A DNA stretch of 64,000 nucleotides from Alkalidesulfovibrio alkalitolerans DSM 16529 (lineage in GTDB: Bacteria > Desulfobacterota > Desulfovibrionia > Desulfovibrionales > Desulfovibrionaceae): assembly GCF_000422245.1 (NCBI RefSeq), contig NZ_ATHI01000026.1, positions 372,001 through 436,000 on the forward strand, given 5' to 3'. How positions within the stretch are numbered: the first letter of the stretch is position 1; every line of letters starts with the position of its first letter. Positions 1-64,000 of this stretch are shown piece after piece. The translations under genes were made by a program, and so were the position numbers. The notes beneath the pieces are model-generated. The model saw nothing but the letters and a program-made list of their open reading frames with translations. It was not told the origin of the DNA and did no database searches.

Positions 1-1
1 G

Positions 2-142
2 GCCATCGCGGCCTGGGCCGCGAGTTCGCACGGCGGGCGCATCGAAGTGGAGTCAGAACCGGGAGTGGGCAGCCGTTTCAGGATCGTGCTGCCCGCCCTT
101 GCCGCCGCCAACGCGGCTTCGCCCGGAAAACCGGGTCTATGA
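2..142 (+). CDS. Histidine kinase C-terminus (partial, runs off left edge)
   Basis: Only the last 46 codons are in the window. They read as the end of a HATPase_c domain: GGRIEVESEPGVGSRFRI followed by LPAL is the usual final beta-hairpin (the stretch after the G2 box) of sensor histidine kinases. A short Ala-rich tail ends at a TGA. The stop overlaps the stop region of the convergent gene on the other strand by 6 bp, so the two genes end tail to tail with no spacer. Sensor domains and phospho-acceptor histidine lie outside the window, so the signal and partner cannot be named. Confidence 0.75.
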   Translation, partial: AIAAWAASSHGGRIEVESEPGVGSRFRIVLPALAAANAASPGKPGL

Positions 143-481
143 GCCATCGGGAGTCCCGGACGCGTCCGAGGATTCCCGTTCTTCGAGCAGTTTCTCCAGC
201 GCCGCAAGCCGCGCTCGCAGTTCGACGAGTTCGTCCTGCGTGGCCATGCCCGCCTCGCGGGCCATGGTCATGGCCTCGGCCTTGCCCTTGTCGCGCATCT
301 GCTCGGCACGCTCGGCGAACTGCGCAGCCACAGCCCTAGCCATGATCCGCGCCTCGTCCTGGGCCTGGCCCGCGAGCGAGCCCAGCGCCTCCGCCGCCTT
401 GGCCAGCGCGTCCTGCGCGCCGTCCTTGGCCATCAGTCCGAGTCCGAGCCCCATGAGCAATCCCTTGGCGAATCCGTCCAT
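137..481 (-). CDS. Small coiled-coil protein next to ubiB-like kinase
   Basis: This 114-residue protein starts with a Gly/Leu-rich segment (GLLMGLGLGLMAKDG, about residues 7-21). A long Ala/Glu/Arg-rich amphipathic helix follows, and the C-terminus contains heptad-like ELRARLAALEKLLEE (about 85-100), a strong coiled-coil candidate. The middle (QAQDEARIMARAVAAQFAE) resembles phasin-like or apolipoprotein-like helices, but I recognise no specific family. The ATG at 481 was chosen because the longer reading frame upstream is antisense to the UbiB-type kinase. It lies 32 bp downstream of that kinase and is probably cotranscribed with it. A role as membrane- or lipid-associated partner of the kinase is inference from position only. 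Confidence 0.7.
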   Translation of the reverse strand: MDGFAKGLLMGLGLGLMAKDGAQDALAKAAEALGSLAGQAQDEARIMARAVAAQFAERAEQMRDKGKAEAMTMAREAGMATQDELVELRARLAALEKLLEERESSDASGTPDGS

Positions 482-513
482 GTCGCGTCCTTTCCATGCC
501 CGTGCGCGGGCGA

Positions 514-2190
514 TCACTTTGTTTTTTTCATCAGGTGCACTACCAGCCACATGCCGAAAAGCCCCGAGATGGTGAAGCCCGAAAGGCCGAATATCGGCAT
601 GCCGCGCCAATGGGGGCCGATTCCGGAGACGTAGATCAGCGACGAACCGATAACGAGCGAGGCGGCCACGAGACCCGATGCGATGACGTAGGCCACCCCG
701 CGCAGATTGGACATCTGGCGGTCCAGGCCACCCTGGCGCAACTCCACGGTGAGCTTGCCCGCCTGGGCCAGTTCGAGCACGTGGGCGGCTTTTTGCGGCA
801 GGCGGGAGAGCGCGCGCAGCGAGTCTTGCAAGTCGCCCAGGAGTGGCTTGTCGGAAAAGATCAACGAGGCGCGCTTGATGGCGTAGCGCATGGCCACGGG
901 TTTGAGCGCCTCCATGGCGTCGAAGCCGGGTGCGAGCACCCGGCCGCACGCCTCGGTGGAGAGCAGCGCGCGGCCCACGAGAATGTAGTCGGGGCGAAGC
1001 AGCACGCCGTAATCCCGGCACATCTCGGTCAGGTCGAGCATGAAACGGCCCAGGTTGGCGTTTCCGCCCACGGGCGCGCGGACCTTGTCGATGACGAACA
1101 TGACGTCGGTGACGAAACGTTGGAAATCGAGCAACGGCGGCACGCGCACAGCCATCTCCAGGGCGATCTTGGCCACTCGGACCGGATCGTTCTGGGCCAG
1201 GCCGATGATGTAGTCCACCAGGGCCTGGCGCATGTCGGCCGAGAGGCGTCCGACAAGCCCCCAGTCGAAGTAACACAGGCGGCCGTCGGACAGGATGCGC
1301 ACGTTGCCCAGGTGCGGATCGGCATGGAACATGCCGTGTTCGAGCATCTGGGCCACTGCGCAGCGCAGGCCCGCGTGGGCGATGCGCTCCCGCTCCTCGG
1401 GCGGGCCGTCGTACTTGTCCAGGCGAGCGCCCTCCATGAACTCCATGATCAGCACGTCGGATCTTGCCCAGTCCTCGGCCACTGCCGGGGCGGTGATTTC
1501 GGGGTCGTCGGCGAACATGGCTCTGAAGAGTTGGATGTTGCGTGCCTCGTTGATGAAATCCAATTCCCGGCGCAGGGATTTTTTGACCTCGGCCACCACG
1601 TCGGGGATGTTCACGGCGCGTAGCGACTCCACCCGTTCGTGCAGGACGCCCGCGAGATAGGCCATGATGTCGAGGTCGGCCTCCACGGTGGCAAGAACGC
1701 GGGGGCGTCGTACCTTGACGGCCATGTCGCGGCCCGCGAAGGGGCCGTGGCGAAGGCGGGCCCGGTGCACCTGCGAGAGCGAGGCCGCGGCCGTGGGCGT
1801 CTCGTCGAAGAAGGAGAAGATGTCCGAGAGTGGCATGCCGTAGGTCCGTTCCACGTGGGCGCGGATTTCCTCGAACGGCTCGGGATGGACGTCCTCTTGC
1901 AGGTGTTTCAGTTCCTCGCAGAGCTCCAGGGGCACGAGGTCGGGACGAAGCGACAGCACCTGGCCGACCTTGATGAAGGTCGGCCCCAGGTCCTCCATGG
2001 CCATCCTGATTTTTGTCCACACGTTGCGCTCGCCGGTTGTTTCGCAAGTTTCGCAACGAGGCCGTCTGAAGGGCAGGCGCACGAGGTCGAGAACTTCTCC
2101 GAAGCCATGGCGGGCCAGGATCAGGGCGATGTCCTTCAGCCTCCCGATGGAGGCGGTGGAGCGGGTGATGATGCTGAACGGGTTTTCCAT
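514..2190 (-). CDS. ABC1/AarF/UbiB-family atypical protein kinase
   Basis: A 558-residue protein of the UbiB/ADCK family. It has the family KxGQ motif (FIKVGQ, near residue 72), the Ala-rich nucleotide loop (AAASLSQVHRA), the VAIK-like lysine (MAVKVRRP), the catalytic HADPHLGN motif (near 288) and a metal-binding FDWG in place of DFG. Two hydrophobic segments at the C-terminus (VAYVIASGLVAASLVIGSSL and GFTISGLFGMWLVVHLM) are the usual membrane anchor. I chose the ATG at 2190 over one seven codons upstream because GGAG lies 7 nt in front of it. Family members support biosynthesis of isoprenoid quinones or other lipids. This organism type is expected to use menaquinone, so the ubiB name would be only positional. 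The small coiled-coil gene follows directly. Confidence 0.9.
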   Translation of the reverse strand: MENPFSIITRSTASIGRLKDIALILARHGFGEVLDLVRLPFRRPRCETCETTGERNVWTKIRMAMEDLGPTFIKVGQVLSLRPDLVPLELCEELKHLQEDVHPEPFEEIRAHVERTYGMPLSDIFSFFDETPTAAASLSQVHRARLRHGPFAGRDMAVKVRRPRVLATVEADLDIMAYLAGVLHERVESLRAVNIPDVVAEVKKSLRRELDFINEARNIQLFRAMFADDPEITAPAVAEDWARSDVLIMEFMEGARLDKYDGPPEERERIAHAGLRCAVAQMLEHGMFHADPHLGNVRILSDGRLCYFDWGLVGRLSADMRQALVDYIIGLAQNDPVRVAKIALEMAVRVPPLLDFQRFVTDVMFVIDKVRAPVGGNANLGRFMLDLTEMCRDYGVLLRPDYILVGRALLSTEACGRVLAPGFDAMEALKPVAMRYAIKRASLIFSDKPLLGDLQDSLRALSRLPQKAAHVLELAQAGKLTVELRQGGLDRQMSNLRGVAYVIASGLVAASLVIGSSLIYVSGIGPHWRGMPIFGLSGFTISGLFGMWLVVHLMKKTK

Positions 2191-2290
2191 GCGGGTTCTC
2201 CGACTCCGCAATGTAGCAAAGGCGGCCGCCGCTGGCTATGCCCGGCGGACGACGACCCGAAGCTTTGCTCTGAGACTGTTGCCCCCTTTC

Positions 2291-2362
2291 TCAGGCTGCT
2301 CAAAAAGGCCCAGATGCAAGGCGCAAGAAAGCGCCGCAGATGGGACTTTTTCGGCAGCCTGA
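2291..2362. repeat. Imperfect inverted repeat, interspersed-element type
   Basis: The arms TCAGGCTGC (2291-2299) and GCAGCCTGA (2354-2362) pair perfectly. Pairing continues inward through AAAAAG and CCCA with few mismatches to an inner hairpin (GGCGC / GCGCC). It sits in the gap between divergent genes. The core with AAAAAGGCCCAGATGCAAGG resembles, from memory, a repetitive hairpin family scattered through deltaproteobacterial genomes. No second full copy was found in this window, so the family assignment is unproven. Confidence 0.5.
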
Positions 2363-2403
2363 GGGCCTTGCCCTGGAGGCTTTGTGCGGGCTACAAACCC
2401 CGG

Positions 2404-3327
2404 ATGTTCGTCGACTTGGCATTCGCGCTGCTCGCCGTGGTGCTCCTGTGGCGCACGGCGGACTGGATCGTGGAAAGCGCGGCGGCAATCGCCCGCTCGC
2501 GGGGCGTCTCCGAGCTGGTCATTGGCCTGACCATCGTGGCCTTCGGCACCTCGGCCCCGGAGTTCCTGGTCACGCTCTCCGCCTCGGTGAAGCAGATGCC
2601 CGACATCTCGCTGGCCAACGTGGTCGGCTCCAACTTCGCCAACCTCGGACTCGTGCTCGGGCTTTGCGCCTTCGTGGTTCCGGTGGCCGCCTCCCGCCTT
2701 CTGGTCCTGCGCGACGGCGGTTTTTTGCTGCTGCTCACCGGAGGCGTGGCCCTGGCCGCATGGCGCGAGGCGCTCGGCCCGCTCACGGGGCTCGGCCTGC
2801 TGGGCTTTCTCGCGGGCTATCTCTGGCTGCTCTTTCGGAACCGCGAGTGCGACGCCGCCTGCGAGGCGGGCGACGGCCGCACGGCCCGCTGGTGGGACTA
2901 TCCGCGCCTTCTCGCCGGATTCGCGGGAGTGGCCGTGGGCGGCACGCTGCTTGTGGAGACGGCCGCGAATCTGGCCCGTCTGGCCGGAGTCAGCGAGTGG
3001 TTTATCGGGCTGACCCTCGTGGCCGTGGGCACCTCGCTGCCCGAACTCGCAACCTGCCTTGCGGCGGCGCTGCGTGGCCGGGGAGACATGCTGCTCGGAA
3101 ACCTCGTGGGCAGCAATATCTTCAATTACGCAGGCGTATTGGGGCTGACCTGCGTCATCAGCCCGCTTTCTCCTTCCCCGCAGGCCGTGGCAGGCGCGGC
3201 CCTGAACCTGGGCTTCGTGGCCCTGGCTCTCGTACTTATGCGTACAGGCTGGCGTGTCTCGCGCCTTGAGGGGCTCTTGCTCATGCTCCTCAATCTCCTC
3301 GTCATTGGCGTGGCCTGGCGCGGCTGA
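2404..3327 (+). CDS. Sodium/calcium exchanger (CaCA) family protein, YrbG type
   Basis: A 307-residue, strongly hydrophobic protein with the two alpha-repeats that define the cation/Ca2+ exchanger superfamily: GLTIVAFGTSAPEFLVT (about residues 40-56) and GLTLVAVGTSLPELATC (about 202-218). The acidic residues in GTSAPE and GTSLPE coordinate the cation in this family. A polar linker around CDAACEAGDGRTARWW separates the two halves, and about ten membrane segments are visible. The length matches bacterial YrbG-type exchangers. The ATG at 2404 puts the first helix (FALLAVVLLW) at the N-terminus; no strong ribosome site is visible. It is divergent from the UbiB-like gene and monocistronic as far as can be seen. 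Ion specificity cannot be read from the sequence. Confidence 0.88.
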   Translation: MFVDLAFALLAVVLLWRTADWIVESAAAIARSRGVSELVIGLTIVAFGTSAPEFLVTLSASVKQMPDISLANVVGSNFANLGLVLGLCAFVVPVAASRLLVLRDGGFLLLLTGGVALAAWREALGPLTGLGLLGFLAGYLWLLFRNRECDAACEAGDGRTARWWDYPRLLAGFAGVAVGGTLLVETAANLARLAGVSEWFIGLTLVAVGTSLPELATCLAAALRGRGDMLLGNLVGSNIFNYAGVLGLTCVISPLSPSPQAVAGAALNLGFVALALVLMRTGWRVSRLEGLLLMLLNLLVIGVAWRG

Positions 3328-3449
3328 AAGCCCTGAAGAGGGCGCAAACCGGGCGTTTCGGGAGCGCCACGGCCGGTTTCCCTTGCCTGATGGGGAAAAA
3401 CTGTTTATTTTTGCCGACTGACTCAACCGAAAATGGGAGGAAATCAACG

Positions 3450-4157
3450 ATGAATCGTTTTGAGACCATGCGCCGGGCCCAAGCCAAGCCCGAAGTCCTG
3501 AACGCCTTCATGCGCGGCGTTTACACCTGGATGTGCGGCGGTCTTCTGACCACCGCGGCGCTGGCCTTGTTCACGGCCTCGAGTCCGGCTCTGCTCCAGG
3601 TCATTTACGGAAACCCGATCATGCCCTGGGTGGTGATGCTCTCCCCCCTGGTCCTGGTCTTCGTGCTCAGCGGCATGATCAACCGCCTTTCGGCCAACGC
3701 CGCCTCGGGCCTGTTCCTGCTCTACAGCGCCCTCATGGGGCTCTCGCTGTCCTTCGTCTTCCTGGCCTACTCCCCGGCTGCCATCTCCAAGGCCTTCTTC
3801 ACGGCCGCAGGCATGTTTGGCGCCATGAGCATATACGGCTACACCACCAAAAAGGACCTCACCTCCTGGGGCTCGTTCCTGTTCATGGGCCTGATCGGCG
3901 TGATCCTGGCCTCGGTGGTGAACATCTTCCTGCGCAGCCCGGCCCTGGACTTCGTGGTTTCGGGCGTGGGCGTGCTGGTCTTCGTCGGCCTCACGGCCTA
4001 CGACACCCAGCGCCTGAAGACCATGGCCGAGACCGCGCCCATGGACGACGCGCTCGTCATGCGTCGCGGCGTGATCCTGGGCGCACTGACGTTGTATCTC
4101 GACTTCATCAACCTCTTCCTCATGCTGCTGCGTTTCTTCGGCGGCAATCGCGACTAG
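3450..4157 (+). CDS. Bax inhibitor-1 / YccA family membrane protein
   Basis: A 235-residue protein with seven predicted membrane helices and the family landmarks GVYTWMCGGLLTTA near the N-terminus, FFTAAGMFGAMSIYGYTT in the middle and LTAYDTQRLKTMAE before the last helix (TLYLDFINLFLMLLRFFGG). The conserved YDTQ Asp and the C-terminal LYLDFIN are the usual BI-1 signature; in the family these acidic residues form a pH-sensitive latch of a calcium leak. The ATG at 3450 is supported by GGGAGG 9 nt upstream. An in-frame ATG 20 codons earlier has no ribosome site. In bacteria members interact with FtsH-type quality control or leak Ca2+; neither is testable here. Confidence 0.9.
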   Translation: MNRFETMRRAQAKPEVLNAFMRGVYTWMCGGLLTTAALALFTASSPALLQVIYGNPIMPWVVMLSPLVLVFVLSGMINRLSANAASGLFLLYSALMGLSLSFVFLAYSPAAISKAFFTAAGMFGAMSIYGYTTKKDLTSWGSFLFMGLIGVILASVVNIFLRSPALDFVVSGVGVLVFVGLTAYDTQRLKTMAETAPMDDALVMRRGVILGALTLYLDFINLFLMLLRFFGGNRD

Positions 4158-4178
4158 TCGTCGCGGCCAACCGTCCGT

Positions 4179-4206
4179 CCCGCCGGGAGGAATATCTCCC
4201 GGCGGG
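4179..4206 (+). terminator. Perfect 11-bp GC hairpin after the BI-1 gene
   Basis: CCCGCCGGGAG (4179-4189), a 6-nt loop and CTCCCGGCGGG (4196-4206) form a perfect stem 21 bp after the stop. There is no U-run behind it, so it may be an mRNA 3'-end stabiliser or factor-assisted terminator rather than a classic intrinsic one. Confidence 0.5.
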
Positions 4207-4236
4207 GAGCGGACACGCATCTTCGTGCGAGGCCAT

Positions 4237-5329
4237 ATGTCCGGCCGACTTTCCACGTCCGGCCCCAGAGGCATCCTGGCAGGACTCCTGGCCCCGGCCG
4301 GGGCGGCATGGGCCGGGCTCATGCGCCTGCGTGAAAGAGCCTTCACGCACGACCTCGCGCCATTTTTCCGCACGACCCGTATGGCCGCTCCCGTGGTCTC
4401 GGTGGGCAACATCGCCATGGGCGGCACGGGCAAGACGCCCGTCACCGCCTGGCTGTGCCGCCAGGCCCTGGCTCGCTCCCTCGTCCCTTGCGTGCTCACG
4501 CGCGGCTACCGCGCCCGCCCGCCGCATTTGCCGTGGACCGTTTCGCCCGGCGATCCGCCCGCTGTCGCGGGCGACGAGCCGCTGCTCCTGGCCCGCTCCT
4601 GCCCTGGCGCGCACGTGGTCGTGGACCCGGTGCGGGCGCGCGGCGGCGCGTTCGCGGGGCGCGAATTTTCGCCCGATCTGTTCGTGCTCGACGACGGGTT
4701 CCAGCATCTGGCCGTGGCCCGTGACCTGAATCTTTGCCTGCTTCGGCCCGAGGATTTGGGCGAGGAGTGGGGGCGCGTCTTTCCGGCGGGATACTGGCGC
4801 GAGGGCGAGGGCGCGCTTTCGCGCGCCGACGTCTTTCTGGTCAAGACCCCGGACGGGACGTTTGGGCCGCTGGCCGCGTCCGTGAAATCCCGGCTCGGGC
4901 CGTTCAAGCGGCCGGTCTTCGCCTTTTGCCTCGGCCCCGTCGGCCTTTCGCCGCTCGCGGGCGGACCGCCGCTTCAGAGGCTTTCGGGCGAGGCGTACGT
5001 GCTGGCTTGCGGGGTGGCCAATCCGGGGCAGGTGGCGGCCACGGCCGGGATGCTCCTGGGCTATCCGCCCGCCTCGGTGCTGGCCTTTCCCGACCACTTT
5101 GCCTTCGGGCCCGACGAATTGCGCGCGGTGCGCGCCGAGGCCGCGCGTGAAAATGCGCCGCACGTTGTCGTCACGGCCAAGGACGCGGTCAAGATCGACC
5201 CCGCGCTCTTGCCCGAAGGGTTGGTGCTGGACGTGGACGTCTCCTTCGGCGAGAGTGCCTATTGCGACGAATCTTTCGAACGACTCATGGACCGCCGCCT
5301 GTTCGATCTCGCGGCTGCAAGGAGGGGCG

Positions 5330-5355
<26 letters not shown>
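4237..5355 (+). CDS. lpxK: Tetraacyldisaccharide 4'-kinase (lipid A synthesis)
   Basis: LpxK phosphorylates the 4' position of the lipid A disaccharide precursor at the inner face of the cytoplasmic membrane. The 372-residue product has the family P-loop SVGNIAMGGTGKTPV (about residues 52-66), the DDGFQHLAVARDL motif (about 155-167) with the catalytic Asp and His region, and the C-terminal VVVTAKDAVKID stretch. An N-terminal hydrophobic helix (GILAGLLAPAGAAWAGLM) fits membrane association. The start is uncertain: a GTG at 4225 is in frame, but the ATG at 4237 has GAGG just upstream. The last 26 bp overlap rnr, so the two are probably translationally coupled. An outer membrane with lipid A is implied. 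Confidence 0.92.
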
Positions 5356-7672
<2,317 letters not shown>

Positions 7673-7682
7673 CGGCCGTTGA

Positions 7683-10088
7683 TCACAGTGATCTGGGCCT
7701 AAGAATGCCGCCGCTCGTCTCCAGGAGCCGCTCGAAGTCACCCGCGGCCAGGGGGGGGCTGTACAGGTAGCCCTGTCCGAAATCGCAATCGAGACTTCGC
7801 AGCGTCTCCATCTGGGCGACGTTCTCTACGCCCTCGGCCGTGACGTGCAGCCCAAGCCCCCGGGCCATGGAAACGACCGTGCGCACAATGGCCAGATCGT
7901 CGGCGTCGCTCGGCAGGTTGCTCACGAAGGAGCGGTCCACCTTGAGCCCCCGGATGGGGAAGCGTTTGAGGTAGTAGAGCGACGAGTAGCCCGTGCCGAA
8001 ATCGTCCACCGTGATGTGCGCGCCAAGCCTCCTGATCTCTTCCAGCACGGCCACTGCCTGCTCAACGCGCGACATGATGGCCGTCTCCGTGATCTCGAAT
8101 TCGAGCAGGGATGGATCGATGTCCGTGCGGCGCAGCAGCCGCTCGATGAAGTCTATGAGTCCTTTGTGGGCCAGTTGGCGCACCGAGAGATTCACGGCCA
8201 GGGCCAGATGCCCGTATCCGCTGTCGTGCCAAGTCTTTGCCTGGCGGCAGGCGGCTTCGAGCACCTGCTCGCCGATGGGCACGATCATCCCGGTTTCCTC
8301 TGCCACGGGGATGAATTCGAGGGGCGGGGTGAGCGAGCCGTCCTCGCGCCGCCAGCGCACCAGGGCCTCCATGCCTATGATGCCCCCGGTGGGGAGATGG
8401 ACCTTGGGCTGGTACCAGACCTCGAAGTGGCGACCTTCGATGGCCTTGCGCAGATCCTTTTCCAAGACCAGGCGCTGCTGGGCGCGTTCGTTCATGGCCA
8501 GGGTGAAGAGCTGGCAGTTGTTCTTGCCTGTCTCCTTGGCGCGGTACATGGCCAGGTCGGCGTTCTTGATGAGCGCGTCGGGTGTGTCGCCGTCCTCGGG
8601 AAAAATAGTGATGCCCACGCTGGCCGTGACGTAAAGTTCGTGGCCCTTGACCATGAAGGGCGCGCCCAGGGAGTCGAGTATGCGCTCGCCAACGGCCACG
8701 GCCGACGACTCGCCCTCGGCGTCCTCGACCATGACCACGAATTCGTCGCCGCCCAGGCGGGCCACCGTATCCTGCTCGCGCAGAAGATTCTTCAGGCGAT
8801 GGGCGAAGGACATGAGCAGCAGATCGCCCACGGAGTGGCCCAACGAGTCGTTGACCGTCTTGAAATTGTCCACGTCGAGATAGAGCAGCGCGAGTCTGTC
8901 GCCGGTGCGGCGGGAGTGGTTCATGGCCACTTTGAGGCGGTCGAGCAGCAAAAGACGGTTGGGCAGGCCGGTCAGGGCGTCGTGATAGGCTTGGTGCTTC
9001 ATGAGCTCCTCGGAGCGCTTGATCTCCGAGATGTCGTGGAACACGGCCACGTAATGAGTCGGCTCGCCAGCCTCGTTCGTGATGGAACTGATGGAGAGCC
9101 ACTCCGGGTAGGCTTCGCCGTTCTTGCGGCGGTTCCATATCTCGCCTTCCCACTGGCCCTCGCTCAGAATTGCCCCCCACATCCGGCGGTAGTAATCGTC
9201 GTCGTGTCGGTCGGACTTGAGGATGCGCGGGGTCTGTCCCATGACCTCTTCAGGGGAGTACCCGGTGATGGCCGAGAAAGCCGGATTGACCCGCAGGATT
9301 TTCCCGTCGCCATCGGTGATGCTGATGCCATCCAGGGAATGCTCGAAAACCTTGGCCATGAGTTGCAATTCCTCGTTAGCCAGGCGCAGACTCGTCGTGC
9401 GCTCGGCCACCACGTTCTCCATCTCCAAATAGGCTCTGCTCAGTTCCTGTCGGGCTTGCACCTCGCGTCTGACTGCGGCGTAGGCCAGCAGAAGGAGCAG
9501 GAGGCTCACGCCGATGGCCGCGGCGTCGAGCCATCCGGTCAAACGGTGCAGCATGCCCATGATCGGGGTCACGTCGTGAATGATCTCGAAGGCCCCAAGG
9601 AATCGACCATCCCCGATCCGTGACATGATCGGAACCAGACTGAGCACCTGGGGGCCAGCCATTCCGTCGGGGGAGTCGGCCCCGTTGACGAGACGCGACA
9701 ACGGCTCTCCGCGCCTGAGCGCCCCCAGGGCGGCTGCCGGGATGCCCTCGGCTTCCTGGCCCGCGAGAGGAATGGAGAACGTGGCCGTTCCCTCTGAATC
9801 GAGGAAGCGGACCCTGAGCACGTCGAAGTCGACCATCAGATCGCGGATCACGAAGTCCGTCCCATGAGGAATGGTGCGATGTCCGGCTTCCAGGTGATCG
9901 TTCAGGTGGATGGTCCGGGCGATGTGTCGAGCGATGGTTTCTGCCTGGGATTGTGCCGAGGCTGTGATGATGGCCGAAAAGCTCGGCGTGATGATCAGCT
10001 TGAGGCCGGCCGGAAAGAGGATCAGAGCCCCGAGGGCCGTCAAAAATATCCGATTTTTAAGTATTTCGCTGAATCGGGGGGCGGTCAC
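7683..10088 (-). CDS. Membrane PAS-GGDEF-EAL cyclic-di-GMP enzyme
   Basis: This 801-residue protein has an N-terminal membrane helix (FLTALGALILFPAGLKLII), an extracytoplasmic sensor of about 150 residues, a second helix (AAIGVSLLLLLLAYAAV), a PAS domain (FEHSLDGISITDGDGKIL, about 265-385), GGDEF (RLGGDEFVVMVED, about 440) and EAL (GMEALVRW, about 570; DDFGTGYSSLYYLKRF, about 695). Both active-site signatures are intact, so it could make and degrade c-di-GMP. The GTG at 10088 was chosen because GGAG lies 7 nt upstream; the frame is open 52 codons further, but that stretch is rich in Arg/Pro and has no ribosome site. It is convergent with rnr, with 10 bp between the stops. Confidence 0.93.
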   Translation of the reverse strand: MTAPRFSEILKNRIFLTALGALILFPAGLKLIITPSFSAIITASAQSQAETIARHIARTIHLNDHLEAGHRTIPHGTDFVIRDLMVDFDVLRVRFLDSEGTATFSIPLAGQEAEGIPAAALGALRRGEPLSRLVNGADSPDGMAGPQVLSLVPIMSRIGDGRFLGAFEIIHDVTPIMGMLHRLTGWLDAAAIGVSLLLLLLAYAAVRREVQARQELSRAYLEMENVVAERTTSLRLANEELQLMAKVFEHSLDGISITDGDGKILRVNPAFSAITGYSPEEVMGQTPRILKSDRHDDDYYRRMWGAILSEGQWEGEIWNRRKNGEAYPEWLSISSITNEAGEPTHYVAVFHDISEIKRSEELMKHQAYHDALTGLPNRLLLLDRLKVAMNHSRRTGDRLALLYLDVDNFKTVNDSLGHSVGDLLLMSFAHRLKNLLREQDTVARLGGDEFVVMVEDAEGESSAVAVGERILDSLGAPFMVKGHELYVTASVGITIFPEDGDTPDALIKNADLAMYRAKETGKNNCQLFTLAMNERAQQRLVLEKDLRKAIEGRHFEVWYQPKVHLPTGGIIGMEALVRWRREDGSLTPPLEFIPVAEETGMIVPIGEQVLEAACRQAKTWHDSGYGHLALAVNLSVRQLAHKGLIDFIERLLRRTDIDPSLLEFEITETAIMSRVEQAVAVLEEIRRLGAHITVDDFGTGYSSLYYLKRFPIRGLKVDRSFVSNLPSDADDLAIVRTVVSMARGLGLHVTAEGVENVAQMETLRSLDCDFGQGYLYSPPLAAGDFERLLETSGGILRPRSL

Positions 10089-10270
10089 AGAAGGTCTCCG
10101 GCGCTTGGTGGGCAACTTTTTCGAGCCTATGCCAGACCCGCGGCCTGGGGGCAAGGCCCGGCGGGGAAAATCAGGGGTATTGCCATGGGAGGCGGAAAGG
10201 GTTAGATGCTCTTCGACCGTCGTGCGGAGGCAGTCGCACGGCACGGCAAATCTCTTACAACTGGGTGATT

Positions 10271-10405
10271 ATGTTGAATGTTCCGCTACGTATCGTCGGC
10301 TTGGCCTTGTCCCTCGTGAACAAGATGTTGGGGGGCGCGCTCGACCCGCTTCTCGACAACGGCCGCAAGAAGTCCAAGTCCGGCCTTGATTCTCTCCGCG
10401 TCTGA
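10271..10405 (+). CDS. Putative 44-residue amphipathic protein
   Basis: A short frame reading MLNVPLRIVGLALSLVNKML and then GGALDPLLDNGRKKSKSG. It has an amphipathic or weakly hydrophobic helix followed by a basic tail, as in small membrane-surface peptides. The best support is position: a strong intrinsic terminator on the same strand begins 27 bp after its stop, and no other gene on that strand explains the terminator. No good ribosome-binding site is visible, so the transcript could instead be a small RNA. No family is recognised. Confidence 0.38.
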   Translation: MLNVPLRIVGLALSLVNKMLGGALDPLLDNGRKKSKSGLDSLRV

Positions 10406-10431
10406 TCTGGGCGCGACGATCCAACGCATGA

Positions 10432-10467
10432 ACGCCTGGGCGACCTGCCCGGGCGTTTTTTGTTTTT
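10432..10467 (+). terminator. Intrinsic terminator
   Basis: ACGCCTGGGC (10432-10441), loop GACCT, GCCCGGGCGT (10447-10456) with one G-T pair, then TTTTTGTTTTT. This is a textbook rho-independent terminator on the plus strand, ending a short transcript that includes the small frame at 10271. Confidence 0.85.
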
Positions 10468-10507
10468 CGGGGGTATTCGGCAGCGACGGTGGTGCGTGGG
10501 CTATCTT

Positions 10508-10801
10508 TCAGCAGAGGCCGAGGGCGCGTTCAAGTTCTGTCACGAGGTGGCGGAAGTGGTCAAGTCCGCAGACTTTTTCATCGATCTCGCACAGGTGGGG
10601 ATCCTCGCTTTCCCCGATGGCCGAGAGGGCTTCGAAGAGTTTGACCATTTCCTCTGCCCCGTCTCCGCCGAAGACCGTCAGGGCGAGTTGGGGCACGAGA
10701 TCGGGGGCGTCCGGCGAAAGACGCACGACCATACCGTGGTCTCCGAAATCGAGGTCAAAAGCGGCCAGAAGTTCCTGGGCCGCGTCCTGCACGGACATCA
10801 T
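10508..10801 (-). CDS. Conserved-looking small acidic protein, function unknown
   Basis: A 97-residue acidic protein beginning MMSVQDAAQELLAAFDLDFG and ending LVTELERALGLC, with the middle stretch LVPQLALTVFGGDGAEEMVK. It has no signal peptide, membrane segment or metal motif. The frame is open upstream to an ATG at 10870, but the region before residue 24 has low coding character (His/Ser/Cys rich), so I start at the ATG pair at 10801; the ribosome site is weak for either. It is separated from the VWA-OmpA gene upstream by that gene's terminator. I do not recognise the family. Confidence 0.55.
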   Translation of the reverse strand: MMSVQDAAQELLAAFDLDFGDHGMVVRLSPDAPDLVPQLALTVFGGDGAEEMVKLFEALSAIGESEDPHLCEIDEKVCGLDHFRHLVTELERALGLC

Positions 10802-10901
10802 GGCGTGGGAGATCCCCTCGTGCGAGTGCGCATAAAAAAGAGTGTGGCAGATTTGCCCACAGCTTTCCACACCAGAAATCGGTGTCGGGAAAATGTCATC
10901 A

Positions 10902-10936
10902 AACGAAAAAGGCCGGGACGCGAAAGCGTCCCGGCC
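10902..10936 (-). terminator. Intrinsic terminator of the VWA-OmpA gene
   Basis: On the minus strand GGCCGGGACGC, loop TTTC and GCGTCCCGGCC form a perfect 11-bp stem followed by TTTTTCGTTT. It lies 24 bp beyond the stop of the VWA-OmpA gene. Confidence 0.9.
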
Positions 10937-10959
10937 CGAGACCCGGCGATGTGCGCGGG

Positions 10960-12114
10960 TTAGCGCAGTTCGAAGAGGTTTTGGAAGGTGGCTTCGACGC
11001 GGCGGTTGTGGGCGCGGCCTTCCTCGGTGGCGTTGTCGGCGATGGGCCTGGTCAGGCCAAAGCCCTCGGAGTGCACGCGGTTGGGCGCGATGCCGAGCTT
11101 GGTTTCGAGGTAGTCTTCCACGGCCTTGGCGCGACGCTTGGACAAAGCCATGTTGTAAGCGGCCGAGCCGACATTATCGGTGTGGCCCTCGATGAGCACG
11201 GTGGCCTCCGGGTGCGCCTTGAGCAGCGTGGCGACCTTTTCGACTTCGGGCACGTAGGCGGGCTTGATGTCGGACTTGTCGAAGTCGAAGAGAATTTCAA
11301 GGCGCATTTTGATGGGAATGGGGCAGCCACGCGCGTCCACCTTCAGGTGGCGCGGGGTGTCGGGGCAGGCGTCGCGCGAATCGGGCACGCCGTCGCCGTC
11401 GGAATCGGGATCGAGCGGGGCGGCGGCCACGGCCTCGGTGTAGAAGACGTCCTTGACGAACTGGGCGCGGCGGGCCGGATCGGCCATGTCCACGGTGGTC
11501 ACTGCATGGCCGCAGTTGCCCACGGCCGCGATTTCGTCGAGGATAGCCTGGTCATGCGGCTTGGTGGCGTAGCTCACGGTGTGGAAGCAGATGTTGCCGC
11601 CGGAGTTCTTATGCAGTTGTTCGGCCGCGACCACGGGATCACGCCCGGTGTTCTGGCCTCCGTCGGAGAAGATGATGATGGCGGTCTTGCCGGAGAGGTT
11701 CGTGAAGTCCGCGCCGGCCTGACGGATGCCGTCGCCAAGCGGCGTGGCGGGGCCGAGCAGCGTCTTGGCCGCCACGGCGTCGCCAAGCGGTGTGAAGTTG
11801 GCGGCGTAGCCGGAACGGGAATACGGTGTGAGTGCCGCATACTTGTGGTAGGAGGCCACGGTGGCCAGGCCGGAGTTGTAGCCCAACTCGGGGATCAATT
11901 CGTTCATGGCCTTGAGGTCGGCCAGGGCGAGATCGGCCTTGCGCGAGTCGGTGTCGCAGTAGCGCCAGGACATGGAGCCGGACATGTCGAAGAGGACGAT
12001 GAAATTGTCCACCTTACGCACCATCTGACTGGCGGCGAAGGCGGGCGACTGGGCCAGGAGCATGATCGCCACGGCGACCATGGTCGCGAAAGCGAAGCGG
12101 GAGCGTCCGTTCAT
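10960..12114 (-). CDS. Exported VWA-domain protein with TSP3 repeat and OmpA C-terminus
   Basis: A 384-residue protein with a clear signal peptide (VAVAIMLLAQSPAFAAS; cleavage after AFA). A von Willebrand factor A domain follows (VLFDMSGSMSWRY, about residues 40-52; MIDAS DxSxS present; later IIIFSDGGQNTGRD). Next come one Ca2+-binding thrombospondin-3-like repeat (DPDSDGDGVPDSRDACPDTP, about 235-254) and an OmpA/MotB peptidoglycan-binding domain (IEGHTDNVGSAAYNMALSKR, about 308-327). The ATG at 12114 has AAGGAAG 6 nt before it. The architecture suggests a periplasmic or outer-membrane protein anchored to peptidoglycan, with a metal-dependent ligand-binding face. It appears monocistronic, with its own terminator. 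Some Desulfovibrio relatives carry a similar layout, but the ligand is unknown. Confidence 0.9.
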   Translation of the reverse strand: MNGRSRFAFATMVAVAIMLLAQSPAFAASQMVRKVDNFIVLFDMSGSMSWRYCDTDSRKADLALADLKAMNELIPELGYNSGLATVASYHKYAALTPYSRSGYAANFTPLGDAVAAKTLLGPATPLGDGIRQAGADFTNLSGKTAIIIFSDGGQNTGRDPVVAAEQLHKNSGGNICFHTVSYATKPHDQAILDEIAAVGNCGHAVTTVDMADPARRAQFVKDVFYTEAVAAAPLDPDSDGDGVPDSRDACPDTPRHLKVDARGCPIPIKMRLEILFDFDKSDIKPAYVPEVEKVATLLKAHPEATVLIEGHTDNVGSAAYNMALSKRRAKAVEDYLETKLGIAPNRVHSEGFGLTRPIADNATEEGRAHNRRVEATFQNLFELR

Positions 12115-12233
12115 GGCTACTTCCTTCTGTTTGGTTGATGAAAAGGCGAAATTTACTGCCAGAAGACTAGCACGATTCAGCGCATGTAACAACGGAAAAG
12201 GATAAAAAAGGCCGCCATTGGCCGAATTCGCCG

Positions 12234-13766
12234 TCATTTGAAGAAAATGGCGCAGGCGTTGGCGAAGACGCGCGTGTAGCGCCGTGGCTCTTCCAGAATC
12301 GTCTTGCCCGTTGCCCTGGCCATGCCTCGGAGCATGCCCGAGAAGACCGCGTGGTGCACAGGGTAGACTGAATACCAGTAGATGAGCCCGGCGATCCCGC
12401 GTGGCAGGAACCTTGCCAGGATGGTCAACTCCGTCGCGTTGCGGCTGATGGCCTCGACGTGGAACTCGAGGAAGGCCTCGCCCGGCGTCTTCATTTCCGA
12501 GTGCAGCAGGAGTTTTTGCGGCGGCTCGACCGACAGCACACGAAAGAAATCCAGGGCGTCTCCGACGCGGATGTCCTCGGGGTGGCGGCGGCCTCGGTTG
12601 AGACCTGGGCCCGCGATGATCTGGTCGAACAGGCCGCGCATGCGCCACAGGGTGTTGGAGGCGTACCAGCCCGTTTCGCCGCCGATGCGGGTCACTACGG
12701 GCCAGATGTCCTCGGGCGAGGCCTCCAGCACCGCGCGGTAGCCGCACTGCAGTTCCTTGCCGCCCGCGTATTTCGGGTCGCCGCACTGGGTCCATTCGGC
12801 CGGAAAGGCCGTTCCCGCGTCGTGCCAGCAGGTGTCCACCTGGCTTTGCCGCACCTTGTCCAGGGCCCGGGCGATGGTTTCGCGGCAGGAAAGCAGATCT
12901 TGGGGGATGATCGTCCGGATGGAGTCGTCGCGGACCACGCATTCATTGCGCAGCCCTTCGACCAGCGGTCTGGCCAGGGACATGGAAACCGGGGTGATGA
13001 GCTTGAGCCAGTAGGCTGAGAGCGCGGGCGAGAGGACCGGCACCGGGATGATGATTCGTCGCCTGAGCCCGGCGACCTCGGCGTAGAGCTGGATGAGTTG
13101 CTCGTAGGTCAGTATCTCCGGGCCGCCGATGTCGTAGGTCTGGCCGATCGTTTCGGGGTGCTCCAGACAGCCCGCGAGGTATCCGAGCACGTTGGAGATG
13201 GCGATGGGCTGCGATTTCGTGCGCACCCAGCGCGGCGTGAGCATCACCGGCAAGTGTTCGGCCAAGCCGCGCAGTATCTCGAAGGAGGCGCTGCCCGAGC
13301 CCAGGATCATGGCTGCGCGCAGGATGGTCACGGGCGCGGGGCCAAGGGCGAGGATCGTGCCGGTTTCGGCGCGCGAGCGCAGGTGCTCGGAAAGATCGTC
13401 GGACGCGTCTCCGAGGCCCCCGAGGTAGATTATGCGCGAAAGTCCGGCCGCCTTGGCGGCACGGACCATAACGTAGGCGGCCTGACGGTCGGCGGCGGCG
13501 AAGTCGTCGTGACTGGCGCTCATGGAGTGGACGAGATAGTAGGCCGCGCCGCAGCCTGTGGCGGCCGCGATCATCGACTTTTCGTCGTGCAGGTCGGCAG
13601 CGGCGAGTTCCAGGTTCGGGTGTGCGGCCCAGGGGCGGCAGCGCAGCTTGTCCACGGAGCGCGCCACGGCGCGCACGCGATGCCCGCGCTGCAACAGGAG
13701 GGGAACGAGACGGCCGCCCACATAACCTGTGGCGCCGGTGACGAGGACGGGTCTATCTTCGGGCAC
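12234..13766 (-). CDS. SDR-family NAD(P)-binding protein fused to DUF2867
   Basis: A 510-residue two-domain protein. The N-terminal half is an atypical short-chain dehydrogenase/NmrA-like Rossmann domain with VLVTGATGYVGGRLVP at residues 7-22 and later AAYYLVHSMSASHDDF and RIIYLGGLGD. It lacks a clear YxxxK pair, as is usual for NmrA/complex-I-39K-like members. The C-terminal half (from about residue 320; GETGWYASNTLWRMRGLFDQ) matches the DUF2867 pattern, which often follows this SDR type. The GTG at 13766 was chosen because AAGGAG lies 6 nt before it; the frame continues 33 codons upstream without a ribosome site. Substrate unknown. Quinone- or lipid-linked roles have been suggested for similar proteins but cannot be judged here. 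Confidence 0.85.
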   Translation of the reverse strand: MPEDRPVLVTGATGYVGGRLVPLLLQRGHRVRAVARSVDKLRCRPWAAHPNLELAAADLHDEKSMIAAATGCGAAYYLVHSMSASHDDFAAADRQAAYVMVRAAKAAGLSRIIYLGGLGDASDDLSEHLRSRAETGTILALGPAPVTILRAAMILGSGSASFEILRGLAEHLPVMLTPRWVRTKSQPIAISNVLGYLAGCLEHPETIGQTYDIGGPEILTYEQLIQLYAEVAGLRRRIIIPVPVLSPALSAYWLKLITPVSMSLARPLVEGLRNECVVRDDSIRTIIPQDLLSCRETIARALDKVRQSQVDTCWHDAGTAFPAEWTQCGDPKYAGGKELQCGYRAVLEASPEDIWPVVTRIGGETGWYASNTLWRMRGLFDQIIAGPGLNRGRRHPEDIRVGDALDFFRVLSVEPPQKLLLHSEMKTPGEAFLEFHVEAISRNATELTILARFLPRGIAGLIYWYSVYPVHHAVFSGMLRGMARATGKTILEEPRRYTRVFANACAIFFK

Positions 13767-14090
13767 GCTGGTCTCCTTGCCGAGGCCGCGAGGGAGCGGC
13801 GACATGCCTCCGCATCTACGCCAAGGGCGGTTCGCTTGCAATCGCGACCGGGGACTGGCCTGCATGGACCGTTTTGGACGGGGGCAGCGCTGTGTCTATA
13901 ATGATAAGAAGAATGGCCAGAAGAGATGAGGCTGCGGGAAAAAGTAGAGGACCATTGGGAGCGGCAAGTCGGCGATGCCGTAGGCGGCGTGAGAGAGCCA
14001 ATGCCGGACATGGCAGGCGCTGGCGAATTCGAGCTCGCTCCTGATCTGGCGGGAAGTAGGGGCCTTTCCCGAAAAAAGCGCCCCGATCCG

Positions 14091-14119
14091 TTGACAGCCC
14101 CTCGGTAAAAGACTACACG
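14091..14119 (+). promoter_or_regulatory. Sigma-70-type promoter of tRNA-Pro
   Basis: TTGACA (14091-14096), a 17-bp spacer and TACACG (14114-14119), ending 13 bp before the mature tRNA 5' end. A perfect -35 box with a C/G-containing -10 is typical of stable-RNA promoters. Confidence 0.75.
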
Positions 14120-14132
14120 ACTTCCCCTGCGT

Positions 14133-14209
14133 CGGGATGTAGCGCAGACTGGGAGCGCACCTGAATGGGGTTCAGGGGGTCGGAGGTTCAAATCCTCTCA
14201 TCCCGACCA
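14133..14209 (+). tRNA. tRNA-Pro(GGG)
   Basis: The full cloverleaf can be drawn. Acceptor stem CGGGATG / CATCCCG, D arm GCGC / GCGC, anticodon stem CCTGA / TCAGG with loop ATGGGGT giving anticodon GGG, T arm GGAGG TTCAAAT CCTCT, and an encoded ACCA end. It has its own promoter and terminator. The 3' part, from the anticodon loop onward, is the left copy of the long direct repeat that delimits the island, so the gene has served as an integration site yet remains intact. Confidence 0.95.
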
Positions 14210-14311
14210 GTAATTTCGCAGAGTTGGGCCGTCCTTCGGGGCGGCCCTTCTGCTTTTGCATTGCACAATTGCACTACATACGCCCCCGAGTCCCGTTGGT
14301 TCCGACGACCT
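14164..14311. repeat. Left direct repeat (attL-like) of the island
   Basis: A 148-bp stretch starting in the tRNA-Pro anticodon arm (AATGGGGTTCAGGGGG) and running through the tRNA 3' end, its terminator and the last codons of the integrase remnant. It recurs at 36689-36835 with one deleted base and about four substitutions. The tRNA portion is the expected attachment core; the extra flank shared with the right copy includes the 3' end of an integrase gene. Confidence 0.85.
14226..14257 (+). terminator. tRNA-Pro terminator
   Basis: GGGCCGTCC, tetraloop TTCG, GGGCGGCCC (one G-T pair), then TTCTGCTTTT, starting 17 bp after the CCA end. An almost identical copy is in the right-hand repeat at 36750-36782. 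Confidence 0.8.
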
Positions 14312-14876
14312 TCCTCGGCCTGTCTCGGTGGTACTCTTCGGCGAGCGTGGGTATGACCTCGACGGCCCTGGCCCTGGCGGCCGCGCGTGGCTCGTAATAG
14401 TTGGAGTGGATCATCTCGACGGATGTGCCTGCCATGTAGGCGATGGCTGATGGCTCAAGCTCCTGGTCCAGGGCAGTGGTTATCCAGAGATGCCGCACGT
14501 CGTGCATGCATACGTTGTAGAGCAGCCTCGCGGCCCTGGCCGTAGTTTCCAAGGCGGTGTCCAGACGCTTTACCGGCCTGCCCATGTACTCGATCGGATG
14601 TCCGCTGGCGTGTATGGACGCCCTGGCGTGCAGTGCGTGAATGAAGGCAGGAGAACACGCAATAGAGGCGCGCCGACCTGACTTTGGAGTGTGAATTACT
14701 TCGACCCCGCCGCGCTCCAGCTTGACGTGCAGATCGAAGCCCGGTGCGAAAAGATCAGACTGGTCGGGTCGGGCCGGAGTGTTCCATGCCGCCTCCAGCG
14801 CCCAGCGAGGTGCGGCCCTTGCCCTCGATGGTGAAGAGAAATCCAGAGATGGGCGAGACTGGACGGCCTGAGCTAC
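14274..14876 (-). pseudogene. Tyrosine recombinase/integrase, 5'-truncated remnant
   Basis: The minus-strand frame is open from an in-frame TAG at 14877-14879 down to the stop at 14274-14276, about 200 codons. It reads as the C-terminal catalytic part of a tyrosine recombinase: VEVIHTPKSGRRASI (beta-2/3 region), HDVRHLWITTALDQ (HxxR box), IAYMAGTSVEMIHSNYYEP (tracking helix, second histidine position replaced, and the nucleophilic Tyr). The N-terminal SAM-like domain and the first catalytic arginine box are missing, and there is no plausible start before the ATG at 14585. The frame stops where the next gene's stop begins, suggesting a deletion. Its 3' end lies in the long direct repeat. Confidence 0.8.
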
Positions 14877-14891
14877 CTATCCCTTCGGAAT

Positions 14892-17414
14892 TCAGGATTC
14901 TTGCTGTTTTCTCGCCAGCACATAACGTGTCGTGGGCCCCTTGCCAATTTTTTCGAGCAGGCCTCGCGCGACAAGGTCTTGGATGTCGTAAGTGGCGGTT
15001 CGCTTGGATATGCTGCCATCCATGAGACGAAGGAGATCCTTGCTCGTGATGTCGCCATTGCGCACGGCAAACTCGTAGGCCGCTATTTGCCTCCGGTTGA
15101 GGTCCGGTGGGAATGTATCGCGCGGGGAGGACGACGACGAGCCGGTGGACAGCGGTTCGCGGTCGCCGTCGGGCGGCAGGAGGGGCGTGTCTCCATTTCG
15201 CGGTACCAACAACGAGGCGTCGGCCGTCTCCATGTCGAGATTGAGTTGTTCGGCCTGGATGATCTTGCCTTCGACCATGACTGCGGCAGTGATGATGACG
15301 TGTTTGAGCTCTCGGATGTTTCCGGGCCAATGGTAGATGACAAGCTTTTCGAGCGCCCCGCGCGACAAGGTAAGGCCGGACCGCCCAGCCATGCGCTCGG
15401 CTTCGCGAAGGAAGTGCAGCGCCAGAGAGGGAACATTTTGGCGATGTTCACGCAAAGGTGGGGTCTGAATGGTGATGACCTTCAATCTGTAATAAAGGTC
15501 TTCTCTGAATTTTCCCTGTTCTATGAGTGTCTTAAGGTCGAAGTTCGTGGCCGTGATCAGGCGCACGTCCACATCGGTCTCCTTATCGCTTCCCAAAGGT
15601 TTGACCTTGCGCATGGATATTGCTCGCAGCAAAGCCTGTTGCACCTTGAGTGACGCCGATTGAATCTCGTCCAGAAAAAGCGTTCCCCCGTTAGCCTCCA
15701 GAAACGCTCCGCGGCGGTCCGTCTTGCCGTCGGTGAATGCTCCCTTGACGTGCCCGAACAGCGTGTCGAGAAGCAGGTTTTCGTCCAGTTCTCCGCAATT
15801 GATGGATATGAACGGTTTGTCCGCGCGCCGCGAAAGCCGATGAACCGCTTCCGCGGCGAGTTGCTTGCCGGTGCCAGTCTCTCCCTCGATGAGCACGTCC
15901 ACATCGACCTGACCCGCCTTGGCGATATCGCGCTTCAGTTGCGACATGAGCGGTCCGGAGCCGATGAATTCGGGGAATACGTCATCGACTCCTGGCGGAT
16001 GGTGATCGACGGCGAGAGTGGCTGGCTCCTTGAGGGCTACCGACTCGATCTCCATGTCCTTGGCCCTGATTTCGTCGAATTGTTTCCGAATGGTCGCGAT
16101 CATTGAATTGATTGATTCCTTGAGGGTTTCGGCTTCGTATCCGGTCTCATGCAGCCGGATTTCCTCCCACCGCCCCTTGTCGCGAACGTGGGCGACCGCG
16201 GATGCCAGTTCGATCAGGCCGTGCGTGGTCCGACGAGCCGTGATCGCGATGACTCCGGTGATAGCCAGCACGGCGATGACGGTGATGACGATCATCACGT
16301 CAAGATGTCGGTAGCCCGCGAGCTCGATCAAGACGCTTCTGTCGACATACCCCACCCCGCCAATGACCACCGGCGCCTCCCCAAGAGACAAAACGAGTTG
16401 CACTGGAGCGTAGGCAAGAAAATAGTTGCGGTCGGAGGACCTGCCATAGGCATCGTCCACCGCGCGGAGCAGCCCTTTGCCTCCGTTTCGGGCGTCATCG
16501 ACGATTTGCCAGTAACGCCCCTCGTCGTCCGCAGGTCTGAACGCGTTTGGAAGTCCAGGCCTGCCAAGGGTTCCGCGTTTGACAGCACGGAATTCGAGGG
16601 TGTTCAGATCGGCCTCGGGGATTTCGACCGATTCGGATTGAAAGATCACCCATCCCTCATCGTCGAAAAAGAAAGTGTATCGGGAAAGGCGAGGATTGCG
16701 AGGAAAAGCAAAAACCGGCGATTTCTTCGAATCGTAAAGCGACAAGATGTTCCGGATATTGCGAGCGTCGATGGCAAGGTAGAGAAATCCTGTGATGTCC
16801 CCGTTCTCGTCCTGGCATGGAGTGACGAAGCGGATGACCTTCACTGAAAAGCGCGCGTGCGGATTCTCCTCGGTCGGAAAAGGATATTCCACCTCCTTAA
16901 ACCGCGAAAGCCAGACCTCGCCCATCTTCAGGCCATCGATCCGGCCATACAAAAGAACAGGACTTGGCCGGATTTCCCTCATCTCATCCGGGGTCAATCG
17001 GATGGTCATGTTTCCCTGGGTGACAAACGCGATGTGCTGTCCTTCTCGCTTGGGTATGTAGCCGAACTCGGTGAATATTTCTCCTCCGATGCCTTTCAGG
17101 TCGGAAAGATAGCGCGCCATCCCTTCGGGCGTTATCGGCATCCTCGCCGCGAAAAGCAGATCACGCTTGTACTTCGCGAGGTAGTCCTCGACCGCATGGG
17201 CAGTGGTCGTGGCGTGAAGTCTGGAGATGCGCTCAAGAGCGATGGATATGAACTCGGACGACGTCCAGTACGTGGCGTATCCCGTGGCGGCCAAGACTAT
17301 CATCGAGGAAGGGATGAGGGAAAGCAGCAGCCGAGTGCGCAGCTTGCGCCGCTCGGGCTTACGCTGGGAACGCGCCAGACGCAGGAACCAATCCTTCACA
17401 TCGCTTAAACGCAT
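14892..17414 (-). CDS. Membrane-bound sigma-54-activator-like regulator with periplasmic sensor
   Basis: An 840-residue protein. Order: membrane helix (LLLSLIPSSMIVLAATGYAT, about 28-48), a roughly 320-residue periplasmic double-CACHE-like sensor, a second helix (VMIVITVIAVLAITGVIAIT, about 370-390), HAMP (about 390-450), AAA+ sigma-54 activator domain (Walker A GETGTGKQ about 509; Walker B GGTLFLDEI about 580; WPGNIREL) and a C-terminal winged helix (SKDLLRLMDGSISKRTATYD). The sigma-54-contact loop reads GAFTDG instead of GAFTGA, and the DNA-binding part is not the usual Fis helix-turn-helix. The ATG at 17414 has GGGGAG 7 nt upstream. It is divergent from the CBS/symporter operon, whose promoter is sigma-54 type, so it is the obvious candidate regulator. 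The ligand is unknown. Confidence 0.9.
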   Translation of the reverse strand: MRLSDVKDWFLRLARSQRKPERRKLRTRLLLSLIPSSMIVLAATGYATYWTSSEFISIALERISRLHATTTAHAVEDYLAKYKRDLLFAARMPITPEGMARYLSDLKGIGGEIFTEFGYIPKREGQHIAFVTQGNMTIRLTPDEMREIRPSPVLLYGRIDGLKMGEVWLSRFKEVEYPFPTEENPHARFSVKVIRFVTPCQDENGDITGFLYLAIDARNIRNILSLYDSKKSPVFAFPRNPRLSRYTFFFDDEGWVIFQSESVEIPEADLNTLEFRAVKRGTLGRPGLPNAFRPADDEGRYWQIVDDARNGGKGLLRAVDDAYGRSSDRNYFLAYAPVQLVLSLGEAPVVIGGVGYVDRSVLIELAGYRHLDVMIVITVIAVLAITGVIAITARRTTHGLIELASAVAHVRDKGRWEEIRLHETGYEAETLKESINSMIATIRKQFDEIRAKDMEIESVALKEPATLAVDHHPPGVDDVFPEFIGSGPLMSQLKRDIAKAGQVDVDVLIEGETGTGKQLAAEAVHRLSRRADKPFISINCGELDENLLLDTLFGHVKGAFTDGKTDRRGAFLEANGGTLFLDEIQSASLKVQQALLRAISMRKVKPLGSDKETDVDVRLITATNFDLKTLIEQGKFREDLYYRLKVITIQTPPLREHRQNVPSLALHFLREAERMAGRSGLTLSRGALEKLVIYHWPGNIRELKHVIITAAVMVEGKIIQAEQLNLDMETADASLLVPRNGDTPLLPPDGDREPLSTGSSSSSPRDTFPPDLNRRQIAAYEFAVRNGDITSKDLLRLMDGSISKRTATYDIQDLVARGLLEKIGKGPTTRYVLARKQQES

Positions 17415-17540
17415 CGCCAATCTCCCCGTTTTGAACCGCGGCAAGCGCCCTGCCTCCCGTGGCGCCTTCTTCAGGCATGGCATGAAACCCCGACCATTTG
17501 CCCGGTATCGTCTCCAAGGACCCCACGGGCGCCCTGCGGC

Positions 17541-17610
17541 TATCGCGCAATAGAGCACTAGCAGGCTCTCCAATCACGCACAAGGAAAAGTTATGCATAA
17601 AATCGCGCAT
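17541..17610. promoter_or_regulatory. Candidate upstream activator sites (WATCGCGCAW)
   Basis: TATCGCGCAA (17541-17550) and AATCGCGCAT (17601-17610) are 60 bp apart, centre to centre, and lie 140-210 bp upstream of the sigma-54 promoter, a normal distance for enhancer sites. The same 10-mer occurs twice, inverted, upstream of the second sigma-54 promoter at 31396-31437. Function is inferred from recurrence and position. Confidence 0.4.
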
Positions 17611-17750
17611 GGTAGGGCAATGGAAGGCGCTTGCTCCACGCAATCGACCCTCTTCACATGGCGCCTTGGCCAAGATAGTGATAAAATAAACAAATAAAAA
17701 ACTAGTTTAATCAGCATGTTGTCGTTCAGCTGTCGCTTGCGCGAGCAGTT

Positions 17751-17767
17751 TAGGCACGGCATTTGAT
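17751..17767 (+). promoter_or_regulatory. Sigma-54 (-24/-12) promoter of first CBS/symporter operon
   Basis: TAGGCACGGCATTTGAT fits the consensus YTGGCACGRNNNTTGCW with two mismatches; GG and GA are separated by exactly 10 bp. It lies 123 bp upstream of the CBS gene and between that gene and the divergent sigma-54-activator-like gene. Confidence 0.65.
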
Positions 17768-17780
17768 AAGTTTAGCTCTG

Positions 17781-17794
17781 ATTTGCGCGCAAAT
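17781..17794. promoter_or_regulatory. Perfect palindrome near the expected transcription start
   Basis: ATTTGCGCGCAAAT is a perfect 14-bp palindrome about 13 bp downstream of the -12 element. It could be an operator for an additional repressor or a relative of the WATCGCGCAW sites. No function is established. Confidence 0.35.
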
Positions 17795-17890
17795 GGTTTT
17801 TCAGGTTCGCGCCACGAGGCGCGCCGAGTTCAGAAACATGGATCGTGCACGATCTCGACTCTTACGGAAAGTACCAGAGGAGCGAGAATG

Positions 17891-18445
17891 ATGAATGGAA
17901 CAGTCAAGGATTTCATGGTCCCCATTGGCAAGTTTCCCATGATCTCCGATACGGCGACCTTCGCCGGGGCGGTCATGGCGCTTGATCGCGCCCAGGAGGA
18001 ATATCTCTCGGGAAAAAGAGAGCAGCGCATCCTCCTCGTCCGCGACGAAGACAACAAGATCGTGGGCAAGCTCTCACCCATCGATGTCGTACGCGGCCTG
18101 GAGCCAGACTACGACAAGCTCGTCGATGAGCAGGCCAGCGCTCTGGTCGGCAATTTCGACTACGTCATCCAGACGATGAAGAATCAGGTCACTCTTTGGT
18201 CGAAGCCGCTCGATGACCTGTGCTCGACTGCCAAGGATATGCTTGTGCGGGATTTTGTGAGCAATCCTTCGCAGTCGCAGATCATCGGCGCAGAAGAGTC
18301 CCTCAATGCCGCTTTCCACCGCTTTGTCATGTTCAAGCACGACTCGCTTTTCGTGATGGACGGACAAAAACTTGTCGGGCTCATCCGTTTTTCGGACGTA
18401 TATAAGGAAATCAGCAGGCGAATAAAGGAAGTCTGCCGCCTGTAA
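17891..18445 (+). CDS. Stand-alone CBS-pair protein, module 1
   Basis: A 184-residue cytoplasmic protein made only of two CBS motifs. CBS1 runs from VKDFMVPIGKFPMIS to KIVGKLSPIDVVRGL; CBS2 from LVRDFVSNPSQSQII to QKLVGLIRFSDVYKEI, ending RRIKEVCRL. CBS pairs commonly bind adenine nucleotides or other small ligands and control a partner, often a transporter. The Met at 17891 is chosen by alignment to the paralogue at 31689 (MNERV against MNGTV) and an AGGAG 8 nt upstream. It is the first gene after the sigma-54 promoter and 55 bp before the symporter gene. The paralogue at 31689 is very similar; the one at 21267 is more divergent. A role gating the symporter is inference. Confidence 0.85.
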   Translation: MNGTVKDFMVPIGKFPMISDTATFAGAVMALDRAQEEYLSGKREQRILLVRDEDNKIVGKLSPIDVVRGLEPDYDKLVDEQASALVGNFDYVIQTMKNQVTLWSKPLDDLCSTAKDMLVRDFVSNPSQSQIIGAEESLNAAFHRFVMFKHDSLFVMDGQKLVGLIRFSDVYKEISRRIKEVCRL

Positions 18446-18500
18446 CACAGGCGCTGCAAGCAAACAACTATCCACCAGGTCGACATACGGAGGTCTCACC

Positions 18501-19955
18501 ATGAGTGCTCACGCAGCTCCAGGCAATTCGCCCGATGAACTCGTCGTCCACGAAGAAGAATCCCAGGGACCGGTGCAATCCGGCCGGACGATACTGCTCA
18601 AGGTTCTTTTCGCCTTCGCCGTGGGCATAGGCATTTATCTGCTGCCCACCCCCGAAACCCTTCCTGCGCAGGGCCATAAATTCCTGGCTCTGGTGACTAC
18701 GGTGATCATCCTGTGGGTGTCCGAGGCCATCCCCATCGGCGTGACCGCGCTTTGCGCCGCCGCCGGCCTCATCCTCTTCGGCATCGAGTCGCCAAACAGG
18801 GCGTGGGCACCCTTCGCCAGCCCCGCGGTCATGTTCGTGCTCATGATCATCATGTTCGGCGTGGTGTTGAACGAGGTCGGCTTGGCCAACCGCATCATGT
18901 CGTGGATATTCAAGATAGCCGGAACAGGCGTCAAGCGGCTGAGCTTCGTGCTGGCCGTGGGCTGCACCATGCTGGCCACGATCTTTCACGATGCGACAGT
19001 CACGGTCATCATGATCTTCGCCCTGGTCCCAGTGCTGCGTGCCATGGGGATCACTCCGGGTAAAAGCAACAATCTTTCCAAATTTTTCATCATCCTCATT
19101 CCCCTGGCCGCATCCGCTGGCGGATTCGGCACGCTGCTGGGTGGCGGCAGAAACCCGCTGGCCGTCGAAATCCTCGCCAAGTACACCAACGGCGCGGTCA
19201 ACGTCGGGTTCATGGAATACCTCATCATCCAGTTTCCCCTTTCCATATTCACAGCCCTCGCCACATGGGCGGTAGTGTACATGATCTTCAGGCCCAAGGA
19301 GAAAGAGCTCCCCGCAGCCGTCAGGATCGAGAAGATGCCGCCCATGCGAGGCAAGGAACTCGGCGTGACCATCATCTTCACGCTGACCTTCATCCTCTGG
19401 ACCTTCTCGGATCTCACGGGCTGGCACGTGAGCGTGGTCGCCGCCCTGGCTCTGGCGGGATTCTGCGGTCCAAAGTTCATCTCGTTCAAGACCATCTGCG
19501 ACAAGTTCCCGTGGGAGTCGTGGATCGTTTTCGGCGCCGGCGTCTCCCTTGGCGCGTCGATGCTCAACTCGGGCGCGGGCAAGTATCTGGCGGAAGTCTG
19601 CTTGCCGCTCTTGCAGGGGCAACCTTCATTCCTGGTTTTCTATGGGATGGGCTTCTTCGGGTCGTTCCTTTCTAGCATGATGAGCAACTCGGCGGCCGTG
19701 GCCCTGACGCTGCCCATCACCCTGCCCATGGCCGAGATGCTGAACATGTCGCCTCAGGCCGTGGCGCTGCTCGCACCCATAACCACCTCGTTCATCATGC
19801 TGGTCATCGGCTGTCCGCCGACCATCATCGCCTACAGCACCGGCTATTTCAGCCAAGTGGATTTCATCAAGGTGGCCGTGCCCTGGTGTCTGGTTCTGCT
19901 CGGCGTGGCCGTCGTGGGGGTCATGTTCTACTGGCCGATGATCGGATTCTATTAG
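18501..19955 (+). CDS. DASS/SLC13-like anion symporter, module 1
   Basis: A 484-residue integral membrane protein with about 11-12 helices and an acidic N-terminal tail (DELVVHEEESQGPVQSGR). It has the two-fold repeat of the divalent anion:Na+ symporter/ion-transporter superfamily: TEAIPIG-like VSEAIPIGVTALCA, GGFGTLLGGGRNPLAVEI in the first half; MSNSAAVALTLPITLPMAEM and IGCPPTIIAYSTGYFSQ in the second. At the position of the first SNT sodium motif it reads HDATVTVIM, whereas the second retains SNSA. CGGAGG precedes the ATG by 8 nt. Sulfate or dicarboxylate is the likely substrate class; the sequence cannot decide. Paralogues are at 21897 and 32310. Confidence 0.88.
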   Translation: MSAHAAPGNSPDELVVHEEESQGPVQSGRTILLKVLFAFAVGIGIYLLPTPETLPAQGHKFLALVTTVIILWVSEAIPIGVTALCAAAGLILFGIESPNRAWAPFASPAVMFVLMIIMFGVVLNEVGLANRIMSWIFKIAGTGVKRLSFVLAVGCTMLATIFHDATVTVIMIFALVPVLRAMGITPGKSNNLSKFFIILIPLAASAGGFGTLLGGGRNPLAVEILAKYTNGAVNVGFMEYLIIQFPLSIFTALATWAVVYMIFRPKEKELPAAVRIEKMPPMRGKELGVTIIFTLTFILWTFSDLTGWHVSVVAALALAGFCGPKFISFKTICDKFPWESWIVFGAGVSLGASMLNSGAGKYLAEVCLPLLQGQPSFLVFYGMGFFGSFLSSMMSNSAAVALTLPITLPMAEMLNMSPQAVALLAPITTSFIMLVIGCPPTIIAYSTGYFSQVDFIKVAVPWCLVLLGVAVVGVMFYWPMIGFY

Positions 19956-19969
19956 GCGCATTGCAAACG

Positions 19970-19994
19970 CCAGTCGGCCCAAAAGGCCGACTGG
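19970..19994 (+). other. Intercistronic hairpin, symporter to receiver gene
   Basis: CCAGTCGGCC (19970-19979), a 5-nt loop and GGCCGACTGG (19985-19994) form a perfect 10-bp stem between the symporter stop and the next ribosome site, with no U-run. A different-sequence hairpin occupies the same place in the module at 33811-33837, so structure rather than sequence is kept. Confidence 0.7.
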
Positions 19995-20013
19995 CCCAAG
20001 AGGAGGATGCCAT

Positions 20014-20463
20014 ATGGTTCAGGAAAAGCCGAAACTCTTGCTTGTCGACGACGAGGAGCGGTTTCGCACGACCTTGGGAAAGCGTCTCGTCGAGGGAGGC
20101 TACGAAGTCTTGAGCGTGGGCAGCGGGATGGAAGCGCTCGAAGTTCTGGCTCGGACTCCGGTGGACGTTGTGGTTCTCGACATAAGGATGCCTGGCTTGA
20201 GCGGCATCGAAACCCTGGCCGAGATCCGCGAAAAGCACATCGGGGTCGAAGTCCTGCTCTTGACCGGCCATGCCGACGTGCCCTCCGCCGTGGAGGGAAT
20301 GAGGCTCGGCGCTTTCGACTACCTGATGAAGCCGTATGAGTTTCAGGGGCTGGTCGCGAAAATTCAGGATGCCTACGCGGTCAAGCTTGAGCGTGACGAG
20401 AGGATCCGCAAGGCCGAGGAACGCGCGCAACTCGACAAGCTCGAAAAAAGCATGCGTTTTTAG
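20014..20463 (+). CDS. Receiver-only response regulator, module 1
   Basis: A 149-residue single REC domain without output domain. It has the acidic pair (LLLVDDEERFR), phospho-acceptor Asp in VVVLDIRMPGLSG, Thr in LLLTGHADVPSAVEG, and Lys in FDYLMKPYEFQGL. The C-terminus is a charged helix (ERDERIRKAEERAQLDKLEK, then SMRF). The receiver resembles those of NtrC/DctD-type regulators, but the AAA+ and DNA-binding parts are absent. AGGAGG precedes the ATG. It follows the symporter by 58 bp. It probably works as a phospho-relay intermediate or by protein contact. Paralogues at 33855 and 34416 share the same tail, which may be the partner-binding element. Confidence 0.9.
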   Translation: MVQEKPKLLLVDDEERFRTTLGKRLVEGGYEVLSVGSGMEALEVLARTPVDVVVLDIRMPGLSGIETLAEIREKHIGVEVLLLTGHADVPSAVEGMRLGAFDYLMKPYEFQGLVAKIQDAYAVKLERDERIRKAEERAQLDKLEKSMRF

Positions 20464-20476
20464 GTCTTGCATCCAG

Positions 20477-20512
20477 CCATTTCCCCGTCGCGGCGCTCCG
20501 GCGGGGAAATGG
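20477..20512 (+). other. Hairpin after the first receiver gene
   Basis: CCATTTCCCCG (20477-20487) pairs with CGGGGAAATGG (20502-20512) across a GC-rich loop. There is no U-run. It could end the upstream transcript segment or stabilise its mRNA. Confidence 0.55.
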
Positions 20513-20543
20513 CGAATCCGATTCGGTGGATGGAGAGATGGGA

Positions 20544-20777
20544 ATGAAGGACGAAGCTTTTAGCAAGGAAATGCGGACGGGAACGGAAAAGGCTGCCCCT
20601 GAGCCCGGCGCCGCGTCCGAGTTTGTCCCGTTCAAGGCGCTTCATCACCTGCCTCGCGGCAAAAACGCCTGGAACCCCGCCATCCTGAAGAAGTGGTGGT
20701 TCTGGCCTGCGAGCGTGCTGGGTCTCATCCTTCTGAACGTGCTGTGCACGCTCGTGAGAACGCTTCTGGGCGAATGA
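20544..20777 (+). CDS. Small single-span membrane protein
   Basis: A 77-residue protein with a charged N-terminal half (MKDEAFSKEMRTGTEKAAPE) and one C-terminal membrane helix (WWFWPASVLGLILLNVLCTL, about 52-71), ending VRTLLGE. GGAG lies 8 nt before the ATG at 20544; two in-frame ATGs just upstream have worse spacing. It sits between two receiver genes in the same operon, and no counterpart is seen in the module at 31.7 kb. No family is recognised. An inner-membrane accessory or scaffold for the symporter or kinases is possible but is inference. Confidence 0.65.
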   Translation: MKDEAFSKEMRTGTEKAAPEPGAASEFVPFKALHHLPRGKNAWNPAILKKWWFWPASVLGLILLNVLCTLVRTLLGE

Positions 20778-20804
20778 CCCGGAGGAACCCAAGGAGAGCT
20801 TGCC

Positions 20805-21218
20805 ATGATGCCCGTTGCTTCCGGCCAAAACGCAGTGGTTCCCAGAATACTTCTGGTGGACGACGAAGAACGCTTCCTTCGCACCCTGGGCAAGCGCATG
20901 CTGGAACGCAATCAGAACGTCGTCACTGCGAGCAGCGGTCTGGAAGCTCTACGCATCGTTTCGGAGCAACCCATTGATGTGGTCGTTCTGGATGTGAAGA
21001 TGCCGGGTTTGGACGGCCTGGAAACCCTGACGGAGCTCAAGAAACGTCATCCAGAAACGGTGGTGATCCTGCTTACCGGGCATGCCTCGATCGAGATGGC
21101 CACCGAGGGGGTGCGCATGGGAGCGTTCGAGTATCTGATGAAACCCTGCGATGTGGACACCCTCATTGACCACATCGGAAGAGCATATGCCCAGAAGCTG
21201 GAGCGCAGGCGCGCCTGA
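20805..21218 (+). CDS. Receiver-only response regulator
   Basis: A 137-residue lone REC domain: ILLVDDEERFLRTLGKRM, phospho-acceptor in VVVLDVKMPGLDGLE, VILLTGHASIEMATEGV, and FEYLMKPCDVDTLIDHIG. It has no output domain. The C-terminal tail (YAQKLERRRA) is shorter than in the other island receivers, and MKPC replaces MKPY, grouping it with the receiver at 27420 rather than with the symporter-linked ones. AAGGAG precedes the ATG pair. It lies 27 bp after the small membrane protein gene and 48 bp before the second CBS gene. The likely donors are the two CACHE kinases downstream. Confidence 0.88.
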   Translation: MMPVASGQNAVVPRILLVDDEERFLRTLGKRMLERNQNVVTASSGLEALRIVSEQPIDVVVLDVKMPGLDGLETLTELKKRHPETVVILLTGHASIEMATEGVRMGAFEYLMKPCDVDTLIDHIGRAYAQKLERRRA

Positions 21219-21266
21219 TCACCGGGGCATTGGCGGCAATCAAGCCGGAAGACGTGGAGGAAGAAC

Positions 21267-21827
21267 ATGGAATCGATGACTGTCGAAAAACTGATGATAC
21301 CTGCCGAGCGATTCCCGAGGATATCCGAGGAGGAGACGTTCGGAACGGTGGTGAGGACGCTCAACCAATGCCACGAGGATTACAAATCGGGAAAAAGCGA
21401 ACAGTGCATCCTGCTGGTTCACGACGAGAGGGGTCGCGTCGTGGGGAAAATATCCCCCATGGACGTTTTGCGTGGGCTCGAACCCCAGTACTCGAAGATG
21501 GGCGAGGCCGTGGGCGCCCATACCCTTGGCGCCTCGTACGATCACATGATGCGCTCGCTCTTCGATCAAGCGACCCTGTGGACAAGGCCTCTCAAGGAAC
21601 TTTGCTCCAAGGCGCGCGACGTGAAGATCAAGGATTTCATCCGCCGTCCCACCGCCGCGCAGACGGTGGACATCACGGACAGCCTCGACCAGGCGGTGCA
21701 CCGTTTCGTCATGGGCCGCCACGATTCGCTGTTTGTCACCGACGGCGCGCAGCTTCGCGGGATGCTGTTGTTTTCCGACCTGTACGCGCACATGTCCAGA
21801 ATCATGAACGAGACCTGCAACCTCTAA
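21267..21827 (+). CDS. Stand-alone CBS-pair protein, module 2 (divergent copy)
   Basis: A 186-residue CBS-pair protein: VEKLMIPAERFPRIS to RVVGKISPMDVLRGLEP, then VKIKDFIRRPTAAQTV to QLRGMLLFSDLYAHM. It is clearly homologous to the module 1 and 3 proteins but much more divergent, with a different C-terminus (SRIMNETCNL). GGAGG precedes the ATG by 8 nt. It is followed by symporter 2 after a 69-bp gap. Divergence from the other two suggests a different ligand setting or an older duplication. Confidence 0.85.
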   Translation: MESMTVEKLMIPAERFPRISEEETFGTVVRTLNQCHEDYKSGKSEQCILLVHDERGRVVGKISPMDVLRGLEPQYSKMGEAVGAHTLGASYDHMMRSLFDQATLWTRPLKELCSKARDVKIKDFIRRPTAAQTVDITDSLDQAVHRFVMGRHDSLFVTDGAQLRGMLLFSDLYAHMSRIMNETCNL

Positions 21828-21896
21828 CACGACGGGATGGTTTCCCGCACAGCGGGAAAGGAGAAAGCGCAAACGTAATGAGAAGGGGTGTTCGAA

Positions 21897-23360
21897 ATGA
21901 CCGCTGAAGCCAAGAAAGCAGATTATAGAGATCGGCCTGAAGACGAACTCCTCGTGGAGGAGCATCCTTCCGGCCCCGAACAATCAGGCCGCAGCATAAT
22001 AATAAAAGTGCTGCTGGCCATTGCAGTGGGACTAGGCGTCTACGCCTTGCCTACACCGGATAATTTGTCTCCCGAGGGGCACAGATTCCTCGCGTTGCTT
22101 CTGTCCATCGTTATCCTGTGGGTTACGGAAGCCATACCGATCGGCGTCTCAGCGCTGGTCGCGGCGGCCGGATTGATCCTCTTCGGCATTCAAAGTCCTG
22201 GTGCGGCCTGGGCTCCCTTCGCCAGCCCGGCGGTCATGTTCGTGCTCATGATCGTCATGTTCGGCGTCGTGCTCAACGAAGTGGGCCTGGCAAACAGGAT
22301 CATGTATTACGTGTTCAAGATGGCGGGCACAGGAGTCAAGAAGCTCAGCTTCGTGTTGGCTGTTGGCTGTACGATGATGGCCACCGTTTTCCATGATGCA
22401 ACTGTCACGGTCATCATGATTTTCGCCTTGGTCCCGGTTTTTGTGTCCATGGGGATAACGCCCCTCAAAAGCAACAATCTTTCGAAGTTTTTTATAATTC
22501 TCATTCCCTTGGCATCATCGGCCGGCGGTTTCGGAACGCTGCTAGGCGGCGGGCGAAATCCCCTGGCTGTCGAAATATTGCAGTCGTTCACCAATGGCAA
22601 GGTCACGGTCGGCTTCATGGAGTACATCGTGATCCAGTTTCCTCTGGCCTTTCTGACCGCGGTGGCCACCTGGGGCGTACTCTGGCTGATCTTCAGGCCC
22701 AAGGAAAAGGAACTGCCCGCCGAGGTCATGATGGATAAGATGCCTCCCATGCGCGGCAAGGAACTTGGCGTGACGATCATTTTCACCCTCACGTTCATCA
22801 TGTGGACCCTTTCCGATCTCACCGGCTGGCATGTGAGCGTCGTGGCCGCCTTGGCGCTGGCCGGTTTCTGCGGCCCAAAGTTCATTTCCTTCAAGACGAT
22901 CTGCGACAAATTCCCTTGGGAATCCTGGATCGTCTTCGGCGCAGGCGTGTCAATGGGCGCGGCGATGTTGAGCTCCGGAGCCGGCCAGTACCTCGCCGAA
23001 GTCTGCCTGCCGCTTCTCGATGGGCAGCCCTCCTTCGTCGTCTTCTATGGCTTCGGCTTCTTCGGATCGTTCCTGTCGAGCCTCATGAGCAACTCGGCGG
23101 CGGTGGCCCTCACCCTGCCCATCACGTTGCCCATGGCCGAAATGATGAACATGTCGCCCCAGGCGGTGGCGCTGCTCTCACCGATCACGACCTCCTTCAT
23201 CATGCTGGTCATCGGCTGCCCGCCGACGATCATCGCCTACAGCACGGGCTACTTCAGCCAGATAGAATTCGTGAAGGTGGCCGTTCCCTGGTGTCTTACG
23301 TTGCTGCTCGTCTCCACCGTGGGAGTTCTCCTGTATTGGCCCATGATCGGATTCTATTGA
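21897..23360 (+). CDS. DASS/SLC13-like anion symporter, module 2
   Basis: A 487-residue paralogue of the symporter at 18501, colinear over the whole length: VTEAIPIGVSALVAAAG, FHDATVTVIMIFALVPVF, GGFGTLLGGGRNPLAVEI, MSNSAAVALTLPITLPMAEM, IGCPPTIIAYSTGYFSQIEF. The N-terminal tail differs (ADYRDRPEDELLVEEHPSGP) but keeps the acidic block before QSGRS. The HDATVT sequence again stands where an SNT motif is expected. The ATG at 21897 has AAGGGG 8 nt upstream; a GTG three codons earlier is an alternative start. No hairpin follows it and no receiver gene is attached, unlike the other two symporters. Substrate unknown; sulfate or dicarboxylate class is likely. Confidence 0.87.
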   Translation: MTAEAKKADYRDRPEDELLVEEHPSGPEQSGRSIIIKVLLAIAVGLGVYALPTPDNLSPEGHRFLALLLSIVILWVTEAIPIGVSALVAAAGLILFGIQSPGAAWAPFASPAVMFVLMIVMFGVVLNEVGLANRIMYYVFKMAGTGVKKLSFVLAVGCTMMATVFHDATVTVIMIFALVPVFVSMGITPLKSNNLSKFFIILIPLASSAGGFGTLLGGGRNPLAVEILQSFTNGKVTVGFMEYIVIQFPLAFLTAVATWGVLWLIFRPKEKELPAEVMMDKMPPMRGKELGVTIIFTLTFIMWTLSDLTGWHVSVVAALALAGFCGPKFISFKTICDKFPWESWIVFGAGVSMGAAMLSSGAGQYLAEVCLPLLDGQPSFVVFYGFGFFGSFLSSLMSNSAAVALTLPITLPMAEMMNMSPQAVALLSPITTSFIMLVIGCPPTIIAYSTGYFSQIEFVKVAVPWCLTLLLVSTVGVLLYWPMIGFY

Positions 23361-23860
23361 GAAAATAACGCCGGGACGGATGCAATGAACAAACAAAATG
23401 CGGAGCTGAACCTCAACGCGGCCGCGCGTCCCACTTCCTCGACGCGTCCACGCCCGTGTTCCTCACCCCAGGGGATTTCCTCGCGCCGCACTATGTCCTC
23501 GTCCGCTTTCGTTCGATCCGTCCCGGCGTTATTCAATATGCAATGCTTCCTCGGCCCGGACATCCGTGCTGTCTTCTTCAGGCATGTCCCGGCTGCAACT
23601 CCTCGAAGACGCACGTTCTTCGTCACTGCGCTTCCGGCGGCCTCCATGGTCGAAATCTTGGATTTCCCTCGTCGCGTTGCCATGGGTCGCAGAACACGCC
23701 TGCTGACCTTCGTTCATGATTCATGGAAGATGAAATTTGCTCGAACAAAATGTGGAAACGAGATGCTGCCACCAGGATATCGCACGACTGCGCCACACAA
23801 AGAATGGTCGGCTTGCATTTGCAATAGACAGTCAAGCAATGGGACAGAAACGAGGACAAT
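23361..23860. other. 500-bp gap without a convincing gene
   Basis: Short frames exist on both strands, but none has a family match, a ribosome site and consistent codon use together. The first 100 bp (from an ATG at 23385) look GC3-rich like coding DNA, then character is lost, which could mean a decayed gene. The last 150 bp are AT-rich and probably carry the promoter for the kinase genes that follow. Confidence 0.45.
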
Positions 23861-25549
23861 ATGCTGAATGCACTGTCGGACAACAAGAAGCGGCGCATAG
23901 TATTCACTGTTTTAGTATACATATTCATGCCTGCAATTTTTGTCGCCGCAGGCGCGTTCATTTATTCGATCAACGAAATTGACGGGGACACGCGCTCGCG
24001 ATTCAAAGAAAACATGGAGATCATGGCAAGAAAATACAAAAAGAATACAGACGTCAACATCAAGGATCTTTTGAGCATTGTGCAGTTCACATCCGACCTG
24101 CACTCGCTCGGTGAACTGAGGTCGCCGGAGAATCTTGCTTCCGTGTTCAGCAAGATGGATCGAGATTTTGACCATGTATTCGAGGATATCGGCATCCTCG
24201 GCGAAGATGGAAAGCACTTGGCCTATGTCGGCCCTCATGATCTCCTTGAAATGGATTACAGCAAGGAGGAGTGGTTCCTCGACGTAATGGAGAATGGCGT
24301 CACCGTCAGCGACGTTTTCCTCGGGTATCGCCGTTCTCCACATTTCATCATCGCCATAAAGAAAGAGAACGGCAAGCAGACTTGGGTCATGCGCGTCACG
24401 GTCAATGTCTTCTTGTTCAGTTCACTATTGGACAACATCCGCCTGGGGCGTACTGGCGAAGTGTTCATCGTTAACTCGGAGGGGGTGCTACAGACCAGAT
24501 CCCTCACTCACGGAGCGATTCTCCAGAAGGTTGACGATGCCCTTTTGCGTTCCATCTCGACTGGCGCCGACGGGTCCTTCAAGCGAGAGCTCCAGGGAGT
24601 TGTCTTTGACTACACGATCGCCAGGCTGACCTCCAAGTCAGACTGGTGGCTTGTGGTGCAACGAGAAGAACGTGAACTGAACCAAGCACTTCGGACGCGA
24701 ACCGCCAACTACGCCTTGCTTTTCGGCGTGTGCGTCCTTCTTCTGGCGGGAGCGGCGGTTCTGGGCCTTCGCCTCCTGCTCGCCCAGGTCGAGAAGATCG
24801 ACATGGAAAAGACGCTGCTGAACGATCAGGTCATCCAGTCGCAAAAACTCGCCGCCATCGGCCAGCTCTCGGCGGGCATCGCTCACGAGATCAACAACCC
24901 CCTGGCGATCATCGGCGAAGAGGCCGGATGGCTCCAGGATCTGCTCAAGCGCGAGACGATGGCCAGATTCGCGGAGATAGACGAATTTCATGACTCCCTG
25001 CGGGAGATAGTGACCCAGGCGGGGCGGTGCAGGGAAATCACGCACAAGCTCCTCAGCTTCGCACGCAAGATGGACTCCACGATTCGGGATGTGGATATGC
25101 ACACTCTCGTGTCCGAAGTCGTGGGCATGCGCGAGCGGGAAGCGACCCTGAACAACATCAGCATAGTCAAGGAGTTCGCCTCCGATCTCCCGATCATCCA
25201 CAGCGAGCCCTCGCTGTTACGCCAAGTCCTTCTCAATCTCCTGAACAACGCCATCGACGCCATTCACGGAGGCGGCCGAATCACGATCTCCGTCAGCAAG
25301 CTGTCGGAGGGCGGCATCACCGTGAGCATCAGCGATACGGGCATCGGGATCCCCAAGGAGAATCTGGACAAGATATTCGACCCCTTCTTCACCACCAAGG
25401 AGCCCGGACGAGGAACGGGTCTGGGATTGTCCATCTGCCATGGAATAATCCAGAAGCTGGGCGGTGAAATTTCTGTCCACAGCCAGCCGGGAGAAGGGAC
25501 CACATTCATCATCAACCTTCCGCAGGAAGCTCCAGCCGACATTCGCTAG
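23861..25549 (+). CDS. Sensor histidine kinase with periplasmic CACHE domain (kinase 1)
   Basis: A 562-residue NtrB/DctB-type kinase. Membrane helix IVFTVLVYIFMPAIFVAAGA (about 13-32), periplasmic double-CACHE-like sensor (about 40-285; VFLGYRRSPHFIIAIKK is the typical small-ligand strand region), second helix LLFGVCVLLLAGAAVLGLRL (about 290-310), HisKA with the phospho-acceptor in AGIAHEINNPLAII (about 340), then HATPase with LLNLLNNAIDAIHGG, DTGIGIPKENL and GTGLGLSI. It ends 67 bp before kinase 2, with the same architecture. Codon use is more AT-rich than in the flanking chromosome. DctB-like kinases sense transported anions in the periplasm, which fits a role beside symporters, but the ligand is unknown. 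No full-length DNA-binding partner is encoded nearby, only lone receivers. Confidence 0.92.
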   Translation: MLNALSDNKKRRIVFTVLVYIFMPAIFVAAGAFIYSINEIDGDTRSRFKENMEIMARKYKKNTDVNIKDLLSIVQFTSDLHSLGELRSPENLASVFSKMDRDFDHVFEDIGILGEDGKHLAYVGPHDLLEMDYSKEEWFLDVMENGVTVSDVFLGYRRSPHFIIAIKKENGKQTWVMRVTVNVFLFSSLLDNIRLGRTGEVFIVNSEGVLQTRSLTHGAILQKVDDALLRSISTGADGSFKRELQGVVFDYTIARLTSKSDWWLVVQREERELNQALRTRTANYALLFGVCVLLLAGAAVLGLRLLLAQVEKIDMEKTLLNDQVIQSQKLAAIGQLSAGIAHEINNPLAIIGEEAGWLQDLLKRETMARFAEIDEFHDSLREIVTQAGRCREITHKLLSFARKMDSTIRDVDMHTLVSEVVGMREREATLNNISIVKEFASDLPIIHSEPSLLRQVLLNLLNNAIDAIHGGGRITISVSKLSEGGITVSISDTGIGIPKENLDKIFDPFFTTKEPGRGTGLGLSICHGIIQKLGGEISVHSQPGEGTTFIINLPQEAPADIR

Positions 25550-25616
25550 AGAGCGGGCGATGAAAGGTGGCAACGTGACCGGTCGAACATCGCACGAGAC
25601 AAGGAAGGAATAAGAA

Positions 25617-27332
25617 ATGGCATACCATCCTTACTACAGTCCCTTTCGACGCAGGATGATACTGCTGATCATACTTGCCTCGCTGCTCCCCATAATGTTT
25701 CTTGCTTTTGCCTGGAGCAGCCACTTCCAATCCTCCTATTCAGAAAAGACGATCGCCCATGCCGAATCGTTGGTCGAACAGCACCGACAAAACGTGGACA
25801 TCTTCTTGCGACAGTGTCTGTCGGAACTGCAAATCATCGCAGACCTGGCAGGACAGGAAATGCTGCGTGACGGCGAGGTGCTCGAAGATCTGCTGACTAT
25901 CTTGCAAACTCGAAGCCAAGACGTTTTCGTGGATATAGGCGTGGTCTCGAGCGACGGAAGGCAGGTCGCCTATGCCGGTCCATTGCAGCTCGACGGCGCG
26001 GACTACTCCGAGGCCGAGTGGTTCAGGCAGGCCATGAACCGCCAGTCCTACATCTCCGATGTGTTCAGCGGACTGCGCGGGTCTCCGCATTTCATCGTCG
26101 CCGACCACAGAGTCTGGGGAGGACGTGAATTCGTCGTCCGGGCGACCATCGACTTTGCAACATTCAACGATCTCATCGATGACATCAGCCTTGGACATAC
26201 GGGATTGGCATATATTGTGGACCGAGCGGGCACGCTGCAGGTTCATGCTCGGCGCATGGAATTCACGCCAGATCCCCGCGAACTTCTGGAAATCATAAGC
26301 GAAAACGTCGGAAGCGCTGCAGGAATCGAACGGACCGCCGGGGTCGTTTCAACGATTCGAAAGAGCCCGGGAACCGGCAAGGATGTTCTGTTCGTCGTCG
26401 CCCCCCTCAAGGACGGCGACTGGCTCCTAGTTTTCCAGCAAGAGGCGGATGATGCCTTCGCCGCCTTGAAGACAGCCCGAATACTGGCACTTTCAGGCAT
26501 CCTGCTCACCGCTTTCGCCGTCGGAGCCATGGCCTTTGTGCTTTCCGGCCGCATGGTGCGCATGCTGCAGAAGATCGACAAGGAAAAGGAGACCATGAAC
26601 GAGCAAGTCATCAAGGCAGGCAAGCTGGCCTCCCTTGGCGAGCTCGCGGCGGGAATCGGTCATGAGATCAACAATCCGGTGGCGATCATGATGGAAGAAG
26701 CCGGCTGGGTGGAAGACATCCTGGCCGATGGAATCCAGACCGAGCAAGACAAGGCCGAGATCAAGCGCGCTTTGGCCCAGATACGTACCCAGGGTCGGCG
26801 CTGCCGCGAGATTACCCACAAATTGCTCACCTTCGCGCGCAAGCGGGAACCGTCGCATTCCGATGTGGATTTGAGCGCCCTCGTGCGCGAGATGGTCGAA
26901 CTCTCCCTGCAGCGGGCCCGCTTCGCCAATGTCGAAATCGTGCAGGATCTGGCCGAGAATCTGCCCCCCTTGTACGTTTCCTATTCCGAACTGCAGCAGG
27001 TGGCTTTGAACCTCATCAACAACGCCCTGGATGCGATGGAAGAGAAGGGCGGAGTTCTTACGCTTTCCACGATCCGACAGGGCGACAACCTGGTCCTCTC
27101 CGTCGAAGACACGGGACACGGGATTCCGAAGACCAATCTGAACAGGATATTCGATCCGTTCTTCACCACGAAGCCGGTCGGCAAGGGAACCGGGCTCGGG
27201 CTCTCCATCTGTTACGGAATAATTCAGAAGATGGGTGGGAAGCTCGAAGTCGCAAGTCGCGTCGGGCACGGCAGCAAATTTACGGTCAGTCTCCCGATAA
27301 GGGCAAAACGCCCGGAGGAAGATGAAGGATAG
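25617..27332 (+). CDS. Sensor histidine kinase with periplasmic CACHE domain (kinase 2)
   Basis: A 571-residue paralogue of kinase 1 with the same layout. First helix IILASLLPIMFLAFAW, periplasmic CACHE-like domain (VFSGLRGSPHFIVADH), second helix ILALSGILLTAFAVGAMAFV, HisKA phospho-acceptor in AAGIGHEINNPVAIM (about 350), and HATPase with ALNLINNALDAMEEKGG, DTGHGIPKTNL and GTGLGLSICYG. The ATG at 25617 has AAGGAA 7 nt upstream. It is followed by a receiver-only gene 87 bp downstream. The sensor halves of the two kinases differ far more than the catalytic halves, suggesting related but distinct ligands read by a shared set of receivers. Confidence 0.92.
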   Translation: MAYHPYYSPFRRRMILLIILASLLPIMFLAFAWSSHFQSSYSEKTIAHAESLVEQHRQNVDIFLRQCLSELQIIADLAGQEMLRDGEVLEDLLTILQTRSQDVFVDIGVVSSDGRQVAYAGPLQLDGADYSEAEWFRQAMNRQSYISDVFSGLRGSPHFIVADHRVWGGREFVVRATIDFATFNDLIDDISLGHTGLAYIVDRAGTLQVHARRMEFTPDPRELLEIISENVGSAAGIERTAGVVSTIRKSPGTGKDVLFVVAPLKDGDWLLVFQQEADDAFAALKTARILALSGILLTAFAVGAMAFVLSGRMVRMLQKIDKEKETMNEQVIKAGKLASLGELAAGIGHEINNPVAIMMEEAGWVEDILADGIQTEQDKAEIKRALAQIRTQGRRCREITHKLLTFARKREPSHSDVDLSALVREMVELSLQRARFANVEIVQDLAENLPPLYVSYSELQQVALNLINNALDAMEEKGGVLTLSTIRQGDNLVLSVEDTGHGIPKTNLNRIFDPFFTTKPVGKGTGLGLSICYGIIQKMGGKLEVASRVGHGSKFTVSLPIRAKRPEEDEG

Positions 27333-27419
27333 AGGGCGAACCTCTAGCAAAACAGGGATCAACGGCAAGCGAGGGCTCTATCGTGGACACTCCTGCCGAA
27401 AACAATGGAGGATTCAATC

Positions 27420-27848
27420 ATGAGCGTCAAAATTTTACTGGTTGATGATGAGCAGGGATTCGTCGAGACCATGGAGAAGCGCCTCACCAAGCGCGGAATC
27501 GAGGTCAAGACCGCCCTCTCCGGACAGGCGGCTCTGGAGGCATTGGCGGAGGGGGGCGTGGAGGTCGTGGTGCTGGATGTGAAGATGCCCGTCATGGACG
27601 GCATCGAAACATTGCGGCGCATCAAGGCCGAGTACCCGCTGACCGAGGTGATCATGCTGACCGGTCACGGGACAGTGGAAACCGCCATCGAGGGCATGAA
27701 GCTCGGGGCATACGACTACATGCTCAAGCCGTGCGAACTCGAAGAACTGATGGACAAGGCCAAGCTCGCGGCGGGCAGACGCCGTGAACACGAGCAGCGT
27801 ATTGTCGAGGCGCGGGCGCAGAGCATCGCCCTGAGACGCGGAGACTAG
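27420..27848 (+). CDS. Receiver-only response regulator after kinase pair
   Basis: A 142-residue REC domain: ILLVDDEQGFVETMEKRL, VVVLDVKMPVMDGIETL with the phospho-acceptor, VIMLTGHGTVETAIEGM and YDYMLKPCELEELMDKA. It has no output domain; the tail is REHEQRIVEARAQSIALRRG. The start at 27420 follows GGAGG by 8 nt; an ATG five codons upstream overlaps that site. With MLKPC and TGHGTVETA it is closest to the receiver at 20805. Position suggests it is the direct phosphate acceptor of kinase 2. A GC hairpin closes the gene, after which the IS remnant begins. Confidence 0.9.
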   Translation: MSVKILLVDDEQGFVETMEKRLTKRGIEVKTALSGQAALEALAEGGVEVVVLDVKMPVMDGIETLRRIKAEYPLTEVIMLTGHGTVETAIEGMKLGAYDYMLKPCELEELMDKAKLAAGRRREHEQRIVEARAQSIALRRGD

Positions 27849-27856
27849 CAACGAAC

Positions 27857-27897
27857 AGGGCTGGCCCGGCATCGACTCCCGTGGCTGGGCCAGCCCT
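27857..27897 (+). terminator. Hairpin at end of kinase/receiver operon
   Basis: AGGGCTGGCCC (27857-27867) pairs perfectly with GGGCCAGCCCT (27887-27897) across a 19-nt loop, 9 bp after the receiver stop. There is no U-run, so termination is likely but not certain. Confidence 0.5.
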
Positions 27898-27950
27898 TCC
27901 GGCATCCCTCCGCACCAAACCCAAAACCTCAAACAGAGTCGTGGGTCGCC

Positions 27951-28352
27951 ATGAATCATTCTGATTATGAACGGATATGGCAGATTGTCGGGCCGCTCCT
28001 GCCCAAGCCGCCGCCGCGTCCTCGCGGAGGGCGCCGCCGCCTGAGCAATAAATCCGTCTTGCGAGGCATACTGTTCGTTTTGGAGACGGGCACTCCTTGG
28101 GAGCATCTGCCGACGGAGATGGGATGCGGATCGGGAATGACGTGCCTGCGACGCCTTCGGGAATGGCAAAACACCGGAGTCTGGGATCTCATCAGAGCGG
28201 TGCTTCTTGCGGTGATGAAAGAGGCGCACCGGCTTGACTGGAATCGATTTGCGGCATGCCCCAACCCGAAGCCGGTTCCTCGAAGAAGCAAGAAACGGTT
28301 TGCAGGTCGAGTTGGGGAAAGCGGAGAAAAACGCAAAGAGATTTCAGCATAG
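27951..28352 (+). pseudogene. IS5-type (IS427-like) transposase N-terminal fragment
   Basis: The frame starts like the helix-turn-helix part of IS5-family transposases: YERIWQIVGPLLPKPPPRPR, GGRRRLSNKSVLRGILFVLE, TGTPWEHLPTEMGCGSGMTC, then LREWQNTGVWDLIRAVLLAV. It keeps this similarity to about residue 97 (RLDWNRF) and then runs into unrelated sequence. The DDE catalytic half (second frame in IS427 elements) is absent, so this is a dead remnant. It separates the kinase/receiver block from the PEP-synthase-like gene and shows past insertion activity on the island. Confidence 0.85.
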
Positions 28353-28369
28353 CCCTGTCAGTGACAGGG
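28353..28369. promoter_or_regulatory. Palindrome upstream of PEP-synthase-like gene
   Basis: CCCTGTCA, one central G, TGACAGGG form a perfect palindrome 55 bp before the next gene's start. It could be a repressor operator or a small hairpin. The TGACA half-sites are typical of dimeric regulators, but no family is assigned. Confidence 0.35.
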
Positions 28370-28424
28370 GCGAAATCGAAACGGAACCGTTGCGACCAAA
28401 GTTCTCACGTAATGCGAGAGGTTG

Positions 28425-30992
28425 ATGCCCAAGCTTCTTGAGTTTTTCCGACGCAACTCCGTCATTCGTCGCGAGTCGCGCGACGATCTGACCCTCGAAC
28501 GGCGATACCGGGCGTTCAAGAGTCTCCTTGCTGGCAACAATCAGGCGCTGGAATTGCTGACCGACTTGGAGAGGCTCATCTACGAAGGGCGCTCCTTCAC
28601 CCAGGACGAGGCACTCGGTCTGGCCGAAACCCTGGTCGGCGGAGTCTACGACCTGGTCGAAGACCTTAATGCCCTTTCCGGGGGCGCATTTCCGGAATTG
28701 TTCGATCGAGCCGAAACTATCGGCATCAAGGCGCTTCGCGCTCTCTCGCGACGCCGTTCGTTCGATTCCCCACTGATCGTGCTCCCGCTCGAACGCCTGT
28801 CGCTGGAAAACCTGGATGAAGTCGGGGGCAAGGCGGCCAATCTCGGCGAGGTTGGCAACAGGGTCGGTCTCCCGACCCCGCAAGGATTCGCCGTGACCGC
28901 CTCGGCGGCCGCCCTCTTCATGCGCTATTCAGGATTGCAGGAAACCCTCGGCCGTATGCTGGCGAAGGTGGACGTCTCTGATACGGCTGCGCTCGAAGAC
29001 GCATGCGAGAATGCATGGCGCCATGTTCTATCGGCCCCGCTGCCGCCCGAACTCGAAGATGCCTTGAACTCGGCTGTGCGGAGCATGGTTTCACGGCTTG
29101 GGCCGGATCTGCGGCTGGCCGTCCGCTCGTCAGCGGTCTGCGAGGATTCAGGCGCATCCTTTGCCGGACAGCATACGACCGTTCTCGGCGTCGTGCCGGG
29201 CAATGTAGCCTCCGCATGGCGCGAGGTCGTTGCCAGCATCTTTACTCCCAGGGCGGTCTTTTATCGCCGGACCAAAGGGTACTCGGATCAGGACGTCATG
29301 ATGAGCGTGCTGGTGCTGGCCATGGTGCAGGCCCGGGCCAGCGGCGTGGCATACACCGTCGATCCGAATGCGACGACCATGCGGGAAATGCTCGTCTCCG
29401 GCGTATGGGGGCTGGGTTTGAGCCTCGTGGACGGATCGGTCGACGCTGATTTCTGGCGGGTGCGGCGTGACGATCACGCGATTGTCGCCAGCACGACCGC
29501 CCGAAAAACCGAACGTTTGAAGTTTCTTCCGGATGGCGGAACGACTGCGGAAGAATTGCCTGAACATCTGCGGACGGCGCCTTGCCTGACTCCTGAACAG
29601 GTTGCCAGGCTCGCGGAGTACGCCCAACGGCTTGAAGACCATTACGGGATGCCGCTCGATGTCGAATGGGCTCTTGACGAAGGTGAGCGTTTCCTCATCC
29701 TTCAGACGCGGCCGTTGATGCGCGCGCAAGAACTTCCGCAGGCGGAATGCTGCGAATTCGTTCCCGGGCACACTCCTTTGCTGGCCGGTGGTCAAGCGGC
29801 TTCGCCAGGCACCGCATCGGGCGTCGCCTATGTTGTCCAGACCAGCCATGCCCTTCATTCCATCCCCAAAGGATCCATCCTGGTCGCCAAGCAGACGTCG
29901 CCGGCCTATGTGGCCGCCATGGGCAAGGTGGCGGGCATCGTCACGGACACGGGCAGCGTGACGGGCCACATGGCTTCGGTGGCTCGGGAATTCGGGATTC
30001 CCACGCTGGTCGGGGTTGGCCGGGCCACCCACATCCTTCCCCACGGGCAGGAAATCACCCTGGACGCCACGAACAAGGTGGTCTATCCGGGGCGCGTCCG
30101 AGAAATTTTGTCCGAAAAAAAGCCCGTGAACCTCATGAAGGGCAGTCCTGTCTACAAGTCATTGCAGGAAGCGCTGAAACTCATCGCGCCGCTCAACCTG
30201 GTGGATCCGGAGAAGCCTGAATTCACGGCCAGGGGATGCCGCACCCTGCACGACGTCATCCGCTTCGCCCACGAGATGGCCATGCGCCGGATGTTCTCCA
30301 TCGCCGACGACATGGATATGGAAGCAGGACCGGCAGTGCCGCTTTTCACGGGCCTTCCATTGAATATCCTCGTCATCGACCTGGGTGGGGGGCTCGTTGA
30401 CCTTGGTGCAAGAAGAGTTGCCGAGATTGAGGATATCAGATGTATTCCTTTCAAGGCCCTTCTCGACGGAATGCGTCATCCCGATATTCGATGGCATGGC
30501 GAACGTGATTCTTCGTTGTCGGGATTCGACATGGTCGTGTCCGGCTCGGTGTTTCGTACGCCGCAGGCGATGAGAGGGCATGGTGGCACAAATTATTCAA
30601 TAATATCAAATGAATATATGAACTTTCATGGTCGGATGGGCCACCATTTCGCAACCGTGGACACCTACTGCGGCCCAGTCATAAACGACAACTACGTGAT
30701 GTTCTCCTTCAAGGGTGGGGCGGCCGACGTCGGAAGGCGCACGAGACGCGCACGGCTCATTGCCGAAACTCTGCGCTGGCTTGGATTCCGGGTTGTCCAG
30801 AAGGGCGATTCACTTCGAGCGGAGATAAAGAAGTACGACCAAAAACGCATTTCGGAGAAGGTGGATAACCTCGGACGTCTTCTGGGGGCCATGCGTCACC
30901 TGGACATGAGCCTGTCCGACGATGCCCAGATAGATTGGTATGTCGCTGAATTTTTGAAGGGCAACTATACATTCGATCGCAACCGCCCGTGA
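28425..30992 (+). CDS. PEP synthase/PPDK-like protein with unusual C-terminus
   Basis: An 855-residue protein. After an N-terminal helical region (about 1-120) comes the PEP/pyruvate-dikinase nucleotide-binding domain: VGGKAANLGEVGNRVGLPTP (about 134), LRLAVRSSAVCEDSGASFAG (about 228) and VMMSVLVLAMVQARASGVAY. The swivelling phosphohistidine domain follows (TDTGSVTGHMASVAREFGIP, about 505; His in TGHMAS). The PEP/pyruvate-binding TIM barrel is not recognisable. Instead there is a roughly 290-residue C-terminal domain with ILVIDLGGGLVDLGAR, GRMGHHFATVDTYCG and YVMFSFKGGAADVGRR. Such proteins are phosphotransferase-like with an unknown acceptor. Weak AGAGG precedes the ATG at 28425. It stands between the IS remnant and the second sigma-54 operon. 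Confidence 0.82.
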   Translation: MPKLLEFFRRNSVIRRESRDDLTLERRYRAFKSLLAGNNQALELLTDLERLIYEGRSFTQDEALGLAETLVGGVYDLVEDLNALSGGAFPELFDRAETIGIKALRALSRRRSFDSPLIVLPLERLSLENLDEVGGKAANLGEVGNRVGLPTPQGFAVTASAAALFMRYSGLQETLGRMLAKVDVSDTAALEDACENAWRHVLSAPLPPELEDALNSAVRSMVSRLGPDLRLAVRSSAVCEDSGASFAGQHTTVLGVVPGNVASAWREVVASIFTPRAVFYRRTKGYSDQDVMMSVLVLAMVQARASGVAYTVDPNATTMREMLVSGVWGLGLSLVDGSVDADFWRVRRDDHAIVASTTARKTERLKFLPDGGTTAEELPEHLRTAPCLTPEQVARLAEYAQRLEDHYGMPLDVEWALDEGERFLILQTRPLMRAQELPQAECCEFVPGHTPLLAGGQAASPGTASGVAYVVQTSHALHSIPKGSILVAKQTSPAYVAAMGKVAGIVTDTGSVTGHMASVAREFGIPTLVGVGRATHILPHGQEITLDATNKVVYPGRVREILSEKKPVNLMKGSPVYKSLQEALKLIAPLNLVDPEKPEFTARGCRTLHDVIRFAHEMAMRRMFSIADDMDMEAGPAVPLFTGLPLNILVIDLGGGLVDLGARRVAEIEDIRCIPFKALLDGMRHPDIRWHGERDSSLSGFDMVVSGSVFRTPQAMRGHGGTNYSIISNEYMNFHGRMGHHFATVDTYCGPVINDNYVMFSFKGGAADVGRRTRRARLIAETLRWLGFRVVQKGDSLRAEIKKYDQKRISEKVDNLGRLLGAMRHLDMSLSDDAQIDWYVAEFLKGNYTFDRNRP

Positions 30993-31554
30993 TGACGCGG
31001 GCCGGAAACCGACATTTCCGCAAGAATCGAAACCACCGCAGCGCATCTTGCCGGAAGCACAGAGTCTTTGCCTTTGCATTCCTGCGGTCTCGTCGCTCAG
31101 GTTCGCCCTCAGCCCCTTAAATTATAACCTGGGCACGAAAACCCAGCATGTTTTTTTCTCTCCTGGGTGATACGAGGTTTGCCGCTCACGGCCACCGTGC
31201 TCACACTCCCCGCTATCTTCTGTCGTCTCTGCCAGTGACGTCTGATCACAGCCCCCGCATGCTTCGTCCAAACATGATGTAACAGTTGGCGGGATTTTGA
31301 AAAGCCTGCCTGACTGCGACCTACAGGCTCCAGTTCACCTCAGTCGGTACTCACGCGCCTCGGCCTTGCCGTGTTGAGGACGCAGGCAACCTGCCAATCG
31401 CGCAAACTCGCCAATCTGCGGCCATGATTGCGCGATTAAATGCGCAGAGACTGCTCCGGTAAACTGCAATATGCATTTTTCCTGAATCAAAGTTAAGATT
31501 TTTTACTTTTTAAAAACAAATAGTTAAAACTGCGCAAGCTCTCAAAATCTACCC
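30993..31554. other. Long regulatory gap with inverted WATCGCGCAW sites
   Basis: There is no credible gene in this stretch of about 560 bp. It contains a weak terminator at its start. An inverted pair, AATCGCGCAA (31396-31405) and TTGCGCGATT (31428-31437), has centres 32 bp apart, about three helical turns, so both would face the same side. The pair lies roughly 120-160 bp upstream of a sigma-54 promoter, the usual place for activator binding. The last 60 bp are strongly AT-rich, which suits IHF-like bending. Confidence 0.5.
31128..31157 (+). terminator. Weak intrinsic terminator candidate
   Basis: CCTGGG (31129-31134), an AT-containing loop and CCCAG are followed by CATG and TTTTTTT. The stem is only 5-6 bp, but the U-run is good. 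It would end the PEP-synthase-like transcript 135 bp after its stop. Confidence 0.4.
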
Positions 31555-31571
31555 ATGGCACGCCAAGTGCT
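31555..31571 (+). promoter_or_regulatory. Sigma-54 (-24/-12) promoter of module 3 operon
   Basis: ATGGCACGCCAAGTGCT keeps TGGCACG at -24 and GC at -12 with the required 10 bp between GG (31557-31558) and GC (31569-31570). It lies 118 bp upstream of the CBS gene and resembles the promoter at 17751 in placement. Confidence 0.75.
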
Positions 31572-31688
31572 TAAGAAACCCCAGGTGCGCGACAACTCCG
31601 CACTCTGGATTGGGTGGGTTGAGTGCAGGAAAAGGCTTACGGATGACCAGACGACTCTACGAACCATGACAGGCAAACGAGGTGACCA

Positions 31689-32243
31689 ATGAACGAACGT
31701 GTCAGGGATTTCATGGTCCCAATCAGCAAGTTCCCCATGATCTCCGAGGCGGCGACATTCGCAGGGGCGGTCATGGCGCTTGAGCGGGCGCAGGAGGAAT
31801 ACCTCTCCGGCAAAAAGGAGCAACGCATTCTTTTGATTCAGGACGACGAGGGGCGAATCGTCGGCAAGCTGTCGCCGATCGATGTCGTGCGAGGGCTTGA
31901 GCCCGACTACGACAAGCTCGTGGATGAGCAGGCGAGTTCCCGTGTCGTCAACTTCGACTACGTAATCCAATCCTCCAAGGAGCGGGCGTTGCTGTGGGCA
32001 AAGCCGCTCGACGATCTGTGCTCCCTGGCCAAGGATGTCCTGGTCAAGGATTTCATCCGTCATCCGACAAAGTCCCAGACCATCGAGAGCGACGAAATGC
32101 TCAACATCGCATTCCATCGCTTCGTCATGTTCAGGCACGACTCCTTGTTCGTTATGGAAGACGGCAAACTCGTCGGCTTGCTGCGGTTTTCCGACGTTTA
32201 TCGGGAGATCGTGCGGCGGATCAAGGAAGTCTGCCGTCTGTAG
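31689..32243 (+). CDS. Stand-alone CBS-pair protein, module 3
   Basis: A 184-residue near-duplicate of the module 1 CBS protein: VRDFMVPISKFPMISEAATF, RIVGKLSPIDVVRGLEPDYD, VKDFIRHPTKSQTI, GLLRFSDVYREIVRRIKEVC. Only a minority of positions differ. GAGG is 6 nt before the ATG. It is the first gene after the second sigma-54 promoter, again directly before a symporter. Keeping the same pair (CBS then symporter) behind separate sigma-54 promoters argues that the pair is one functional unit. Confidence 0.87.
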   Translation: MNERVRDFMVPISKFPMISEAATFAGAVMALERAQEEYLSGKKEQRILLIQDDEGRIVGKLSPIDVVRGLEPDYDKLVDEQASSRVVNFDYVIQSSKERALLWAKPLDDLCSLAKDVLVKDFIRHPTKSQTIESDEMLNIAFHRFVMFRHDSLFVMEDGKLVGLLRFSDVYREIVRRIKEVCRL

Positions 32244-32309
32244 CCTTTGAAGGAATGAGTGTCTTCTTTGGCGGTTTACACATCATCAAAGCAAAAACGG
32301 AGGGCTCAC

Positions 32310-33764
32310 ATGAGTGCTCACAATGTCAATACCGATTCTCCTGACGAGATCATCCTCCAGGAAGAAGAACCGCAAGGTCCCGTGCAGTCCGGTCGATCAA
32401 TCATCATAAAGGTCTTGATTTCATTGGGCCTTGGATTGCTCGTCTATCTGATTCCCATGCCGGAATCACTCCCCCCGGCCGGGCACAAGTTCCTTGGATT
32501 GGTCGTCGCAGTCATCGCTCTCTGGGTGACCGAGGCCATTCCCATCGGCATCACCGCACTGTGCGCGGCGTCCGGCCTGATACTCTTCGGTATTCAGTCG
32601 GCAAACAAGGCATGGTCGCCATTCTCAAGTCCGGCGGTCATGTTCGTGCTCATGATCATCATGTTCGGCGTGGTGTTGAACGAAGTGGGCCTCGCAAACC
32701 GAATCATGTCTTGGGTTTTCAAGCTGGCGGGACGCGGGGTCATGCGCCTGAGCTTTGTCATGGCCTTCAGTTGCACCATGCTGGCCACGTTCCTGCATGA
32801 CGCGACCGTCACGGTCATCATGCTCTTCGCCCTCGTTCCAGTGCTTCGCGCCATGGGCATCACGCCGGCCAAGAGCAACAACCTTTCCAAGTTCTTCATC
32901 ATCCTCATTCCGCTTGCAGCTTCCGCGGGCGGCTTCGGAACGCTGCTCGGCGGCGGCAGAAACCCGCTGGCCGTCGAAATCCTCACCAAGTACACCAACG
33001 GCGCGATCAAGGTCGGTTTTCTCGAGTACATGATCATCCAATTCCCGCTGGCCATCTTCACCGCCGTCGCGACGTGGCTGGTCGTGTACATGATCTTCCG
33101 GCCCAAGGAAAAGGAACTCCCGGCCGCAGTCGCCGTCGAGCAAATGCCGCCCATGCGCGGCAAGGAACTCGCCGTGTGCGTCATTTTCGGTCTCGCCTTC
33201 CTCCTTTGGGGATTCTCGGATCTCACAGGCTGGCACGTGAGCGTGGTCGCGGCCTTGGCCCTGGCCGGCTTCTGCGGACCCAAGTTCGTTTCCTTCAAGA
33301 CCATCTGCGACAAGTTCCCCTGGGAGTCGTGGATCGTGTTCGGCGCGGGCGTGTCCATGGGCCAGGCCATGCTGGATTCGGGCGCGGGCAAGTTCCTCGC
33401 CGAGCAGTTCCTGCCCCTTCTGCAGGGCCAGCATCCCTTCTTCGTGTACTACGGCATGGGCTTCTTCGGCTCGTTCCTTTCGAGCATGATGAGTAACTCC
33501 GCAGCCGTGGCCCTCACCCTTCCGGTGACCCTGCCCATGGCCGAAATGCTCAACATGTCGCCGCAGGCCGTGGCGCTGCTCGCCCCGATCACCACCTCGT
33601 TCATCATGCTGGTCATCGGCTGCCCGCCGACCATCATCGCCTACAGCACCGGCTATTTCAGTCAGACGGAATTCATCAAGGTGGCGGTGCCCTGGTGCCT
33701 GGTTCTGCTCCTTCTGTCGGTCATCAGCGTGCTCGTGTACTGGCCGATGATCGGATTCTACTAA
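32310..33764 (+). CDS. DASS/SLC13-like anion symporter, module 3
   Basis: A 484-residue paralogue, closest to symporter 1: acidic tail DEIILQEEEPQGPVQSGRSI, VTEAIPIGITALCAASG, LHDATVTVIMLFALVPVLRA, GGFGTLLGGGRNPLAVEILT, MSNSAAVALTLPVTLPMAEM, IGCPPTIIAYSTGYFSQTEF, and the shared end YWPMIGFY. The ATG at 32310 has CGGAGG 6 nt before it; a frame 17 codons longer has no ribosome site. Differences from symporter 1 cluster in the helices around VMRLSFVMAFSC and in the cytoplasmic loop with AAVAVEQMPPMRGKELAVC, so transport properties may differ. A hairpin and a receiver gene follow, as in module 1. Confidence 0.88.
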   Translation: MSAHNVNTDSPDEIILQEEEPQGPVQSGRSIIIKVLISLGLGLLVYLIPMPESLPPAGHKFLGLVVAVIALWVTEAIPIGITALCAASGLILFGIQSANKAWSPFSSPAVMFVLMIIMFGVVLNEVGLANRIMSWVFKLAGRGVMRLSFVMAFSCTMLATFLHDATVTVIMLFALVPVLRAMGITPAKSNNLSKFFIILIPLAASAGGFGTLLGGGRNPLAVEILTKYTNGAIKVGFLEYMIIQFPLAIFTAVATWLVVYMIFRPKEKELPAAVAVEQMPPMRGKELAVCVIFGLAFLLWGFSDLTGWHVSVVAALALAGFCGPKFVSFKTICDKFPWESWIVFGAGVSMGQAMLDSGAGKFLAEQFLPLLQGQHPFFVYYGMGFFGSFLSSMMSNSAAVALTLPVTLPMAEMLNMSPQAVALLAPITTSFIMLVIGCPPTIIAYSTGYFSQTEFIKVAVPWCLVLLLLSVISVLVYWPMIGFY

Positions 33765-33810
33765 CCGCCGAGGACACGACCGCCGATCACGCACCGCACA
33801 GACAACAAAC

Positions 33811-33837
33811 GCCCGCCGGCCAACAAGGCCGGCGGGC
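33811..33837 (+). other. Intercistronic hairpin, symporter 3 to receiver
   Basis: GCCCGCCGGCC (33811-33821), loop AACAA and GGCCGGCGGGC (33827-33837): a perfect 11-bp stem in the same place as the hairpin at 19970, with no U-run. Confidence 0.7.
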
Positions 33838-33854
33838 CTCACCCGGAGGAAACC

Positions 33855-34316
33855 ATGAGTGAGAATATGCCGATAGTATTGCTTGTCGATGACGAGGAAC
33901 GCTTTCGCACGACTCTTGGCAAGCGGCTGACCGAGGCGGGGATACCTGTCGAGACGGCGGGAAGCGGCATGGATGCCTTGCAAATTCTCGCCGAAAAGCC
34001 CGTTGACGTGGTCATATTGGACATCAAGATGCCCGGCCTAAGCGGCATCGAGACGCTGACCGAGATACGGAACAAGCACATCGGGGTCGAGGTGCTCCTC
34101 CTGACAGGCCATGCCGACGTGCCGTCGGCGGTGGAGGGAATGCGGCTCGGGGCCTTCGACTATCTGATGAAGCCGTATGAGTTCCAGGGGCTGCAGGCCA
34201 AGATACAGGAGGCGTTCAAGGTCAAGGTGGACCGGGACGAGCGCATCCGCAAGGCCCGGGAGCGTGCCGTCCTCGACAAGATCGCCTCGCCAAGAGCTTG
34301 GACGCGAGGGGATTGA
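33855..34316 (+). CDS. Receiver-only response regulator, module 3 (first)
   Basis: A 153-residue REC domain nearly identical in its core to the module 1 receiver: VLLVDDEERFRTTLGKRL, VVILDIKMPGLSGIETL, LLLTGHADVPSAVEGMRLGA, FDYLMKPYEFQGLQAKIQEA. The tail begins alike (DRDERIRKARERAVLDKI) but ends differently (SPRAWTRGD), as if the last codons were replaced. CGGAGG precedes the ATG. It follows the symporter directly, then another receiver gene follows 99 bp downstream. Confidence 0.9.
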   Translation: MSENMPIVLLVDDEERFRTTLGKRLTEAGIPVETAGSGMDALQILAEKPVDVVILDIKMPGLSGIETLTEIRNKHIGVEVLLLTGHADVPSAVEGMRLGAFDYLMKPYEFQGLQAKIQEAFKVKVDRDERIRKARERAVLDKIASPRAWTRGD

Positions 34317-34371
34317 TCGCTAATCGGGTCCGCATGGACCTAAACTTGAAAATTGTGTAGTCTACCCGCAT

Positions 34372-34396
34372 CCCCCGATCCAATCCGGATCGGGGG
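34372..34396 (+). other. Hairpin between the two module 3 receivers
   Basis: CCCCCGATCC (34372-34381), loop AATCC, GGATCGGGGG (34387-34396): a perfect 10-bp stem directly before the ribosome site of the next gene. No U-run. Confidence 0.6.
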
Positions 34397-34415
34397 AAAG
34401 CGCGGGAGAAAGGCC

Positions 34416-34865
34416 ATGAACCAGACCATGCCGAATATTCTCATCGTTGACGACGAGGAACGTTTCCGCATTACGCTGGGCAAGCGCCTGAAGGAAGCAG
34501 GCTTTCCGGTCGAAACAGTGGGTGGGGGACAAGAAGCGCTTGATCATCTCACGCAGCACGCGGTGGACGTCGTCATCCTGGACATAAAAATGCCCGGCCT
34601 GAACGGCATCGAAGTCCTGGCGGAAATCCGGCGCAGACATATCGGGGCCGAAGTGCTCCTGCTGACCGGCCATGCAGAGGTGGCTTCGGCTGTCGATGGA
34701 ATGCGGCTCGGCGCGCATGACTACTTGATGAAGCCGTACGAATTCCAAGGGCTGCAGGCCAAAATCCACGACGCCTACAAGGTCAAGCTGAATCGCGAGG
34801 AACGCCTGAGAAAAGCCGAAGCCCGGGCCCAACTCGACAAATTGGAAAAGAGCATCCGGTTTTAG
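34416..34865 (+). CDS. Receiver-only response regulator, module 3 (second)
   Basis: A 149-residue REC domain: ILIVDDEERFRITLGKRLKE, VVILDIKMPGLNGIEVL, LLLTGHAEVASAVDGMRLGA, HDYLMKPYEFQGLQAKIHDA, tail REERLRKAEARAQLDKLEKS and IRF. The tail matches the module 1 receiver at 20014 (KLEKSMRF), so these two keep the full-length form while the gene between them does not. GGGAG lies upstream of the ATG at 34416; the frame extends 21 codons further through the hairpin, which is not credible as coding. It is the last gene of the module. Confidence 0.9.
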   Translation: MNQTMPNILIVDDEERFRITLGKRLKEAGFPVETVGGGQEALDHLTQHAVDVVILDIKMPGLNGIEVLAEIRRRHIGAEVLLLTGHAEVASAVDGMRLGAHDYLMKPYEFQGLQAKIHDAYKVKLNREERLRKAEARAQLDKLEKSIRF

Positions 34866-35137
34866 CCGCATGGGGGCTGCGCCACCCTCCGCTGGAGGTG
34901 TTGCCAGAAGCGAGCGAGAAGCCTTTCATCTGGAAAGCAGCGGCACTGGCAGTGCGCCGGATGTGCGTCGGCGTTGAGGTTTCGGATTTCGGGGTGGTCC
35001 TTCTTCGCAGAGACAGGGCAAGTCCATCAACGTATGAGAATCACCCGCGCTTGTGGTGGAATCGTTCAGGCCGCCTCTGGTAGGATTCGCGCGAGGTCTA
35101 CCACGTCGAATTCAGGTGGATTGGTCCACATGGCAAT
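34866..35137. other. Spacer between receiver and DUF4143 ATPase genes
   Basis: No gene, terminator with U-run or repeat is visible here. The two flanking genes are convergent. A CCTCC / GGAGG mini-hairpin lies about 25 bp after the receiver stop and could act as a weak terminator. Confidence 0.4.
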
Positions 35138-36304
35138 TCAGCTCAGCCCTCGCAATTCGTGCATCAAGCCCTCAAGGCTGATCGCCTCCACATCTGCCGC
35201 GAGCTTGTAGCGATCCTGGCCAGCGTAGACCACAAAGCTTCTCTCCGGCTGCATGTCCTCTCTGGCGTGATGGAACCCTTTCTCCAGCCTGGGAGCCAAG
35301 CCGCGCTTGAACTCGACAGCCCAAAGCTTTCCTCCGGGCAATTCCAAAACCAGGTCAATCTCCGCCCCGGCGGATGTTCGGTAGAACCCCGCACGGGTTT
35401 CCTCGGGCACGACTGAAAGGAGATTCTCGATGGCGAACCCTTCCCAACTCAGGCCGACCACGGGATGGCCGAGAAGAGAGTCCATGTCGCCGATTCCCAG
35501 CAACGCGTGAACCAACCCTGAATCCCGGACATAGACCTTTGGCGACTTCACGAGACGCTTGCCCACATTGCGATGCATGGGGGGGAGCCGCCGAACCAGC
35601 AGCAAGTCAACCAAGAGATCGAGGTAGGTCGAGACGGTCTTCCCGGTCACGCCCAAACCACGGGCAAGCTGCGAGGCATTGAAGAGCCCGCCTTGCGAAT
35701 GCGCCAGCATGGTCCAGAATCTTTGCAAGGTCTCGGCAGGTATCCTTGGCCCGAATTGCGGGATGTCCCGCTCCAGATAGGTGCGGATGAAATTCCGCCG
35801 CCACAGCATGCTCTTGGGCTCGCTTGGGGCGAGAAAGCTGTCTGGAAATCCGCCGCGCAGCCAAAGGGCGTCACCTCTCTTTGAGCCAACCTCCAGAAGA
35901 TTGAACGGCTGGAGCTCAAGGTAGGCGATCCTCCCGGCCAAGGATTCGCCCGACTGCCTCAAGAGGTCCATGGAGGCTGATCCCAAAAGCAGAAACCGGC
36001 CGACCTTCTTCCCGCGCCTGCGCCCTTTGTCGATCAGGCTCCGTAGCGGCTGGAAGAGATTGGGGAGGCGCTGCACCTCGCCGAGAATCACGAGCTTGTC
36101 TTCATGCCCCTCAAGGAACAGCTCCGCATCGGTCAACTTCGCCTTGTCCGCCTCAGATTCAAGATCAAGGTACATGGAGTCGATGTCACCAGCGACTTCA
36201 AGGGCGAGCGTGGTCTTGCCAGCTTGCCGTGGTCCGAGCAGGGCGACAGCCGGGAATGAATCCAGTAAATATAGCAACTTATCTGACAATATTCGACTTA
36301 TCAT
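35138..36304 (-). CDS. AAA ATPase with DUF4143 (island cargo)
   Basis: A 388-residue protein of the widespread AAA_14/DUF4143 group. Walker A GPRQAGKTTLALEV is at about residues 24-37. The Walker B position reads LVILGEVQRLP, where the family normally has LDEVQ, so the conserved Asp is Gly here. SGESLAGRIAYLELQPFNLL is the usual link region, and DUF4143 follows (LRGGFPDSFLA, GVTGKTVSTYLDLLVDLLLV, VYVRDSGLVHALLGI, GAEIDLVLELPGGKLWAVEF). The restriction-endonuclease-like core is intact (E-IDLVLE, W-VEFK). Such genes are frequent in mobile and variable regions; their function is not established. It stands alone at the right end of the island. Confidence 0.85.
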   Translation of the reverse strand: MISRILSDKLLYLLDSFPAVALLGPRQAGKTTLALEVAGDIDSMYLDLESEADKAKLTDAELFLEGHEDKLVILGEVQRLPNLFQPLRSLIDKGRRRGKKVGRFLLLGSASMDLLRQSGESLAGRIAYLELQPFNLLEVGSKRGDALWLRGGFPDSFLAPSEPKSMLWRRNFIRTYLERDIPQFGPRIPAETLQRFWTMLAHSQGGLFNASQLARGLGVTGKTVSTYLDLLVDLLLVRRLPPMHRNVGKRLVKSPKVYVRDSGLVHALLGIGDMDSLLGHPVVGLSWEGFAIENLLSVVPEETRAGFYRTSAGAEIDLVLELPGGKLWAVEFKRGLAPRLEKGFHHAREDMQPERSFVVYAGQDRYKLAADVEAISLEGLMHELRGLS

Positions 36305-36688
36305 GCGCGCATTTTAGGACTATTATTCAAAATTTTCAAGGATAAAATGAGTTTTTCAACATGCCGAGGCCCGAGAAACACAATGAGCAGCCTTTGGCCA
36401 TGCACCTCGTTGCAGGCAGGCTGCCGAGACTGGCCAGCCGTCCAGAATCTGCATCACACGCTCCCCGGTCAGGCCCCAACTTTACCCGCCCAAAGGCTGA
36501 CCATCTCTGGGCTCCGCGACGATTTCTATGTAGGAAATATGTAGGAACAGCATCCGACCCCATACGTAACCATCTGAAATCATGCACCCCATGCACAGCA
36601 TGCACAGGGTCGCAGGGTGGTGCCGGAAGACAGGATTTATCAATGTTTTCCGAATGGTTATGGGGTGAAAAACCGGTCTGCTTTCATA
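36305..36688. other. Non-coding right end of the island
   Basis: About 380 bp without a credible gene. It includes a run of short tandem-like repeats (GCACCCCATGCACAGCATGC and following, about 36585-36610). The promoter of the ATPase gene must lie in the first AT-rich 60 bp. The stretch ends where the right direct repeat begins. Confidence 0.45.
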
Positions 36689-36835
36689 AATGGGGTTCAG
36701 GGGGCGGAGGTTCAAATCCTCTCATCCCGACCAGTAATTTCGCAGAGTTGGGCCGTCCTCCGGGGCGGCCCTTCTGCTTTTGCATTGCACAATTGCACTA
36801 CATACGCCCCCGAGCCTCGTCGGTTCCGACGACCT
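36689..36835. repeat. Right direct repeat (attR-like) with tRNA-Pro 3' fragment
   Basis: A 147-bp copy of 14164-14311 with one base missing (the T after AGGGGG) and about four substitutions. It contains the anticodon-loop-to-CCA portion of tRNA-Pro, its terminator (36750-36782) and the end of an integrase frame. The 5' half of the tRNA is absent, so this is a fragment and not a second tRNA gene. Confidence 0.85.
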
Positions 36836-36911
36836 CCTGCCTCTTCTCCTGGGGGCTTCTCTTCGGAGATCTGCGGCTTGACCCCAAGCGTTCGGTCGCA
36901 GACCACGCCAT
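36798..36911 (-). pseudogene. Second integrase C-terminal scrap
   Basis: The minus-strand frame from 36911 to the stop at 36798-36800 ends VVGTDEARGRM, matching VVGTNGTRGRM at the end of the integrase remnant near the tRNA. Upstream it reads ATERLGSSRRSPKRSPQEK, which is not shared with the left copy. It is probably the last codons of another, related integrase of which the rest is gone. Confidence 0.45.
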
Positions 36912-36930
36912 GCGGGCGGGAGGGATGAAA

Positions 36931-38871
36931 TTACCCGGTTGTCCCGCTCAGTTCCCGAAGCTTGCGCCATAGCGTGTTGACGCTCACGCCGAGACGTCTC
37001 GCGGCCTCGGCCTTGTTGTCACCTGTCTGGCGCAGGGCCTCGGCGATGATTTCGCGCTCGTACTCGCGCACCTGATCCTTGAAGCTCGTGCCGTCTGCCG
37101 GACCGGCCGGGAGGGGCTTCTCACCGCAGGAAGGCATGGCCTCGGCGCACAGTTCGTCCATGATTTCCATGAGCAGGGCGTGGCCGCCGCTCTTGTCCGC
37201 TCCGACCAAGGCTGCGTAGCGCTGGGCAAGCGAGTCCAGTTCGCGCACGTTACCCGGCCAGGAATGAGCCGTGAAACGGTTTTGCAGACGCGGCGACAAC
37301 GGCAGGGGAGAGCGTCCCGCCGGAATGTCATACCGGGCGAGCAGGGCGGCGAGCAGGTCCGGGATGTCCGCGGCGCGTTCGCGTAACGGCACGGTGTGGA
37401 TCTTGAGTGTGGCGATGCGGAAGTAGAGGTCGGCCCGAAAACGCCCCATGCGTGCTTCGTGTGCAAGATCCTTGAAGGTCGAGGCGATGATGCGCACATC
37501 GGTGGAGACTATGCGGTCGCCTCCGACACGCATGATCTCCTTCTCTTCGATCGCCCGCAAAAGGCGTACCTGAAGGCTTGGCGAGATGTCGGCAAGCTCG
37601 TCCAGAAACAGCGTGCCTCCGTGGGCCAACTCGAACAAGCCTTGTTTGCCCCCCCGTTTTGCGCCGGTGAAGGCCCCTTCCTCGTAGCCGAACAGTTCGC
37701 TTTCGAGAAGCGTTTCAGGCAGGGCCGAGCAGTTCACGGCAACAAAAGGACGTCTTTTGCGTGGGCTGGCCATGTGAATGCCCTGCGCCAGTATCTCCTT
37801 GCCCGTGCCGGTCTCGCCCTGAACAAGGATCGCCGCATCGGTGGCCGCATATTGGGCCGCCTTGGCGCGGAGCCTGGCCATGGCCGCGCAGGAGCCCTTG
37901 AGGTCGTCCAGGGTGTAGCGGGCCACAAAACCCTTGGCGAGCCGCTCCTTGAGTTTGCGATCCAGATCCTGGATGCGAGAGACACGCGTGAAGGTTGCGA
38001 CCACGGCCCGCGTGCCTTCCGAGACGTTTACGGGCATTGCGTTGATGACCATATCCAGGCCGCCCACCCGCCGGAACTGATCGACTTCCGCCTCGCCGCT
38101 TTCGAGCACCCGGAAAAGCCCGGCGCTACGCACCGCCTCGGGCATGGGACGGTCCAGGACATTCTCCGGATCGAGGCCGAGCATTTCCCCGGCCATGGGG
38201 TTGATGAGGTTGATCCGGCCTTCGGAGTCGATACCCACCACCCCTTCCTTGACGGAATGAAGGATGATGCGCAGCCGCTCGGCCTCCTCCTTGCTTCTGC
38301 GTTGGGACTGCGCGATGACGCGAGCCTCTTCCAGCGCCTGCTGGATCACGCGCTCCCCGGGAACGACCACGAAGCCCTCGCCGCCCACCGACTGGGCGAT
38401 GGTTTTGCAGATGCCTCCGCCCACAATGCAGCGGAAGCCTTCCGCCACCGCTTTCGAGATGGCGGCCACAAGCTCGGGAGTGGTGCGAAACGGCAACTGA
38501 CGAATTTCGACGCCGAGGATGTCCTCCATGATCTCCAGACCGGCGATCTGGCCGCTGAAGCTCGTCACCGCGATTTTCCGTGAGCGTTCCCTGGCGAGCA
38601 TGACGGCTCTGATGACATCCATGTCCCTGCGGGCGATGGTCACGACAGGTAGCTTGAGCTGTTCGCGCAGCAGTCGGCCGGTCGCGCCGCCGCCGAGGAC
38701 GACTTCGACTCCTTCGGCGAGGCACTGCCTGGCCACGGGCAGGGCCTCCTCCATGCTCGCCAGACGGATCTCGATGTTTTCCCTATCGGGGTCCTCGAAC
38801 GCCTTGACTGTGCGGGCGATCTCTTCCGAGTTGGAAACGAAGGCGAAGCGGAAAGGGCGGGCGTCGGGCAT
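36931..38871 (-). CDS. Sigma-54 activator with PrpR_N sensor and PAS domain
   Basis: A 646-residue regulator. PrpR_N-type sensor (about 10-195; FRFAFVSNSEEIARTVKAF, VVLGGGATGRLLREQLKLPV, IVGGGICKTIAQSVGGEGFV), PAS (about 205-310; SVKEGVVGIDSEGRINLINP), AAA+ (Walker A GETGTGKE about 353; intact GAFTGA about 399; Walker B GGTLFLDELA about 420; WPGNVRELDSL) and a Fis-type helix-turn-helix at the end (KAEAARRLGVSVNTLWRKL). The ATG at 38871 has GGAGAG 7 nt upstream; the frame is open 25 codons longer without a ribosome site. It is the last gene behind the sulfotransferase/transporter genes and the natural activator of their sigma-54 promoter at 42626. PrpR_N domains bind small organic acids. Confidence 0.93.
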   Translation of the reverse strand: MPDARPFRFAFVSNSEEIARTVKAFEDPDRENIEIRLASMEEALPVARQCLAEGVEVVLGGGATGRLLREQLKLPVVTIARRDMDVIRAVMLARERSRKIAVTSFSGQIAGLEIMEDILGVEIRQLPFRTTPELVAAISKAVAEGFRCIVGGGICKTIAQSVGGEGFVVVPGERVIQQALEEARVIAQSQRRSKEEAERLRIILHSVKEGVVGIDSEGRINLINPMAGEMLGLDPENVLDRPMPEAVRSAGLFRVLESGEAEVDQFRRVGGLDMVINAMPVNVSEGTRAVVATFTRVSRIQDLDRKLKERLAKGFVARYTLDDLKGSCAAMARLRAKAAQYAATDAAILVQGETGTGKEILAQGIHMASPRKRRPFVAVNCSALPETLLESELFGYEEGAFTGAKRGGKQGLFELAHGGTLFLDELADISPSLQVRLLRAIEEKEIMRVGGDRIVSTDVRIIASTFKDLAHEARMGRFRADLYFRIATLKIHTVPLRERAADIPDLLAALLARYDIPAGRSPLPLSPRLQNRFTAHSWPGNVRELDSLAQRYAALVGADKSGGHALLMEIMDELCAEAMPSCGEKPLPAGPADGTSFKDQVREYEREIIAEALRQTGDNKAEAARRLGVSVNTLWRKLRELSGTTG

Positions 38872-38965
38872 GGCTGAGCTCTCCTGACGCGGGCGGACGG
38901 TCGCCCGGCTTGAATCGGCTGTACCTGCGGGAATCATGCTTGGCAAGCCTTGGGTGCGGCACGGT

Positions 38966-38995
38966 AAAAGGGGCGGAAGCCGCGACTTCCGCCCC
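38966..38995 (-). terminator. Terminator-like hairpin after TSUP gene
   Basis: On the minus strand GGGGCGGAAG, a 6-nt loop, CTTCCGCCCC and then TTTTACC. The stem is perfect and the U-run short, so it probably ends or attenuates the transport operon before the regulator gene. Confidence 0.65.
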
Positions 38996-39024
38996 CGAGA
39001 TACGTGCCCGGCAGTCGCGGGGCC

Positions 39025-39786
39025 TCAGGATGCCAAGGCGTGCAGGGACCTGAGGAGGATGAAGCCGCCAACCACGACGCAGACGACGGCCACGATCACC
39101 CGCAGCCGCCTCGCGCCCGAGCAGTGGGCGATGTGCGCGCCTATGGCGACGCCCACCAGTTCCACGGCCGTGACCCACGATCCCACGAAGAAATCGATGG
39201 CACCGAATTTGAGATTCCCGATGGTGCCGGAAACCGCGGCCACGATCTGGATGACCTGACTCGTGGCGATGGCGGTGAGAGGCGAGAAGCCCAGGATGAC
39301 CATCATGGGCACGGAAAGCACCGGACCGCCCACGCCGGTCAGACCCGAGCCGAATCCGACCGTCGCGCCTATGGCGAGCAGGGCCGCGTATTTGCCCGCG
39401 GACTGCCCCTCCATGGCCAGAATGCCTTTACCGCTGTAGGGACGGTAGGTGTAGATGCCCGCGAAGATGATGATGCAGGCCAAAACGGTGTTCAGGTAGA
39501 CCGCGTTGGTGAACGAATTGACCATGGCCCCCAGATAGCCGAAGAGCACCGCGCCCAGGCACACGGGTACGGTCACGCTCCAATCGATGCTGCCTTTGCG
39601 CTGGTAGAGCCAAGTTCCCACGATGCCCGTGAAGATGAAGCTGAACAGGGCCGTGGCCATGGACACGTGCGTATCGAGGCCCGAGAAGGCGGCAAGGGCC
39701 GGTATGAGCAGGATGCCGCCGACGCCGACGCAGCCGATGAGGGTGCCGACGAGAAGGGCGACAAGGGCCAGCAACAGTGTTGACAT
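39025..39786 (-). CDS. TSUP (TauE/SafE-like) anion exporter
   Basis: A 253-residue membrane protein with eight predicted helices and the family's duplicated pattern: TLIGCVGVGGILLIPALAAF near the N-terminus and VGFGSGLTGVGGPVLSVPMM in the second half. The G-x-G-G-G motif in each half is the TSUP hallmark. TSUP proteins move sulfite, sulfonates, sulfate or organic acids, generally as exporters or facilitators. The ATG at 39786 has GGAG 9 nt upstream. The gene follows the DASS-type permease after a perfect hairpin, in the same direction. Next to a sulfotransferase and an anion permease, handling of a sulfur oxyanion is a reasonable but unproven guess. Confidence 0.88.
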   Translation of the reverse strand: MSTLLLALVALLVGTLIGCVGVGGILLIPALAAFSGLDTHVSMATALFSFIFTGIVGTWLYQRKGSIDWSVTVPVCLGAVLFGYLGAMVNSFTNAVYLNTVLACIIIFAGIYTYRPYSGKGILAMEGQSAGKYAALLAIGATVGFGSGLTGVGGPVLSVPMMVILGFSPLTAIATSQVIQIVAAVSGTIGNLKFGAIDFFVGSWVTAVELVGVAIGAHIAHCSGARRLRVIVAVVCVVVGGFILLRSLHALAS

Positions 39787-39802
39787 GCGAAGATTCTCCG
39801 TG

Positions 39803-39829
39803 CCTGGCGGGCGCTTTGCGCCCGCCAGG
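39803..39829 (-). other. Intercistronic hairpin, permease to TSUP gene
   Basis: CCTGGCGGGCGC (39803-39814), loop TTT, GCGCCCGCCAGG (39818-39829): a perfect 12-bp stem in the 75-bp gap, with no U-run. One of a series of such hairpins in the window's transport operons. Confidence 0.7.
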
Positions 39830-39861
39830 GGTTATGGGGTGATGGAGGATAGGGGCTTTGA

Positions 39862-41367
39862 TCAGATGCCCGGAGGCATGATGTAGAAGTCGGACTTGAG
39901 CACAGCGATGAAGAAGACGAAGTACAGCGCCGAGACGACAAGGGAGATGACGCCTCCGATCATGCCGTAGACGAACATCCGCTTCAGGTTGGCTCCGAAG
40001 CCGACCACGATTCCCTGCGCGCCGGTGGAGGACGCGACCGCGTAGCTCCAACTGATGGCCGCGCCGACGGCCCAGATGAACGGAACCGCTCCGTATTCGA
40101 GGCCGTGCCAGTTCTTGAATGTCTCGATGACCATGGGAATCATGACGCCCGCCGCCGCAGTGTCCGAAGTCACCTGGGAAAGCGCGTTGCCGCCGGCGCT
40201 GAAAGCCAGGATGGACAACATGTCGTTGCCAGTGGCGACGAACGAACCGAGCCACTGGCCGAACACCGCGCTCGCACCGGTCTGGTTGATGATGCGGCCC
40301 AGGGCCACGGACGCGGGCCAGATGAAGAGAATGGCGATGGGAAAGTGCTTCTTGAGCGATTCGATGGAGACGATGTTTTCTCCGGGATTCTTGCGGGAAG
40401 GCATGAAAAAGAGGGCCAGGGCCAGGATGAGGAACATGCGCGAGGGGTGCATCCAGGCGAAGAACGGGCCCTTCAGGAAGTCCACGTACGCGGGCCGCAA
40501 CAGCGCGAGAGCCACCACGACGAGAAATCCGAGGCAGGCGACCTTCTCTTCGTAGCTGAACGGCCCCATTTCTTCGAGTTCCTTGCGGTAGAATTCCCGG
40601 CCGCCCTTGAACGTCTGAATGTCGGGCTTCATGCAGTAGTACATGTAAAGAGTCATGGCCAGCATGACTACCAGTGATACCGGGATCATGCGCAGGGACC
40701 AGTCGATGAAGAAGACCTCGTGGCCGACGTAGCGCTGCAGGTGGCCAAGGGTGACCACGGCTTGGCCGCCGCCCAGAGGGGTAGCCATGCCGCCCACGGA
40801 CGCGCCCCAGGCCACGGCGATGAGCACGTTGGAGGCGGCTGTGCTGTTCCAGCGTGCGTCGAAGGTGTTGAATCCTGCGTAGATCAACGCCGCCACGGCG
40901 ATTGGGGCGAAGACCGCCGCCACGGGCGTGTTGCCCATGACGAAGCTCGCAAAGCCGGTTAGCAGGAACCAGCCGATCATCTGCTTGCGCGTGTCGTTGC
41001 CAAAGCGCAGCAGAAAATGCAGGGCTAGGCGTTTGGCAAAACCCCAACGCGCCCAAGCCACGGTCACGATGCTTGCGCCGATGATCAGGAAGGCGTCGCG
41101 ATGGGCATAGGCCTCCATGACCTTGGCGATGGGCATGTATTCGTAAAAAGCCACCACGAATAGAGGCACCAGGCACGTGACCTTGATGTCGACGGCCACC
41201 GTGACCCACCAGTAAACCATCCAGAAAAGGATGCCGAAGCCCACTCGGGCATTTTCAGGGCCGAAGAGGGGTATGAATTGGACAAGAAGGAAGATTGCCG
41301 GACCCAATATGATATGGAGCCACCGGCGGCTGATGCCACAGGAGCCCTGGTCTTGCGTATCCGTCAT
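39862..41367 (-). CDS. DASS/SLC13-type anion permease
   Basis: A 501-residue membrane protein of the same superfamily as the island symporters but a different branch. Two-fold motifs: MGNTPVAAVFAPIAVAALIY and GGMATPLGGGQAVVTLGHLQ in the first half, TSDTAAAGVMIPMVIETFKN and ASSTGAQGIVVGFGANLKRM in the second. The first SNT-like site reads GNTP and the second SDTA, so the sodium-site residues differ from those of the island proteins. The N-terminus is short and cytoplasmic. The ATG at 41367 has GGGGAGAG upstream; the frame is open about 108 codons further but overlaps the sulfotransferase 3' end antisense-free region with no start signal. It lies between sulfotransferase and TSUP genes. Confidence 0.87.
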   Translation of the reverse strand: MTDTQDQGSCGISRRWLHIILGPAIFLLVQFIPLFGPENARVGFGILFWMVYWWVTVAVDIKVTCLVPLFVVAFYEYMPIAKVMEAYAHRDAFLIIGASIVTVAWARWGFAKRLALHFLLRFGNDTRKQMIGWFLLTGFASFVMGNTPVAAVFAPIAVAALIYAGFNTFDARWNSTAASNVLIAVAWGASVGGMATPLGGGQAVVTLGHLQRYVGHEVFFIDWSLRMIPVSLVVMLAMTLYMYYCMKPDIQTFKGGREFYRKELEEMGPFSYEEKVACLGFLVVVALALLRPAYVDFLKGPFFAWMHPSRMFLILALALFFMPSRKNPGENIVSIESLKKHFPIAILFIWPASVALGRIINQTGASAVFGQWLGSFVATGNDMLSILAFSAGGNALSQVTSDTAAAGVMIPMVIETFKNWHGLEYGAVPFIWAVGAAISWSYAVASSTGAQGIVVGFGANLKRMFVYGMIGGVISLVVSALYFVFFIAVLKSDFYIMPPGI

Positions 41368-41401
41368 GACTCGCTCTCCCCGATGTAACAGTGACGCGCA
41401 T

Positions 41402-41427
41402 GGAGGCCGGGACGCTCCCCGGCCTCC
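41402..41427 (-). other. Intercistronic hairpin, sulfotransferase to permease gene
   Basis: GGAGGCCGGG (41402-41411) pairs with CCCGGCCTCC (41418-41427) across a 6-nt loop in the 71-bp gap between the two stop/start sites. No U-run. Confidence 0.65.
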
Positions 41428-41438
41428 GGGGCGATGGC

Positions 41439-42593
41439 CTACAAGGCGAGCTTGCCGTTGTAGTCCCGTTTGATGCTGAAATGGGTCTTCCACTTGCGCC
41501 AGGCGCGTTGACCCATGATCAGTTCTTCCTCGGGCGTGCCCAAGGGATAGACGTTGGGAACGTCGGCGTCGGACCACAGACCCTGTTTCTTGCGCTCCTC
41601 GCGCTGATCCATGAGCCAGTCGTTGTAGCTTTCGTAGACGATGTGGCCTTCGGGGCCGTCCAGGGTGGCGGCGCGGATGCGGCCGTCCCATTCTTCGTAT
41701 TTCTCGACTTTCTCGGGCGCAGGCATCTGCGGCTCGACATCGAGCGTGTACCCCGCCTCGATCATCTCCTGCCCTGCCACGGCGGCGAAGATCCGCTGGT
41801 CGCGAGGGCTCAGCAGGTCCTTGTAGATGCCTATGTACTTGTCGCTCACGGGGCTGCCCAGGGGTTTGTGGTCGTGGGTCTGACCACGGGCTTTGGCCAG
41901 GTCGGTGGTGTGGAACTCCATCATCTGCGGGCTGTATTCCTCGCCCAGGAAGTCACAGGTCGCCCGCAGCACTTTTTCTGGCTGACGCACCAACTCCTCA
42001 TAGTTGATGTCGAACCATTGATCGGCGCCCAGCTTTTCGCGCCAGGGCTTGACCGCGTTCATGCACATTTTCCAGATCTTGGCCGCGCTGTAGATGTTCG
42101 TGGGGCCGAAGGACGATTCCAGGTAGTCGGCCGAGGCGTCGCGCCCGTCGCGGGTGATGTAGATGAATTGGGCGTTGGGGAAATGCTCCAGAATGGGGCC
42201 GACGAAGAACAGGTTGTAGGGGGTCTTTTCGCCCCAGCGGGGCTTGCCGCCCGCTTCCTTGGCGAAGCGTTCGAACATGGCGCAGTAGAGCCCGGCGAAG
42301 CTCTGTTCGCGCACGCTTTCGATGATTTCGTCAACGATGGTCCGAGGGTTGACCTTCATGCCCCAGTACGGGGTCTTCAGGCCGTGGACCATCTCGGTGG
42401 CCAGGGTGCGGAAGTTGTTCTTGTCGCGCAGGTCGCCGTAGGTATGCAGATACGGGTAGAACCGAGAATAATACCAGACGACCTCGGGCACGGCTATCCT
42501 GGGATGGCAGCCCAGCATCGCCATGACCAACGTGGTGCCGGATCGTTCCGGGCCGATCATGATGATCGGTCTTTCCTTGAGCATGATCGCCAT
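41439..42593 (-). CDS. Sulfotransferase-family protein
   Basis: A 384-residue cytosolic protein with the PAPS-binding signature of sulfotransferases: the 5'-phosphosulfate loop GPERSGTTLVMAMLGCHP (about residues 14-31) and the 3'-phosphate motif FIYITRDGRDASADYLES (about 150-167). WGEKTPYN before it carries the usual active-site region. The C-terminal third (EYSPQMMEFHTTDLAKARGQ and beyond) is longer than in minimal members. AGGAGG lies 6 nt before the ATG at 42593. It is the first gene of the operon behind the sigma-54 promoter. The family transfers sulfate from PAPS to small molecules or sugars; here the acceptor is unknown. Making PAPS in a sulfate reducer, where APS is mainly reduced, would be notable. 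Confidence 0.85.
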   Translation of the reverse strand: MAIMLKERPIIMIGPERSGTTLVMAMLGCHPRIAVPEVVWYYSRFYPYLHTYGDLRDKNNFRTLATEMVHGLKTPYWGMKVNPRTIVDEIIESVREQSFAGLYCAMFERFAKEAGGKPRWGEKTPYNLFFVGPILEHFPNAQFIYITRDGRDASADYLESSFGPTNIYSAAKIWKMCMNAVKPWREKLGADQWFDINYEELVRQPEKVLRATCDFLGEEYSPQMMEFHTTDLAKARGQTHDHKPLGSPVSDKYIGIYKDLLSPRDQRIFAAVAGQEMIEAGYTLDVEPQMPAPEKVEKYEEWDGRIRAATLDGPEGHIVYESYNDWLMDQREERKKQGLWSDADVPNVYPLGTPEEELIMGQRAWRKWKTHFSIKRDYNGKLAL

Positions 42594-42625
42594 GAAAAAC
42601 CTCCTGCTGTGTTTCCCATGGAAAA

Positions 42626-42642
42626 AGCAAGGCATGTGCCAG
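42626..42642 (-). promoter_or_regulatory. Sigma-54 (-24/-12) promoter of the sulfotransferase operon
   Basis: On the minus strand CTGGCACATGCCTTGCT matches YTGGCACGRNNNTTGCW at all but two positions, with exactly 10 bp between GG and GC. The expected start of transcription is about 22 bp before the sulfotransferase ATG. The PrpR_N-type activator at the end of the operon is the likely partner. Confidence 0.85.
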
Positions 42643-43127
42643 AAAGATGGCGACTTGTATCGTATTGTTATGTATAGTTTTTGTAAACGAGAGGGATGTG
42701 TTCGCCGCCCATCGACTGCCATATTCGTTATGAAAGTGTATCGATTTTGATTGGCTGATTGCCGTAACGGGCCTTGGGCGGCAGCCCCGGCGTGGCAGGC
42801 GCGGCTGCCCGGGGTCGTCGATCTTGGGCTGGAATAAACAAAAGAGCCTCTGGCGGCTTTACCAATCCCCTGTTTGCCCGGTAAGGACGTCTCCGCGATC
42901 ATCAAATCCACACTGTATGGCCGGGAGCGCACGGCAAGAATTTCGCGCCCCAGCGGCGGGCCGCACCGCTAGCCCGGAACACGAAAATACGGCATATTTT
43001 TTGTTCCGGGGGGCAGCATGAACAAAGTGACGCTGCCGCCGTTCTCCGCTTCGCCTGTCAGCAGGGGGCTTTCGCGTCCTCCCGATCCTGGCGTCGCGGC
43101 AAATCGAAACAGGTGACGATACCCGAA
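42643..43127. other. Divergent control region between sulfotransferase and hdr-flx operons
   Basis: No gene is seen in this gap of about 480 bp. It should hold activator sites for the sigma-54 promoter on the left and the promoter of hdrC on the right. The one conspicuous structure is the long inverted repeat at 42973-43010, listed separately. No Rex-type site of the form TTGTGAA-N-TTCACAA was found by eye. Confidence 0.5.
42973..43010. promoter_or_regulatory. Long inverted repeat upstream of hdr-flx operon
   Basis: CCCGGAACA (42973-42981) pairs with TGTTCCGGG (43002-43010), and inside it AAAATA (42984-42989) pairs with TATTTT (42995-43000) around CGGCA. The 38-bp element has an AT-rich core with GC-rich ends. 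It lies 117 bp before the chosen hdrC start. It could be an operator, or a structured leader or terminator if transcribed. Confidence 0.5.
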
Positions 43128-43688
43128 ATGGAAACGATAGACATGCAGGCGGCTTTCGACCCGGAGTTCGTGGCCCGGGTCCAGGCGGAAAGCGGACAAA
43201 ACCTGGCCCTGTGCTACCAGTGCGGCAACTGCACCGCCGGGTGCCCCTACACCTTCGCCTACGACATCCCGGTCAGCCAGATGATGCGCCTGGTCCAGAT
43301 GGGCCGCAGGGAAAAAGCCCTGCGCGCCCGGTCCCTGTGGCTGTGCGCTTCGTGCGAGAGCTGCACCACGCGCTGCCCCAACGACATCGACGTGGCCCGG
43401 GTGATGGATGTGATGCGCCACATGGCGCGGCGCGCGGGGTATGCGCCCGAGAAGGCCGTGAAGAGCTTCTGGGATTGTTTCCTAGACTCCATGCGCAAGC
43501 ACGGGCGGGTCTACGAGCTTGGCCTTGTGGCCGACTACGTGGCGCGCACCGGCCGCTTCTGGACCGACGCGGACCTTGGCCCGCGCATGCTGCTCAAGGG
43601 CAAGCTGTCGCTTAAGCCGCACGACATCCAGGGCAAGGACGAGGTGCGCAGGATTTTCGAACGCTTCGCCGCCAGGAGCGGATCATGA
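43128..43688 (+). CDS. hdrC: Heterodisulfide reductase-like subunit C
   Basis: A 186-residue iron-sulfur subunit with two [4Fe-4S] motifs: CYQCGNCTAGCPYTFAYD (about 28-45) and CASCESCTTRCPNDIDVAR (about 73-91). It carries electrons between HdrA and the catalytic HdrB. The start is uncertain among GTG 43113, ATG 43128 and ATG 43143; I use 43128 because AGGTGA lies about 11 nt upstream. Its last 4 bp overlap the hdrB start (ATGA), so the genes are translationally coupled. It opens a seven-gene hdrCBA-flxDCBA operon on the plus strand. Order and content match the FlxABCD-HdrABC NADH dehydrogenase/heterodisulfide reductase known from Desulfovibrio and other anaerobes. Confidence 0.92.
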   Translation: METIDMQAAFDPEFVARVQAESGQNLALCYQCGNCTAGCPYTFAYDIPVSQMMRLVQMGRREKALRARSLWLCASCESCTTRCPNDIDVARVMDVMRHMARRAGYAPEKAVKSFWDCFLDSMRKHGRVYELGLVADYVARTGRFWTDADLGPRMLLKGKLSLKPHDIQGKDEVRRIFERFAARSGS

Positions 43689-44599
43689 GCCAGGCCCTGA
43701 CCTACGCCTACTATCCCGGCTGCTCGGGGCTTGGCACCTCCCGCGAGTACGACCTGTCCACCCGCGCCGTGTGCGAGGCGCTGGGCATCGTCCTGGCCGA
43801 CGTTCCCGACTGGAGCTGCTGCGGATCGACTCCCGCCCATACCGTGGATCACGTGCTCAGCGCAGCGCTGGCCGCGCGCAATCTCGCCAAGGTGGAGGCC
43901 ATGGGGCGGGACACGGTCGTGACTCCCTGCCCCAGTTGTCTGACCAACCTGCGCACCGCCAGCCATCGCATGGCCGACGACAGTTTCCGCGAGCGGACCA
44001 ACGCCTTGCTGGATGCGCCGTGCCAGAACGCCGTGACCGCCAAGTCCGTGCTCCAGATTGTGGTCGAGGACTACGGCATTGAGCGGCTGTCCCGAAAGGT
44101 GGTCCGCCCGCTCGCCGGTCTGCGGGTGGCCGCGTACTACGGCTGCATCATGAACCGGCCGCCCGAGGTGATGGCCTTTGACGACCACGAGAACCCCATG
44201 GCCATGGACGACATCCTCTCCGCGCTGGGCGCGGACGTGCGCCCCTTCCCGCTCAAGGTCGAGTGCTGCGGGGCCTCCTACGGCGTGGCCCGGCGCGACA
44301 TCGTGGCCCGGCTCTCGGGCAGGCTCTTGGACGCGGCCGCGGACGTCGGCGCGGACATGGTGGTCGCGGCCTGCCCCCTGTGCCAGATGAACCTGGACCT
44401 GCGGCAGGAGCAGATCAACAGCGCGAACAGGACCAGCCACCGCATGCCGGTACTCTATTACACCCAGCTCATGGGTCTGGCGCTGGGAATCCCTGAGGAG
44501 AGGCTTGGGCTGGACAAGCTCTGCGTGAGCCCGCGCAAGGTCTTGCGCGCCGCGGCCGGGCGGGCCGAGGCCGCGAAGGCTCAAGGGAGCGGGGCATGA
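43685..44599 (+). CDS. hdrB: Heterodisulfide reductase-like subunit B
   Basis: A 304-residue catalytic subunit with the two CCG domains that bind non-cubane [4Fe-4S] clusters. All expected cysteines are seen: YYPGCSGLGTS, WSCCGSTPAH, VTPCPSCLTNL in the first half and YYGCIMNRP, VECCGASYGVA, AACPLCQMNLDL in the second. In methanogens this site reduces CoM-S-S-CoB. Sulfate reducers lack that disulfide, and DsrC trisulfide or another disulfide is the favoured acceptor; that choice is inference. It overlaps hdrC and hdrA by 4 bp each. The full length and intact motifs indicate an active enzyme. Confidence 0.94.
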   Translation: MSQALTYAYYPGCSGLGTSREYDLSTRAVCEALGIVLADVPDWSCCGSTPAHTVDHVLSAALAARNLAKVEAMGRDTVVTPCPSCLTNLRTASHRMADDSFRERTNALLDAPCQNAVTAKSVLQIVVEDYGIERLSRKVVRPLAGLRVAAYYGCIMNRPPEVMAFDDHENPMAMDDILSALGADVRPFPLKVECCGASYGVARRDIVARLSGRLLDAAADVGADMVVAACPLCQMNLDLRQEQINSANRTSHRMPVLYYTQLMGLALGIPEERLGLDKLCVSPRKVLRAAAGRAEAAKAQGSGA

Positions 44600-46554
44600 G
44601 GATCGGCGTTTTCGTCTGCCACTGCGGCAGCAACATCGAAGGGACCGTGGACACCACGAGCGTGGCCGCGATGGCCAAAGGCTACCCGGACGTGGCCTAC
44701 GCCACGGACGTCATGTACTCCTGCTCCGAGCCAGGACAGGAGGCCATCGTCAAGGCGGTGCGCGAGAAGGGTCTGGACGGCGTGGTCGTGGCCTCGTGCT
44801 CCCCGCGCATGCACGAGACCACGTTTCGGCGCGCCGTGGAGCGAGCCGGGCTGAACCGCTACATGCTTGAAATGGCCAACATCCGCGAGCACGTCTCGTG
44901 GATCGGCAAGAATCGCGAGGCCAACACCAACAAGGCCGCCGAGCTCGTGCTCCTGGCCGTGGAAAAGCTGCGCCGCAACAAGGCGCTCTTTCCCAAGAGC
45001 TTCGACATCACCCGCCGCGTGCTGGTCATCGGCGGCGGCGTGGCGGGCATCCAGGCCGCCCTGGACTGCGCGGACGGCGGGCTGGACGTGGTGCTGGTGG
45101 AGAAGACCTCCACCATCGGCGGCAAGATGGCCAAGCTCGACAAGACGTTCCCCACCGTGGACTGCTCCAGTTGCATCCTCGGGCCCAAGATGGTGGACGT
45201 GGCCCAGCACGAGAAAATCGCCCTGCACGCCTGCGCCGAGATCGAGAGCGTCAGCGGGTACGTGGGCAACTTCGAGGTCGCGATCCGCAAGAAGGCGACC
45301 TACGTGGACTGGAGCCTGTGCACCGGTTGCGGCCTGTGCATGGAGAAGTGCCCGAGCAAGAAGTCGCACGACGCCTTCAACGAGGGCGTGGGGCCGACCA
45401 CGGCCATCAACATCCCGTTCCCCCAGGCCATACCCAAGAAGGCGGTCATCGACGCCAAGTCCTGCCGCCAGTTCCTCACGGGCAAGTGCGGCGTCTGCGC
45501 CAAGGTTTGCCCGTCGGGCGCCATACGCTACGAGATGGCGGACGAGGTGATCACCGAAAAGGTGGGCGCGATCGTGGCGGCCACGGGCTTCGACCTCTTC
45601 GATCACACCAGGTACGGCGAGTACGGCGGCGGCCGCTATCCGGACGTCATCACCTCGCTGCAGTACGAGCGCCTGCTCTCGGCCTCCGGCCCCACCGGCG
45701 GCCACGTCAGGCGGCCCTCGGACGGCCGCGAGCCCAAGACGGTGGTTTTCGTGCAGTGCGTGGGATCGCGCGACAAGTCCGTGGACCGTCCCTATTGCAG
45801 CGGCTTTTGCTGCATGTACACGGCCAAGCAGGCGATCCTGACCAGGGACCACATCCCGGACTCGCAGTCCTACGTCTTCTACATGGACATCCGCGCGCCG
45901 GGAAAGCTCTACGACGAGTTCACCCGCCGGGCCATGGAGGAATACGGGGCGCGCTACGTGCGCGGCCGCGTCTCCATGATCTACCCCAAGGGCGACAGGC
46001 TGCTGGTGCGCGGCGCGGACACCCTGATGGGCGAGCAGGTGGAGGTGGAGGCGGACCTCGTGGTCCTGGCCGTGGGCGCACAGGCCGCCGTTGGCTCCTC
46101 CGAACTGGCCGAGAAGCTGCGTATTTCCTACGACAAGTACGGCTTCTTCATGGAGAGCCACCCCAAGCTCAGGCCCGTGGAGACCAACACTGCAGGCGTC
46201 TATCTGGCCGGGGCCTGCCAGGGGCCAAAAGACATCCCGTCCTCGGTGGGGCAGGGCAGCGCGGCCGCGAGTAAGGTTTTAGGGCTCTTCGCCAAGCAAA
46301 AGCTGGAGAGCGATCCCCAGATATCCCAGGTCGATCAGCGCCGCTGCGTGGGCTGCGGCAAGTGCGCCCTGACCTGTCCCTTCGGGGCCGTCAAGATGGT
46401 CGACGTGCGCGGCGAGCCCAAGGCCGAAGTCGTCGAGACCGTCTGCCAGGGCTGCGGCATCTGCGTCGTGACCTGCCCGCAAGGGGCCGTGCAGCTCGAT
46501 CACTTCACCGACAACCAGATTCTCGCGGAGGTGAACGCGTTATGCCAATCCTAG
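44596..46554 (+). CDS. hdrA: Heterodisulfide reductase-like subunit A (FAD, bifurcating)
   Basis: A 652-residue flavoprotein. N-terminal HdrA-type region (GVFVCHCGSNIEGTVDT, with the ASCSPRMHETTFRRAV box), FAD-binding VLVIGGGVAGIQAALD (about 140) with the HdrA cysteines TVDCSSCILGPKM, an inserted ferredoxin part (CTGCGLCMEKCPSKKS, then CGVCAKVCPSGAI), a second FAD stretch ending AGVYLAGACQGPKDIP, and a C-terminal 2x[4Fe-4S] domain (CVGCGKCALTCPFGA, CQGCGICVVTCPQGA). HdrA is the flavin-based electron-bifurcating subunit, which here would couple NADH oxidation to ferredoxin and disulfide reduction. Its stop overlaps the flxD start by 13 bp. Confidence 0.95.
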   Translation: MRIGVFVCHCGSNIEGTVDTTSVAAMAKGYPDVAYATDVMYSCSEPGQEAIVKAVREKGLDGVVVASCSPRMHETTFRRAVERAGLNRYMLEMANIREHVSWIGKNREANTNKAAELVLLAVEKLRRNKALFPKSFDITRRVLVIGGGVAGIQAALDCADGGLDVVLVEKTSTIGGKMAKLDKTFPTVDCSSCILGPKMVDVAQHEKIALHACAEIESVSGYVGNFEVAIRKKATYVDWSLCTGCGLCMEKCPSKKSHDAFNEGVGPTTAINIPFPQAIPKKAVIDAKSCRQFLTGKCGVCAKVCPSGAIRYEMADEVITEKVGAIVAATGFDLFDHTRYGEYGGGRYPDVITSLQYERLLSASGPTGGHVRRPSDGREPKTVVFVQCVGSRDKSVDRPYCSGFCCMYTAKQAILTRDHIPDSQSYVFYMDIRAPGKLYDEFTRRAMEEYGARYVRGRVSMIYPKGDRLLVRGADTLMGEQVEVEADLVVLAVGAQAAVGSSELAEKLRISYDKYGFFMESHPKLRPVETNTAGVYLAGACQGPKDIPSSVGQGSAAASKVLGLFAKQKLESDPQISQVDQRRCVGCGKCALTCPFGAVKMVDVRGEPKAEVVETVCQGCGICVVTCPQGAVQLDHFTDNQILAEVNALCQS

Positions 46555-47018
46555 CCGACAAGGAGCTGCGCATCGTCGGCTTTCTGTGCAACTGGTGCTC
46601 CTATGGAGGGGCCGACACGGCGGGCGTGGGCCGCTTCAGCCAGCCCACGGACCTGCGCATCATCCGCGTGCCCTGCTCGGGCCGCATCGATCCGCTCTTC
46701 ATCGTCAAAGCCCTGTTGAACGGAGCAGACGGCGTGCTGGTTTCCGGCTGCCACCCCAAGGACTGCCACTACGGGCAGGGCAACTTCTACGCCCGGCGGC
46801 GGTTGGAGACCCTGAAGCGCTTCTTGCCCATCATCGGCGTGGAGCCAGGCCGTTTCGAGTACACCTGGGTTTCGGCCTCGGAAGGGCAGCGCTGGCAGCA
46901 GGTGGTGCAGCGTTTTACGGAACAGGTCCATGCCCTGGGGCCGTCGCCCGCCAGCGCCGTGTTCGGAAGCTGCCGCGAAATCCCCGGCGAGAAGGGAGGC
47001 AGCGGTGTCGGCTCTTGA
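46542..47018 (+). CDS. flxD: FlxD, MvhD-like [2Fe-2S] electron-transfer subunit
   Basis: A 158-residue protein of the MvhD/hydrogenase iron-sulfur subunit family. Cysteines are in FLCNWCSYGGADTAG (about 14-28), RVPCSGRIDPLFI (about 43-55) and SGCHPKDCHYGQGN (about 71-84), the full family set. In methanogens MvhD links hydrogenase to HdrA; in the Flx complex the same adaptor links the NADH module to HdrA. It starts inside the 3' end of hdrA, with GGAGG 11 nt upstream. The C-terminus overlaps the start of the next gene by 14 bp. No hydrogenase gene follows, which supports the NADH-linked Flx version. Confidence 0.9.
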   Translation: MPILADKELRIVGFLCNWCSYGGADTAGVGRFSQPTDLRIIRVPCSGRIDPLFIVKALLNGADGVLVSGCHPKDCHYGQGNFYARRRLETLKRFLPIIGVEPGRFEYTWVSASEGQRWQQVVQRFTEQVHALGPSPASAVFGSCREIPGEKGGSGVGS

Positions 47019-47976
47019 GATGCTGAAGGATAAAATCAGGGAGGCGCTGCCGTCCCTGGAGTTCGTCATCGGCTGGGAGCAGGGTTTCGACGCCCTGCAC
47101 GCCACGCCGTTTTTCATGCGCACGGCCGAGGATGTCGAGAAGCTGGTCTTCGGCCCCTTGTGCGTGCACAACCTGAGCACCTATCTGCCGTCGTTCAGGG
47201 GCAGGAAGGTCGGGATCGTGCTCAAGGGATGCGACAGCCGGGGCGCGATCGAGCTTATGCAGGAGAAGCTCGTGGAGCGGGAGAATGTGGTCATCTTCGG
47301 CCTGCCCTGCTCCGGCGTGGCTGACCTGGCCAAGCTTGGGCGCTTCGCGGGCGACCTCGACCGCGTCTTGGCCGTGACGTGGGACGACGAGACCTTCGTC
47401 CTGACTACGCCTGCGGGCGAGGTGCGCGTGCCGCGCGAGGCCGCCTTGGCGGACAAGTGTTTGACCTGCCAGTTCCCGAACGCCCTTGAGGCGGATCATT
47501 TCGCGGGCGAGCCGCTGCCGCCCGCCACGGGGCCCGATATGGGATCCGATCGGGGAGGCGAGGAGCTGGCCGCCCTGGAGGCCATGGCCCCGGCGGACCT
47601 GATGGCGTACTGGGCCGAGGCCATGGAGCGCTGCATCCGCTGTTACGCCTGTCGCAACGCCTGTCCCATGTGCGTTTGCCGCGACCACTGCATCGCGCAC
47701 CGGCGCGATCTCCAGTGGCTCGGCCAGGACGACACGCCGCGCGAGAAGCTCATGTTCCAGTTGATCCACACCTTGCATCTGGCGGGCCGCTGCACCGAGT
47801 GCGGTGAGTGCCAGCGGGCCTGTCCCGTGGGCATCCCCATCCTGGCGCTGCGCCGCAAGATGAACCGGGTGATCCGCGAGTTGTTCGACTACCAGGCGGG
47901 CCTGGACCTTCAGGCCGTGCCGCCGCTCTTCACCTTCCAGGTGGAGGAGGCCAACATCGAGGAACGGAAGTGGTGA
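47005..47976 (+). CDS. flxC: FlxC, iron-sulfur subunit of the Flx complex
   Basis: A 323-residue iron-sulfur protein. Its N-terminal half resembles the FrhB/FdhB or AsrA-partner type (FGPLCVHNLSTYL, VLKGCDSRGAIELM, IFGLPCSG), followed by CLTCQFPN. The C-terminal half has a 2x[4Fe-4S] region: CIRCYACRNACPMCVCRDHC (about 212-231) and CTECGECQRACPVGI (about 265-279). The GTG at 47005 is chosen because GGGAGG lies 5 nt before it; an ATG at 47020 is an alternative. Stop and the next start overlap as TGATG. Assignment to flxC rests on order and on comparison with the published flx clusters from memory. Confidence 0.85.
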   Translation: MSALEMLKDKIREALPSLEFVIGWEQGFDALHATPFFMRTAEDVEKLVFGPLCVHNLSTYLPSFRGRKVGIVLKGCDSRGAIELMQEKLVERENVVIFGLPCSGVADLAKLGRFAGDLDRVLAVTWDDETFVLTTPAGEVRVPREAALADKCLTCQFPNALEADHFAGEPLPPATGPDMGSDRGGEELAALEAMAPADLMAYWAEAMERCIRCYACRNACPMCVCRDHCIAHRRDLQWLGQDDTPREKLMFQLIHTLHLAGRCTECGECQRACPVGIPILALRRKMNRVIRELFDYQAGLDLQAVPPLFTFQVEEANIEERKW

Positions 47977-49049
47977 TGAGCGCCGCCGCATATCTGCCCG
48001 CCCCACGGCTTGGGGAGTGGCTGAAGGAACTCTCCGGCCGCTACCTGGTGCTGGCCCCGCAAGCGCGGGGCGACACCGTGGTCTTCGCGCCTTTCACCGG
48101 GGATGCCGAACCCGTGCTCGATCGCGACGCCGCCATGCCTCCCAAGCAGGCGGTCTTTCCGGCCACGGAGGAACTGTTGCGCTACCGCCGCGTCAAGGAT
48201 CCGGAGGATCCAGGCAAGGTGGACGTTGAAGTGTCGGCCTCCCTGCGCGCGGTTGAAACCGTGGTCTTCGGGGCCAAGCCCTGCGGCGCGCGCGGTTTTC
48301 TGGCCTACGACCGGGTCTTTCGCTCGCCCGCGATCAGCGATCCCTACTATGCCGCTCGCCGCGCCAAGACGCTTTTCATCACCATGGCCTGCGCCGCGCC
48401 TGGAAACTCCTGCTTCTGCCACTGGGTGGGCTCCGGCCCGTCCGATTCCTCGGGCTCGGATATCCTGCTCACCCCGGTTGCGGACGGCTTCGTTGTCCAG
48501 GCCGTGAACGAGCGCGGGGAGGAGTTGATGAACAGCCCGCTGCTCGAACCCGCCGGGACACGGGAGGCGAAGGCCAGGGAGATCCAGGACGCGGCCGCCA
48601 AGGCCCTTCCCGCGGCCCCCGACATCTCGCGGGCCAAGGACAGCCTCATGGCCGTGTTCGAGGACCTGGCCTTCTGGGAGGAGGTCTCGGCCAAGTGCAT
48701 CAGTTGCGGGGCCTGCACCTACCTGTGCCCGACCTGCTATTGCTTCGACATCGGCGACGAGGACAAGGGCATGAGCGGGCGGCGGCTGCGCACCTGGGAC
48801 AACTGCATGTCCTTCCGCTTCACCCTTGAGGCCAGCGGGCACAACCCGCGGCCCACCAAGGCTCATCGCCTGAGGAACCGGGTCGGCCATAAGTTCAGCT
48901 ACTATCCCGCGCTGCACGGCGGGGCCGTGGCCTGCTGCGGTTGCGGCCGGTGCGTGCGCCTGTGCCCGGTGAGCGTGGACATCCGGGAGATCGTGCTGGC
49001 CGCCATCGCCAGGGCCGCCCGCGTCCGCGAGGAGAGCGCCCATGACTGA
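47976..49049 (+). CDS. flxB: FlxB, iron-sulfur subunit related to sulfite reductase subunit A
   Basis: A 357-residue protein with a long N-terminal domain (VVFGAKPCGARGFLAYDRVF, ITMACAAPGNSCFCHWVGSG) and a C-terminal 2x[4Fe-4S] module: CISCGACTYLCPTCYCFD (about 240-257) and CCGCGRCVRLCPVSVDIRE (about 325-343). This is the AsrA-type layout (4Fe-4S dicluster, anaerobic sulfite reductase A-like). The extra cysteines in SCFCHW are also conserved in the family as I remember it. It starts at the TGATG junction with flxC and overlaps flxA by 8 bp. It would pass electrons from FlxA flavin toward FlxC/FlxD. Confidence 0.87.
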   Translation: MSAAAYLPAPRLGEWLKELSGRYLVLAPQARGDTVVFAPFTGDAEPVLDRDAAMPPKQAVFPATEELLRYRRVKDPEDPGKVDVEVSASLRAVETVVFGAKPCGARGFLAYDRVFRSPAISDPYYAARRAKTLFITMACAAPGNSCFCHWVGSGPSDSSGSDILLTPVADGFVVQAVNERGEELMNSPLLEPAGTREAKAREIQDAAAKALPAAPDISRAKDSLMAVFEDLAFWEEVSAKCISCGACTYLCPTCYCFDIGDEDKGMSGRRLRTWDNCMSFRFTLEASGHNPRPTKAHRLRNRVGHKFSYYPALHGGAVACCGCGRCVRLCPVSVDIREIVLAAIARAARVREESAHD

Positions 49050-49875
49050 GATCAATCCCTATCTGCCGGAACCGGCGACCATCCTGGAGACGATCCAGGA
49101 AACGCCGACCATCAAGACCTTCCGGGTACGGCTGGACGATCCCGCGAAGATGCGGTCCTTCTCCTTTCAGCCCGGCCAGGTCGGCCAGCTCTCAGTCTTT
49201 GGCGCGGGAGAGGCCACCTTCGTCATCAACTCCTCGCCCACGCGCCTGGACCATCTGCAATTCAGCGTGATGCGGGCGGGCGAGGTCACGTCGCGCCTGC
49301 ACGGCCTTGCGGCCGGAGACAAGGTGGGCGTGCGCGCCCCCCTGGGCAACCACTTTCCCTACGAGGCCATGAAGGGCAGGGACATCGTCTTCATCGGCGG
49401 CGGCATCGGCATGGCTCCGTTGCGCACGCTGCTCCTGTTCATGCTCGACAACCGCGCCGACTACGGCAAGATCAGCCTGCTCTACGGCGCGCGAAGCCCT
49501 GTGGACATGGCCTTCAAGGCCGACCTGCCGGATTGGACCGCGCGTTCGGACATGACCACGGTGCTGACCATCGACCGCGAGGCCGAGGGCTGGGAACACA
49601 CGGTGGGCCTCATCCCCAACGTCCTGCTGGAGATGGCTCCCTCGCCGGACAACGCGGTGGCCGTGACCTGCGGGCCGCCGATCATGATCAAGTTCACGCT
49701 GCAAGCCTTGAAGCGGCTTGGATTCGGCGACGAACAGATCTACACCACCCTGGAGAAGCGCATGAAGTGCGGCGTGGGGCTCTGCGGCCGCTGCAACATC
49801 GGCGCGAAATACGTCTGCGTGGACGGCCCGGTGTTCAGCTACGCGCAATTGCGCGAACTGCCCAACGAGCTTTGA
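49042..49875 (+). CDS. flxA: FlxA, FAD/NAD(H)-binding oxidoreductase subunit
   Basis: A 277-residue ferredoxin-NADP reductase-type subunit, like dihydroorotate dehydrogenase electron-transfer subunits. FAD-binding barrel with QPGQVGQLSVFGAGEATFVI and SSPTRLDHLQFSVMRAG, pyridine-nucleotide loop FIGGGIGMAPLRTLLLFML (about 113-131), and the C-terminal [2Fe-2S] site KCGVGLCGRCNIGAKYVCVD (about 238-257). It oxidises NADH for the Flx-Hdr complex in the cytoplasm. The ATG has GAGGAG upstream, inside flxB. It is the last electron-transfer gene of the operon; the rubrerythrin-like gene follows 17 bp later. Confidence 0.92.
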   Translation: MTEINPYLPEPATILETIQETPTIKTFRVRLDDPAKMRSFSFQPGQVGQLSVFGAGEATFVINSSPTRLDHLQFSVMRAGEVTSRLHGLAAGDKVGVRAPLGNHFPYEAMKGRDIVFIGGGIGMAPLRTLLLFMLDNRADYGKISLLYGARSPVDMAFKADLPDWTARSDMTTVLTIDREAEGWEHTVGLIPNVLLEMAPSPDNAVAVTCGPPIMIKFTLQALKRLGFGDEQIYTTLEKRMKCGVGLCGRCNIGAKYVCVDGPVFSYAQLRELPNEL

Positions 49876-49892
49876 AACGCCAGGAGGAAGCC

Positions 49893-50372
49893 ATGGCTGA
49901 GTTCTTCAAGGCCGCCGAGGTGGTCGCCGCCGCAGTGGAGATCGAGAAGCGCGGGCAGGCCTTCTACCGACGTCTGGCCCAGGCCGCACAAAGCGACGAG
50001 GTGAAGCGCTTTTTCGAGTATTTCGCCGCCGAGGAGGCCCGGCACGAGAGCGTCTTCAAGGGGCTCGCGCGGCAGGTCGGCCCGGTGGAGCTTCCCGCCT
50101 GGAGCACCCAGGAGGAGTACGCGGACTACCTGCGTGCGCTGCTCGACTCCCACACCTTGTTCACGCCGGGGCTGGCCGAAAGCCTCGACGACCGGGGAGG
50201 GGACCTTGCCTGGGCGCTTCATCTGGCCATGAGTTTCGAGAAGGATTCCCTACTCTTTTTTATGGAGATGATCTCCCTGGTGCCGCAGGAGCAGCGCGTC
50301 CACGTGCAGCGTTGCATCGAGGAGGAGCGGCTGCATCTGCGACAACTCGGGGAGATGCTGCAACACGCTTGA
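49893..50372 (+). CDS. Rubrerythrin-like ferritin-family protein
   Basis: A 159-residue four-helix protein with the diiron ligands expected in rubrerythrins: EIEKRGQAFYRRLA (about 12-25), EEARHESVFKGLA (ExxH, about 46-58), MSFEKDSLLFFMEM (about 116-129) and EEERLHLRQLGEML (about 142-155). The C-terminal rubredoxin domain of classic rubrerythrin is missing, so electrons must come from another donor. AGGAGG precedes the ATG. It is in line with flxA and likely cotranscribed. Peroxide or oxygen detoxification for the oxygen-sensitive iron-sulfur complex is the simplest role; a storage role is possible. Confidence 0.87.
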   Translation: MAEFFKAAEVVAAAVEIEKRGQAFYRRLAQAAQSDEVKRFFEYFAAEEARHESVFKGLARQVGPVELPAWSTQEEYADYLRALLDSHTLFTPGLAESLDDRGGDLAWALHLAMSFEKDSLLFFMEMISLVPQEQRVHVQRCIEEERLHLRQLGEMLQHA

Positions 50373-50638
50373 TCAGGCGGCGCGCGATCCGTGAAGTCGG
50401 AATGGGGGCGCGGACACGCATTACGTTCTGACATGGCAAGGTCTCGCGCGGAGGCATCCACATCTCCGGCCTTTGTTCGCGAGTTTCGTCTCGTTCCCGC
50501 CCTGGTCGCGGCGCGACAACGGCTTGACGAATTTCGAAGAGTGTTCAAGGATTCGCCGAATCTGGCAGCTCCGGTATCGACCGGCGCTGCGTCCGGATTT
50601 GTTTGCAGATCGCAAACGCCCAATTCGAGGAACCGAGC

Positions 50639-52879
50639 ATGTCCATGTCACGCCCTGAAGACCATCCGGGCTCGCGCGCCGAAACGTCGCCCGACGCCGG
50701 AACTGCGGGCGACGCCGGGCGTGCCGCCGAGCCGGGGCAATCCCCCGCCATTTCTCCCGATGTCCTGGTGCGCCTTTTCCTCGATCAGTCGCAGGACGGG
50801 ATCGTGGTGCTCGACCAGCATGGCGCGGTCCAGGCCGCAAACCGGCGTTTCGCGGACATGCTCGGATATTCTCCCGACGAGATCCGGCGACTCCATGTCT
50901 GGGACTGGGAAGACCAGACCTCGAAAGGCGAGTTGCAGGAAATACTCGACCGGCCCGGCGAATTCGGCGACCTCTTCGAAACCCGGCACCGCCGCCAGGA
51001 TGGGACCACGCTGGAAGTGGAGATCGCGATAACCAGGGTTGCGGTCAACGGGCAGAGATTCGACCTGTGCGTGTGCCGGGACATCACCCGCCGTCGGCTG
51101 ATGGAGCGCAGCTTGCGCGAGAGCGAGGCCGCCTTCCACAAGATTTTCGAGGAATCCTCGAATCCCATCATGCTCATGCGCGGCGATCGCTTCGTCAACT
51201 GCAACCGGGCCACGCTGTCGTTTCTGGGCCTTGTGGACAAATCCGAGTTCTTGGACCGCACGCCTGGGGACATATCTCCGTCGCATCAGCCGGACGGCGA
51301 TCTTTCCGCCGAATCGGCCGCGAAGCACATTGCCAGGGCGATGCGCGATGGCCTTCACCGTTTTGAATGGACGGTCCTGCGCACGGACGGCCGCTCCCTC
51401 CTGCTCGAAGTGGCGCTCATGCCCATGACGTTGAACGGTGAGGAACTGCTGCACGTCACCTGGCTCGACGTCACCGAGCGCAGACGTGCGGAAGAGGCCC
51501 TGCGCAGGCAGACGGTCATGTTCCAGAACCTTTTTCGCGGCTCGCCGGACGCCATCGCCATGCTCGACGAGGAGGATTGCGTCGTGGAGGTCAACGAGGC
51601 CTTCCTGACGCTTTTCGACTACTCCCGTGAAGAGGTCGTGGGAAAATCGATCAACAGCCTGGTCGCTCACGGACAGGTCTCCACGGACGCGGCGCAGTTC
51701 TCCCGAATCGTTTACGGGAGTCGGCGAGCGGTGGAGCGGCAGACGGTGAGGTGCAAACGCGACGGCACGCCCGTGGACGTGACCGTGATCGGCTACCCCA
51801 TCGTTTACGAAGGCAAGGTCATCGGGGCCTACGGCATCTACCGAGACATCACGGAGCGAAAGCGGGCCGTGGAGGCCCTGCGCAAGAGCGAGGAACGCTT
51901 CGCCAAGGCCTTCAACTCCAGTCCCGCGCCGCTGATCATCTCGGAGACGGCCACCGGACGTTTCATCGCCGTGAACGACCGCTGGATCAGGATGCTCGGA
52001 TACGACCGGGAAGAGCAGATCGGGCGGACCTCCAAGGAGGTCGGCATCTGGGCCGACCCGGCGCAGCGCGACCGGGCCATCGAAAGACTGCTCAGGGACG
52101 GAGCGCTCAAGGACTTTCCCGTAGATTTCAAGACGAAGTCGGGACGGATACGCTCCGCGCTGTGGTCCGCCGAACTCATCACCATGGACGAAAGGGAGGT
52201 CATGCTTTCGTTCATCTTCGACTACACGGAACGAAAGATCGCCGAGGAGGCGCTGTTCAAATCGCTGAAGGAGAAGGAGACGCTGCTCAAGGAGATCCAC
52301 CATCGCGTCAAGAACAACCTGCAGATCATGGTCAGCCTCATCAGCCTGCAGACGATGGACCTTGAGGACGGCGACGCGGTGGAAATGTTCAAGAACCTGC
52401 GCGAGCGGGTGCACACGATGGCCTTGATCCACGAGCAACTCTATTCGAGCGGCAACCTGAGCGAGGTGGACATGTCGGAGTACTTGGAGCTGCTCGCGCA
52501 AAACATCGGGAGCGTCTTCAGAACCCCAGGGCGGTGCGTGGACCTGCGCATCGAGGCGGATGACATTCTGCTCGGCATCGATCAGGCCATCCCGTGCGGA
52601 TTGCTGCTCAACGAACTGATCTCAAACGCCTACAAGCACGCCTTCCAGGCCGCAGGCGCGGGCAATTTGCACGTGCGGCTGCGCATGATCGGGCATATGG
52701 TTGAACTGATCGTCCAGGACGACGGTCTGGGGCTTCCGCCGGATTACGAGGCGCGCGATTCCCTGGGCATGAAGCTGATTCGAACGCTCGTGGACCAGCT
52801 CAGGGGAAGCCTGGAGGTTTCCTCGGAGCGGGGCAGCCGCTTTCGCGTCAGCTTTCCGCGCGAAGAGAATGGAGCGTGA
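50639..52879 (+). CDS. Soluble multi-PAS histidine kinase (HisKA_2 type)
   Basis: A 746-residue cytoplasmic kinase without membrane segments. Four PAS domains in tandem (about 40-535; SQDGIVVLDQHGAVQAANRR, FEESSNPIMLMRGDRFVNCN, GSPDAIAMLDEEDCVVEVNE, SSPAPLIISETATGRFIAVN), then HisKA_2 with the phospho-acceptor in EIHHRVKNNLQIMVSLISLQ (about 552-571), and HATPase with LLLNELISNAYKHAF and DDGLGLPPDY. HisKA_2/HWE kinases often signal through PhyR-like or single receivers. The ATG at 50639 has GAGG 8 nt upstream. It sits downstream of the Flx-Hdr operon and is convergent with nfnB. PAS ligands (haem, flavin or redox) cannot be assigned. Confidence 0.92.
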   Translation: MSMSRPEDHPGSRAETSPDAGTAGDAGRAAEPGQSPAISPDVLVRLFLDQSQDGIVVLDQHGAVQAANRRFADMLGYSPDEIRRLHVWDWEDQTSKGELQEILDRPGEFGDLFETRHRRQDGTTLEVEIAITRVAVNGQRFDLCVCRDITRRRLMERSLRESEAAFHKIFEESSNPIMLMRGDRFVNCNRATLSFLGLVDKSEFLDRTPGDISPSHQPDGDLSAESAAKHIARAMRDGLHRFEWTVLRTDGRSLLLEVALMPMTLNGEELLHVTWLDVTERRRAEEALRRQTVMFQNLFRGSPDAIAMLDEEDCVVEVNEAFLTLFDYSREEVVGKSINSLVAHGQVSTDAAQFSRIVYGSRRAVERQTVRCKRDGTPVDVTVIGYPIVYEGKVIGAYGIYRDITERKRAVEALRKSEERFAKAFNSSPAPLIISETATGRFIAVNDRWIRMLGYDREEQIGRTSKEVGIWADPAQRDRAIERLLRDGALKDFPVDFKTKSGRIRSALWSAELITMDEREVMLSFIFDYTERKIAEEALFKSLKEKETLLKEIHHRVKNNLQIMVSLISLQTMDLEDGDAVEMFKNLRERVHTMALIHEQLYSSGNLSEVDMSEYLELLAQNIGSVFRTPGRCVDLRIEADDILLGIDQAIPCGLLLNELISNAYKHAFQAAGAGNLHVRLRMIGHMVELIVQDDGLGLPPDYEARDSLGMKLIRTLVDQLRGSLEVSSERGSRFRVSFPREENGA

Positions 52880-53015
52880 GTGCGGCAGGCTGACGTGCCG
52901 ATCTCGACCTGCGCTTCCAAATCGTGTTTCGCTACGCCGGAGCGCCCCGTCGCATACGGTCCGTGGGGAGATCCCCCGGAGTGCGGATCGCGACGAGAGG
53001 CCGACAGCGGGGGCG

Positions 53016-54437
53016 TCAGCCGCCTTCGGCTATGCCCAGGCGGCGGGCGATCTCCTTGGCGGCGCGGCGGCCCGCGCCCATTGCCGAGATAACCGTGGCC
53101 GAGCCGGTCACGATGTCTCCGCCCGCGTAAACATTGGGAATCGACGTTTCGCCCGTGGTTCCGTCAACGGTGATGTATCCCCAGCGGTTCAGGCTCAGGT
53201 CCGGGGTGGCTTCGAGCAGCACCTTGTTTGCCCGCGCGCCCACGGCCATGATGGCCATCTGGGCCGGAATGTCGAAGCATTCGCCAGTGGGGGCGGGAGA
53301 GCGGCGTCCGCTGGCGTCGGGCTCGCCCAGGGCCTGGCGTTCCAGGCGCAGGCCTGTCAGGCGGCCTTTCTCGTCGCCCATGAGTTCGAGCGGGTTGGCC
53401 AGGAACTCGAAGCGCACGCCTTCCTCCTCGGCATGCTCGATCTCCTCGCGTCGTGCGGGCATCTCCCCGCGCGTGCGGCGATAGACTACGGTGACGCGCT
53501 CCGCGCCCAGGCGCAGGGCGGTGCGGGCCGCGTCCATGGCCACGTTGCCGCCGCCCACGACCACGGCCTCTCTGGCCGGGAAGATGGGCGTGCTGTAGGT
53601 GGGGAAGGCGTAGGCCCGGCCCAGGTTGGCCCGGGTCAGGTACTCGTTGGCCGAGAACACGCCCACCAACCCCTCGCCCGGAATGCCCAGGAAACGCGGC
53701 AGGCCGGCGCCCACGCCCACGAAGACCGCGTTGAAACCCCAGACGAACAATTCGCGGATGGTGAAGGTGTTGCCGCCCACCCAGTTGGTGTGGAACTCCA
53801 CGCCCAGGGTGCGCAAGGCGTCGATCTCGCGCTTGACCACGGACTTGGGCAGCCGGAATTCTGGGATGCCGTAGACCAAAACCCCGCCAAGCTCGTGCAG
53901 GGCCTCGTAGACCTCCACTTTGACCCCGCGAGCGGCCAGGTATCCGGCCACGGTCAGGGAGGAGGGGCCAGCCCCGATGCAGGCCACGCGCGCGCCTTCG
54001 AGCGGCTGCGGGCAGGCGATGGCCCCGGTGAGCAGCTCGCAGGCCGACAGGGCGTGGAAATTGTCGGCCACGAAGCGTTCCAGGCGGCCGATGGCCACGG
54101 GTTGGCCCTTCCTGCCCAGGATGCACGCGCCCTCGCATTGGGTCTCCTGGGGGCAGACCCGGCCGCAGACCGCGGGCAGCGAGTTGTATTCACGCAGCAC
54201 GGCGTAGGCTCCGGCCACGTCGCCCTTCGCAAGACTGGCGATGAAGCCCGCGATGTCGATCTCCACGGGACAGCCCGCGCGGCACGCGGGCTTCTTGCAT
54301 TGCAGGCAGCGGGCCGCCTCGGCCTGAGCCTGCTCCAGGGAATAGCCCAGGGCCACCTCGCGGAAATTGCGCACGCGCTCGGCCGGGTTTTGCAGCGGCA
54401 TGGCGATGCGCGATGCGATCTTCTTCTTCGCCGCCAT
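53016..54437 (-). CDS. nfnB: NfnB, NADPH-dependent ferredoxin:NAD+ oxidoreductase large subunit
   Basis: A 473-residue protein of the glutamate synthase small-subunit (GltD) type: N-terminal 2x[4Fe-4S] CLQCKKPACRAGCPVEIDIA (about 44-63) and CGRVCPQETQCEGACILG (about 91-108), FAD motif VACIGAGPSSLTVAGYLAAR (about 146), NADP motif AVVVGGGNVAMDAARTALRL (about 285) and the late FAD box VYAGGDIVTGSATVISAMGA. Paired with the FNR-like gene just upstream, it forms Nfn, which bifurcates electrons from two NADPH to NAD+ and ferredoxin. A bare GltD would lack that partner. It starts 1 bp after the nfnA stop, with GGGAGG in the nfnA end. Confidence 0.9.
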   Translation of the reverse strand: MAAKKKIASRIAMPLQNPAERVRNFREVALGYSLEQAQAEAARCLQCKKPACRAGCPVEIDIAGFIASLAKGDVAGAYAVLREYNSLPAVCGRVCPQETQCEGACILGRKGQPVAIGRLERFVADNFHALSACELLTGAIACPQPLEGARVACIGAGPSSLTVAGYLAARGVKVEVYEALHELGGVLVYGIPEFRLPKSVVKREIDALRTLGVEFHTNWVGGNTFTIRELFVWGFNAVFVGVGAGLPRFLGIPGEGLVGVFSANEYLTRANLGRAYAFPTYSTPIFPAREAVVVGGGNVAMDAARTALRLGAERVTVVYRRTRGEMPARREEIEHAEEEGVRFEFLANPLELMGDEKGRLTGLRLERQALGEPDASGRRSPAPTGECFDIPAQMAIMAVGARANKVLLEATPDLSLNRWGYITVDGTTGETSIPNVYAGGDIVTGSATVISAMGAGRRAAKEIARRLGIAEGG

Positions 54438-54438
54438 A

Positions 54439-55287
54439 CTAGCCTCCCGCGACTTCGAACTGCTTCTTGAAGCGTTCGAGCTCCGCCCGTTCCTGGCCGT
54501 GGAACTGCTCCAGGCGGTTGCGCAGTTCGGCGAAATCCACCTTGTGCGCGTCAAATTCCGGGCCGTCCACGCAGGCGAAACGCATCTCGCCGTCCACGGT
54601 GCAGCGGCAGGCCCCGCACATGCCGATGCCGTCCACCATGATGGTGTTCAGACTCACGGTGGTCTTGATGCCAAGCGGTCGCGTGACCTCGGCGACGGCC
54701 TGCATCATGGGCACCGGGCCCACGGCCACCACCTCGGCCACCTCGGGGCCGCGCGAAAGGCGTTCAGCGAGCGCGTCGGTGACCAGACCCTTCACGCCCA
54801 TGCTGCCGTCGTTGGTGGCCACCGAGACCTCGGCGCAAAAGCGCGACAGTTCGGCGTGGAAGAGAAGCAGGGCCTTGGTGCGCGCACCGATGACCGCAGT
54901 CACGCGGTTGCCTGCCAGATAGTGGCCCTTGGCGATGTGGAACATGGCGGCCACGCCCGTGCCGCCACCCACGCAGACCACGTCGCCCTTGCGCTCGATG
55001 TGCGTGGGCTTGCCCAGGGGGCCGCACACGTCGGGAATCACGTCGCCCTCGTGTAAAAGGTTCAGCCTGGCCGTGGTCTTGCCCACCACCAGGAAGACGA
55101 TGGTGATGGTGCCGGACGCGGGGTCGGCGTCGGCGATGGTCAGGGGAATTCGCTCTCCCTGGGCGTGGACGCGCAGGATGATAAAGTTGCCTGGCCTGGC
55201 CTTGTGGGCGATGTGCGGGGCGTGCAGGACCATCTGGCTGGTCATGCCGGGGATGAGTTCCCGCTTGGTGAGGATGCGTGCGCTCAT
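54439..55287 (-). CDS. nfnA: NfnA, FNR-like small subunit of Nfn
   Basis: A 282-residue ferredoxin-NADP reductase-type protein (also called sulfide dehydrogenase subunit). FAD barrel (HKARPGNFIILRVHAQGERI), nucleotide loop VVCVGGGTGVAAMFHIAKGH (about 102-121) and C-terminal [2Fe-2S] motif MCGACRCTVDGEMRFACVDG (about 221-240). In Nfn this subunit carries the FAD that exchanges hydride with NAD(H). It is the first gene of a two-gene operon with nfnB. The ATG at 55287 has AAGG upstream. A GC-rich hairpin lies 22 bp before the start. Nfn and Flx-Hdr both act on reduced ferredoxin and NADH, so the two loci are functionally linked. Confidence 0.9.
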   Translation of the reverse strand: MSARILTKRELIPGMTSQMVLHAPHIAHKARPGNFIILRVHAQGERIPLTIADADPASGTITIVFLVVGKTTARLNLLHEGDVIPDVCGPLGKPTHIERKGDVVCVGGGTGVAAMFHIAKGHYLAGNRVTAVIGARTKALLLFHAELSRFCAEVSVATNDGSMGVKGLVTDALAERLSRGPEVAEVVAVGPVPMMQAVAEVTRPLGIKTTVSLNTIMVDGIGMCGACRCTVDGEMRFACVDGPEFDAHKVDFAELRNRLEQFHGQERAELERFKKQFEVAGG

Positions 55288-55308
55288 GAACGGACCTTCG
55301 TGGCTGAC

Positions 55309-55339
55309 GCGGGGCGGGCCGGGCCGGGCCCGCCCCGCG
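55309..55339. other. Very GC-rich hairpin before nfnA
   Basis: GCGGGGCGGGC (55309-55319) pairs perfectly with GCCCGCCCCGC (55329-55339). It lies just upstream of nfnA in the divergent gap and could be a leader structure in the nfnA mRNA. No U-run on either strand. Confidence 0.5.
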
Positions 55340-55660
55340 CTCCGGCGGGCTTGTCCGCGGGGTTGCCGCGGCGGTCGTGAAAAAAAGAGCCGATGGCCCC
55401 TGAAGCGGGTCCACGGGCGTGACTTCAGAGCATGCCAGAATCCGGGCCGGAAAGAGATCGCCCGAGCGTCCGGGACGATGGCCCCTGGGCGGAGCGGGTG
55501 CGAGCGGCGAAAGGCGCGGACCGTGGCCGCAGAAGGGGTATCGTTCTTGGCGGCGCATGTCCAGTCAAAACGCGGTCCTGCCAGCGCGACCCGCAGGGGA
55601 GTTTGAGCAATGAAAAGGTTCGGGCGTGCCCGCGAGGCGGCGCTTCCCGCTGATCGTTCT

Positions 55661-55690
55661 TTACAATCGGTTACTATTGTGGTTTATAAT
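55661..55690 (+). promoter_or_regulatory. Possible sigma-70-type promoter of the CheB/CheR hybrid gene
   Basis: TTACAA (55661-55666), an 18-bp spacer and a perfect TATAAT (55685-55690), in an AT-rich island within GC-rich DNA, 73 bp before the chosen start codon. Confidence 0.5.
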
Positions 55691-55763
55691 GACTTATTGT
55701 CGTGTGAAGCGTTCGGAAGGGCGTTTCGCGGCAGCAATGCGAAGGGGAATGACGGAGGCGGGT

Positions 55764-58700
55764 ATGGCGCAACGCAAAAAAGGTGGGATGAGACCGGAAG
55801 GCAAGGCTGCTTCCGGCAGTAGAGCGGGGGGGGACAAGGTCTTGCCCGATTCGGGGGTGGCGGAAAAGGTCACGGCGGAGCCTGCCGGGCCGGGGCGCGA
55901 AGAGCCCGGGTCGGCAGGCTTCCATATTGTGGCCCTGGGCGCTTCGGCCGGCGGCCTGGAGGCGCTGCAGACCTTTTTCCATCGCATGCAGCCGGACTCC
56001 GGCTTGGCTTTCGTGGTGATCCAGCACCTCTCTCCCGATTTCAAGAGCCTGATGGACGAATTGCTTGCCCGTCACACGTCCATGTCCATCCACCGCGTGG
56101 AAAGCGGCATGGAACTGCAGCCGGATTCGGTCTACCTGATTCCGCCCAAGAAAAGCATGACCGTGCAGGACGGCCGGCTGATCCTTGAAGACCGCAAGGC
56201 CGACGGCCACCTCGACCTGCCCATCGACGTCTTTTTCCGCTCCCTGGCCAAGGACGCGGGCGAGCGCGCCATCGCCGTGGTGCTGTCGGGAACAGGATCG
56301 GACGGCTCGCGCGGCATTCGCGATGTCAACGAGGCGGGCGGCCTGGTCGTCGTCCAGTCTCCCGAGTCGGCCAAGTTCGACGGCATGCCGCGCAGCGCCA
56401 TCGCTTCGGGCGCGGTGGACCTCGTGCTGCCTCCGGAAGCCATGCCGGACATGATCGTCAAGTACATCTCCAACCCCATGTCGGTACGCCACGCGGGCGA
56501 GGACGATTCGCTGCGCCACATCCAGGACGACGACGGGACCACGGCCGTCTTCAAGCTCCTGAAGCGGCAGTATGGCATCGATTTCGCCGACTACAAGCCC
56601 ACGACCGTGGGCCGCAGACTCGCGCGACGCATGTCCATTCGCCAGATCAACTCGCTGACCGACTACTTAGCCTTTCTCTCGGCGAACGCGGACGAGCTGA
56701 ATTCGCTGTACAAGGATCTGCTCATCGGCGTGACCAGCTTCTTTCGGGACCAGCCCGCCTTCGAGGCCCTGGAGCGCAAGGCTGTTCCCGAAATCTTCGT
56801 CGGGGCCGCAGGGCAAGACGAGGTTCGCGCCTGGATCGCGGGCTGCGCCACGGGCGAGGAGGCGTATTCCGTGGCCATGCTGCTCGTGGAGGGCGCGGAG
56901 CGCTCGGGGTTTCACGGCAAAATCAGCGTCTTCGCCACGGACGCCCACAAGGAGTCCCTGGATACGGCCTCGCTGGGCATCTATGAGAAAACCAGGTTGT
57001 CCTCCGTCTCTCCGGCCCGGCTGGCGCGTTTCTTCAAGGAAGAAAGCCCCACCCACATGCGCGTGAACCAGGATTTGCGCTCGCACATCGTTTTCGCCCA
57101 GCACAATATCATCAGCGATCCGCCGTTCACCAAGATGGACCTGGTGACCTGCCGCAACCTGCTGATTTATCTGCATCCGGCCGCCCAAGACAAGGCCCTG
57201 GCCATGTTTCATTTCGCCCTGCGCGTGGGCGGACTCGTATTCCTTGGTTCCAGCGAGAGCCCTGGCGGCCTTGTGGAGGAGTTCGAGCCCCTGGACAGCA
57301 AATGCAAGATATTCCGCAAGCTGCGCGACGTGAAGCTGGCCTTGGATTTCAAACTCTCGCACCAAGAGCGCGAACGGCCCGCGCCGCCTCCGCTGGCGAC
57401 GGCTGCTGGGCTGGACCGCCGTATCCTCCAGGATTACGACCAACTCTTGCGCAAGCACCTGCCCTCGGGGCTTTTGCTCAACGAACGACGCGAAGTGCTG
57501 CACATCTTCGGCGACGGAGGACGCTATCTGACCCGCCTCGAAGGCCGCGCGGTCCGCGACGTGCTGGACATGGTCGAGGGCGACCTGAGACTCGCCCTCG
57601 GCACGGCGGTGCAACGGGCCGGAACACGCAAGGACAAGGTGATCTTCAAGGGCGTGACCGTGGGGCAGGGGAAGGAGAAGCGCAAGATCGACGTCGAGGT
57701 CGAGGCGCTGCCCGATGAACGCACCCGGAGCAATCACTTCCACGTCTCCTTTCTCGACCAGGGGCCCGCCGCCAAGCGCGCCAAACGAGTCGAGAAACCC
57801 CTTCCCGACGAGGATTTTCAGATCGACGACGCAACGCGCCAGCGTATGGGCGAACTCGAGGTCGAGTTGCAGAGCACGCGAGAGAATCTGCAAGCCACGA
57901 TCGAAGAATTGCAGACCACCAACGAGGAGCTGCAAGCCACCAACGAGGAGATGCTGGCCGCCAACGAGGAACTGCAAAGCACAAACGAGGAGTTGCACTC
58001 GGTCAACGAGGAACTCTACACGGTCAACGCCGAATTCGAGAAGAAGAACAAGGAGCTTTCACAACTCAACGAAGACTACGACAACCTCCTGCGCAGCTCG
58101 GACATCGGCACCTTGTTCCTCGATCGCGATTTGCAGATCAGGCGCTACAACCCGGCCATCAGCCTGACCTTCAAGCTTCTGCCCCAGGACATCGGGCGGC
58201 CCGTGGACCACATCGCCTACCGCCTCGACGGCCAAGCCCAGATGATCGAGGATTTGAAGAAGGTTCTCGCCGACGGCGAGCCGCTGGAAAAAGAAGTTCG
58301 CACCAAGGACGGCAAATGGCTGCTCAAGCGCATTCTGCCCTTCCTGACGGCGGACAACCACCAGGACGGCGTGGTGCTGACCTTCACGGACATCACCAGG
58401 GTCAAGGAGATGGAAGCCGAGCGCCGCCAGTCCGAGGCCATGCGTGAGATGGCGGCGAGCGTGCCGGGAGCCGTCTTTCAGTTCGTCTCCGACAAGAGCG
58501 GGGAGGAGACCTTCTCCTTCGTCAACGAGGGCGCGCGATCGATTTTCGGTGTCGATCCCGCGCAGATTCTCAAGGACGCCAGGGTTCTGCTGCGACTCAT
58601 CCACCACGACGACGTGGACATGCTCAGGATCAAGGTCCGCGAATCCAGGGAGAAGCTCGAAACCCTCGACGCGGAGCATCGCATCGTTGTTCCCGGAGGC

Positions 58701-60377
58701 GGCGTGCGCTGGCTGCACACCCGCTGCACGCCGAGCCTGGCTTCGGGCGGCGTCACGCGCTGGAGCGGCGTGAGCCTGGACATCACGGCCCGCAAGTTGG
58801 CCGAGGAACAGCTCAAGCGCGCGTCCGAATTCCACCTGAGCATCCTCAACAAGTCCCCGGCCCTCATCTGGCGTTCGGGCTTGGACGGCATGTGCAACTG
58901 GTTCAACGCCACTTGGCTGGCTTACACCGGCAAAAGCCTGGAGGACGAGCAGGGCGAGGGTTGGACCAAGGGAGTACACCCGCAGGATGTGGCGCGCTGT
59001 CTCAATGTCTACAAGCGAGCGTTCAGACAGCGCAAGCCGTTCCGCATGGATTACCGGCTGCGCAGACACGACGGGGTATACCGCTGGATTCACGACGTGG
59101 GCACGCCCTACGACGATCTCGACGGCAAGTTCGCGGGATTCATAGGCTACTGCTTCGACATCACCGAGGCCAAGGAAGCTTCGGGCAAGATGCGCCAAGC
59201 CATGGAGATGATGGCCAACGCGAACCGTATCAAGAGTGAGTTCCTGGCCAACATGAGCCACGAGATCAGGACTCCGCTGCACGGCATGCTCGGCATGCTC
59301 CAACTGCTTTCCATGACAAGCCTCAACGAGGAGCAAAAGGAGTATGTGGACGCATCCACCGGCTCCGGGCGGCGGCTTTTGAGCCTGATCAACGAGATAC
59401 TCGATCTCTCCAAGATCGAGGCGGGCAAGTTCGTCATCGCTGAGCAACTCTTCGACTTCGACAGCGTGGTCGATCTGGCCCTGAAGAACTTCGAATACGC
59501 GGTGCGCGAGAAGGGCCTGACCCTCAATGTCAAGGGCGAGAAAGGTGGCGAGCGCCATTTCGTGGGCGATTCCGCGCGAATAAGCCAGGTGCTGCTCAAC
59601 ATCCTGGGCAATGCGATCAAGTTCACCAACAAGGGCACGGTGACGCTCGAGACGCGGGTAGCCGAGGAACCCGGCCTTCCCGGCAAGCGGCGGATATTCT
59701 TCACGGTCACGGACACGGGCATCGGCATCCCGGAGGGCAAGCTCGCCGATGTCTACGAGCCTTTCGTGCAGGCCAGCGTTTCGTACCAGCGGGCGCACCA
59801 GGGCACGGGGCTTGGGCTTACCATCGCCAAAAGGCTGGTCGGTCTGATGGACGGCGATCTTTCCATCGAGAGCGAGGAAGGCAAGGGCACCACTGTGAGT
59901 TTCTCGGTCTTGGTCGGTGTTCCCGGTATCGAGAAAGAGCCGGATGACGAGAACGAGGGCGGCAAGGAGCGTTCCCTCAGGCGGCTCAAGGTACTACTGG
60001 TCGAGGACGACAGGGTGAGCCAAACCCTGACCTGCAAGCTTCTGGAAAAAGAGCGGCACGAGTGCCTCACCGCCAGGAATCAGGACGAGGCCCTGGCCAT
60101 CCTCAGGAAGTTCGACCCGGATATCATCCTCATGGACGTGAACCTCGACGGCAGCGCCTCCGGCCTCGACATCACGCGCAAAATCAGGACGTCCTCGGCC
60201 CTTTCCGCGCACCGCGACATCCCGATCATCGCGCTCACGGCCAAGGCCATGGAAGGAGACAGGGAACGGATTCTCGCCTCGGGCGTGAATGAATACATCT
60301 CCAAACCCTTCAGATTCGAGGATCTGGAAAAGAAGATTCAGGCCGTTATGAGCAGAAACGTCCGAAGGGAGGACTAG
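55764..60377 (+). CDS. CheB-CheR-PAS-histidine kinase-receiver hybrid protein
   Basis: A 1537-residue soluble protein. CheB methylesterase ([14 protein letters not shown] about 58; [19 protein letters not shown]; catalytic Ser, His, Asp present), CheR methyltransferase ([32 protein letters not shown] about 361, CRNLLIYL about 466), a long coiled coil rich in [11 protein letters not shown]-type repeats (about 695-772), three PAS domains (about 775-1140), HisKA ([15 protein letters not shown] about 1160), HATPase ([19 protein letters not shown]) and a C-terminal receiver ([26 protein letters not shown]). The ATG at 55764 has GGAGG 5 nt upstream; the open frame 46 codons longer has no such site. 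No chemoreceptor or flagellar genes are near, so substrates of the methylation domains are unknown. Confidence 0.93.
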
Positions 60378-60786
60378 TGTCGCGTCCGCGAAGAGGATCA
60401 ATACATCGCTCAACGATAACATGCGCACGTGAGCCGGGCGAAGCCCGGCTCCGCCGCAGTTGACGGCGTAAGCAAGCCGAAAGCCGGTTTTCTGCTCAGC
60501 GGGCTTTTGCAAAAGCCGGTTTTGCGGATTTTGCGGACATCATACGCGAGGCTGAAGGGCCGTCTGCCCGATGCACGCGGCACATGCGGCGGGCAAACGC
60601 AGTCGATCGGAATCCGCTGGAAGCCATGGCGGTCCCATGCGCTTTTTGTATTGACGACGGACACCGCGCCGCGCAATCTGGCGGCCATCCCCCAAAGCAC
60701 GTCAACCGGGATGGCCGCCGCGTCGCAACGCATGCGCCAAACGAGCGCGGCGTCGCTTTCCGGCGTCGGGCAGGAGACAATGCGCG
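60378..60786. other. 409-bp gap with hairpin and short direct repeats
   Basis: No credible gene. GAGCCGGG (60431-60438) pairs with CCCGGCTC (60444-60451). AAGCCGGTTTT occurs twice nearby (about 60479 and 60511), and GCTTTTGCAAAAGC is a palindrome. The segment looks like a non-coding interspersed repeat; frames across it on both strands have odd composition. The hairpin may end the hybrid-kinase transcript. Confidence 0.45.
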
Positions 60787-63126
60787 GTGTTTGAACTGAT
60801 ACTTCTCTTTTCCATCATCCTCGTCGCCCTTGTCCTGTTCATCGGCGGTTGGCTCGCCGTGGACCTCGTGGGACTTCTTGTGTTGGCGGCGCTGACGCTG
60901 ACCGGGCTCGTGGGCGCGAGTGACGCGCTGGCCGGGTTCAGCAGCCCGGCCGTGGTCACGGTCTGGGCCATGTTCATCCTCTCCGCCGGGTTGTCGCGCA
61001 CGGGCATCGCCTACCGAATCGGCCAGCCACTGCAACGCTTCGCCCACAGCAGCGAATGGCTGCTGGTAGCCATGCTCATGCTCGTAGCCAGTCTTTTATC
61101 CGCGCTCATCAACACCATCACTGTGGCGGTCATCCTGCTCCCGGCGGCCATGGATCTTGCGCGGCGCAGCGGCAGGCCCCCATCACGCCTGCTTCTGCCC
61201 ATGGCGCTCGGTTGCCTGCTCGGCGGTCCGTTCACCGGCATCTCGACCCCGCCGAACATGCTGGTCACGGACGCGCTGCGAAACGCCGGTCTGGCTCCGT
61301 TCGCCATTTTCGACTTCACGCCCATCACCGGGGCCATCGTGCTCGCAGGTATCCTCTTTATGGCGCTCGTCGGGCGGCATCTCCTGCCCAGGCGAAGCCT
61401 GCAGACGCAAGAAGGCGGGAGCAGCGCCACCGAGACGACCTATCAACTCGACACGCACGTCTTTTCGCTGGCCATCAGGCCCGGCTCGCCCCTGGCGGGC
61501 CGCACCCTGCGCGAGACGCGGCTTGGTTCGGCGTTGCACCTCACGGTTCTGGCCCTGCGCAGGAGAGGAGAGATGCGTCTCGCCCCGGACCCTTCGGAGC
61601 GCATCCAGGCAGGCGACGTCCTCATCGTGCACGGACCGATCGAGCACCTCAGGCGTTTTCACGGCAGCAGGCACCTGCGCGCCGATCCTTCCAATCTGAC
61701 CGGCGGGCTTGTGGCGGGGTGCCTTCAGATCGCCCGGGGCGTCGTGGGTGAGGACTCGCCGCTTGTGGGGAAATCGCTTGCGCAAAGCTCGCTTCGGCGT
61801 GAGCACCGCGTGCACGTGCTGTCCCTGCGGGCCGAAGGAGGCGAGGGCGGACAGGACATGCTGCACCGGCCGCTCGCGGCCGGGGATGCCCTCGTGCTTC
61901 TCGGGACGCGTGACGCGCTCGAGGAGGTCGGCAAGCTCGGTATCGTGCAAGATGTCGAAATGCTGGATGCGGGACAGGTGCCCGGCGATCCGTCCGGCAG
62001 CGCCTTCATGTCCGTGCACGTTCCCCAAGGGTCGGTCCTGGTGGACCACGACCTGACCGAGAGCCGCCTGGGCAACGCCTTCGGCCTGACCGTAGTGGGC
62101 ATCGTCCGCGACGGGGAGCCACAGTGTATGCCTTCGCCCGAGGAGATCGTCCGGGCTGGCGACACGCTCGTTCTGCACGGCGCGAAAAGCGATCTGGAGG
62201 TCTTGCAGAGCCTTCAGGACCTTGAAATCACGGAGACCTCGCCGACCCTTCTGGCCGAGTTGGAGTCGCAGCAGGTCTCGGTCACGGAGGTGCTGCTCTC
62301 GCCCAGAACCACGCTTACGGGGCGAAATCTGGCCGAGCTTCGCTTCCGCGAGCATTACGGCTTGAATGTGCTGGCCCTGTGGCGGGGTGGCCGTGCGCGA
62401 CGGACCGGGCTTCAGGACCTGGCGCTGCAATTTGGCGATGCCATGCTCGTCTACGGCCCGCGAAAGAGTATTGCGGCCTTGGCGCGCGATCCGGACTTCC
62501 TGGTGCTCGACCAGTCCGCGATCCAGGCCCCGCGCATGGAAAAGGCCCCGGCGGCCGCAGCCATAATGCTTGCGGTCCTCGTTAGCGCCATACTTGGGCT
62601 CGTGCCCATCTCCATCGCCGCCCTCACCGGCGCGGCGCTCATGGTGCTGGCCGGATGCCTGAGCATGGACGAGGCCTACCGGGCCATCGAGTGGCGGGTC
62701 GTGTTTCTCATCGCGGGCATGCTGCCGCTTGGCATCGCCATCGAGCAGACTGGGGCCGCACAGATGGGGGCGCAGGCGCTGATCGCCCTGGTGGGCGACA
62801 TGGGGCCGCGCTGGGTGGTGGCCGCGCTCTTCCTGATCACGGTGCTGTGCACCCAGGTCGTTCCCACAGCCGCGCTTGTGGTTCTCATGTCTCCGGTGGC
62901 CTTGACCACGGCGGCGGACCTGTCCATCTCGCCGCACCTCTTGATGATGACGGTGGCCATGGCGGCCTCGGCCAGCTACGCGAGTCCCTTGTCGCACCCG
63001 GCGCATCTGCTGGTCATGGGGCCGGGCGGCTATCGTTTCACAGACTATCTGCGGGTCGGCATTCCCGTGACCATCGTGGCGTTTGTGGTGTGCGTAGGGC
63101 TTTTGCCGGTGCTCTGGCCCGCATGA
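60787..63126 (+). CDS. SLC13-type transporter with four RCK_C domains
   Basis: A 779-residue protein. Six or so membrane helices come first (FELILLFSIILVALVLFIGG, FSSPAVVTVWAMFILSAGLS, SALINTITVAVILLPAAMDL), then a roughly 370-residue cytoplasmic insertion with four TrkA-C/RCK_C repeats (LAIRPGSPLAGRTLRE, GEDSPLVGKSLAQSSL, VPQGSVLVDHDLTESRL, LSPRTTLTGRNLAELRF), then the second membrane half (MLAVLVSAILGLVPISIAAL, VVPTAALVVLMSPVALTTAA, SPLSHPAHLLVMGPGGYRFT). Bacterial SLC13 relatives with RCK_C usually have two repeats. The start is GTG at 60787. It probably moves sulfate or another anion and is gated by a ligand of the RCK_C repeats; inference from family. It is followed by the convergent DUF1622 gene. 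Confidence 0.87.
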   Translation: MFELILLFSIILVALVLFIGGWLAVDLVGLLVLAALTLTGLVGASDALAGFSSPAVVTVWAMFILSAGLSRTGIAYRIGQPLQRFAHSSEWLLVAMLMLVASLLSALINTITVAVILLPAAMDLARRSGRPPSRLLLPMALGCLLGGPFTGISTPPNMLVTDALRNAGLAPFAIFDFTPITGAIVLAGILFMALVGRHLLPRRSLQTQEGGSSATETTYQLDTHVFSLAIRPGSPLAGRTLRETRLGSALHLTVLALRRRGEMRLAPDPSERIQAGDVLIVHGPIEHLRRFHGSRHLRADPSNLTGGLVAGCLQIARGVVGEDSPLVGKSLAQSSLRREHRVHVLSLRAEGGEGGQDMLHRPLAAGDALVLLGTRDALEEVGKLGIVQDVEMLDAGQVPGDPSGSAFMSVHVPQGSVLVDHDLTESRLGNAFGLTVVGIVRDGEPQCMPSPEEIVRAGDTLVLHGAKSDLEVLQSLQDLEITETSPTLLAELESQQVSVTEVLLSPRTTLTGRNLAELRFREHYGLNVLALWRGGRARRTGLQDLALQFGDAMLVYGPRKSIAALARDPDFLVLDQSAIQAPRMEKAPAAAAIMLAVLVSAILGLVPISIAALTGAALMVLAGCLSMDEAYRAIEWRVVFLIAGMLPLGIAIEQTGAAQMGAQALIALVGDMGPRWVVAALFLITVLCTQVVPTAALVVLMSPVALTTAADLSISPHLLMMTVAMAASASYASPLSHPAHLLVMGPGGYRFTDYLRVGIPVTIVAFVVCVGLLPVLWPA

Positions 63127-63136
63127 CAATATGCGG

Positions 63137-63559
63137 TCATGCGGTTTCGCGCGCGGCCGCCTGTTGTGCGAGTCTCGCGTTCTCGGCCTGAAGCCGTCTG
63201 ATCTCGTGCTCGGTCTTCTTCCAGGGGAAATGGCCCTCGATCTCGATCTCCAGGGCGAAGCTGAGGAAGGTCCGGATGAGGACCAGAAGGCCGAGCACGC
63301 CCAGGGACTGGTAACTCGGGTGTACGGCTACGGTACCGATGATATCCGCCGCCACGAGGAATTCGAGGCCGAGCAGGATATCCTTGCCCAGGGCGCTGCG
63401 GTAGCTCTCCTGTCGCTGCCCGCCCGCGAGGAACCTGTCCCGCAGATACCTGACGAACGTGGAGCCCACGCCCAGAACCAGGACGACGATGCCGATGGAT
63501 TCGATGATCCGGGCGATGATCAGGGCCGTATGCGTGTACCACTCCTGAAATCCGTCCAT
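63137..63559 (-). CDS. DUF1622-family membrane protein
   Basis: A 140-residue protein with three membrane segments: IIARIIESIGIVVLVLGVGS (about 14-33), KDILLGLEFLVAADIIGTVA (about 58-77) and LGVLGLLVLIRTFLSFALEI (about 86-105). A C-terminal coiled coil follows (HEIRRLQAENARLAQQAA). The pattern RTFLSFALEIEIEGHFPW is the usual DUF1622 end. GGGAG is just upstream of the ATG at 63559. Function unknown. Its stop is 10 bp from that of the convergent transporter gene. Confidence 0.85.
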   Translation of the reverse strand: MDGFQEWYTHTALIIARIIESIGIVVLVLGVGSTFVRYLRDRFLAGGQRQESYRSALGKDILLGLEFLVAADIIGTVAVHPSYQSLGVLGLLVLIRTFLSFALEIEIEGHFPWKKTEHEIRRLQAENARLAQQAAARETA

Positions 63560-63654
63560 GTCCGCTCCCGATGGTTTCCGGCACGATAGCAGGAAACGTC
63601 GTCAGGTGGAAACAGCCGGGCGTTTTGTTTTGCGCTATTCGCGGGCTTGCCGCC

Positions 63655-64000
63655 TCAGTATCCTATGGACGACAGTCCCTCTCGCAATACCGAGGCCGAA
63701 TCGAGGAGTGCGTGCTCCTCATCGTCGGCGAAGGGACTTGCAAGCACACGCTCGATGCCGTTCGATCCCACCACGCACGGGAGCGAGAGGCAGACGTTGG
63801 AAAGCCCATATTCTCCCCGCATGAGCGTTCCCACGGTAAGCACGCTGTGCTGGTTCATGAGCACGCCCTCGGTGATGCGGACCATGGCCAGCCCGATGGC
63901 GTAATAGGTGGCCTGCTTTTTCTGGATGACATGGTAGGCGGCGTTGCGAACGTCATCCTCAATGCTCTTCTTTCGGGCCGCGATGGATTTGCCGCAGGCC
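63655..64000 (-). CDS. L-lactate/malate dehydrogenase family, C-terminal part (runs off right edge)
   Basis: The last 115 codons of a gene whose start is beyond the window edge. They read as the C-terminal domain of LDH/MDH enzymes: KSIEDDVRNAAYHVIQKKQA, TYYAIGLAMVRITEGVLMNQ, SVLTVGTLMRGEYGLSNVCL, SLPCVVGSNGIERVL. The phrase NVCLSLPCVVGSNG is closer to L-lactate dehydrogenase (typically YLSVPCVVG). The substrate loop and the NAD site are outside, so lactate versus malate cannot be settled. It is transcribed toward the DUF1622 gene. Confidence 0.8.
   Translation of the reverse strand, partial: ACGKSIAARKKSIEDDVRNAAYHVIQKKQATYYAIGLAMVRITEGVLMNQHSVLTVGTLMRGEYGLSNVCLSLPCVVGSNGIERVLASPFADDEEHALLDSASVLREGLSSIGY

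Follow-up and report, generated by a model that had tools for sequence, protein, structure and literature searches.

The protein encoded at 14892-17414 (minus strand, 840 aa) of the window, i.e. the whole 64-kb stretch of DNA analysed here, is most likely a sigma-54-dependent one-component transmembrane activator of anion-transporter operons, of the type known from DVU0151. Probably, this AAA+ regulator senses a chemical outside the cell and directly activates the neighbouring anion-transporter genes via sigma-54. The assignment is based on its domain architecture, the intact motifs of its AAA+ domain, a divergent -24/-12 promoter, a shared predicted operator and rpoN, which was found in the same genome. 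Against it stand the -12 base of the adjacent promoter, which is off consensus, and mutagenesis carried out elsewhere, in which every position of the GAFTGA motif proved important (PMC7057263).

Domain architecture of the regulator

The reading frame is free of internal stops, and its ATG is preceded by GGGGAG. A single chain comprises, in this order, a transmembrane segment, a Cache-like periplasmic domain, a second transmembrane segment, HAMP, AAA+ and a winged helix (all on the minus strand). The first-pass annotation had described a sensor, HAMP and AAA+ domain joined in one chain with a GAFTDG loop, which was confirmed by translation, Pfam, family profiles and models, and its proposal of a one-component transmembrane activator is supported. 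TM1 (17271-17333, residues 28-48; hydrophobic segment 29-47, hydropathy 1.74) lies in a region with the pattern L..LIP....L..TGY conserved across the family, while TM2 (16236-16301, residues 372-393) contains a hydrophobic segment at 373-391 with a hydropathy of 3.02. The intervening putative sensor (16302-17270, residues 49-371) gave a weak Pfam match to dCache_1 (E 0.0075), and among 19 family members matches reached E 3e-4 for dCache_1 and E 1.2e-4 for HAMP. A structure model of this domain, built from only two sequences and poor in quality (mean pLDDT 44), found its structural matches mainly among Cache-type sensor domains from chemoreceptors and kinases, and a sequence-based profile search of the domain against the PDB gave no usable match. 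With its sub-threshold Pfam matches and poor model, the Cache-like assignment is only suggestive. The HAMP-like linker follows at 16077-16235 (residues 394-446), with HAMP being matched in five of the 19 family members.

The AAA+ sigma-54 activator domain (15219-15974, residues 481-732; PF00158) is clearly recognized, with Sigma54_activat at 484-650 (E 1.2e-60) and AAA_lid_14 at 655-732, and AlphaFold pLDDT values exceed 90 over most of its length. Walker A, Walker B, sensor 1, arginine-finger and sensor 2 motifs are all intact. This AAA+ fold, together with the catalytic motifs, is shared with NtrC1, PspF and FleQ (Foldseek E about 1e-28 to 1e-25, with 1e-28 for NtrC1), whereas the membrane sensor, the winged helix in place of Fis and the GAFTDG loop set the regulator apart from them. 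The winged helix (14910-15116, residues 767-835) is supported by family alignment, a profile match and a model: Pfam gave a weak match to DIP2311-like_C (782-833, E 9e-5, under its cut-off), the C-terminal profile matched the C-terminus of the Fic family protein 8cil (E 0.005), and the domain was modelled as helix-helix-helix-strand with a pLDDT of about 77-85. As judged by eye, this is the only C-terminus lacking Fis among the sigma-54-activator AAA+ proteins of its own genome (19 proteins, of which 18 were readable after row L003 had been left out).

This architecture has already been published: Kazakov et al. 2015 (PMC4641369) reported DVU0151 and its orthologues to be one-component EBPs that combine a winged helix with a GAFSEA loop and face a divergent sigma-54 promoter, and DVU0151 is given there as the lone EBP without a Fis-type HTH. 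Both proteins share the one-component EBP layout, a non-Fis winged helix, a non-canonical loop, a long N-terminal region and a divergent sigma-54 promoter in front of a transport operon (PMC4641369). They differ in the loop (GAFTDG versus GAFSEA) and in the A at -12 of the adjacent promoter. Judged by the published description, the GAFTDG clade thus sits within a recognised kind of activator.

Loop 1 and the family in Desulfovibrionales

Loop 1 (15726-15743, minus strand; residues 558-563) retains F and T of GAFTGA and differs from it at two positions. Each of these two substitutions occurs singly in D. vulgaris, in DVU2106 (GAFTDA) and DVU0569 (GAFTGG), neither of which carries both. Sigma-54 targets are listed for the two proteins, and natural GAFTGA variants have been accepted for predicted activators (PMC4641369).

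Of the 348 genomes of the order, 182 contain homologues with the same domain order (E<=1e-100), and the phylum has further homologues in several families outside it. The regulator is the sole member of its family in its own genome. In a sample of 130 Desulfovibrionales homologues, the loop reads GAFSEA (54), GAFTEA (42), GAFTDG (12) or GAFSDA (10), with rarer forms occurring singly or in a few cases and exact GAFTGA only once. Exact GAFTDG is present in 11 further genomes, giving 12 that span two families, and GAYTDG in one; together, these homologues form one supported clade of 13 in a FastTree phylogeny. Homologue ends among the matches listed display the common C-terminal pattern RTAxYDL..LV..GLL...GxGPATRY (a few end early), and no Fis C-terminus occurs among the ends listed for the 130 homologues, in line with the earlier suggestion of a winged helix replacing Fis, which turns out to be a family trait. 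Because GAFTDG recurs in 11 further genomes and the winged helix is the C-terminus of the family, their combination is not due to chance. Both belong to the conserved traits of a family already recognised among sulfate reducers and are not signs of decay.

A match in Spirochaetaceae (L292) was rejected as a family member in view of its Fis-like C-terminus. Searching genome contigs with the regulator protein alone gave no match, and a second genome-contig search returned mostly generic activators. Several homologues deserve separate mention. L160, a second family copy in genome G333, carries GAFPEA, having lost the loop threonine, next to a weak promoter and is possibly a decaying paralogue. 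For the GAYTDG homologue (L089), which is basal to the clade, the promoter was not placeable and its neighbourhood gave no CBS/DASS match. One internal stop codon each was flagged in the homologues of G316, G314, G267, G266, G025 and G095.

Divergent promoter, predicted operator and target operons

A promoter near 17751 had been proposed earlier and is real, being located at 17752-17767 (plus strand; AGGCACG-GCAT-TTGAT), a position kept in the 12 GAFTDG genomes. It carries GG at 17753-17754 and G-A in place of G-C at 17765-17766. Across the family, 129 of the 130 homologues received a call for a divergent -24/-12-like site (a few of these calls being weak or mis-registered), with a median score of 17/18 outside the GAFTDG clade. 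Members of the GAFTDG group (12 genomes) have it at a distance of 215-337 bp from the start of the regulator; there, its score is reached by 0-1.5% of shuffles, and -24 GG and -12 TTG are retained throughout. The possible loss of sigma-54 contact raised in the first-pass annotation is unsupported, as no other block in the intergenic alignment of these 12 genomes is as conserved as the -24/-12 site and the catalytic motifs are intact; the contact may, however, be altered.

The likely DNA target of the regulator, as predicted from sequence, is ATCGCGCAA. This 9-mer occurs in 23 of 116 regions compared to 0.8 expected, and words around it are enriched 10- to 20-fold between regulator and promoter. 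In a held-out test, for which the seed word had been chosen beforehand by eye from the same family, the operator matrix found 2.7 sites per region versus 0.6 in shuffles. With the GAFTDG clade left out of the training set, the three best matrix sites in the window (17540, 31395 and 31426) are all located upstream of CBS/DASS operons. Predicted site 1, CTATCGCGCAATA (17540-17552, plus strand), scores highest in the window with 16.3 bits. Predicted site 2, CAATCACGCACAA (17571-17583, plus strand; 8.5 bits), lies 31 bp from site 1, and predicted site 3, AAATCGCGCATGG (17600-17612, plus strand; 8.8 bits), follows at about 30 bp from site 2; it was detected by a 17-column matrix for which all regions served as training set. 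Additionally, an operator-like site close to the promoter, TCGCTTGCGCGAGC, was placed at 17733-17746 (unstranded; 8.9 bits). The second CBS/DASS operon is preceded by two predicted sites at 31395-31407 (plus strand, 16.1 bits) and 31426-31438 (minus strand, 15.2 bits), ranking second and third. Exact WATCGCGCAAW occurs four times in the 3.2-Mb genome, and three of these copies precede the two target operons; the fourth directly follows a 3-isopropylmalate dehydrogenase-like gene (by eye), without a good promoter. Other exact matches in 12 relatives are mostly lone sites with no sigma-54 promoter nearby, and a strict palindrome search of the operator revealed no single clear arm spacing. A perfect palindrome, GATCGTGCACGATC, partly conserved within the GAFTDG clade, is found in the 5' region of the CBS gene (17841-17854) and resembles two fused operator half-sites.

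Downstream of the divergent promoter (all on the plus strand), a CBS-domain protein (17888-18445; PF00571), also divergent in the GAFTDG genomes examined, is followed by a DASS (SLC13-type) anion symporter (18501-19955; PF00939, E 7e-40; TIGR00785, E 4e-54, below its cut-off). Most homologues examined instead face another membrane-protein family, TauE/SafE-like by eye. Further same-strand genes at 20014-23360 encode two RR proteins (20014-20463 and 20805-21218), a CBS protein (21267-21827) and a DASS symporter (21888-23360). No operator or sigma-54 site was found before the second RR gene or the second CBS gene, and we infer that these genes are co-transcribed. The second predicted target operon (31689-34865, plus strand) consists of CBS (31689-32243; 76% identical to the first CBS), DASS (32259-33764) and two RR genes (33855-34316 and 34353-34865), and its -24/-12 promoter (31556-31571, plus strand; TGGCACG-CCAA-GTGCT) keeps C at -12. 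Two CBS/DASS operons are hence predicted to make up the regulon. Between them, 27951-28352 appears by eye to encode an N-terminal portion of an IS5-type transposase, and the large protein encoded at 28422-30992 contains a PEP-synthase-like region; in seven other loci, large proteins that form a cluster and are possibly related to the latter are found close to the regulator.

Loop 1, the -12 base and mode of action

The new observation of this study is that the adjacent promoter has A (four) or T (eight) at -12, and not the usual C, in all 12 GAFTDG genomes. For the trait counts across the homologues, L074, L089, L160 and L294 were excluded, and -12 of the mis-registered L130 promoter was set to C by hand from its sequence. 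One may ask whether GAFTDG and such promoters are a co-evolved, matched activator/promoter pair, with GAFTDG suiting A or T at -12; if true, this would show that loop 1 helps to read the -12 base. PspF loop 1 is reported to contact -12/-11 DNA (PMC7175178, PMC7057263), non-C at -12 is otherwise confined to three order members with a readable site, and a CBS/DASS operon of G113, a genome without GAFTDG, keeps C. However, the tree places the loop change as a single event, which leaves one independent pair, and the target operon type switched on about the same branch. Moreover, non-C at -12 arose four times in all, three times where the loop reads GAFSEA, and within the window the second operon combines the operator with C. 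The idea of a -12 base always matching the loop was dropped on these last two grounds. With the single loop event in addition, we treat co-evolution as no more than a lead that can be tested and consider it unlikely.

Less probable still is a sigma-54-independent, TyrR-like regulator that represses, or activates via another sigma factor. Two loop positions differing from GAFTGA and the off-consensus -12 would fit such a protein, but F and T of the loop and the -24 GG and -12 TTG elements are kept, near-perfect sigma-54 promoters occur across the family, and a search of 17300-18000 found no sigma-70-type site. That loop 1 has decayed locally or contains a sequencing error can practically be dismissed, given that 12 genomes from two families share these six residues, the open frame and the intact catalytic motifs; nor did the 130 homologues collected, as far as their ends were listed, include any that pair GAFTGA with a Fis domain at this place, which would have pointed to decay.

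For a sigma-54-dependent activator, the Cache-like domain would bind a ligand in the periplasm, which may be the transported anion, and the signal would pass via HAMP to the AAA+ domain, presumably assembled as a ring and using ATP. The winged helices would anchor the protein at operator sites located some 140-240 bp ahead of the start, and a DNA loop would let loop 1 reach and remodel sigma-54 at the promoter, resulting in transcription of the anion-transporter operons. GAFTDG would then be a form of loop 1 that is tolerated and specific to its clade. Such a transmembrane one-component activator would tie an outside signal directly to sigma-54 transcription, and the conserved predicted operator, together with a clade carrying a double loop substitution and a -12 change, may offer a natural set for studying the interplay of loop 1 and the -12 base.

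Follow-up and report, generated by a model that had tools for sequence, protein, structure and literature searches.

We analyzed a window of 64,000 nt from Alkalidesulfovibrio alkalitolerans DSM 16529 (NZ_ATHI01000026.1, 372,001-436,000); coordinates are positions within this window. It contains a region of ~22.5 kb (14176-36835) that is bracketed by a 136-nt direct repeat, and the repeat contains the 3' end of a tRNA-Pro (Table 1). The base composition along the window also changes: the GC content is 0.55-0.61 within the region and 0.60-0.69 around it. Given the duplicated tRNA 3' end at both borders and the shifted composition, the region is a tRNA-integrated genomic island.

At 17.9-34.9 kb, the island carries three units of a CBS-pair protein and a DASS-type symporter, five lone receivers, and two Cache-type histidine kinases. 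A previous sequence-only reading of this DNA had reported all of these genes, and the Pfam matches (CBS, Na_sulph_symp/CitMHS, Response_reg, and dCache_1+HisKA+HATPase) lie at the positions that it named. On the plus strand, the order is CBS-A, DASS-A, receiver 1, a small protein, receiver 2, CBS-B, DASS-B, the two kinases, and receiver 3; these are followed by a transposase remnant, a dikinase-like protein (PPSL), CBS-C, DASS-C, and receivers 4 and 5. The small membrane-protein gene, the IS remnant, the PPSL gene, and the tRNA-Pro boundaries of the island were left out of the earlier reading.

Table 1. Features of the island and its borders, as positions in the 64,000-nt window
Feature	Position	Strand	Remarks
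tRNA-Pro (GGG)	14133..14209	+	3' half serves as left attachment site
136-nt direct repeat, left copy	14176..14311	.	tRNA 3' end and beyond
Integrase-like remnant	14274..14585	-	C-terminal fragment by eye; no Pfam match
S54, transmembrane sigma-54 activator	14892..17414	-	Divergent to unit A
TCGCGCA-type boxes, unit A upstream	17543, 17603, 17738		
-24/-12 site before unit A	17752..17767	+	AGGCACGGCATTTGAT
CBS-pair protein, unit A	17888..18445	+	Pfam
DASS-type symporter, unit A	18501..19955	+	HP1 motif HDAT, HP2 motif SNS; Pfam
Lone receiver 1	20014..20463	+	After unit A
Small single-TM protein	20538..20777	+	Motif LHHLPRGKNAWNP...WWFWPAS; family absent from Pfam/NCBIfam
Lone receiver 2	20805..21218	+	Just before unit B
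CBS-pair protein, unit B	21267..21827	+	45% identical to unit A's
DASS-type symporter, unit B	21888..23360	+	
Cache-type histidine kinase 1	23861..25549	+	
Cache-type histidine kinase 2	25617..27332	+	
Lone receiver 3	27405..27848	+	
IS4/5-family transposase remnant (DUF4096)	27951..28352	+	Pfam
PPSL, dikinase-like	28422..30992	+	PPDK_N, phosphohistidine swivel, ~285-aa C-terminal domain
TCGCGCA-type boxes, unit C upstream	31398, 31429		
-24/-12 site before unit C	31556..31571	+	TGGCACGCCAAGTGCT
CBS-pair protein, unit C	31689..32243	+	76% identical to unit A's
DASS-type symporter, unit C	32310..33764	+	82% identical to unit A's
Lone receiver 4	33855..34316	+	After unit C
Lone receiver 5	34407..34865	+	
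136-nt direct repeat, right copy	36700..36835	.	With tRNA-Pro 3' half; 96% identical to left copy

The dCache_1 match of kinase 2 (79.1 bits) is over the Pfam cut-off, and the Cache match of kinase 1 is under it (39.2 vs. 45 bits). The five receivers all retain the residues for phosphorylation: an acidic pair, the Asp that can be phosphorylated, and the conserved Thr and Lys residues. Because the entire genome contains just 27 receiver ORFs of 200 amino acids or less (~0.1 would be expected per 15 kb), the five found here in 15 kb are far more than chance would give. As the earlier reading had stated, the island has no response regulator with an output domain: in Pfam, all five are receiver-only, and no DNA-binding response regulator was found on the island.

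We did not find an intact integrase in the island, only a 103-amino-acid remnant with no Pfam match. Together with the transposase remnant, this might suggest that the island is a decaying mobile element without a function. But all of the system genes are open, their catalytic and contact residues are conserved, and the DASS proteins of the three units have kept 75-82% identity to one another. We consider decay to be very improbable.

The same tRNA-Pro locus exists in a sister genome without the cluster, and downstream of it are two additional 49-bp copies of the tRNA 3' end, which is what an integration hotspot would show. We could not find a clean empty site in the sister species: the left flank was located there, but these additional tRNA-Pro 3' copies come after it, and the empty-site comparison showed no clear orthologue of the right-flank gene.

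Conservation in relatives

We examined a class-wide sample of 297 genomes, a phylum-wide sample of 395 genomes, and additional DASS loci that we fetched. This subfamily of DASS is present in 20 of the 297 genomes of the class. In all 31 of the cases in the class that could be tested (those not cut short by a contig end), a CBS gene lies 28-169 bp upstream of the DASS gene. Lone receivers are found within ~1.5 kb of 49 of the 58 fetched DASS genes. In the Desulfovibrionales, the typical arrangement is a divergent activator and then CBS-DASS-receiver(-receiver)-kinase-PPSL, while CBS-receiver-DASS(-DASS)-receiver-kinase is frequent in the Desulfobacterales. The earlier reading had described a modular, self-contained cluster for transport and signaling and had proposed that its neighborhood be checked for conservation; we find that the neighborhood is kept across relatives.

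The relatives carry one or two units, so the copy number of three belongs to this island and not to the system as such. Units A and C are closely related, while unit B groups with a Desulfomicrobium-like unit from another genome (G208). Therefore, the island was not assembled by three simple duplications. We also considered whether the trees of the CBS proteins and the symporters are congruent throughout, but they are only partly so (mirror-tree r = 0.50).

The genome of A. alkalitolerans also encodes two more distant paralogs of the CBS-DASS pair, on contigs C32 and C5, and neither has an adjacent receiver. Therefore, the CBS-DASS pair is the core of the system, and the receivers are an added layer. 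That symporter and CBS protein can be paired without receivers counts against the regulatory model that we propose below.

The small protein has ~79 amino acids with one hydrophobic helix at the end, and the family motif is LPRGKNxWNP..WWFWP; the pattern H-x-LPxGK...W-x-P...WFWP is common to 16 homologs. The family has no match in Pfam or NCBIfam. It is found in 13 of the 297 genomes of the class, with one copy per genome, and in 12 of these a DASS gene from the subfamily lies no more than 5 kb away. The thirteenth genome (G173) has the small protein and a close relative of the CBS protein, with no match to DASS. In the phylum-wide sample of 395 genomes, which perhaps held few relatives, we found it only in A. 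alkalitolerans itself; the copies from Desulfobacterales come from the fetched loci. The small protein is a good marker for the cluster. More tentatively, it is a candidate anchor, probably holding a complex at the membrane.

PPSL shares the PPDK_N and phosphohistidine swivel domains with the dikinases PEP synthase and rifampin phosphotransferase. The ATP-binding PPDK_N domain is intact and the swivel His is conserved. The C-terminal domain (~285 amino acids) does not match anything known, and the PEP/pyruvate-binding domain is absent: Pfam lists only PPDK_N and PEP-utilizers. Because its third domain is unlike a PEP-binding domain, PPSL is not a PEP synthase. (An AlphaFold model of PPSL used three rows and had a pLDDT of 40, and we discarded it.) PPSL is encoded in most of the clusters from Desulfovibrionales, but it is widespread in the class, with several copies in 233 of the 297 genomes. 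We rejected the idea that it is a cluster-specific part; it is only recurrently linked. Of 20 PPSL genes sampled from outside the clusters, about half adjoin lone receivers, kinases, or S54 genes, and one of these adjoins another CBS-DASS pair. PPSL might be another target of the receivers, or a partner.

PPSL could also have a more central role. The receivers might act mainly on PPSL, which would convert ATP to AMP and a phosphorylated acceptor, and the product or AMP would be read by the CBS protein, which would set the symporter. The linkage of PPSL to the clusters, its company elsewhere, and the conserved His and ATP domain fit this scheme, as does the binding of AMP by CBS pairs with the fold of the island's CBS protein. 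Yet PPSL is so widespread that its nearness to the cluster is less telling, and its C-terminal domain gives no match. We think that this scheme is improbable.

The sigma-54 activator and its promoter sites

The divergently transcribed gene next to unit A encodes S54. (A longer frame reaches 17573, but we consider that start to be less likely.) S54 has transmembrane segments at residues 29-47 and 373-391, with an extracytoplasmic region of ~325 amino acids in between, and an AAA+ sigma-54 interaction domain. Like other sigma-54 enhancer-binding proteins, its AAA+ domain has a Walker A motif (GETGTGK), and its GAFTDG loop resembles GAFTGA; natural variants of GAFTGA are listed for one-component activators from D. 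vulgaris (PMC4641369). The C-terminus of S54 is winged-helix-like, and Pfam shows no receiver domain in the protein. Given the two hydrophobic segments, the AAA+ domain, the winged-helix-like end, and the lack of a receiver domain, we read S54 as a one-component membrane activator.

The sequence-only reading had reasoned that, with no output-domain regulator on the island, phosphoryl signals must act either through protein contact or through the sigma-54-type regulator. We rejected S54 as an outlet for phosphoryl signals: with no receiver domain, it offers no evident route for them. Because S54 is transmembrane, has its own extracytoplasmic domain, and lacks a receiver domain, it is a parallel input.

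To find -24/-12 sites, we scanned with a rough matrix whose weights follow the published consensus. There are sites before units A and C, and relatives with a divergent activator have -24/-12 sites at a similar distance before their CBS genes. A score of 11.5 or above was reached by 1.6% of 433 control upstream regions, and most of the cluster sites exceed 11.5. The site before CBS-A scores 10.2 (2.3% of controls reached 10.5 and 5.8% reached 9), and its -12 element is imperfect, with GA instead of GC. In the same scan, unit B, the kinases, PPSL, and the downstream receivers had no sigma-54 site upstream. The imperfect element of unit A and the lack of a site at unit B also speak against the model below.

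The regions upstream of units A and C share TCGCGCA-type boxes. In an unbiased count, the commonest words upstream of the promoters were ATCGNGCA/TCGYGCAA. TCGYGCAA was observed 12 times vs. 0.3 times in shuffles, and it is absent from 3 of the 10 upstream regions. From the conserved linkage and the shared boxes, we infer that S54 acts at the promoters of units A and C.

The symporter, the CBS protein, and known systems

The symporters match Na_sulph_symp in Pfam at 122-140 bits (the cut-off is 27) and fall just under the cut-off of TIGR00785 in NCBIfam (183.9 and 192.6 vs. 198.6 bits). By sequence, they belong to the same transporter family (SLC13/DASS) as VcINDY (E = 8e-25 over 440 residues). 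But VcINDY has two SNT motifs, while the island's symporters have HDAT in the first hairpin and SNS in the second, and these are invariant among the subfamily members listed. Also unlike VcINDY, the subfamily has an invariant CBS partner gene, and many members have an acidic N-terminal tail. Because the scores are below the NCBIfam cut-off and because HDAT replaces SNT, the substrate and the coupling ion are uncertain, which is another point against the model.

We predict that sulfate is the most likely substrate, because the abundant, constitutive proteins to which sulfate uptake is assigned in Desulfobacteraceae are encoded in homologous clusters. As described in PMC11887813, at least in its main text, this assignment rests on homology to TCDB entries and on protein abundance. 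Alternatively, the cluster might import another anion (a dicarboxylate, thiosulfate, or another oxyanion), with its regulation unchanged. In both hairpins, the motif differs from that of VcINDY, and Pfam's citrate-transporter model matches the symporters as well as the sulfate model does, which would fit another substrate; the abundant, constitutive DASS proteins of the homologous clusters, which are annotated as sulfate importers by homology, argue for sulfate (PMC11887813, main text). Another anion is possible, but we think it somewhat unlikely.

The CBS protein is predicted to fold as a Bateman pair (mean pLDDT 82.8), in which the prediction of a helical insert is poor. In structure comparisons, it is closest to stand-alone pairs that bind AMP or c-di-AMP. 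Its predicted fold is the same as that of the stand-alone CBS-pair regulators DarB/CbpB and CBSX. It differs from them in having a helical insert between the CBS motifs and a conserved C-terminal Cys, and in being paired with a symporter gene. Two Cys are kept in at least 90% of the family.

Homologous clusters also contain receiver-CBS fusions: 13 ORFs (three of them cut by the ends of their loci), besides the fusion in locus L047. In loci L032 and L042, the fusion lies 25 and 39 bp before the DASS gene, where the CBS gene would otherwise be. In L047, which has a CBS-receiver-DASS unit, the CBS protein itself has a receiver-like N-terminus; this part appears degenerate, which weighs against the model. 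Gene fusion is standard evidence of contact. These natural fusions support a predicted step from receiver to CBS protein and make protein contact, which was the other outlet proposed by the sequence-only reading, the likely output of the receivers. The invariant pairing of CBS protein and symporter suggests that the CBS protein would act on the symporter.

We propose that the island carries a mobile copy of the cluster with which sulfate reducers take up anions (DASS/CBS) and that it would import, most likely, sulfate. S54 would switch on units A and C via their -24/-12 promoters. A second, fast layer would work at the protein level: the Cache kinases would sense the anion outside and phosphorylate the lone receivers, which would dock onto the CBS-pair protein. 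The CBS protein would also read an adenosine nucleotide, and it would open or close the symporter that is translated beside it. The small single-TM protein may hold the complex at the membrane, and PPSL may be an additional target or partner of the receivers. We see the chances that this two-layer model is correct, with transcription controlled by the sigma-54 activator and activity controlled by contacts from kinase to receiver to CBS protein to symporter, as evenly balanced.

Another view is that the kinases and receivers never touch the transporter. The receivers would be phosphorelay shuttles or phosphate sinks for regulators elsewhere, control would be entirely transcriptional, and the CBS protein would sense the energy state alone. 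The receiver-less CBS-DASS pairs in the same genome are consistent with this, and the main text of PMC11887813 proposes control from kinase to DNA-binding regulator, with the CBS protein as a separate layer. But the island has no DNA-binding response regulator, its local sigma-54 activator has no receiver domain, the receivers track the CBS-DASS unit gene by gene, and receiver-CBS fusions exist. We doubt that control is only transcriptional.

Sulfate reduction begins with the uptake of sulfate, a step that is costly in energy. To our knowledge, the way in which this step is throttled has not been worked out in detail. The fusions, the conserved promoters, and the small membrane protein suggest how signals reach the transporter. 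With the fusions and the conserved promoter sites, the model of regulated uptake becomes a set of testable contacts, from receiver to CBS protein to symporter, and two more conserved components can be named: the small membrane protein and the dikinase-like PPSL. If the model is correct, a two-component system would here control a secondary transporter by contact, which is unusual, and it would move as an island. We put forward, tentatively and with less than even confidence, the more specific mechanism of gating a secondary anion symporter by a phosphorylated receiver, a nucleotide-reading CBS adaptor, and a small single-TM protein, spread as a tRNA-borne island with its own S54. Such gating would join the anion outside and the energy charge inside at the transporter itself.

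The model is favored by a precedent for the direct activation of a membrane enzyme by a lone receiver: in Myxococcus xanthus, EpsW acts directly on EpsZ, a phosphoglycosyl transferase (PMC12802240). The likeness is functional only (contact of a lone receiver with a membrane protein), since the homology is limited to the receiver. Also, EpsW-EpsZ has no CBS adaptor, and its target is a phosphoglycosyl transferase.

The closest known system is the DASS/CBS/Cache-kinase cluster described in 2025 as a sulfate-uptake cluster of sulfate reducers, in 26 species including Desulfosarcina variabilis 3be13 (PMC11887813). According to the main text of that study, the cluster of D. variabilis shares DASS, CBS proteins, Cache kinases, and response regulators with the island, and its model combines transcriptional control with a CBS layer. 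Our fetched loci from Desulfobacterales contain homologous units. The sequence-only reading did not know this as a named system; the kind of cluster had in fact been published for sulfate uptake, but the island differs from it in details. In place of the regulators that the main text calls WalR type, which are DNA-binding, the island has five that are all receiver-only. The island has a transmembrane sigma-54 activator and sigma-54 promoter sites, unlike the cluster in that account, and the main-text account does not mention the small membrane protein, PPSL, or the fusions. What is new here is S54 with its -24/-12 promoters and TCGYGCAA boxes, the small protein, the linkage to PPSL, the receiver-CBS fusions, the receiver-only regulators, and the location on an island.

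Proteins of the symporter clusters

One small protein with a single transmembrane segment belongs to an unannotated family that was seen only with these DASS clusters: 12 of the 13 carrier genomes have a DASS gene within 5 kb. Homologous clusters also encode proteins that fuse a receiver to the CBS pair. Two cysteines of the CBS family, C111 and C182 (alignment numbering, A5 and A7), are kept in 90% or more of its members and may sense redox state, a metal, or sulfide.

Features of the clusters and PPSL (PEP-synthase-like proteins without the PEP-binding domain)
Feature	Location	Strand	Remark
Small single-TM protein	window 20538-20777	+	LPRGKNxWNP...WWFWP
Receiver-CBS-CBS fusion	L032:5711-6640
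Receiver-CBS-CBS fusion	L042:3640-4548
Receiver-CBS-CBS fusion	L025:1197-2096
Receiver-CBS-CBS fusion	L117:17485-18384
PPSL	window 28422-30992	+
PPSL paralogue	G000:C26:257196-259571

The tRNA-Pro locus and genes beyond the island

Because tRNA-Pro 3'-end copies are repeated at the matching locus of the sister genome (G061:C15:14022-14142, 26436-26484, and 71503-71551), this locus seems to be an integration hotspot with tandem elements. Close to our island's right border lies an AAA_14/DUF4143 ATPase gene (35138-36304, -).

Beyond the island, we noticed by eye two large transporter-like genes of SLC13/ion-transporter-type kinship (39862-41691, -; 60787-63126, +, with apparent TrkA-C-type repeats), a heterodisulfide-reductase-like iron-sulfur protein set (43685-49049, +), and a very long hybrid sensor (55626-60377, +) with a CheB/CheR-like start and PAS, kinase, and receiver parts.

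PPSL relatives

Desulfovibrionales genomes contain several copies of PPSL, and the neighboring genes are repeatedly lone receivers, Cache kinases, or sigma-54 activators.

Follow-up and report, generated by a model that had tools for sequence, protein, structure and literature searches.

The window, by which we mean the whole 64,000-nucleotide stretch of DNA analysed here, contains three copies of a module that pairs a CBS-domain protein with a DASS anion symporter, accompanied by two-component genes. The first module encodes CBS-domain protein 1 (CBS1; 17888..18445; PF00571, 2.5e-07) and DASS/SLC13 anion symporter 1 (18501..19955; PF00939, 6.7e-40) and is followed by the receiver-only gene 20014 (20014..20463), a small protein (20526..20777) and the receiver-only gene 20805 (20805..21218). 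The second comprises CBS-domain protein 2 (21267..21827; PF00571, 1.2e-07; 45% identity to CBS1) and symporter 2 (21888..23360; PF00939, 3.3e-35), with two histidine kinases downstream: HK1 (23861..25549), which follows symporter 2 and adjoins no receiver in the window, and HK2 (25617..27332), directly 3' of which is the receiver-only gene 27420 (27405..27848; named after the start at 27420 given in the initial annotation). A gene for a PEP-synthase-like protein (28422..30992) precedes the third module, in which CBS-domain protein 3 (CBS3; 31689..32243; PF00571, 1.2e-07; 76% identity to CBS1) and symporter 3 (32259..33764; PF00939, 1.3e-40) are followed by the receiver-only genes 33855 (33855..34316) and 34416 (34416..34865, in an ORF at 34353-34865 with its ATG at 34416). 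All of these genes lie on the + strand. Divergent from the first module, on the - strand, is a gene for a sigma-54 activator (14892..17573) with an AAA+ domain (Pfam Sigma54_activat, 1.4e-60) and no receiver domain, relatives of which are divergent from CBS-DASS genes in several other loci. The N-terminal half of the activator has no Pfam match and looks, by eye, like a membrane-bound sensor.

All three symporters score over the PF00939 cut-off and so belong to the DASS/SLC13 family, copies 2 and 3 sharing 80 and 82% identity with copy 1. Among the PDB matches are NadC-type transporters and SLC13A1, and the two copies tested against NCBIfam TIGR00785 fall short of its cut-off (183.9 and 165.1 vs 198.6). 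Both kinases combine HisKA and HATPase_c domains (Pfam) with H, N and G boxes and a dCache sensor, which in HK1 is dCache-like and below cut-off. The PEP-synthase-like protein, which recurs in the clusters of relatives, matches Pfam PPDK_N and the PEP-utilizers mobile domain, while its C-terminal third has no Pfam match. The small protein matches no Pfam family, has one hydrophobic stretch by eye and carries a conserved KPLHNLPRGKNTWNP...WWFWP motif; 17 distinct sequences of it, its own included, were found across the mapped loci.

The five receiver-only genes proposed in the initial annotation are all present as ORFs. Each product contains a single PF00072 domain (98.6-107.3 bits against a cut-off of 30.2) and matches nothing else in Pfam at E 0.001, with no recognised DNA-binding or output domain: neither the C-terminal winged-helix domain of OmpR/WalR-type regulators nor the sigma-54 AAA+ and DNA-binding domains that follow the receiver in the NtrC/DctD type were found. 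Residues D12/D13, D56, T84 and K106 (20014 numbering), which we take to be those of receiver phosphorylation, are invariant, so that all five have the make-up of intact single-domain response regulators. Among the 95 PF00072 matches in the genome, a profile built from the five, and thus biased toward its own members, scores these at 223-271 bits and the next receiver at 128. As described previously, MKPYEFQGL occurs in 20014, 33855 and 34416 (hereafter the trio), and the charged tails KLEKSMRF and KLEKSIRF end 20014 and 34416, respectively; the last residues of 33855 are altered (LDKIASPRAWTRGD). The MKPC motif assigned to the other two receivers is found in 20805 and is wrong for 27420, which reads MLKPC (LKPC). 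The neighbours of the receivers are likewise as stated, except that 34416 adjoins receiver 33855 and has no symporter before it; these two form a local, tandem duplicate pair (100/91 in the 77-row tree described below). Receivers 20805 and 27420, at 47% identity, are no nearer to each other than each is to the trio (45-55%). Helix 1 reads DDEERFRTTLGKRL in 20014, DDEERFLRTLGKRM in 20805 and DDEQGFVETMEKRL in 27420; that of 20805 is nearly identical to that of 20014, yet 20805 has no tail.

The phylogeny of the receivers was examined in a 188-row tree, made up of those among 209 distinct receiver domains with a score of 75 bits or more or with an origin in loci of the window's own genome, and in a 77-row tree hand-chosen from it by clade (83 picked, six near-copies removed). 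The trio falls within a 19-row clade in the smaller tree (100/98), and 16 of the 22 rows of its clade in the larger tree lie directly 3' of a DASS gene, most members being tailed, which bears out the proposed tie between this type and symporters. The suggested division of the five receivers into two types did not survive the same analysis: in the 77-row tree 20805 joins the trio in an enclosing clade (the A clade, 96/96), 27420 lies outside it, and the two clades expected were found in neither tree. The nearest rows to 20805, which sits on a long branch, are receivers 3' of an HK1-type kinase, and its tie to those of loci L062 and L063 is supported at 91/81. In the 188-row tree 27420 has a weak link (83 and 90) to receivers that follow HK2, a group that the 77-row tree does not resolve. 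Because an AU test of 20805 and 27420 as a clade gave p 0.093 with 19.9 log-units lost, that clade is disfavoured, though not formally rejected, and the two are probably not one type. Nor can MKPY versus MKPC serve as a type marker, as within the clade of the trio itself the position after KP is taken by Y in 9, C in 8 and H in 5 of 22 rows, and C stands there in 27 of the 42 A-clade members.

It is the C-terminal tail, rather than the residue after KP, that works as a marker. A tail pattern written after inspecting the sequences, which misses 33855 and by which the rows of the conservation figure were also picked, is present in 31 of the 42 A-clade receivers; the same tail also occurs in two Desulfobotulus receivers whose core falls outside that clade (L004_8903 and L004_11827). 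In an AlphaFold2 model of 20014 (mean pLDDT 90.9; 76 in the last block) the tail prolongs helix 5, giving one helix from 110 to 148. Structural matches along the tail are the receiver and linker parts of NtrC1, DctD, NtrX and FixJ (PDB 1ny5, 1qkk, 5m7p and 5xso), which share the receiver fold with helix 5 running into the linker; unlike those proteins, the window receivers have no AAA+ or DNA-binding domain following. The modelled tail could be merely a dimerisation helix.

The association between symporters and short receivers extends beyond the window. In a survey of 63 distinct DASS genes (subfamily score of at least 600 bits, duplicate loci skipped), 43 directly adjoin a receiver ORF on the same strand, 20 have no such immediate neighbour, and 55 share their run of genes with a CBS gene; CBS-DASS-receiver arrangements recur across loci. 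All 45 of the DASS-adjacent receiver ORFs are 143-191 aa long and hence too short for an output domain, these being ORF lengths and not domain scans. Outside the 45 is the A-clade receiver L059_2563, which lies within a 368-aa ORF overlapping its DASS gene, a reading that is probably a wrong start. Genes scoring below 600 bits were left out, among them L013_4193 and L023_4587, which belong to another DASS subfamily and stand beside receiver ORFs of 310 and 303 aa. The DASS subfamily (E up to 1e-120) was detected in 17 of 199 genomes in a scan of the order and, when at most four candidates were scored per genome, in one of 395 genomes, the window's own, across the phylum.

We compared the kinases in a tree of 66 sequences (duplicate loci skipped; six ORFs too short or without a usable H box excluded). 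Thirteen of the 19 members of the HK1 group (support 94/88, just under the starred level) are mapped beside an A-clade receiver, in most cases a tailed one, and six have no mapped A-clade neighbour; L070_15504, within the group, follows receivers from other groups, and L012_3, outside it, is followed by an A-clade receiver. A type A receiver lies directly upstream of HK1 at L064 and L066, and at L062 and L063 HK1 has a tailed receiver upstream, at L063 across the small membrane gene, and a tail-less one downstream. In the HK2 group (100/100), seven of nine kinases precede a receiver of the 27420 group, and helix 1 of 27420 resembles those of HK2-adjacent receivers more closely than those of the A clade. 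The kinase preference that had been expected to follow the two types instead cuts across them, apparently joining HK1 with the trio and 20805, and HK2 with 27420.

Imperfect sigma-54-like -24/-12 sites were found on the + strand 5' of CBS1 (17752..17766; score 12.7 of 15.7), where orthologous regions have a site in a similar place, and 5' of CBS3 (31556..31570; score 14.2 of 15.7; one consensus mismatch), using general score weights not fitted to these sequences. Upstream of CBS genes with scores of 170 bits or more, 14 of 31 regions have such a site in one distance range, against a null mean of 0.56 and a maximum of 4 over 200 shuffles, an excess that is only descriptive because the site threshold (12.5) and the range (120-180) were chosen after viewing the scores. 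Eleven of 16 sites lack GC at -12, and several come from near-identical genomes; across the window as a whole, a simple search for the consensus did no better than chance (5 found vs 4.52 expected), so that only the upstream comparison was informative. Together with the divergent activator, these sites may offer an alternative route to transcription, and module transcription would more probably depend on that activator than on the receivers.

The cluster appears to be of a type already known from sulfate-reducing bacteria. Passages of a 2025 study (PMC11887813) describe a DASS cluster in Desulfobacteraceae and other sulfate reducers, assigned to sulfate uptake, which like the window combines DASS symporters, CBS proteins and several two-component genes with cache-domain kinases; by genes alone, that content is present here. 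The window organism is kin of known sulfate reducers. Those passages call the cluster regulators WalR-type and draw them acting on promoters, whereas the window regulators are receiver-only; nor do they mention a sigma-54 activator, a PEP-synthase-like gene or a protein like the small membrane one.

Tentatively, and with somewhat less than even confidence, we favour a reading in which the two-component system controls the transporter through protein contact and 20805 would be a second receiver of the same kinase. HK1 would sense an external signal, conceivably the anion being transported, and phosphorylate the tailed receivers 20014, 33855 and 34416. As these lack an output domain, the phosphorylated form may act by contact, its receiver face and extended helix 5 meeting a product of the module (symporter, CBS protein or small membrane protein) and so tuning uptake faster than transcription could. 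Receiver 20805 would then be a phosphate sink or branch, and HK2 and 27420 a separate pair. A more specific version, which we regard as possible but doubtful, has the phosphorylated receiver binding SLC13/DASS, CBS and small membrane proteins together via helix 5 to gate import, with the tail-less receiver as an off-branch.

Alternatively, by analogy with MrrA/LovR of Caulobacter, 20805 and perhaps 27420 might act as sinks or hubs, draining or redistributing phosphate within the set formed by HK1, HK2 and the receivers with tails. The abstract for that system describes a single-domain hub (MrrA) that hands phosphate to kinases, a phosphate sink (LovK with LovR) and several kinases, with no transporter link, whereas the window receivers are encoded beside symporters (PMC5964349). 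The position of HK1 between tailed and tail-less receivers at L062 and L063 fits such a role, and a relay free of HPt could run via a kinase; we nevertheless consider it unlikely, given the helix 1 of 27420 and the long branch of 20805 with its 91/81 tie. Somewhat less probable again is that the receivers act on transcription in trans, docking on the sigma-54 activator or another DNA-binding partner. The resemblance of the 20014 model to the DctD receiver and linker and to NtrC1, the receiver-less activator divergent from the module in several loci, and the promoter action proposed in the passages of PMC11887813 speak for this, but the activator seems to have a sensor half of its own, the window receivers have no recognised DNA-binding domain, and type A receivers at L062, L063 and L070 occur on mapped stretches without this activator, though other sigma-54-type genes match.

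It is rather improbable that the receivers are leftovers of duplicated modules, several without distinct present function: the three near-copies of CBS-DASS, the 33855/34416 pair and the altered end of 33855 would suit such accumulation, but the phosphorylation residues are kept in all five and the arrangement recurs across loci. Very improbable is the relay proposed in the initial annotation, in which 20805 and 27420 pass phosphate to the trio. Two kinases and five receivers do share one cluster, with 27420 directly after a kinase, but besides 20805 and 27420 probably not being one type, no HPt (PF01627) was found in the window or its contig (nine matches in the genome), and the receivers on the transporter side have a kinase family of their own as neighbours, as at L064 and L066, leaving the relay without support; a distant HPt or a kinase could replace a local HPt in a multi-step phosphorelay.

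Control of the transporter by receiver contact, the reading we favour, has partial parallels. EpsW of Myxococcus is likewise an output-less receiver with post-translational action on a membrane-associated enzyme, but its target is a phosphoglycosyl transferase and its signal chemosensory, whereas the target proposed here is a secondary transporter (PMC12802240). Passages on KdpD and the Kdp pump describe two-component control of a transporter that is both transcriptional and post-translational, but there the kinase itself acts and here the receiver would (PMC11018627). Response regulator, CBS and similar terms are absent from the main text of PMC5840216. Among the literature matches listed, none describes a receiver-only protein regulating a DASS/SLC13 symporter, although such work may exist.

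Sulfate uptake, the putative function of these symporters, is the first step in dissimilatory sulfate reduction, and to our knowledge its regulation has been little tested. If receivers do gate import through helix 5, a sensor kinase would set transporter activity without transcription. The tail common to these receivers, like the small membrane protein, is a concrete candidate for binding. Control by contact, if true, would mean that a two-component system controls a secondary symporter directly, and if output-less receivers act on transporter complexes, the published promoter model (PMC11887813) would change.

This region carries a paralogous module in triplicate: a gene for a CBS-domain protein and, after it, one for a DASS/SLC13 symporter (starts at 17888/18501, 21267/21888 and 31689/32259). 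The second and third DASS copies share 80% and 82% identity with the first; for the corresponding CBS copies the values are 45% and 76%. Interspersed among the modules are five receiver-only genes, namely 20014, 33855 and 34416 (the trio), 20805 and 27420 (ORF 27405-27848), and two histidine kinase genes, HK1 (23861-25549) and HK2 (25617-27332). The first symporter (18501-19955) has, by eye, HDATVT at the first symporter motif, where carboxylate carriers have SNT; judging from this motif, its substrate specificity may differ from theirs.

All five receivers retain the residues required for phosphorylation. A profile built from the five, and hence biased toward them, scored its own members at 223-271 bits vs 128 bits for the next receiver in a genome with 95 PF00072 matches. 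For phylogenetic analysis, relatives were taken from 34 loci from named records (L034 being a distant archaeal match) and from further genomes. In a tree of 188 receivers, including 27 from loci around the genome's own closest receivers, the five window receivers were placed apart from the bulk of those 27.

The initial annotation had sorted the five into an MKPY type (the trio) and an MKPC type (20805 and 27420). The quoted motifs are indeed present, except that 27420 reads MLKPC rather than MKPC, but the division itself was not recovered. In a 77-row tree of chosen receivers, the trio fell within a 19-row clade (support 100/98) whose members mostly come after a DASS gene; 20805 joined the trio in an enclosing 37-row clade (96/96), its nearest rows coming after HK1-type kinases (91/81), and 27420 lay outside. 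Pairwise identities agree with this tree (20805 vs 27420, 47%; 20805 vs the trio, 50-55%). Because constraining 20805 and 27420 as a clade cost 19.9 log-likelihood units with an AU p of 0.093, that grouping is disfavored, not rejected. Nor can the residue after KP serve as a type marker, as it varies within the trio's own clade in the 188-row tree (22 rows: Y 9, C 8, H 5); the enclosing clade, 42 rows in that tree, adds 20 more, with C in 19 and Y in one. Overall, C follows KP in 27 of these 42 rows (24 with the whole string MKPC) and in 2 of the 10 rows of 27420's group.

At the level of sequence, the receivers are instead separated by their C-terminal tail. The charged tail described in the initial annotation is real: the pattern RDERLRKAEERAxLDKLEK.. 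matched 31 of the 42 enclosing-clade rows, and 33855 carries an altered form. Ten rows lack it: five directly after a kinase gene, four with a second common tail, WQKHW (L047 688, L062 4138, L023 2712, L026 1889), and 20805. One tailed receiver, L070_2758, nevertheless comes directly after a kinase. Mean top-residue frequency in the 31 tailed rows was 0.72 for the tail vs 0.80 for the core, the former being too high since the rows were selected by the tail pattern. The tail and helix 5 were modeled as a single helix (residues 110-148; mean pLDDT 90.9, last block 76), and solved structures aligning along it include NtrC1, NtrX, FixJ and the DctD receiver plus linker. Given this model and these matches, which rule out a new fold, the tail looks like a dimerization or signaling helix. 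In receiver 33855-34316 the terminal residues diverge from the common tail while another frame continues tail-like, consistent with a possible small indel.

The kinases were compared next. HK1 falls in a 19-member group (94/88) of a 66-kinase tree; in the mapped loci, 13 of these kinases adjoin a receiver of the enclosing clade, either directly or with a small membrane gene in between. Among the remaining six, L070_15504 comes after receivers of other groups, and L012_3, a kinase outside the group, is followed by an enclosing-clade receiver. In the window itself, the HK1 gene comes after the second DASS gene, not after a receiver. HK2 belongs to a nine-kinase group (100/100), and immediately after seven of these kinases comes a receiver from the weakly supported group of 27420. 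In helix 1, 20805 is close to the trio and 27420 nearer to receivers beside HK2. From these neighborhoods and likenesses, gene neighborhood not being phosphotransfer, we predict that HK1 pairs with the trio and 20805, and HK2 with 27420. The same evidence speaks against the earlier proposal of a relay from 20805 and 27420 to the trio, and no HPt was found on the window's contig. In Desulfotignum records (L010, L012, L014, L015, L020, L025), the DASS gene precedes two receivers that flank a kinase ORF of 386-397 aa, which itself includes a receiver domain.

Several other genes accompany the modules. A PEP-synthase-like gene (28422-30992) encodes PPDK_N and mobile domains, its C-terminal third being without a Pfam match; such genes also adjoin HK1 in relatives (L057, L058, L064, L066, L068), and a paralog in the same genome (C26:257196, on the window's contig) follows immediately after another stand-alone receiver (C26:256646). 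Between the PEP-synthase-like gene and 27420 is an IS4/5-type transposase fragment (DUF4096, 27951-28352). The small membrane gene (20526-20777) encodes 83 aa with one hydrophobic stretch and no Pfam family; across 17 distinct sequences from the mapped loci, itself included, the KPLHNLPRGKNTWNP..WWFWP stretch is strongly conserved, and the protein is possibly an accessory subunit.

DASS clusters with two-component and CBS genes are known from sulfate reducers, with related clusters in 26 species in total; in the accessible text of that report, the regulators are named WalR-type and drawn acting on promoters, and CBS proteins as sensors of the cell interior are a speculation (PMC11887813). In the mapped loci this DASS subfamily is represented by 63 distinct genes, 43 of which have an immediately adjacent receiver. 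In contrast to the WalR-type description, all 45 DASS-adjacent receivers are ORFs of 143-191 aa, leaving no room for a winged helix, which, judged by length, does not fit receivers beside this subfamily. This count excludes the receiver L059_2563, which reads as a portion of an ORF of 368 aa that overlaps the neighboring DASS gene; the start is probably wrong. Longer receiver ORFs, of 310 and 303 aa, adjoin two DASS genes (L013_4193, L023_4587) that belong to a different subfamily.

Transcription likely has a route other than these receivers, since sigma-54-like sites precede CBS genes and a sigma-54 activator gene without a receiver domain (14892) is divergent from the first module. Such sites occurred in 16 of 31 CBS-gene upstream regions (mean 2.32, maximum 6 in 200 dinucleotide shuffles), 14 of them 120-180 nt before a conserved codon (shuffled mean 0.56, maximum 4), with the threshold and range picked after a first look and several regions coming from close relatives. 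GC at -12 is missing in 11 of the 16. Two sites lie in the window (17752 and 31556), where a plain scan for sigma-54 sites was at chance level.

We propose that HK1 would phosphorylate the tailed receivers, which would exert their effect on the transporter complex through contact, that 20805, as a second receiver of HK1, could act as a sink, and that HK2 and 27420 would form a separate pair; targets, signal and substrate are all inferred. Precedents, from the accessible text of each report, are EpsW, an output-less receiver acting on a membrane-associated enzyme (PMC12802240), and MrrA, an output-less receiver serving as a hub (PMC5964349). The cluster type is already published and receiver-only regulators are a known kind. 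Among the literature matches listed, none paired such a regulator with an SLC13 symporter as presumed direct target.
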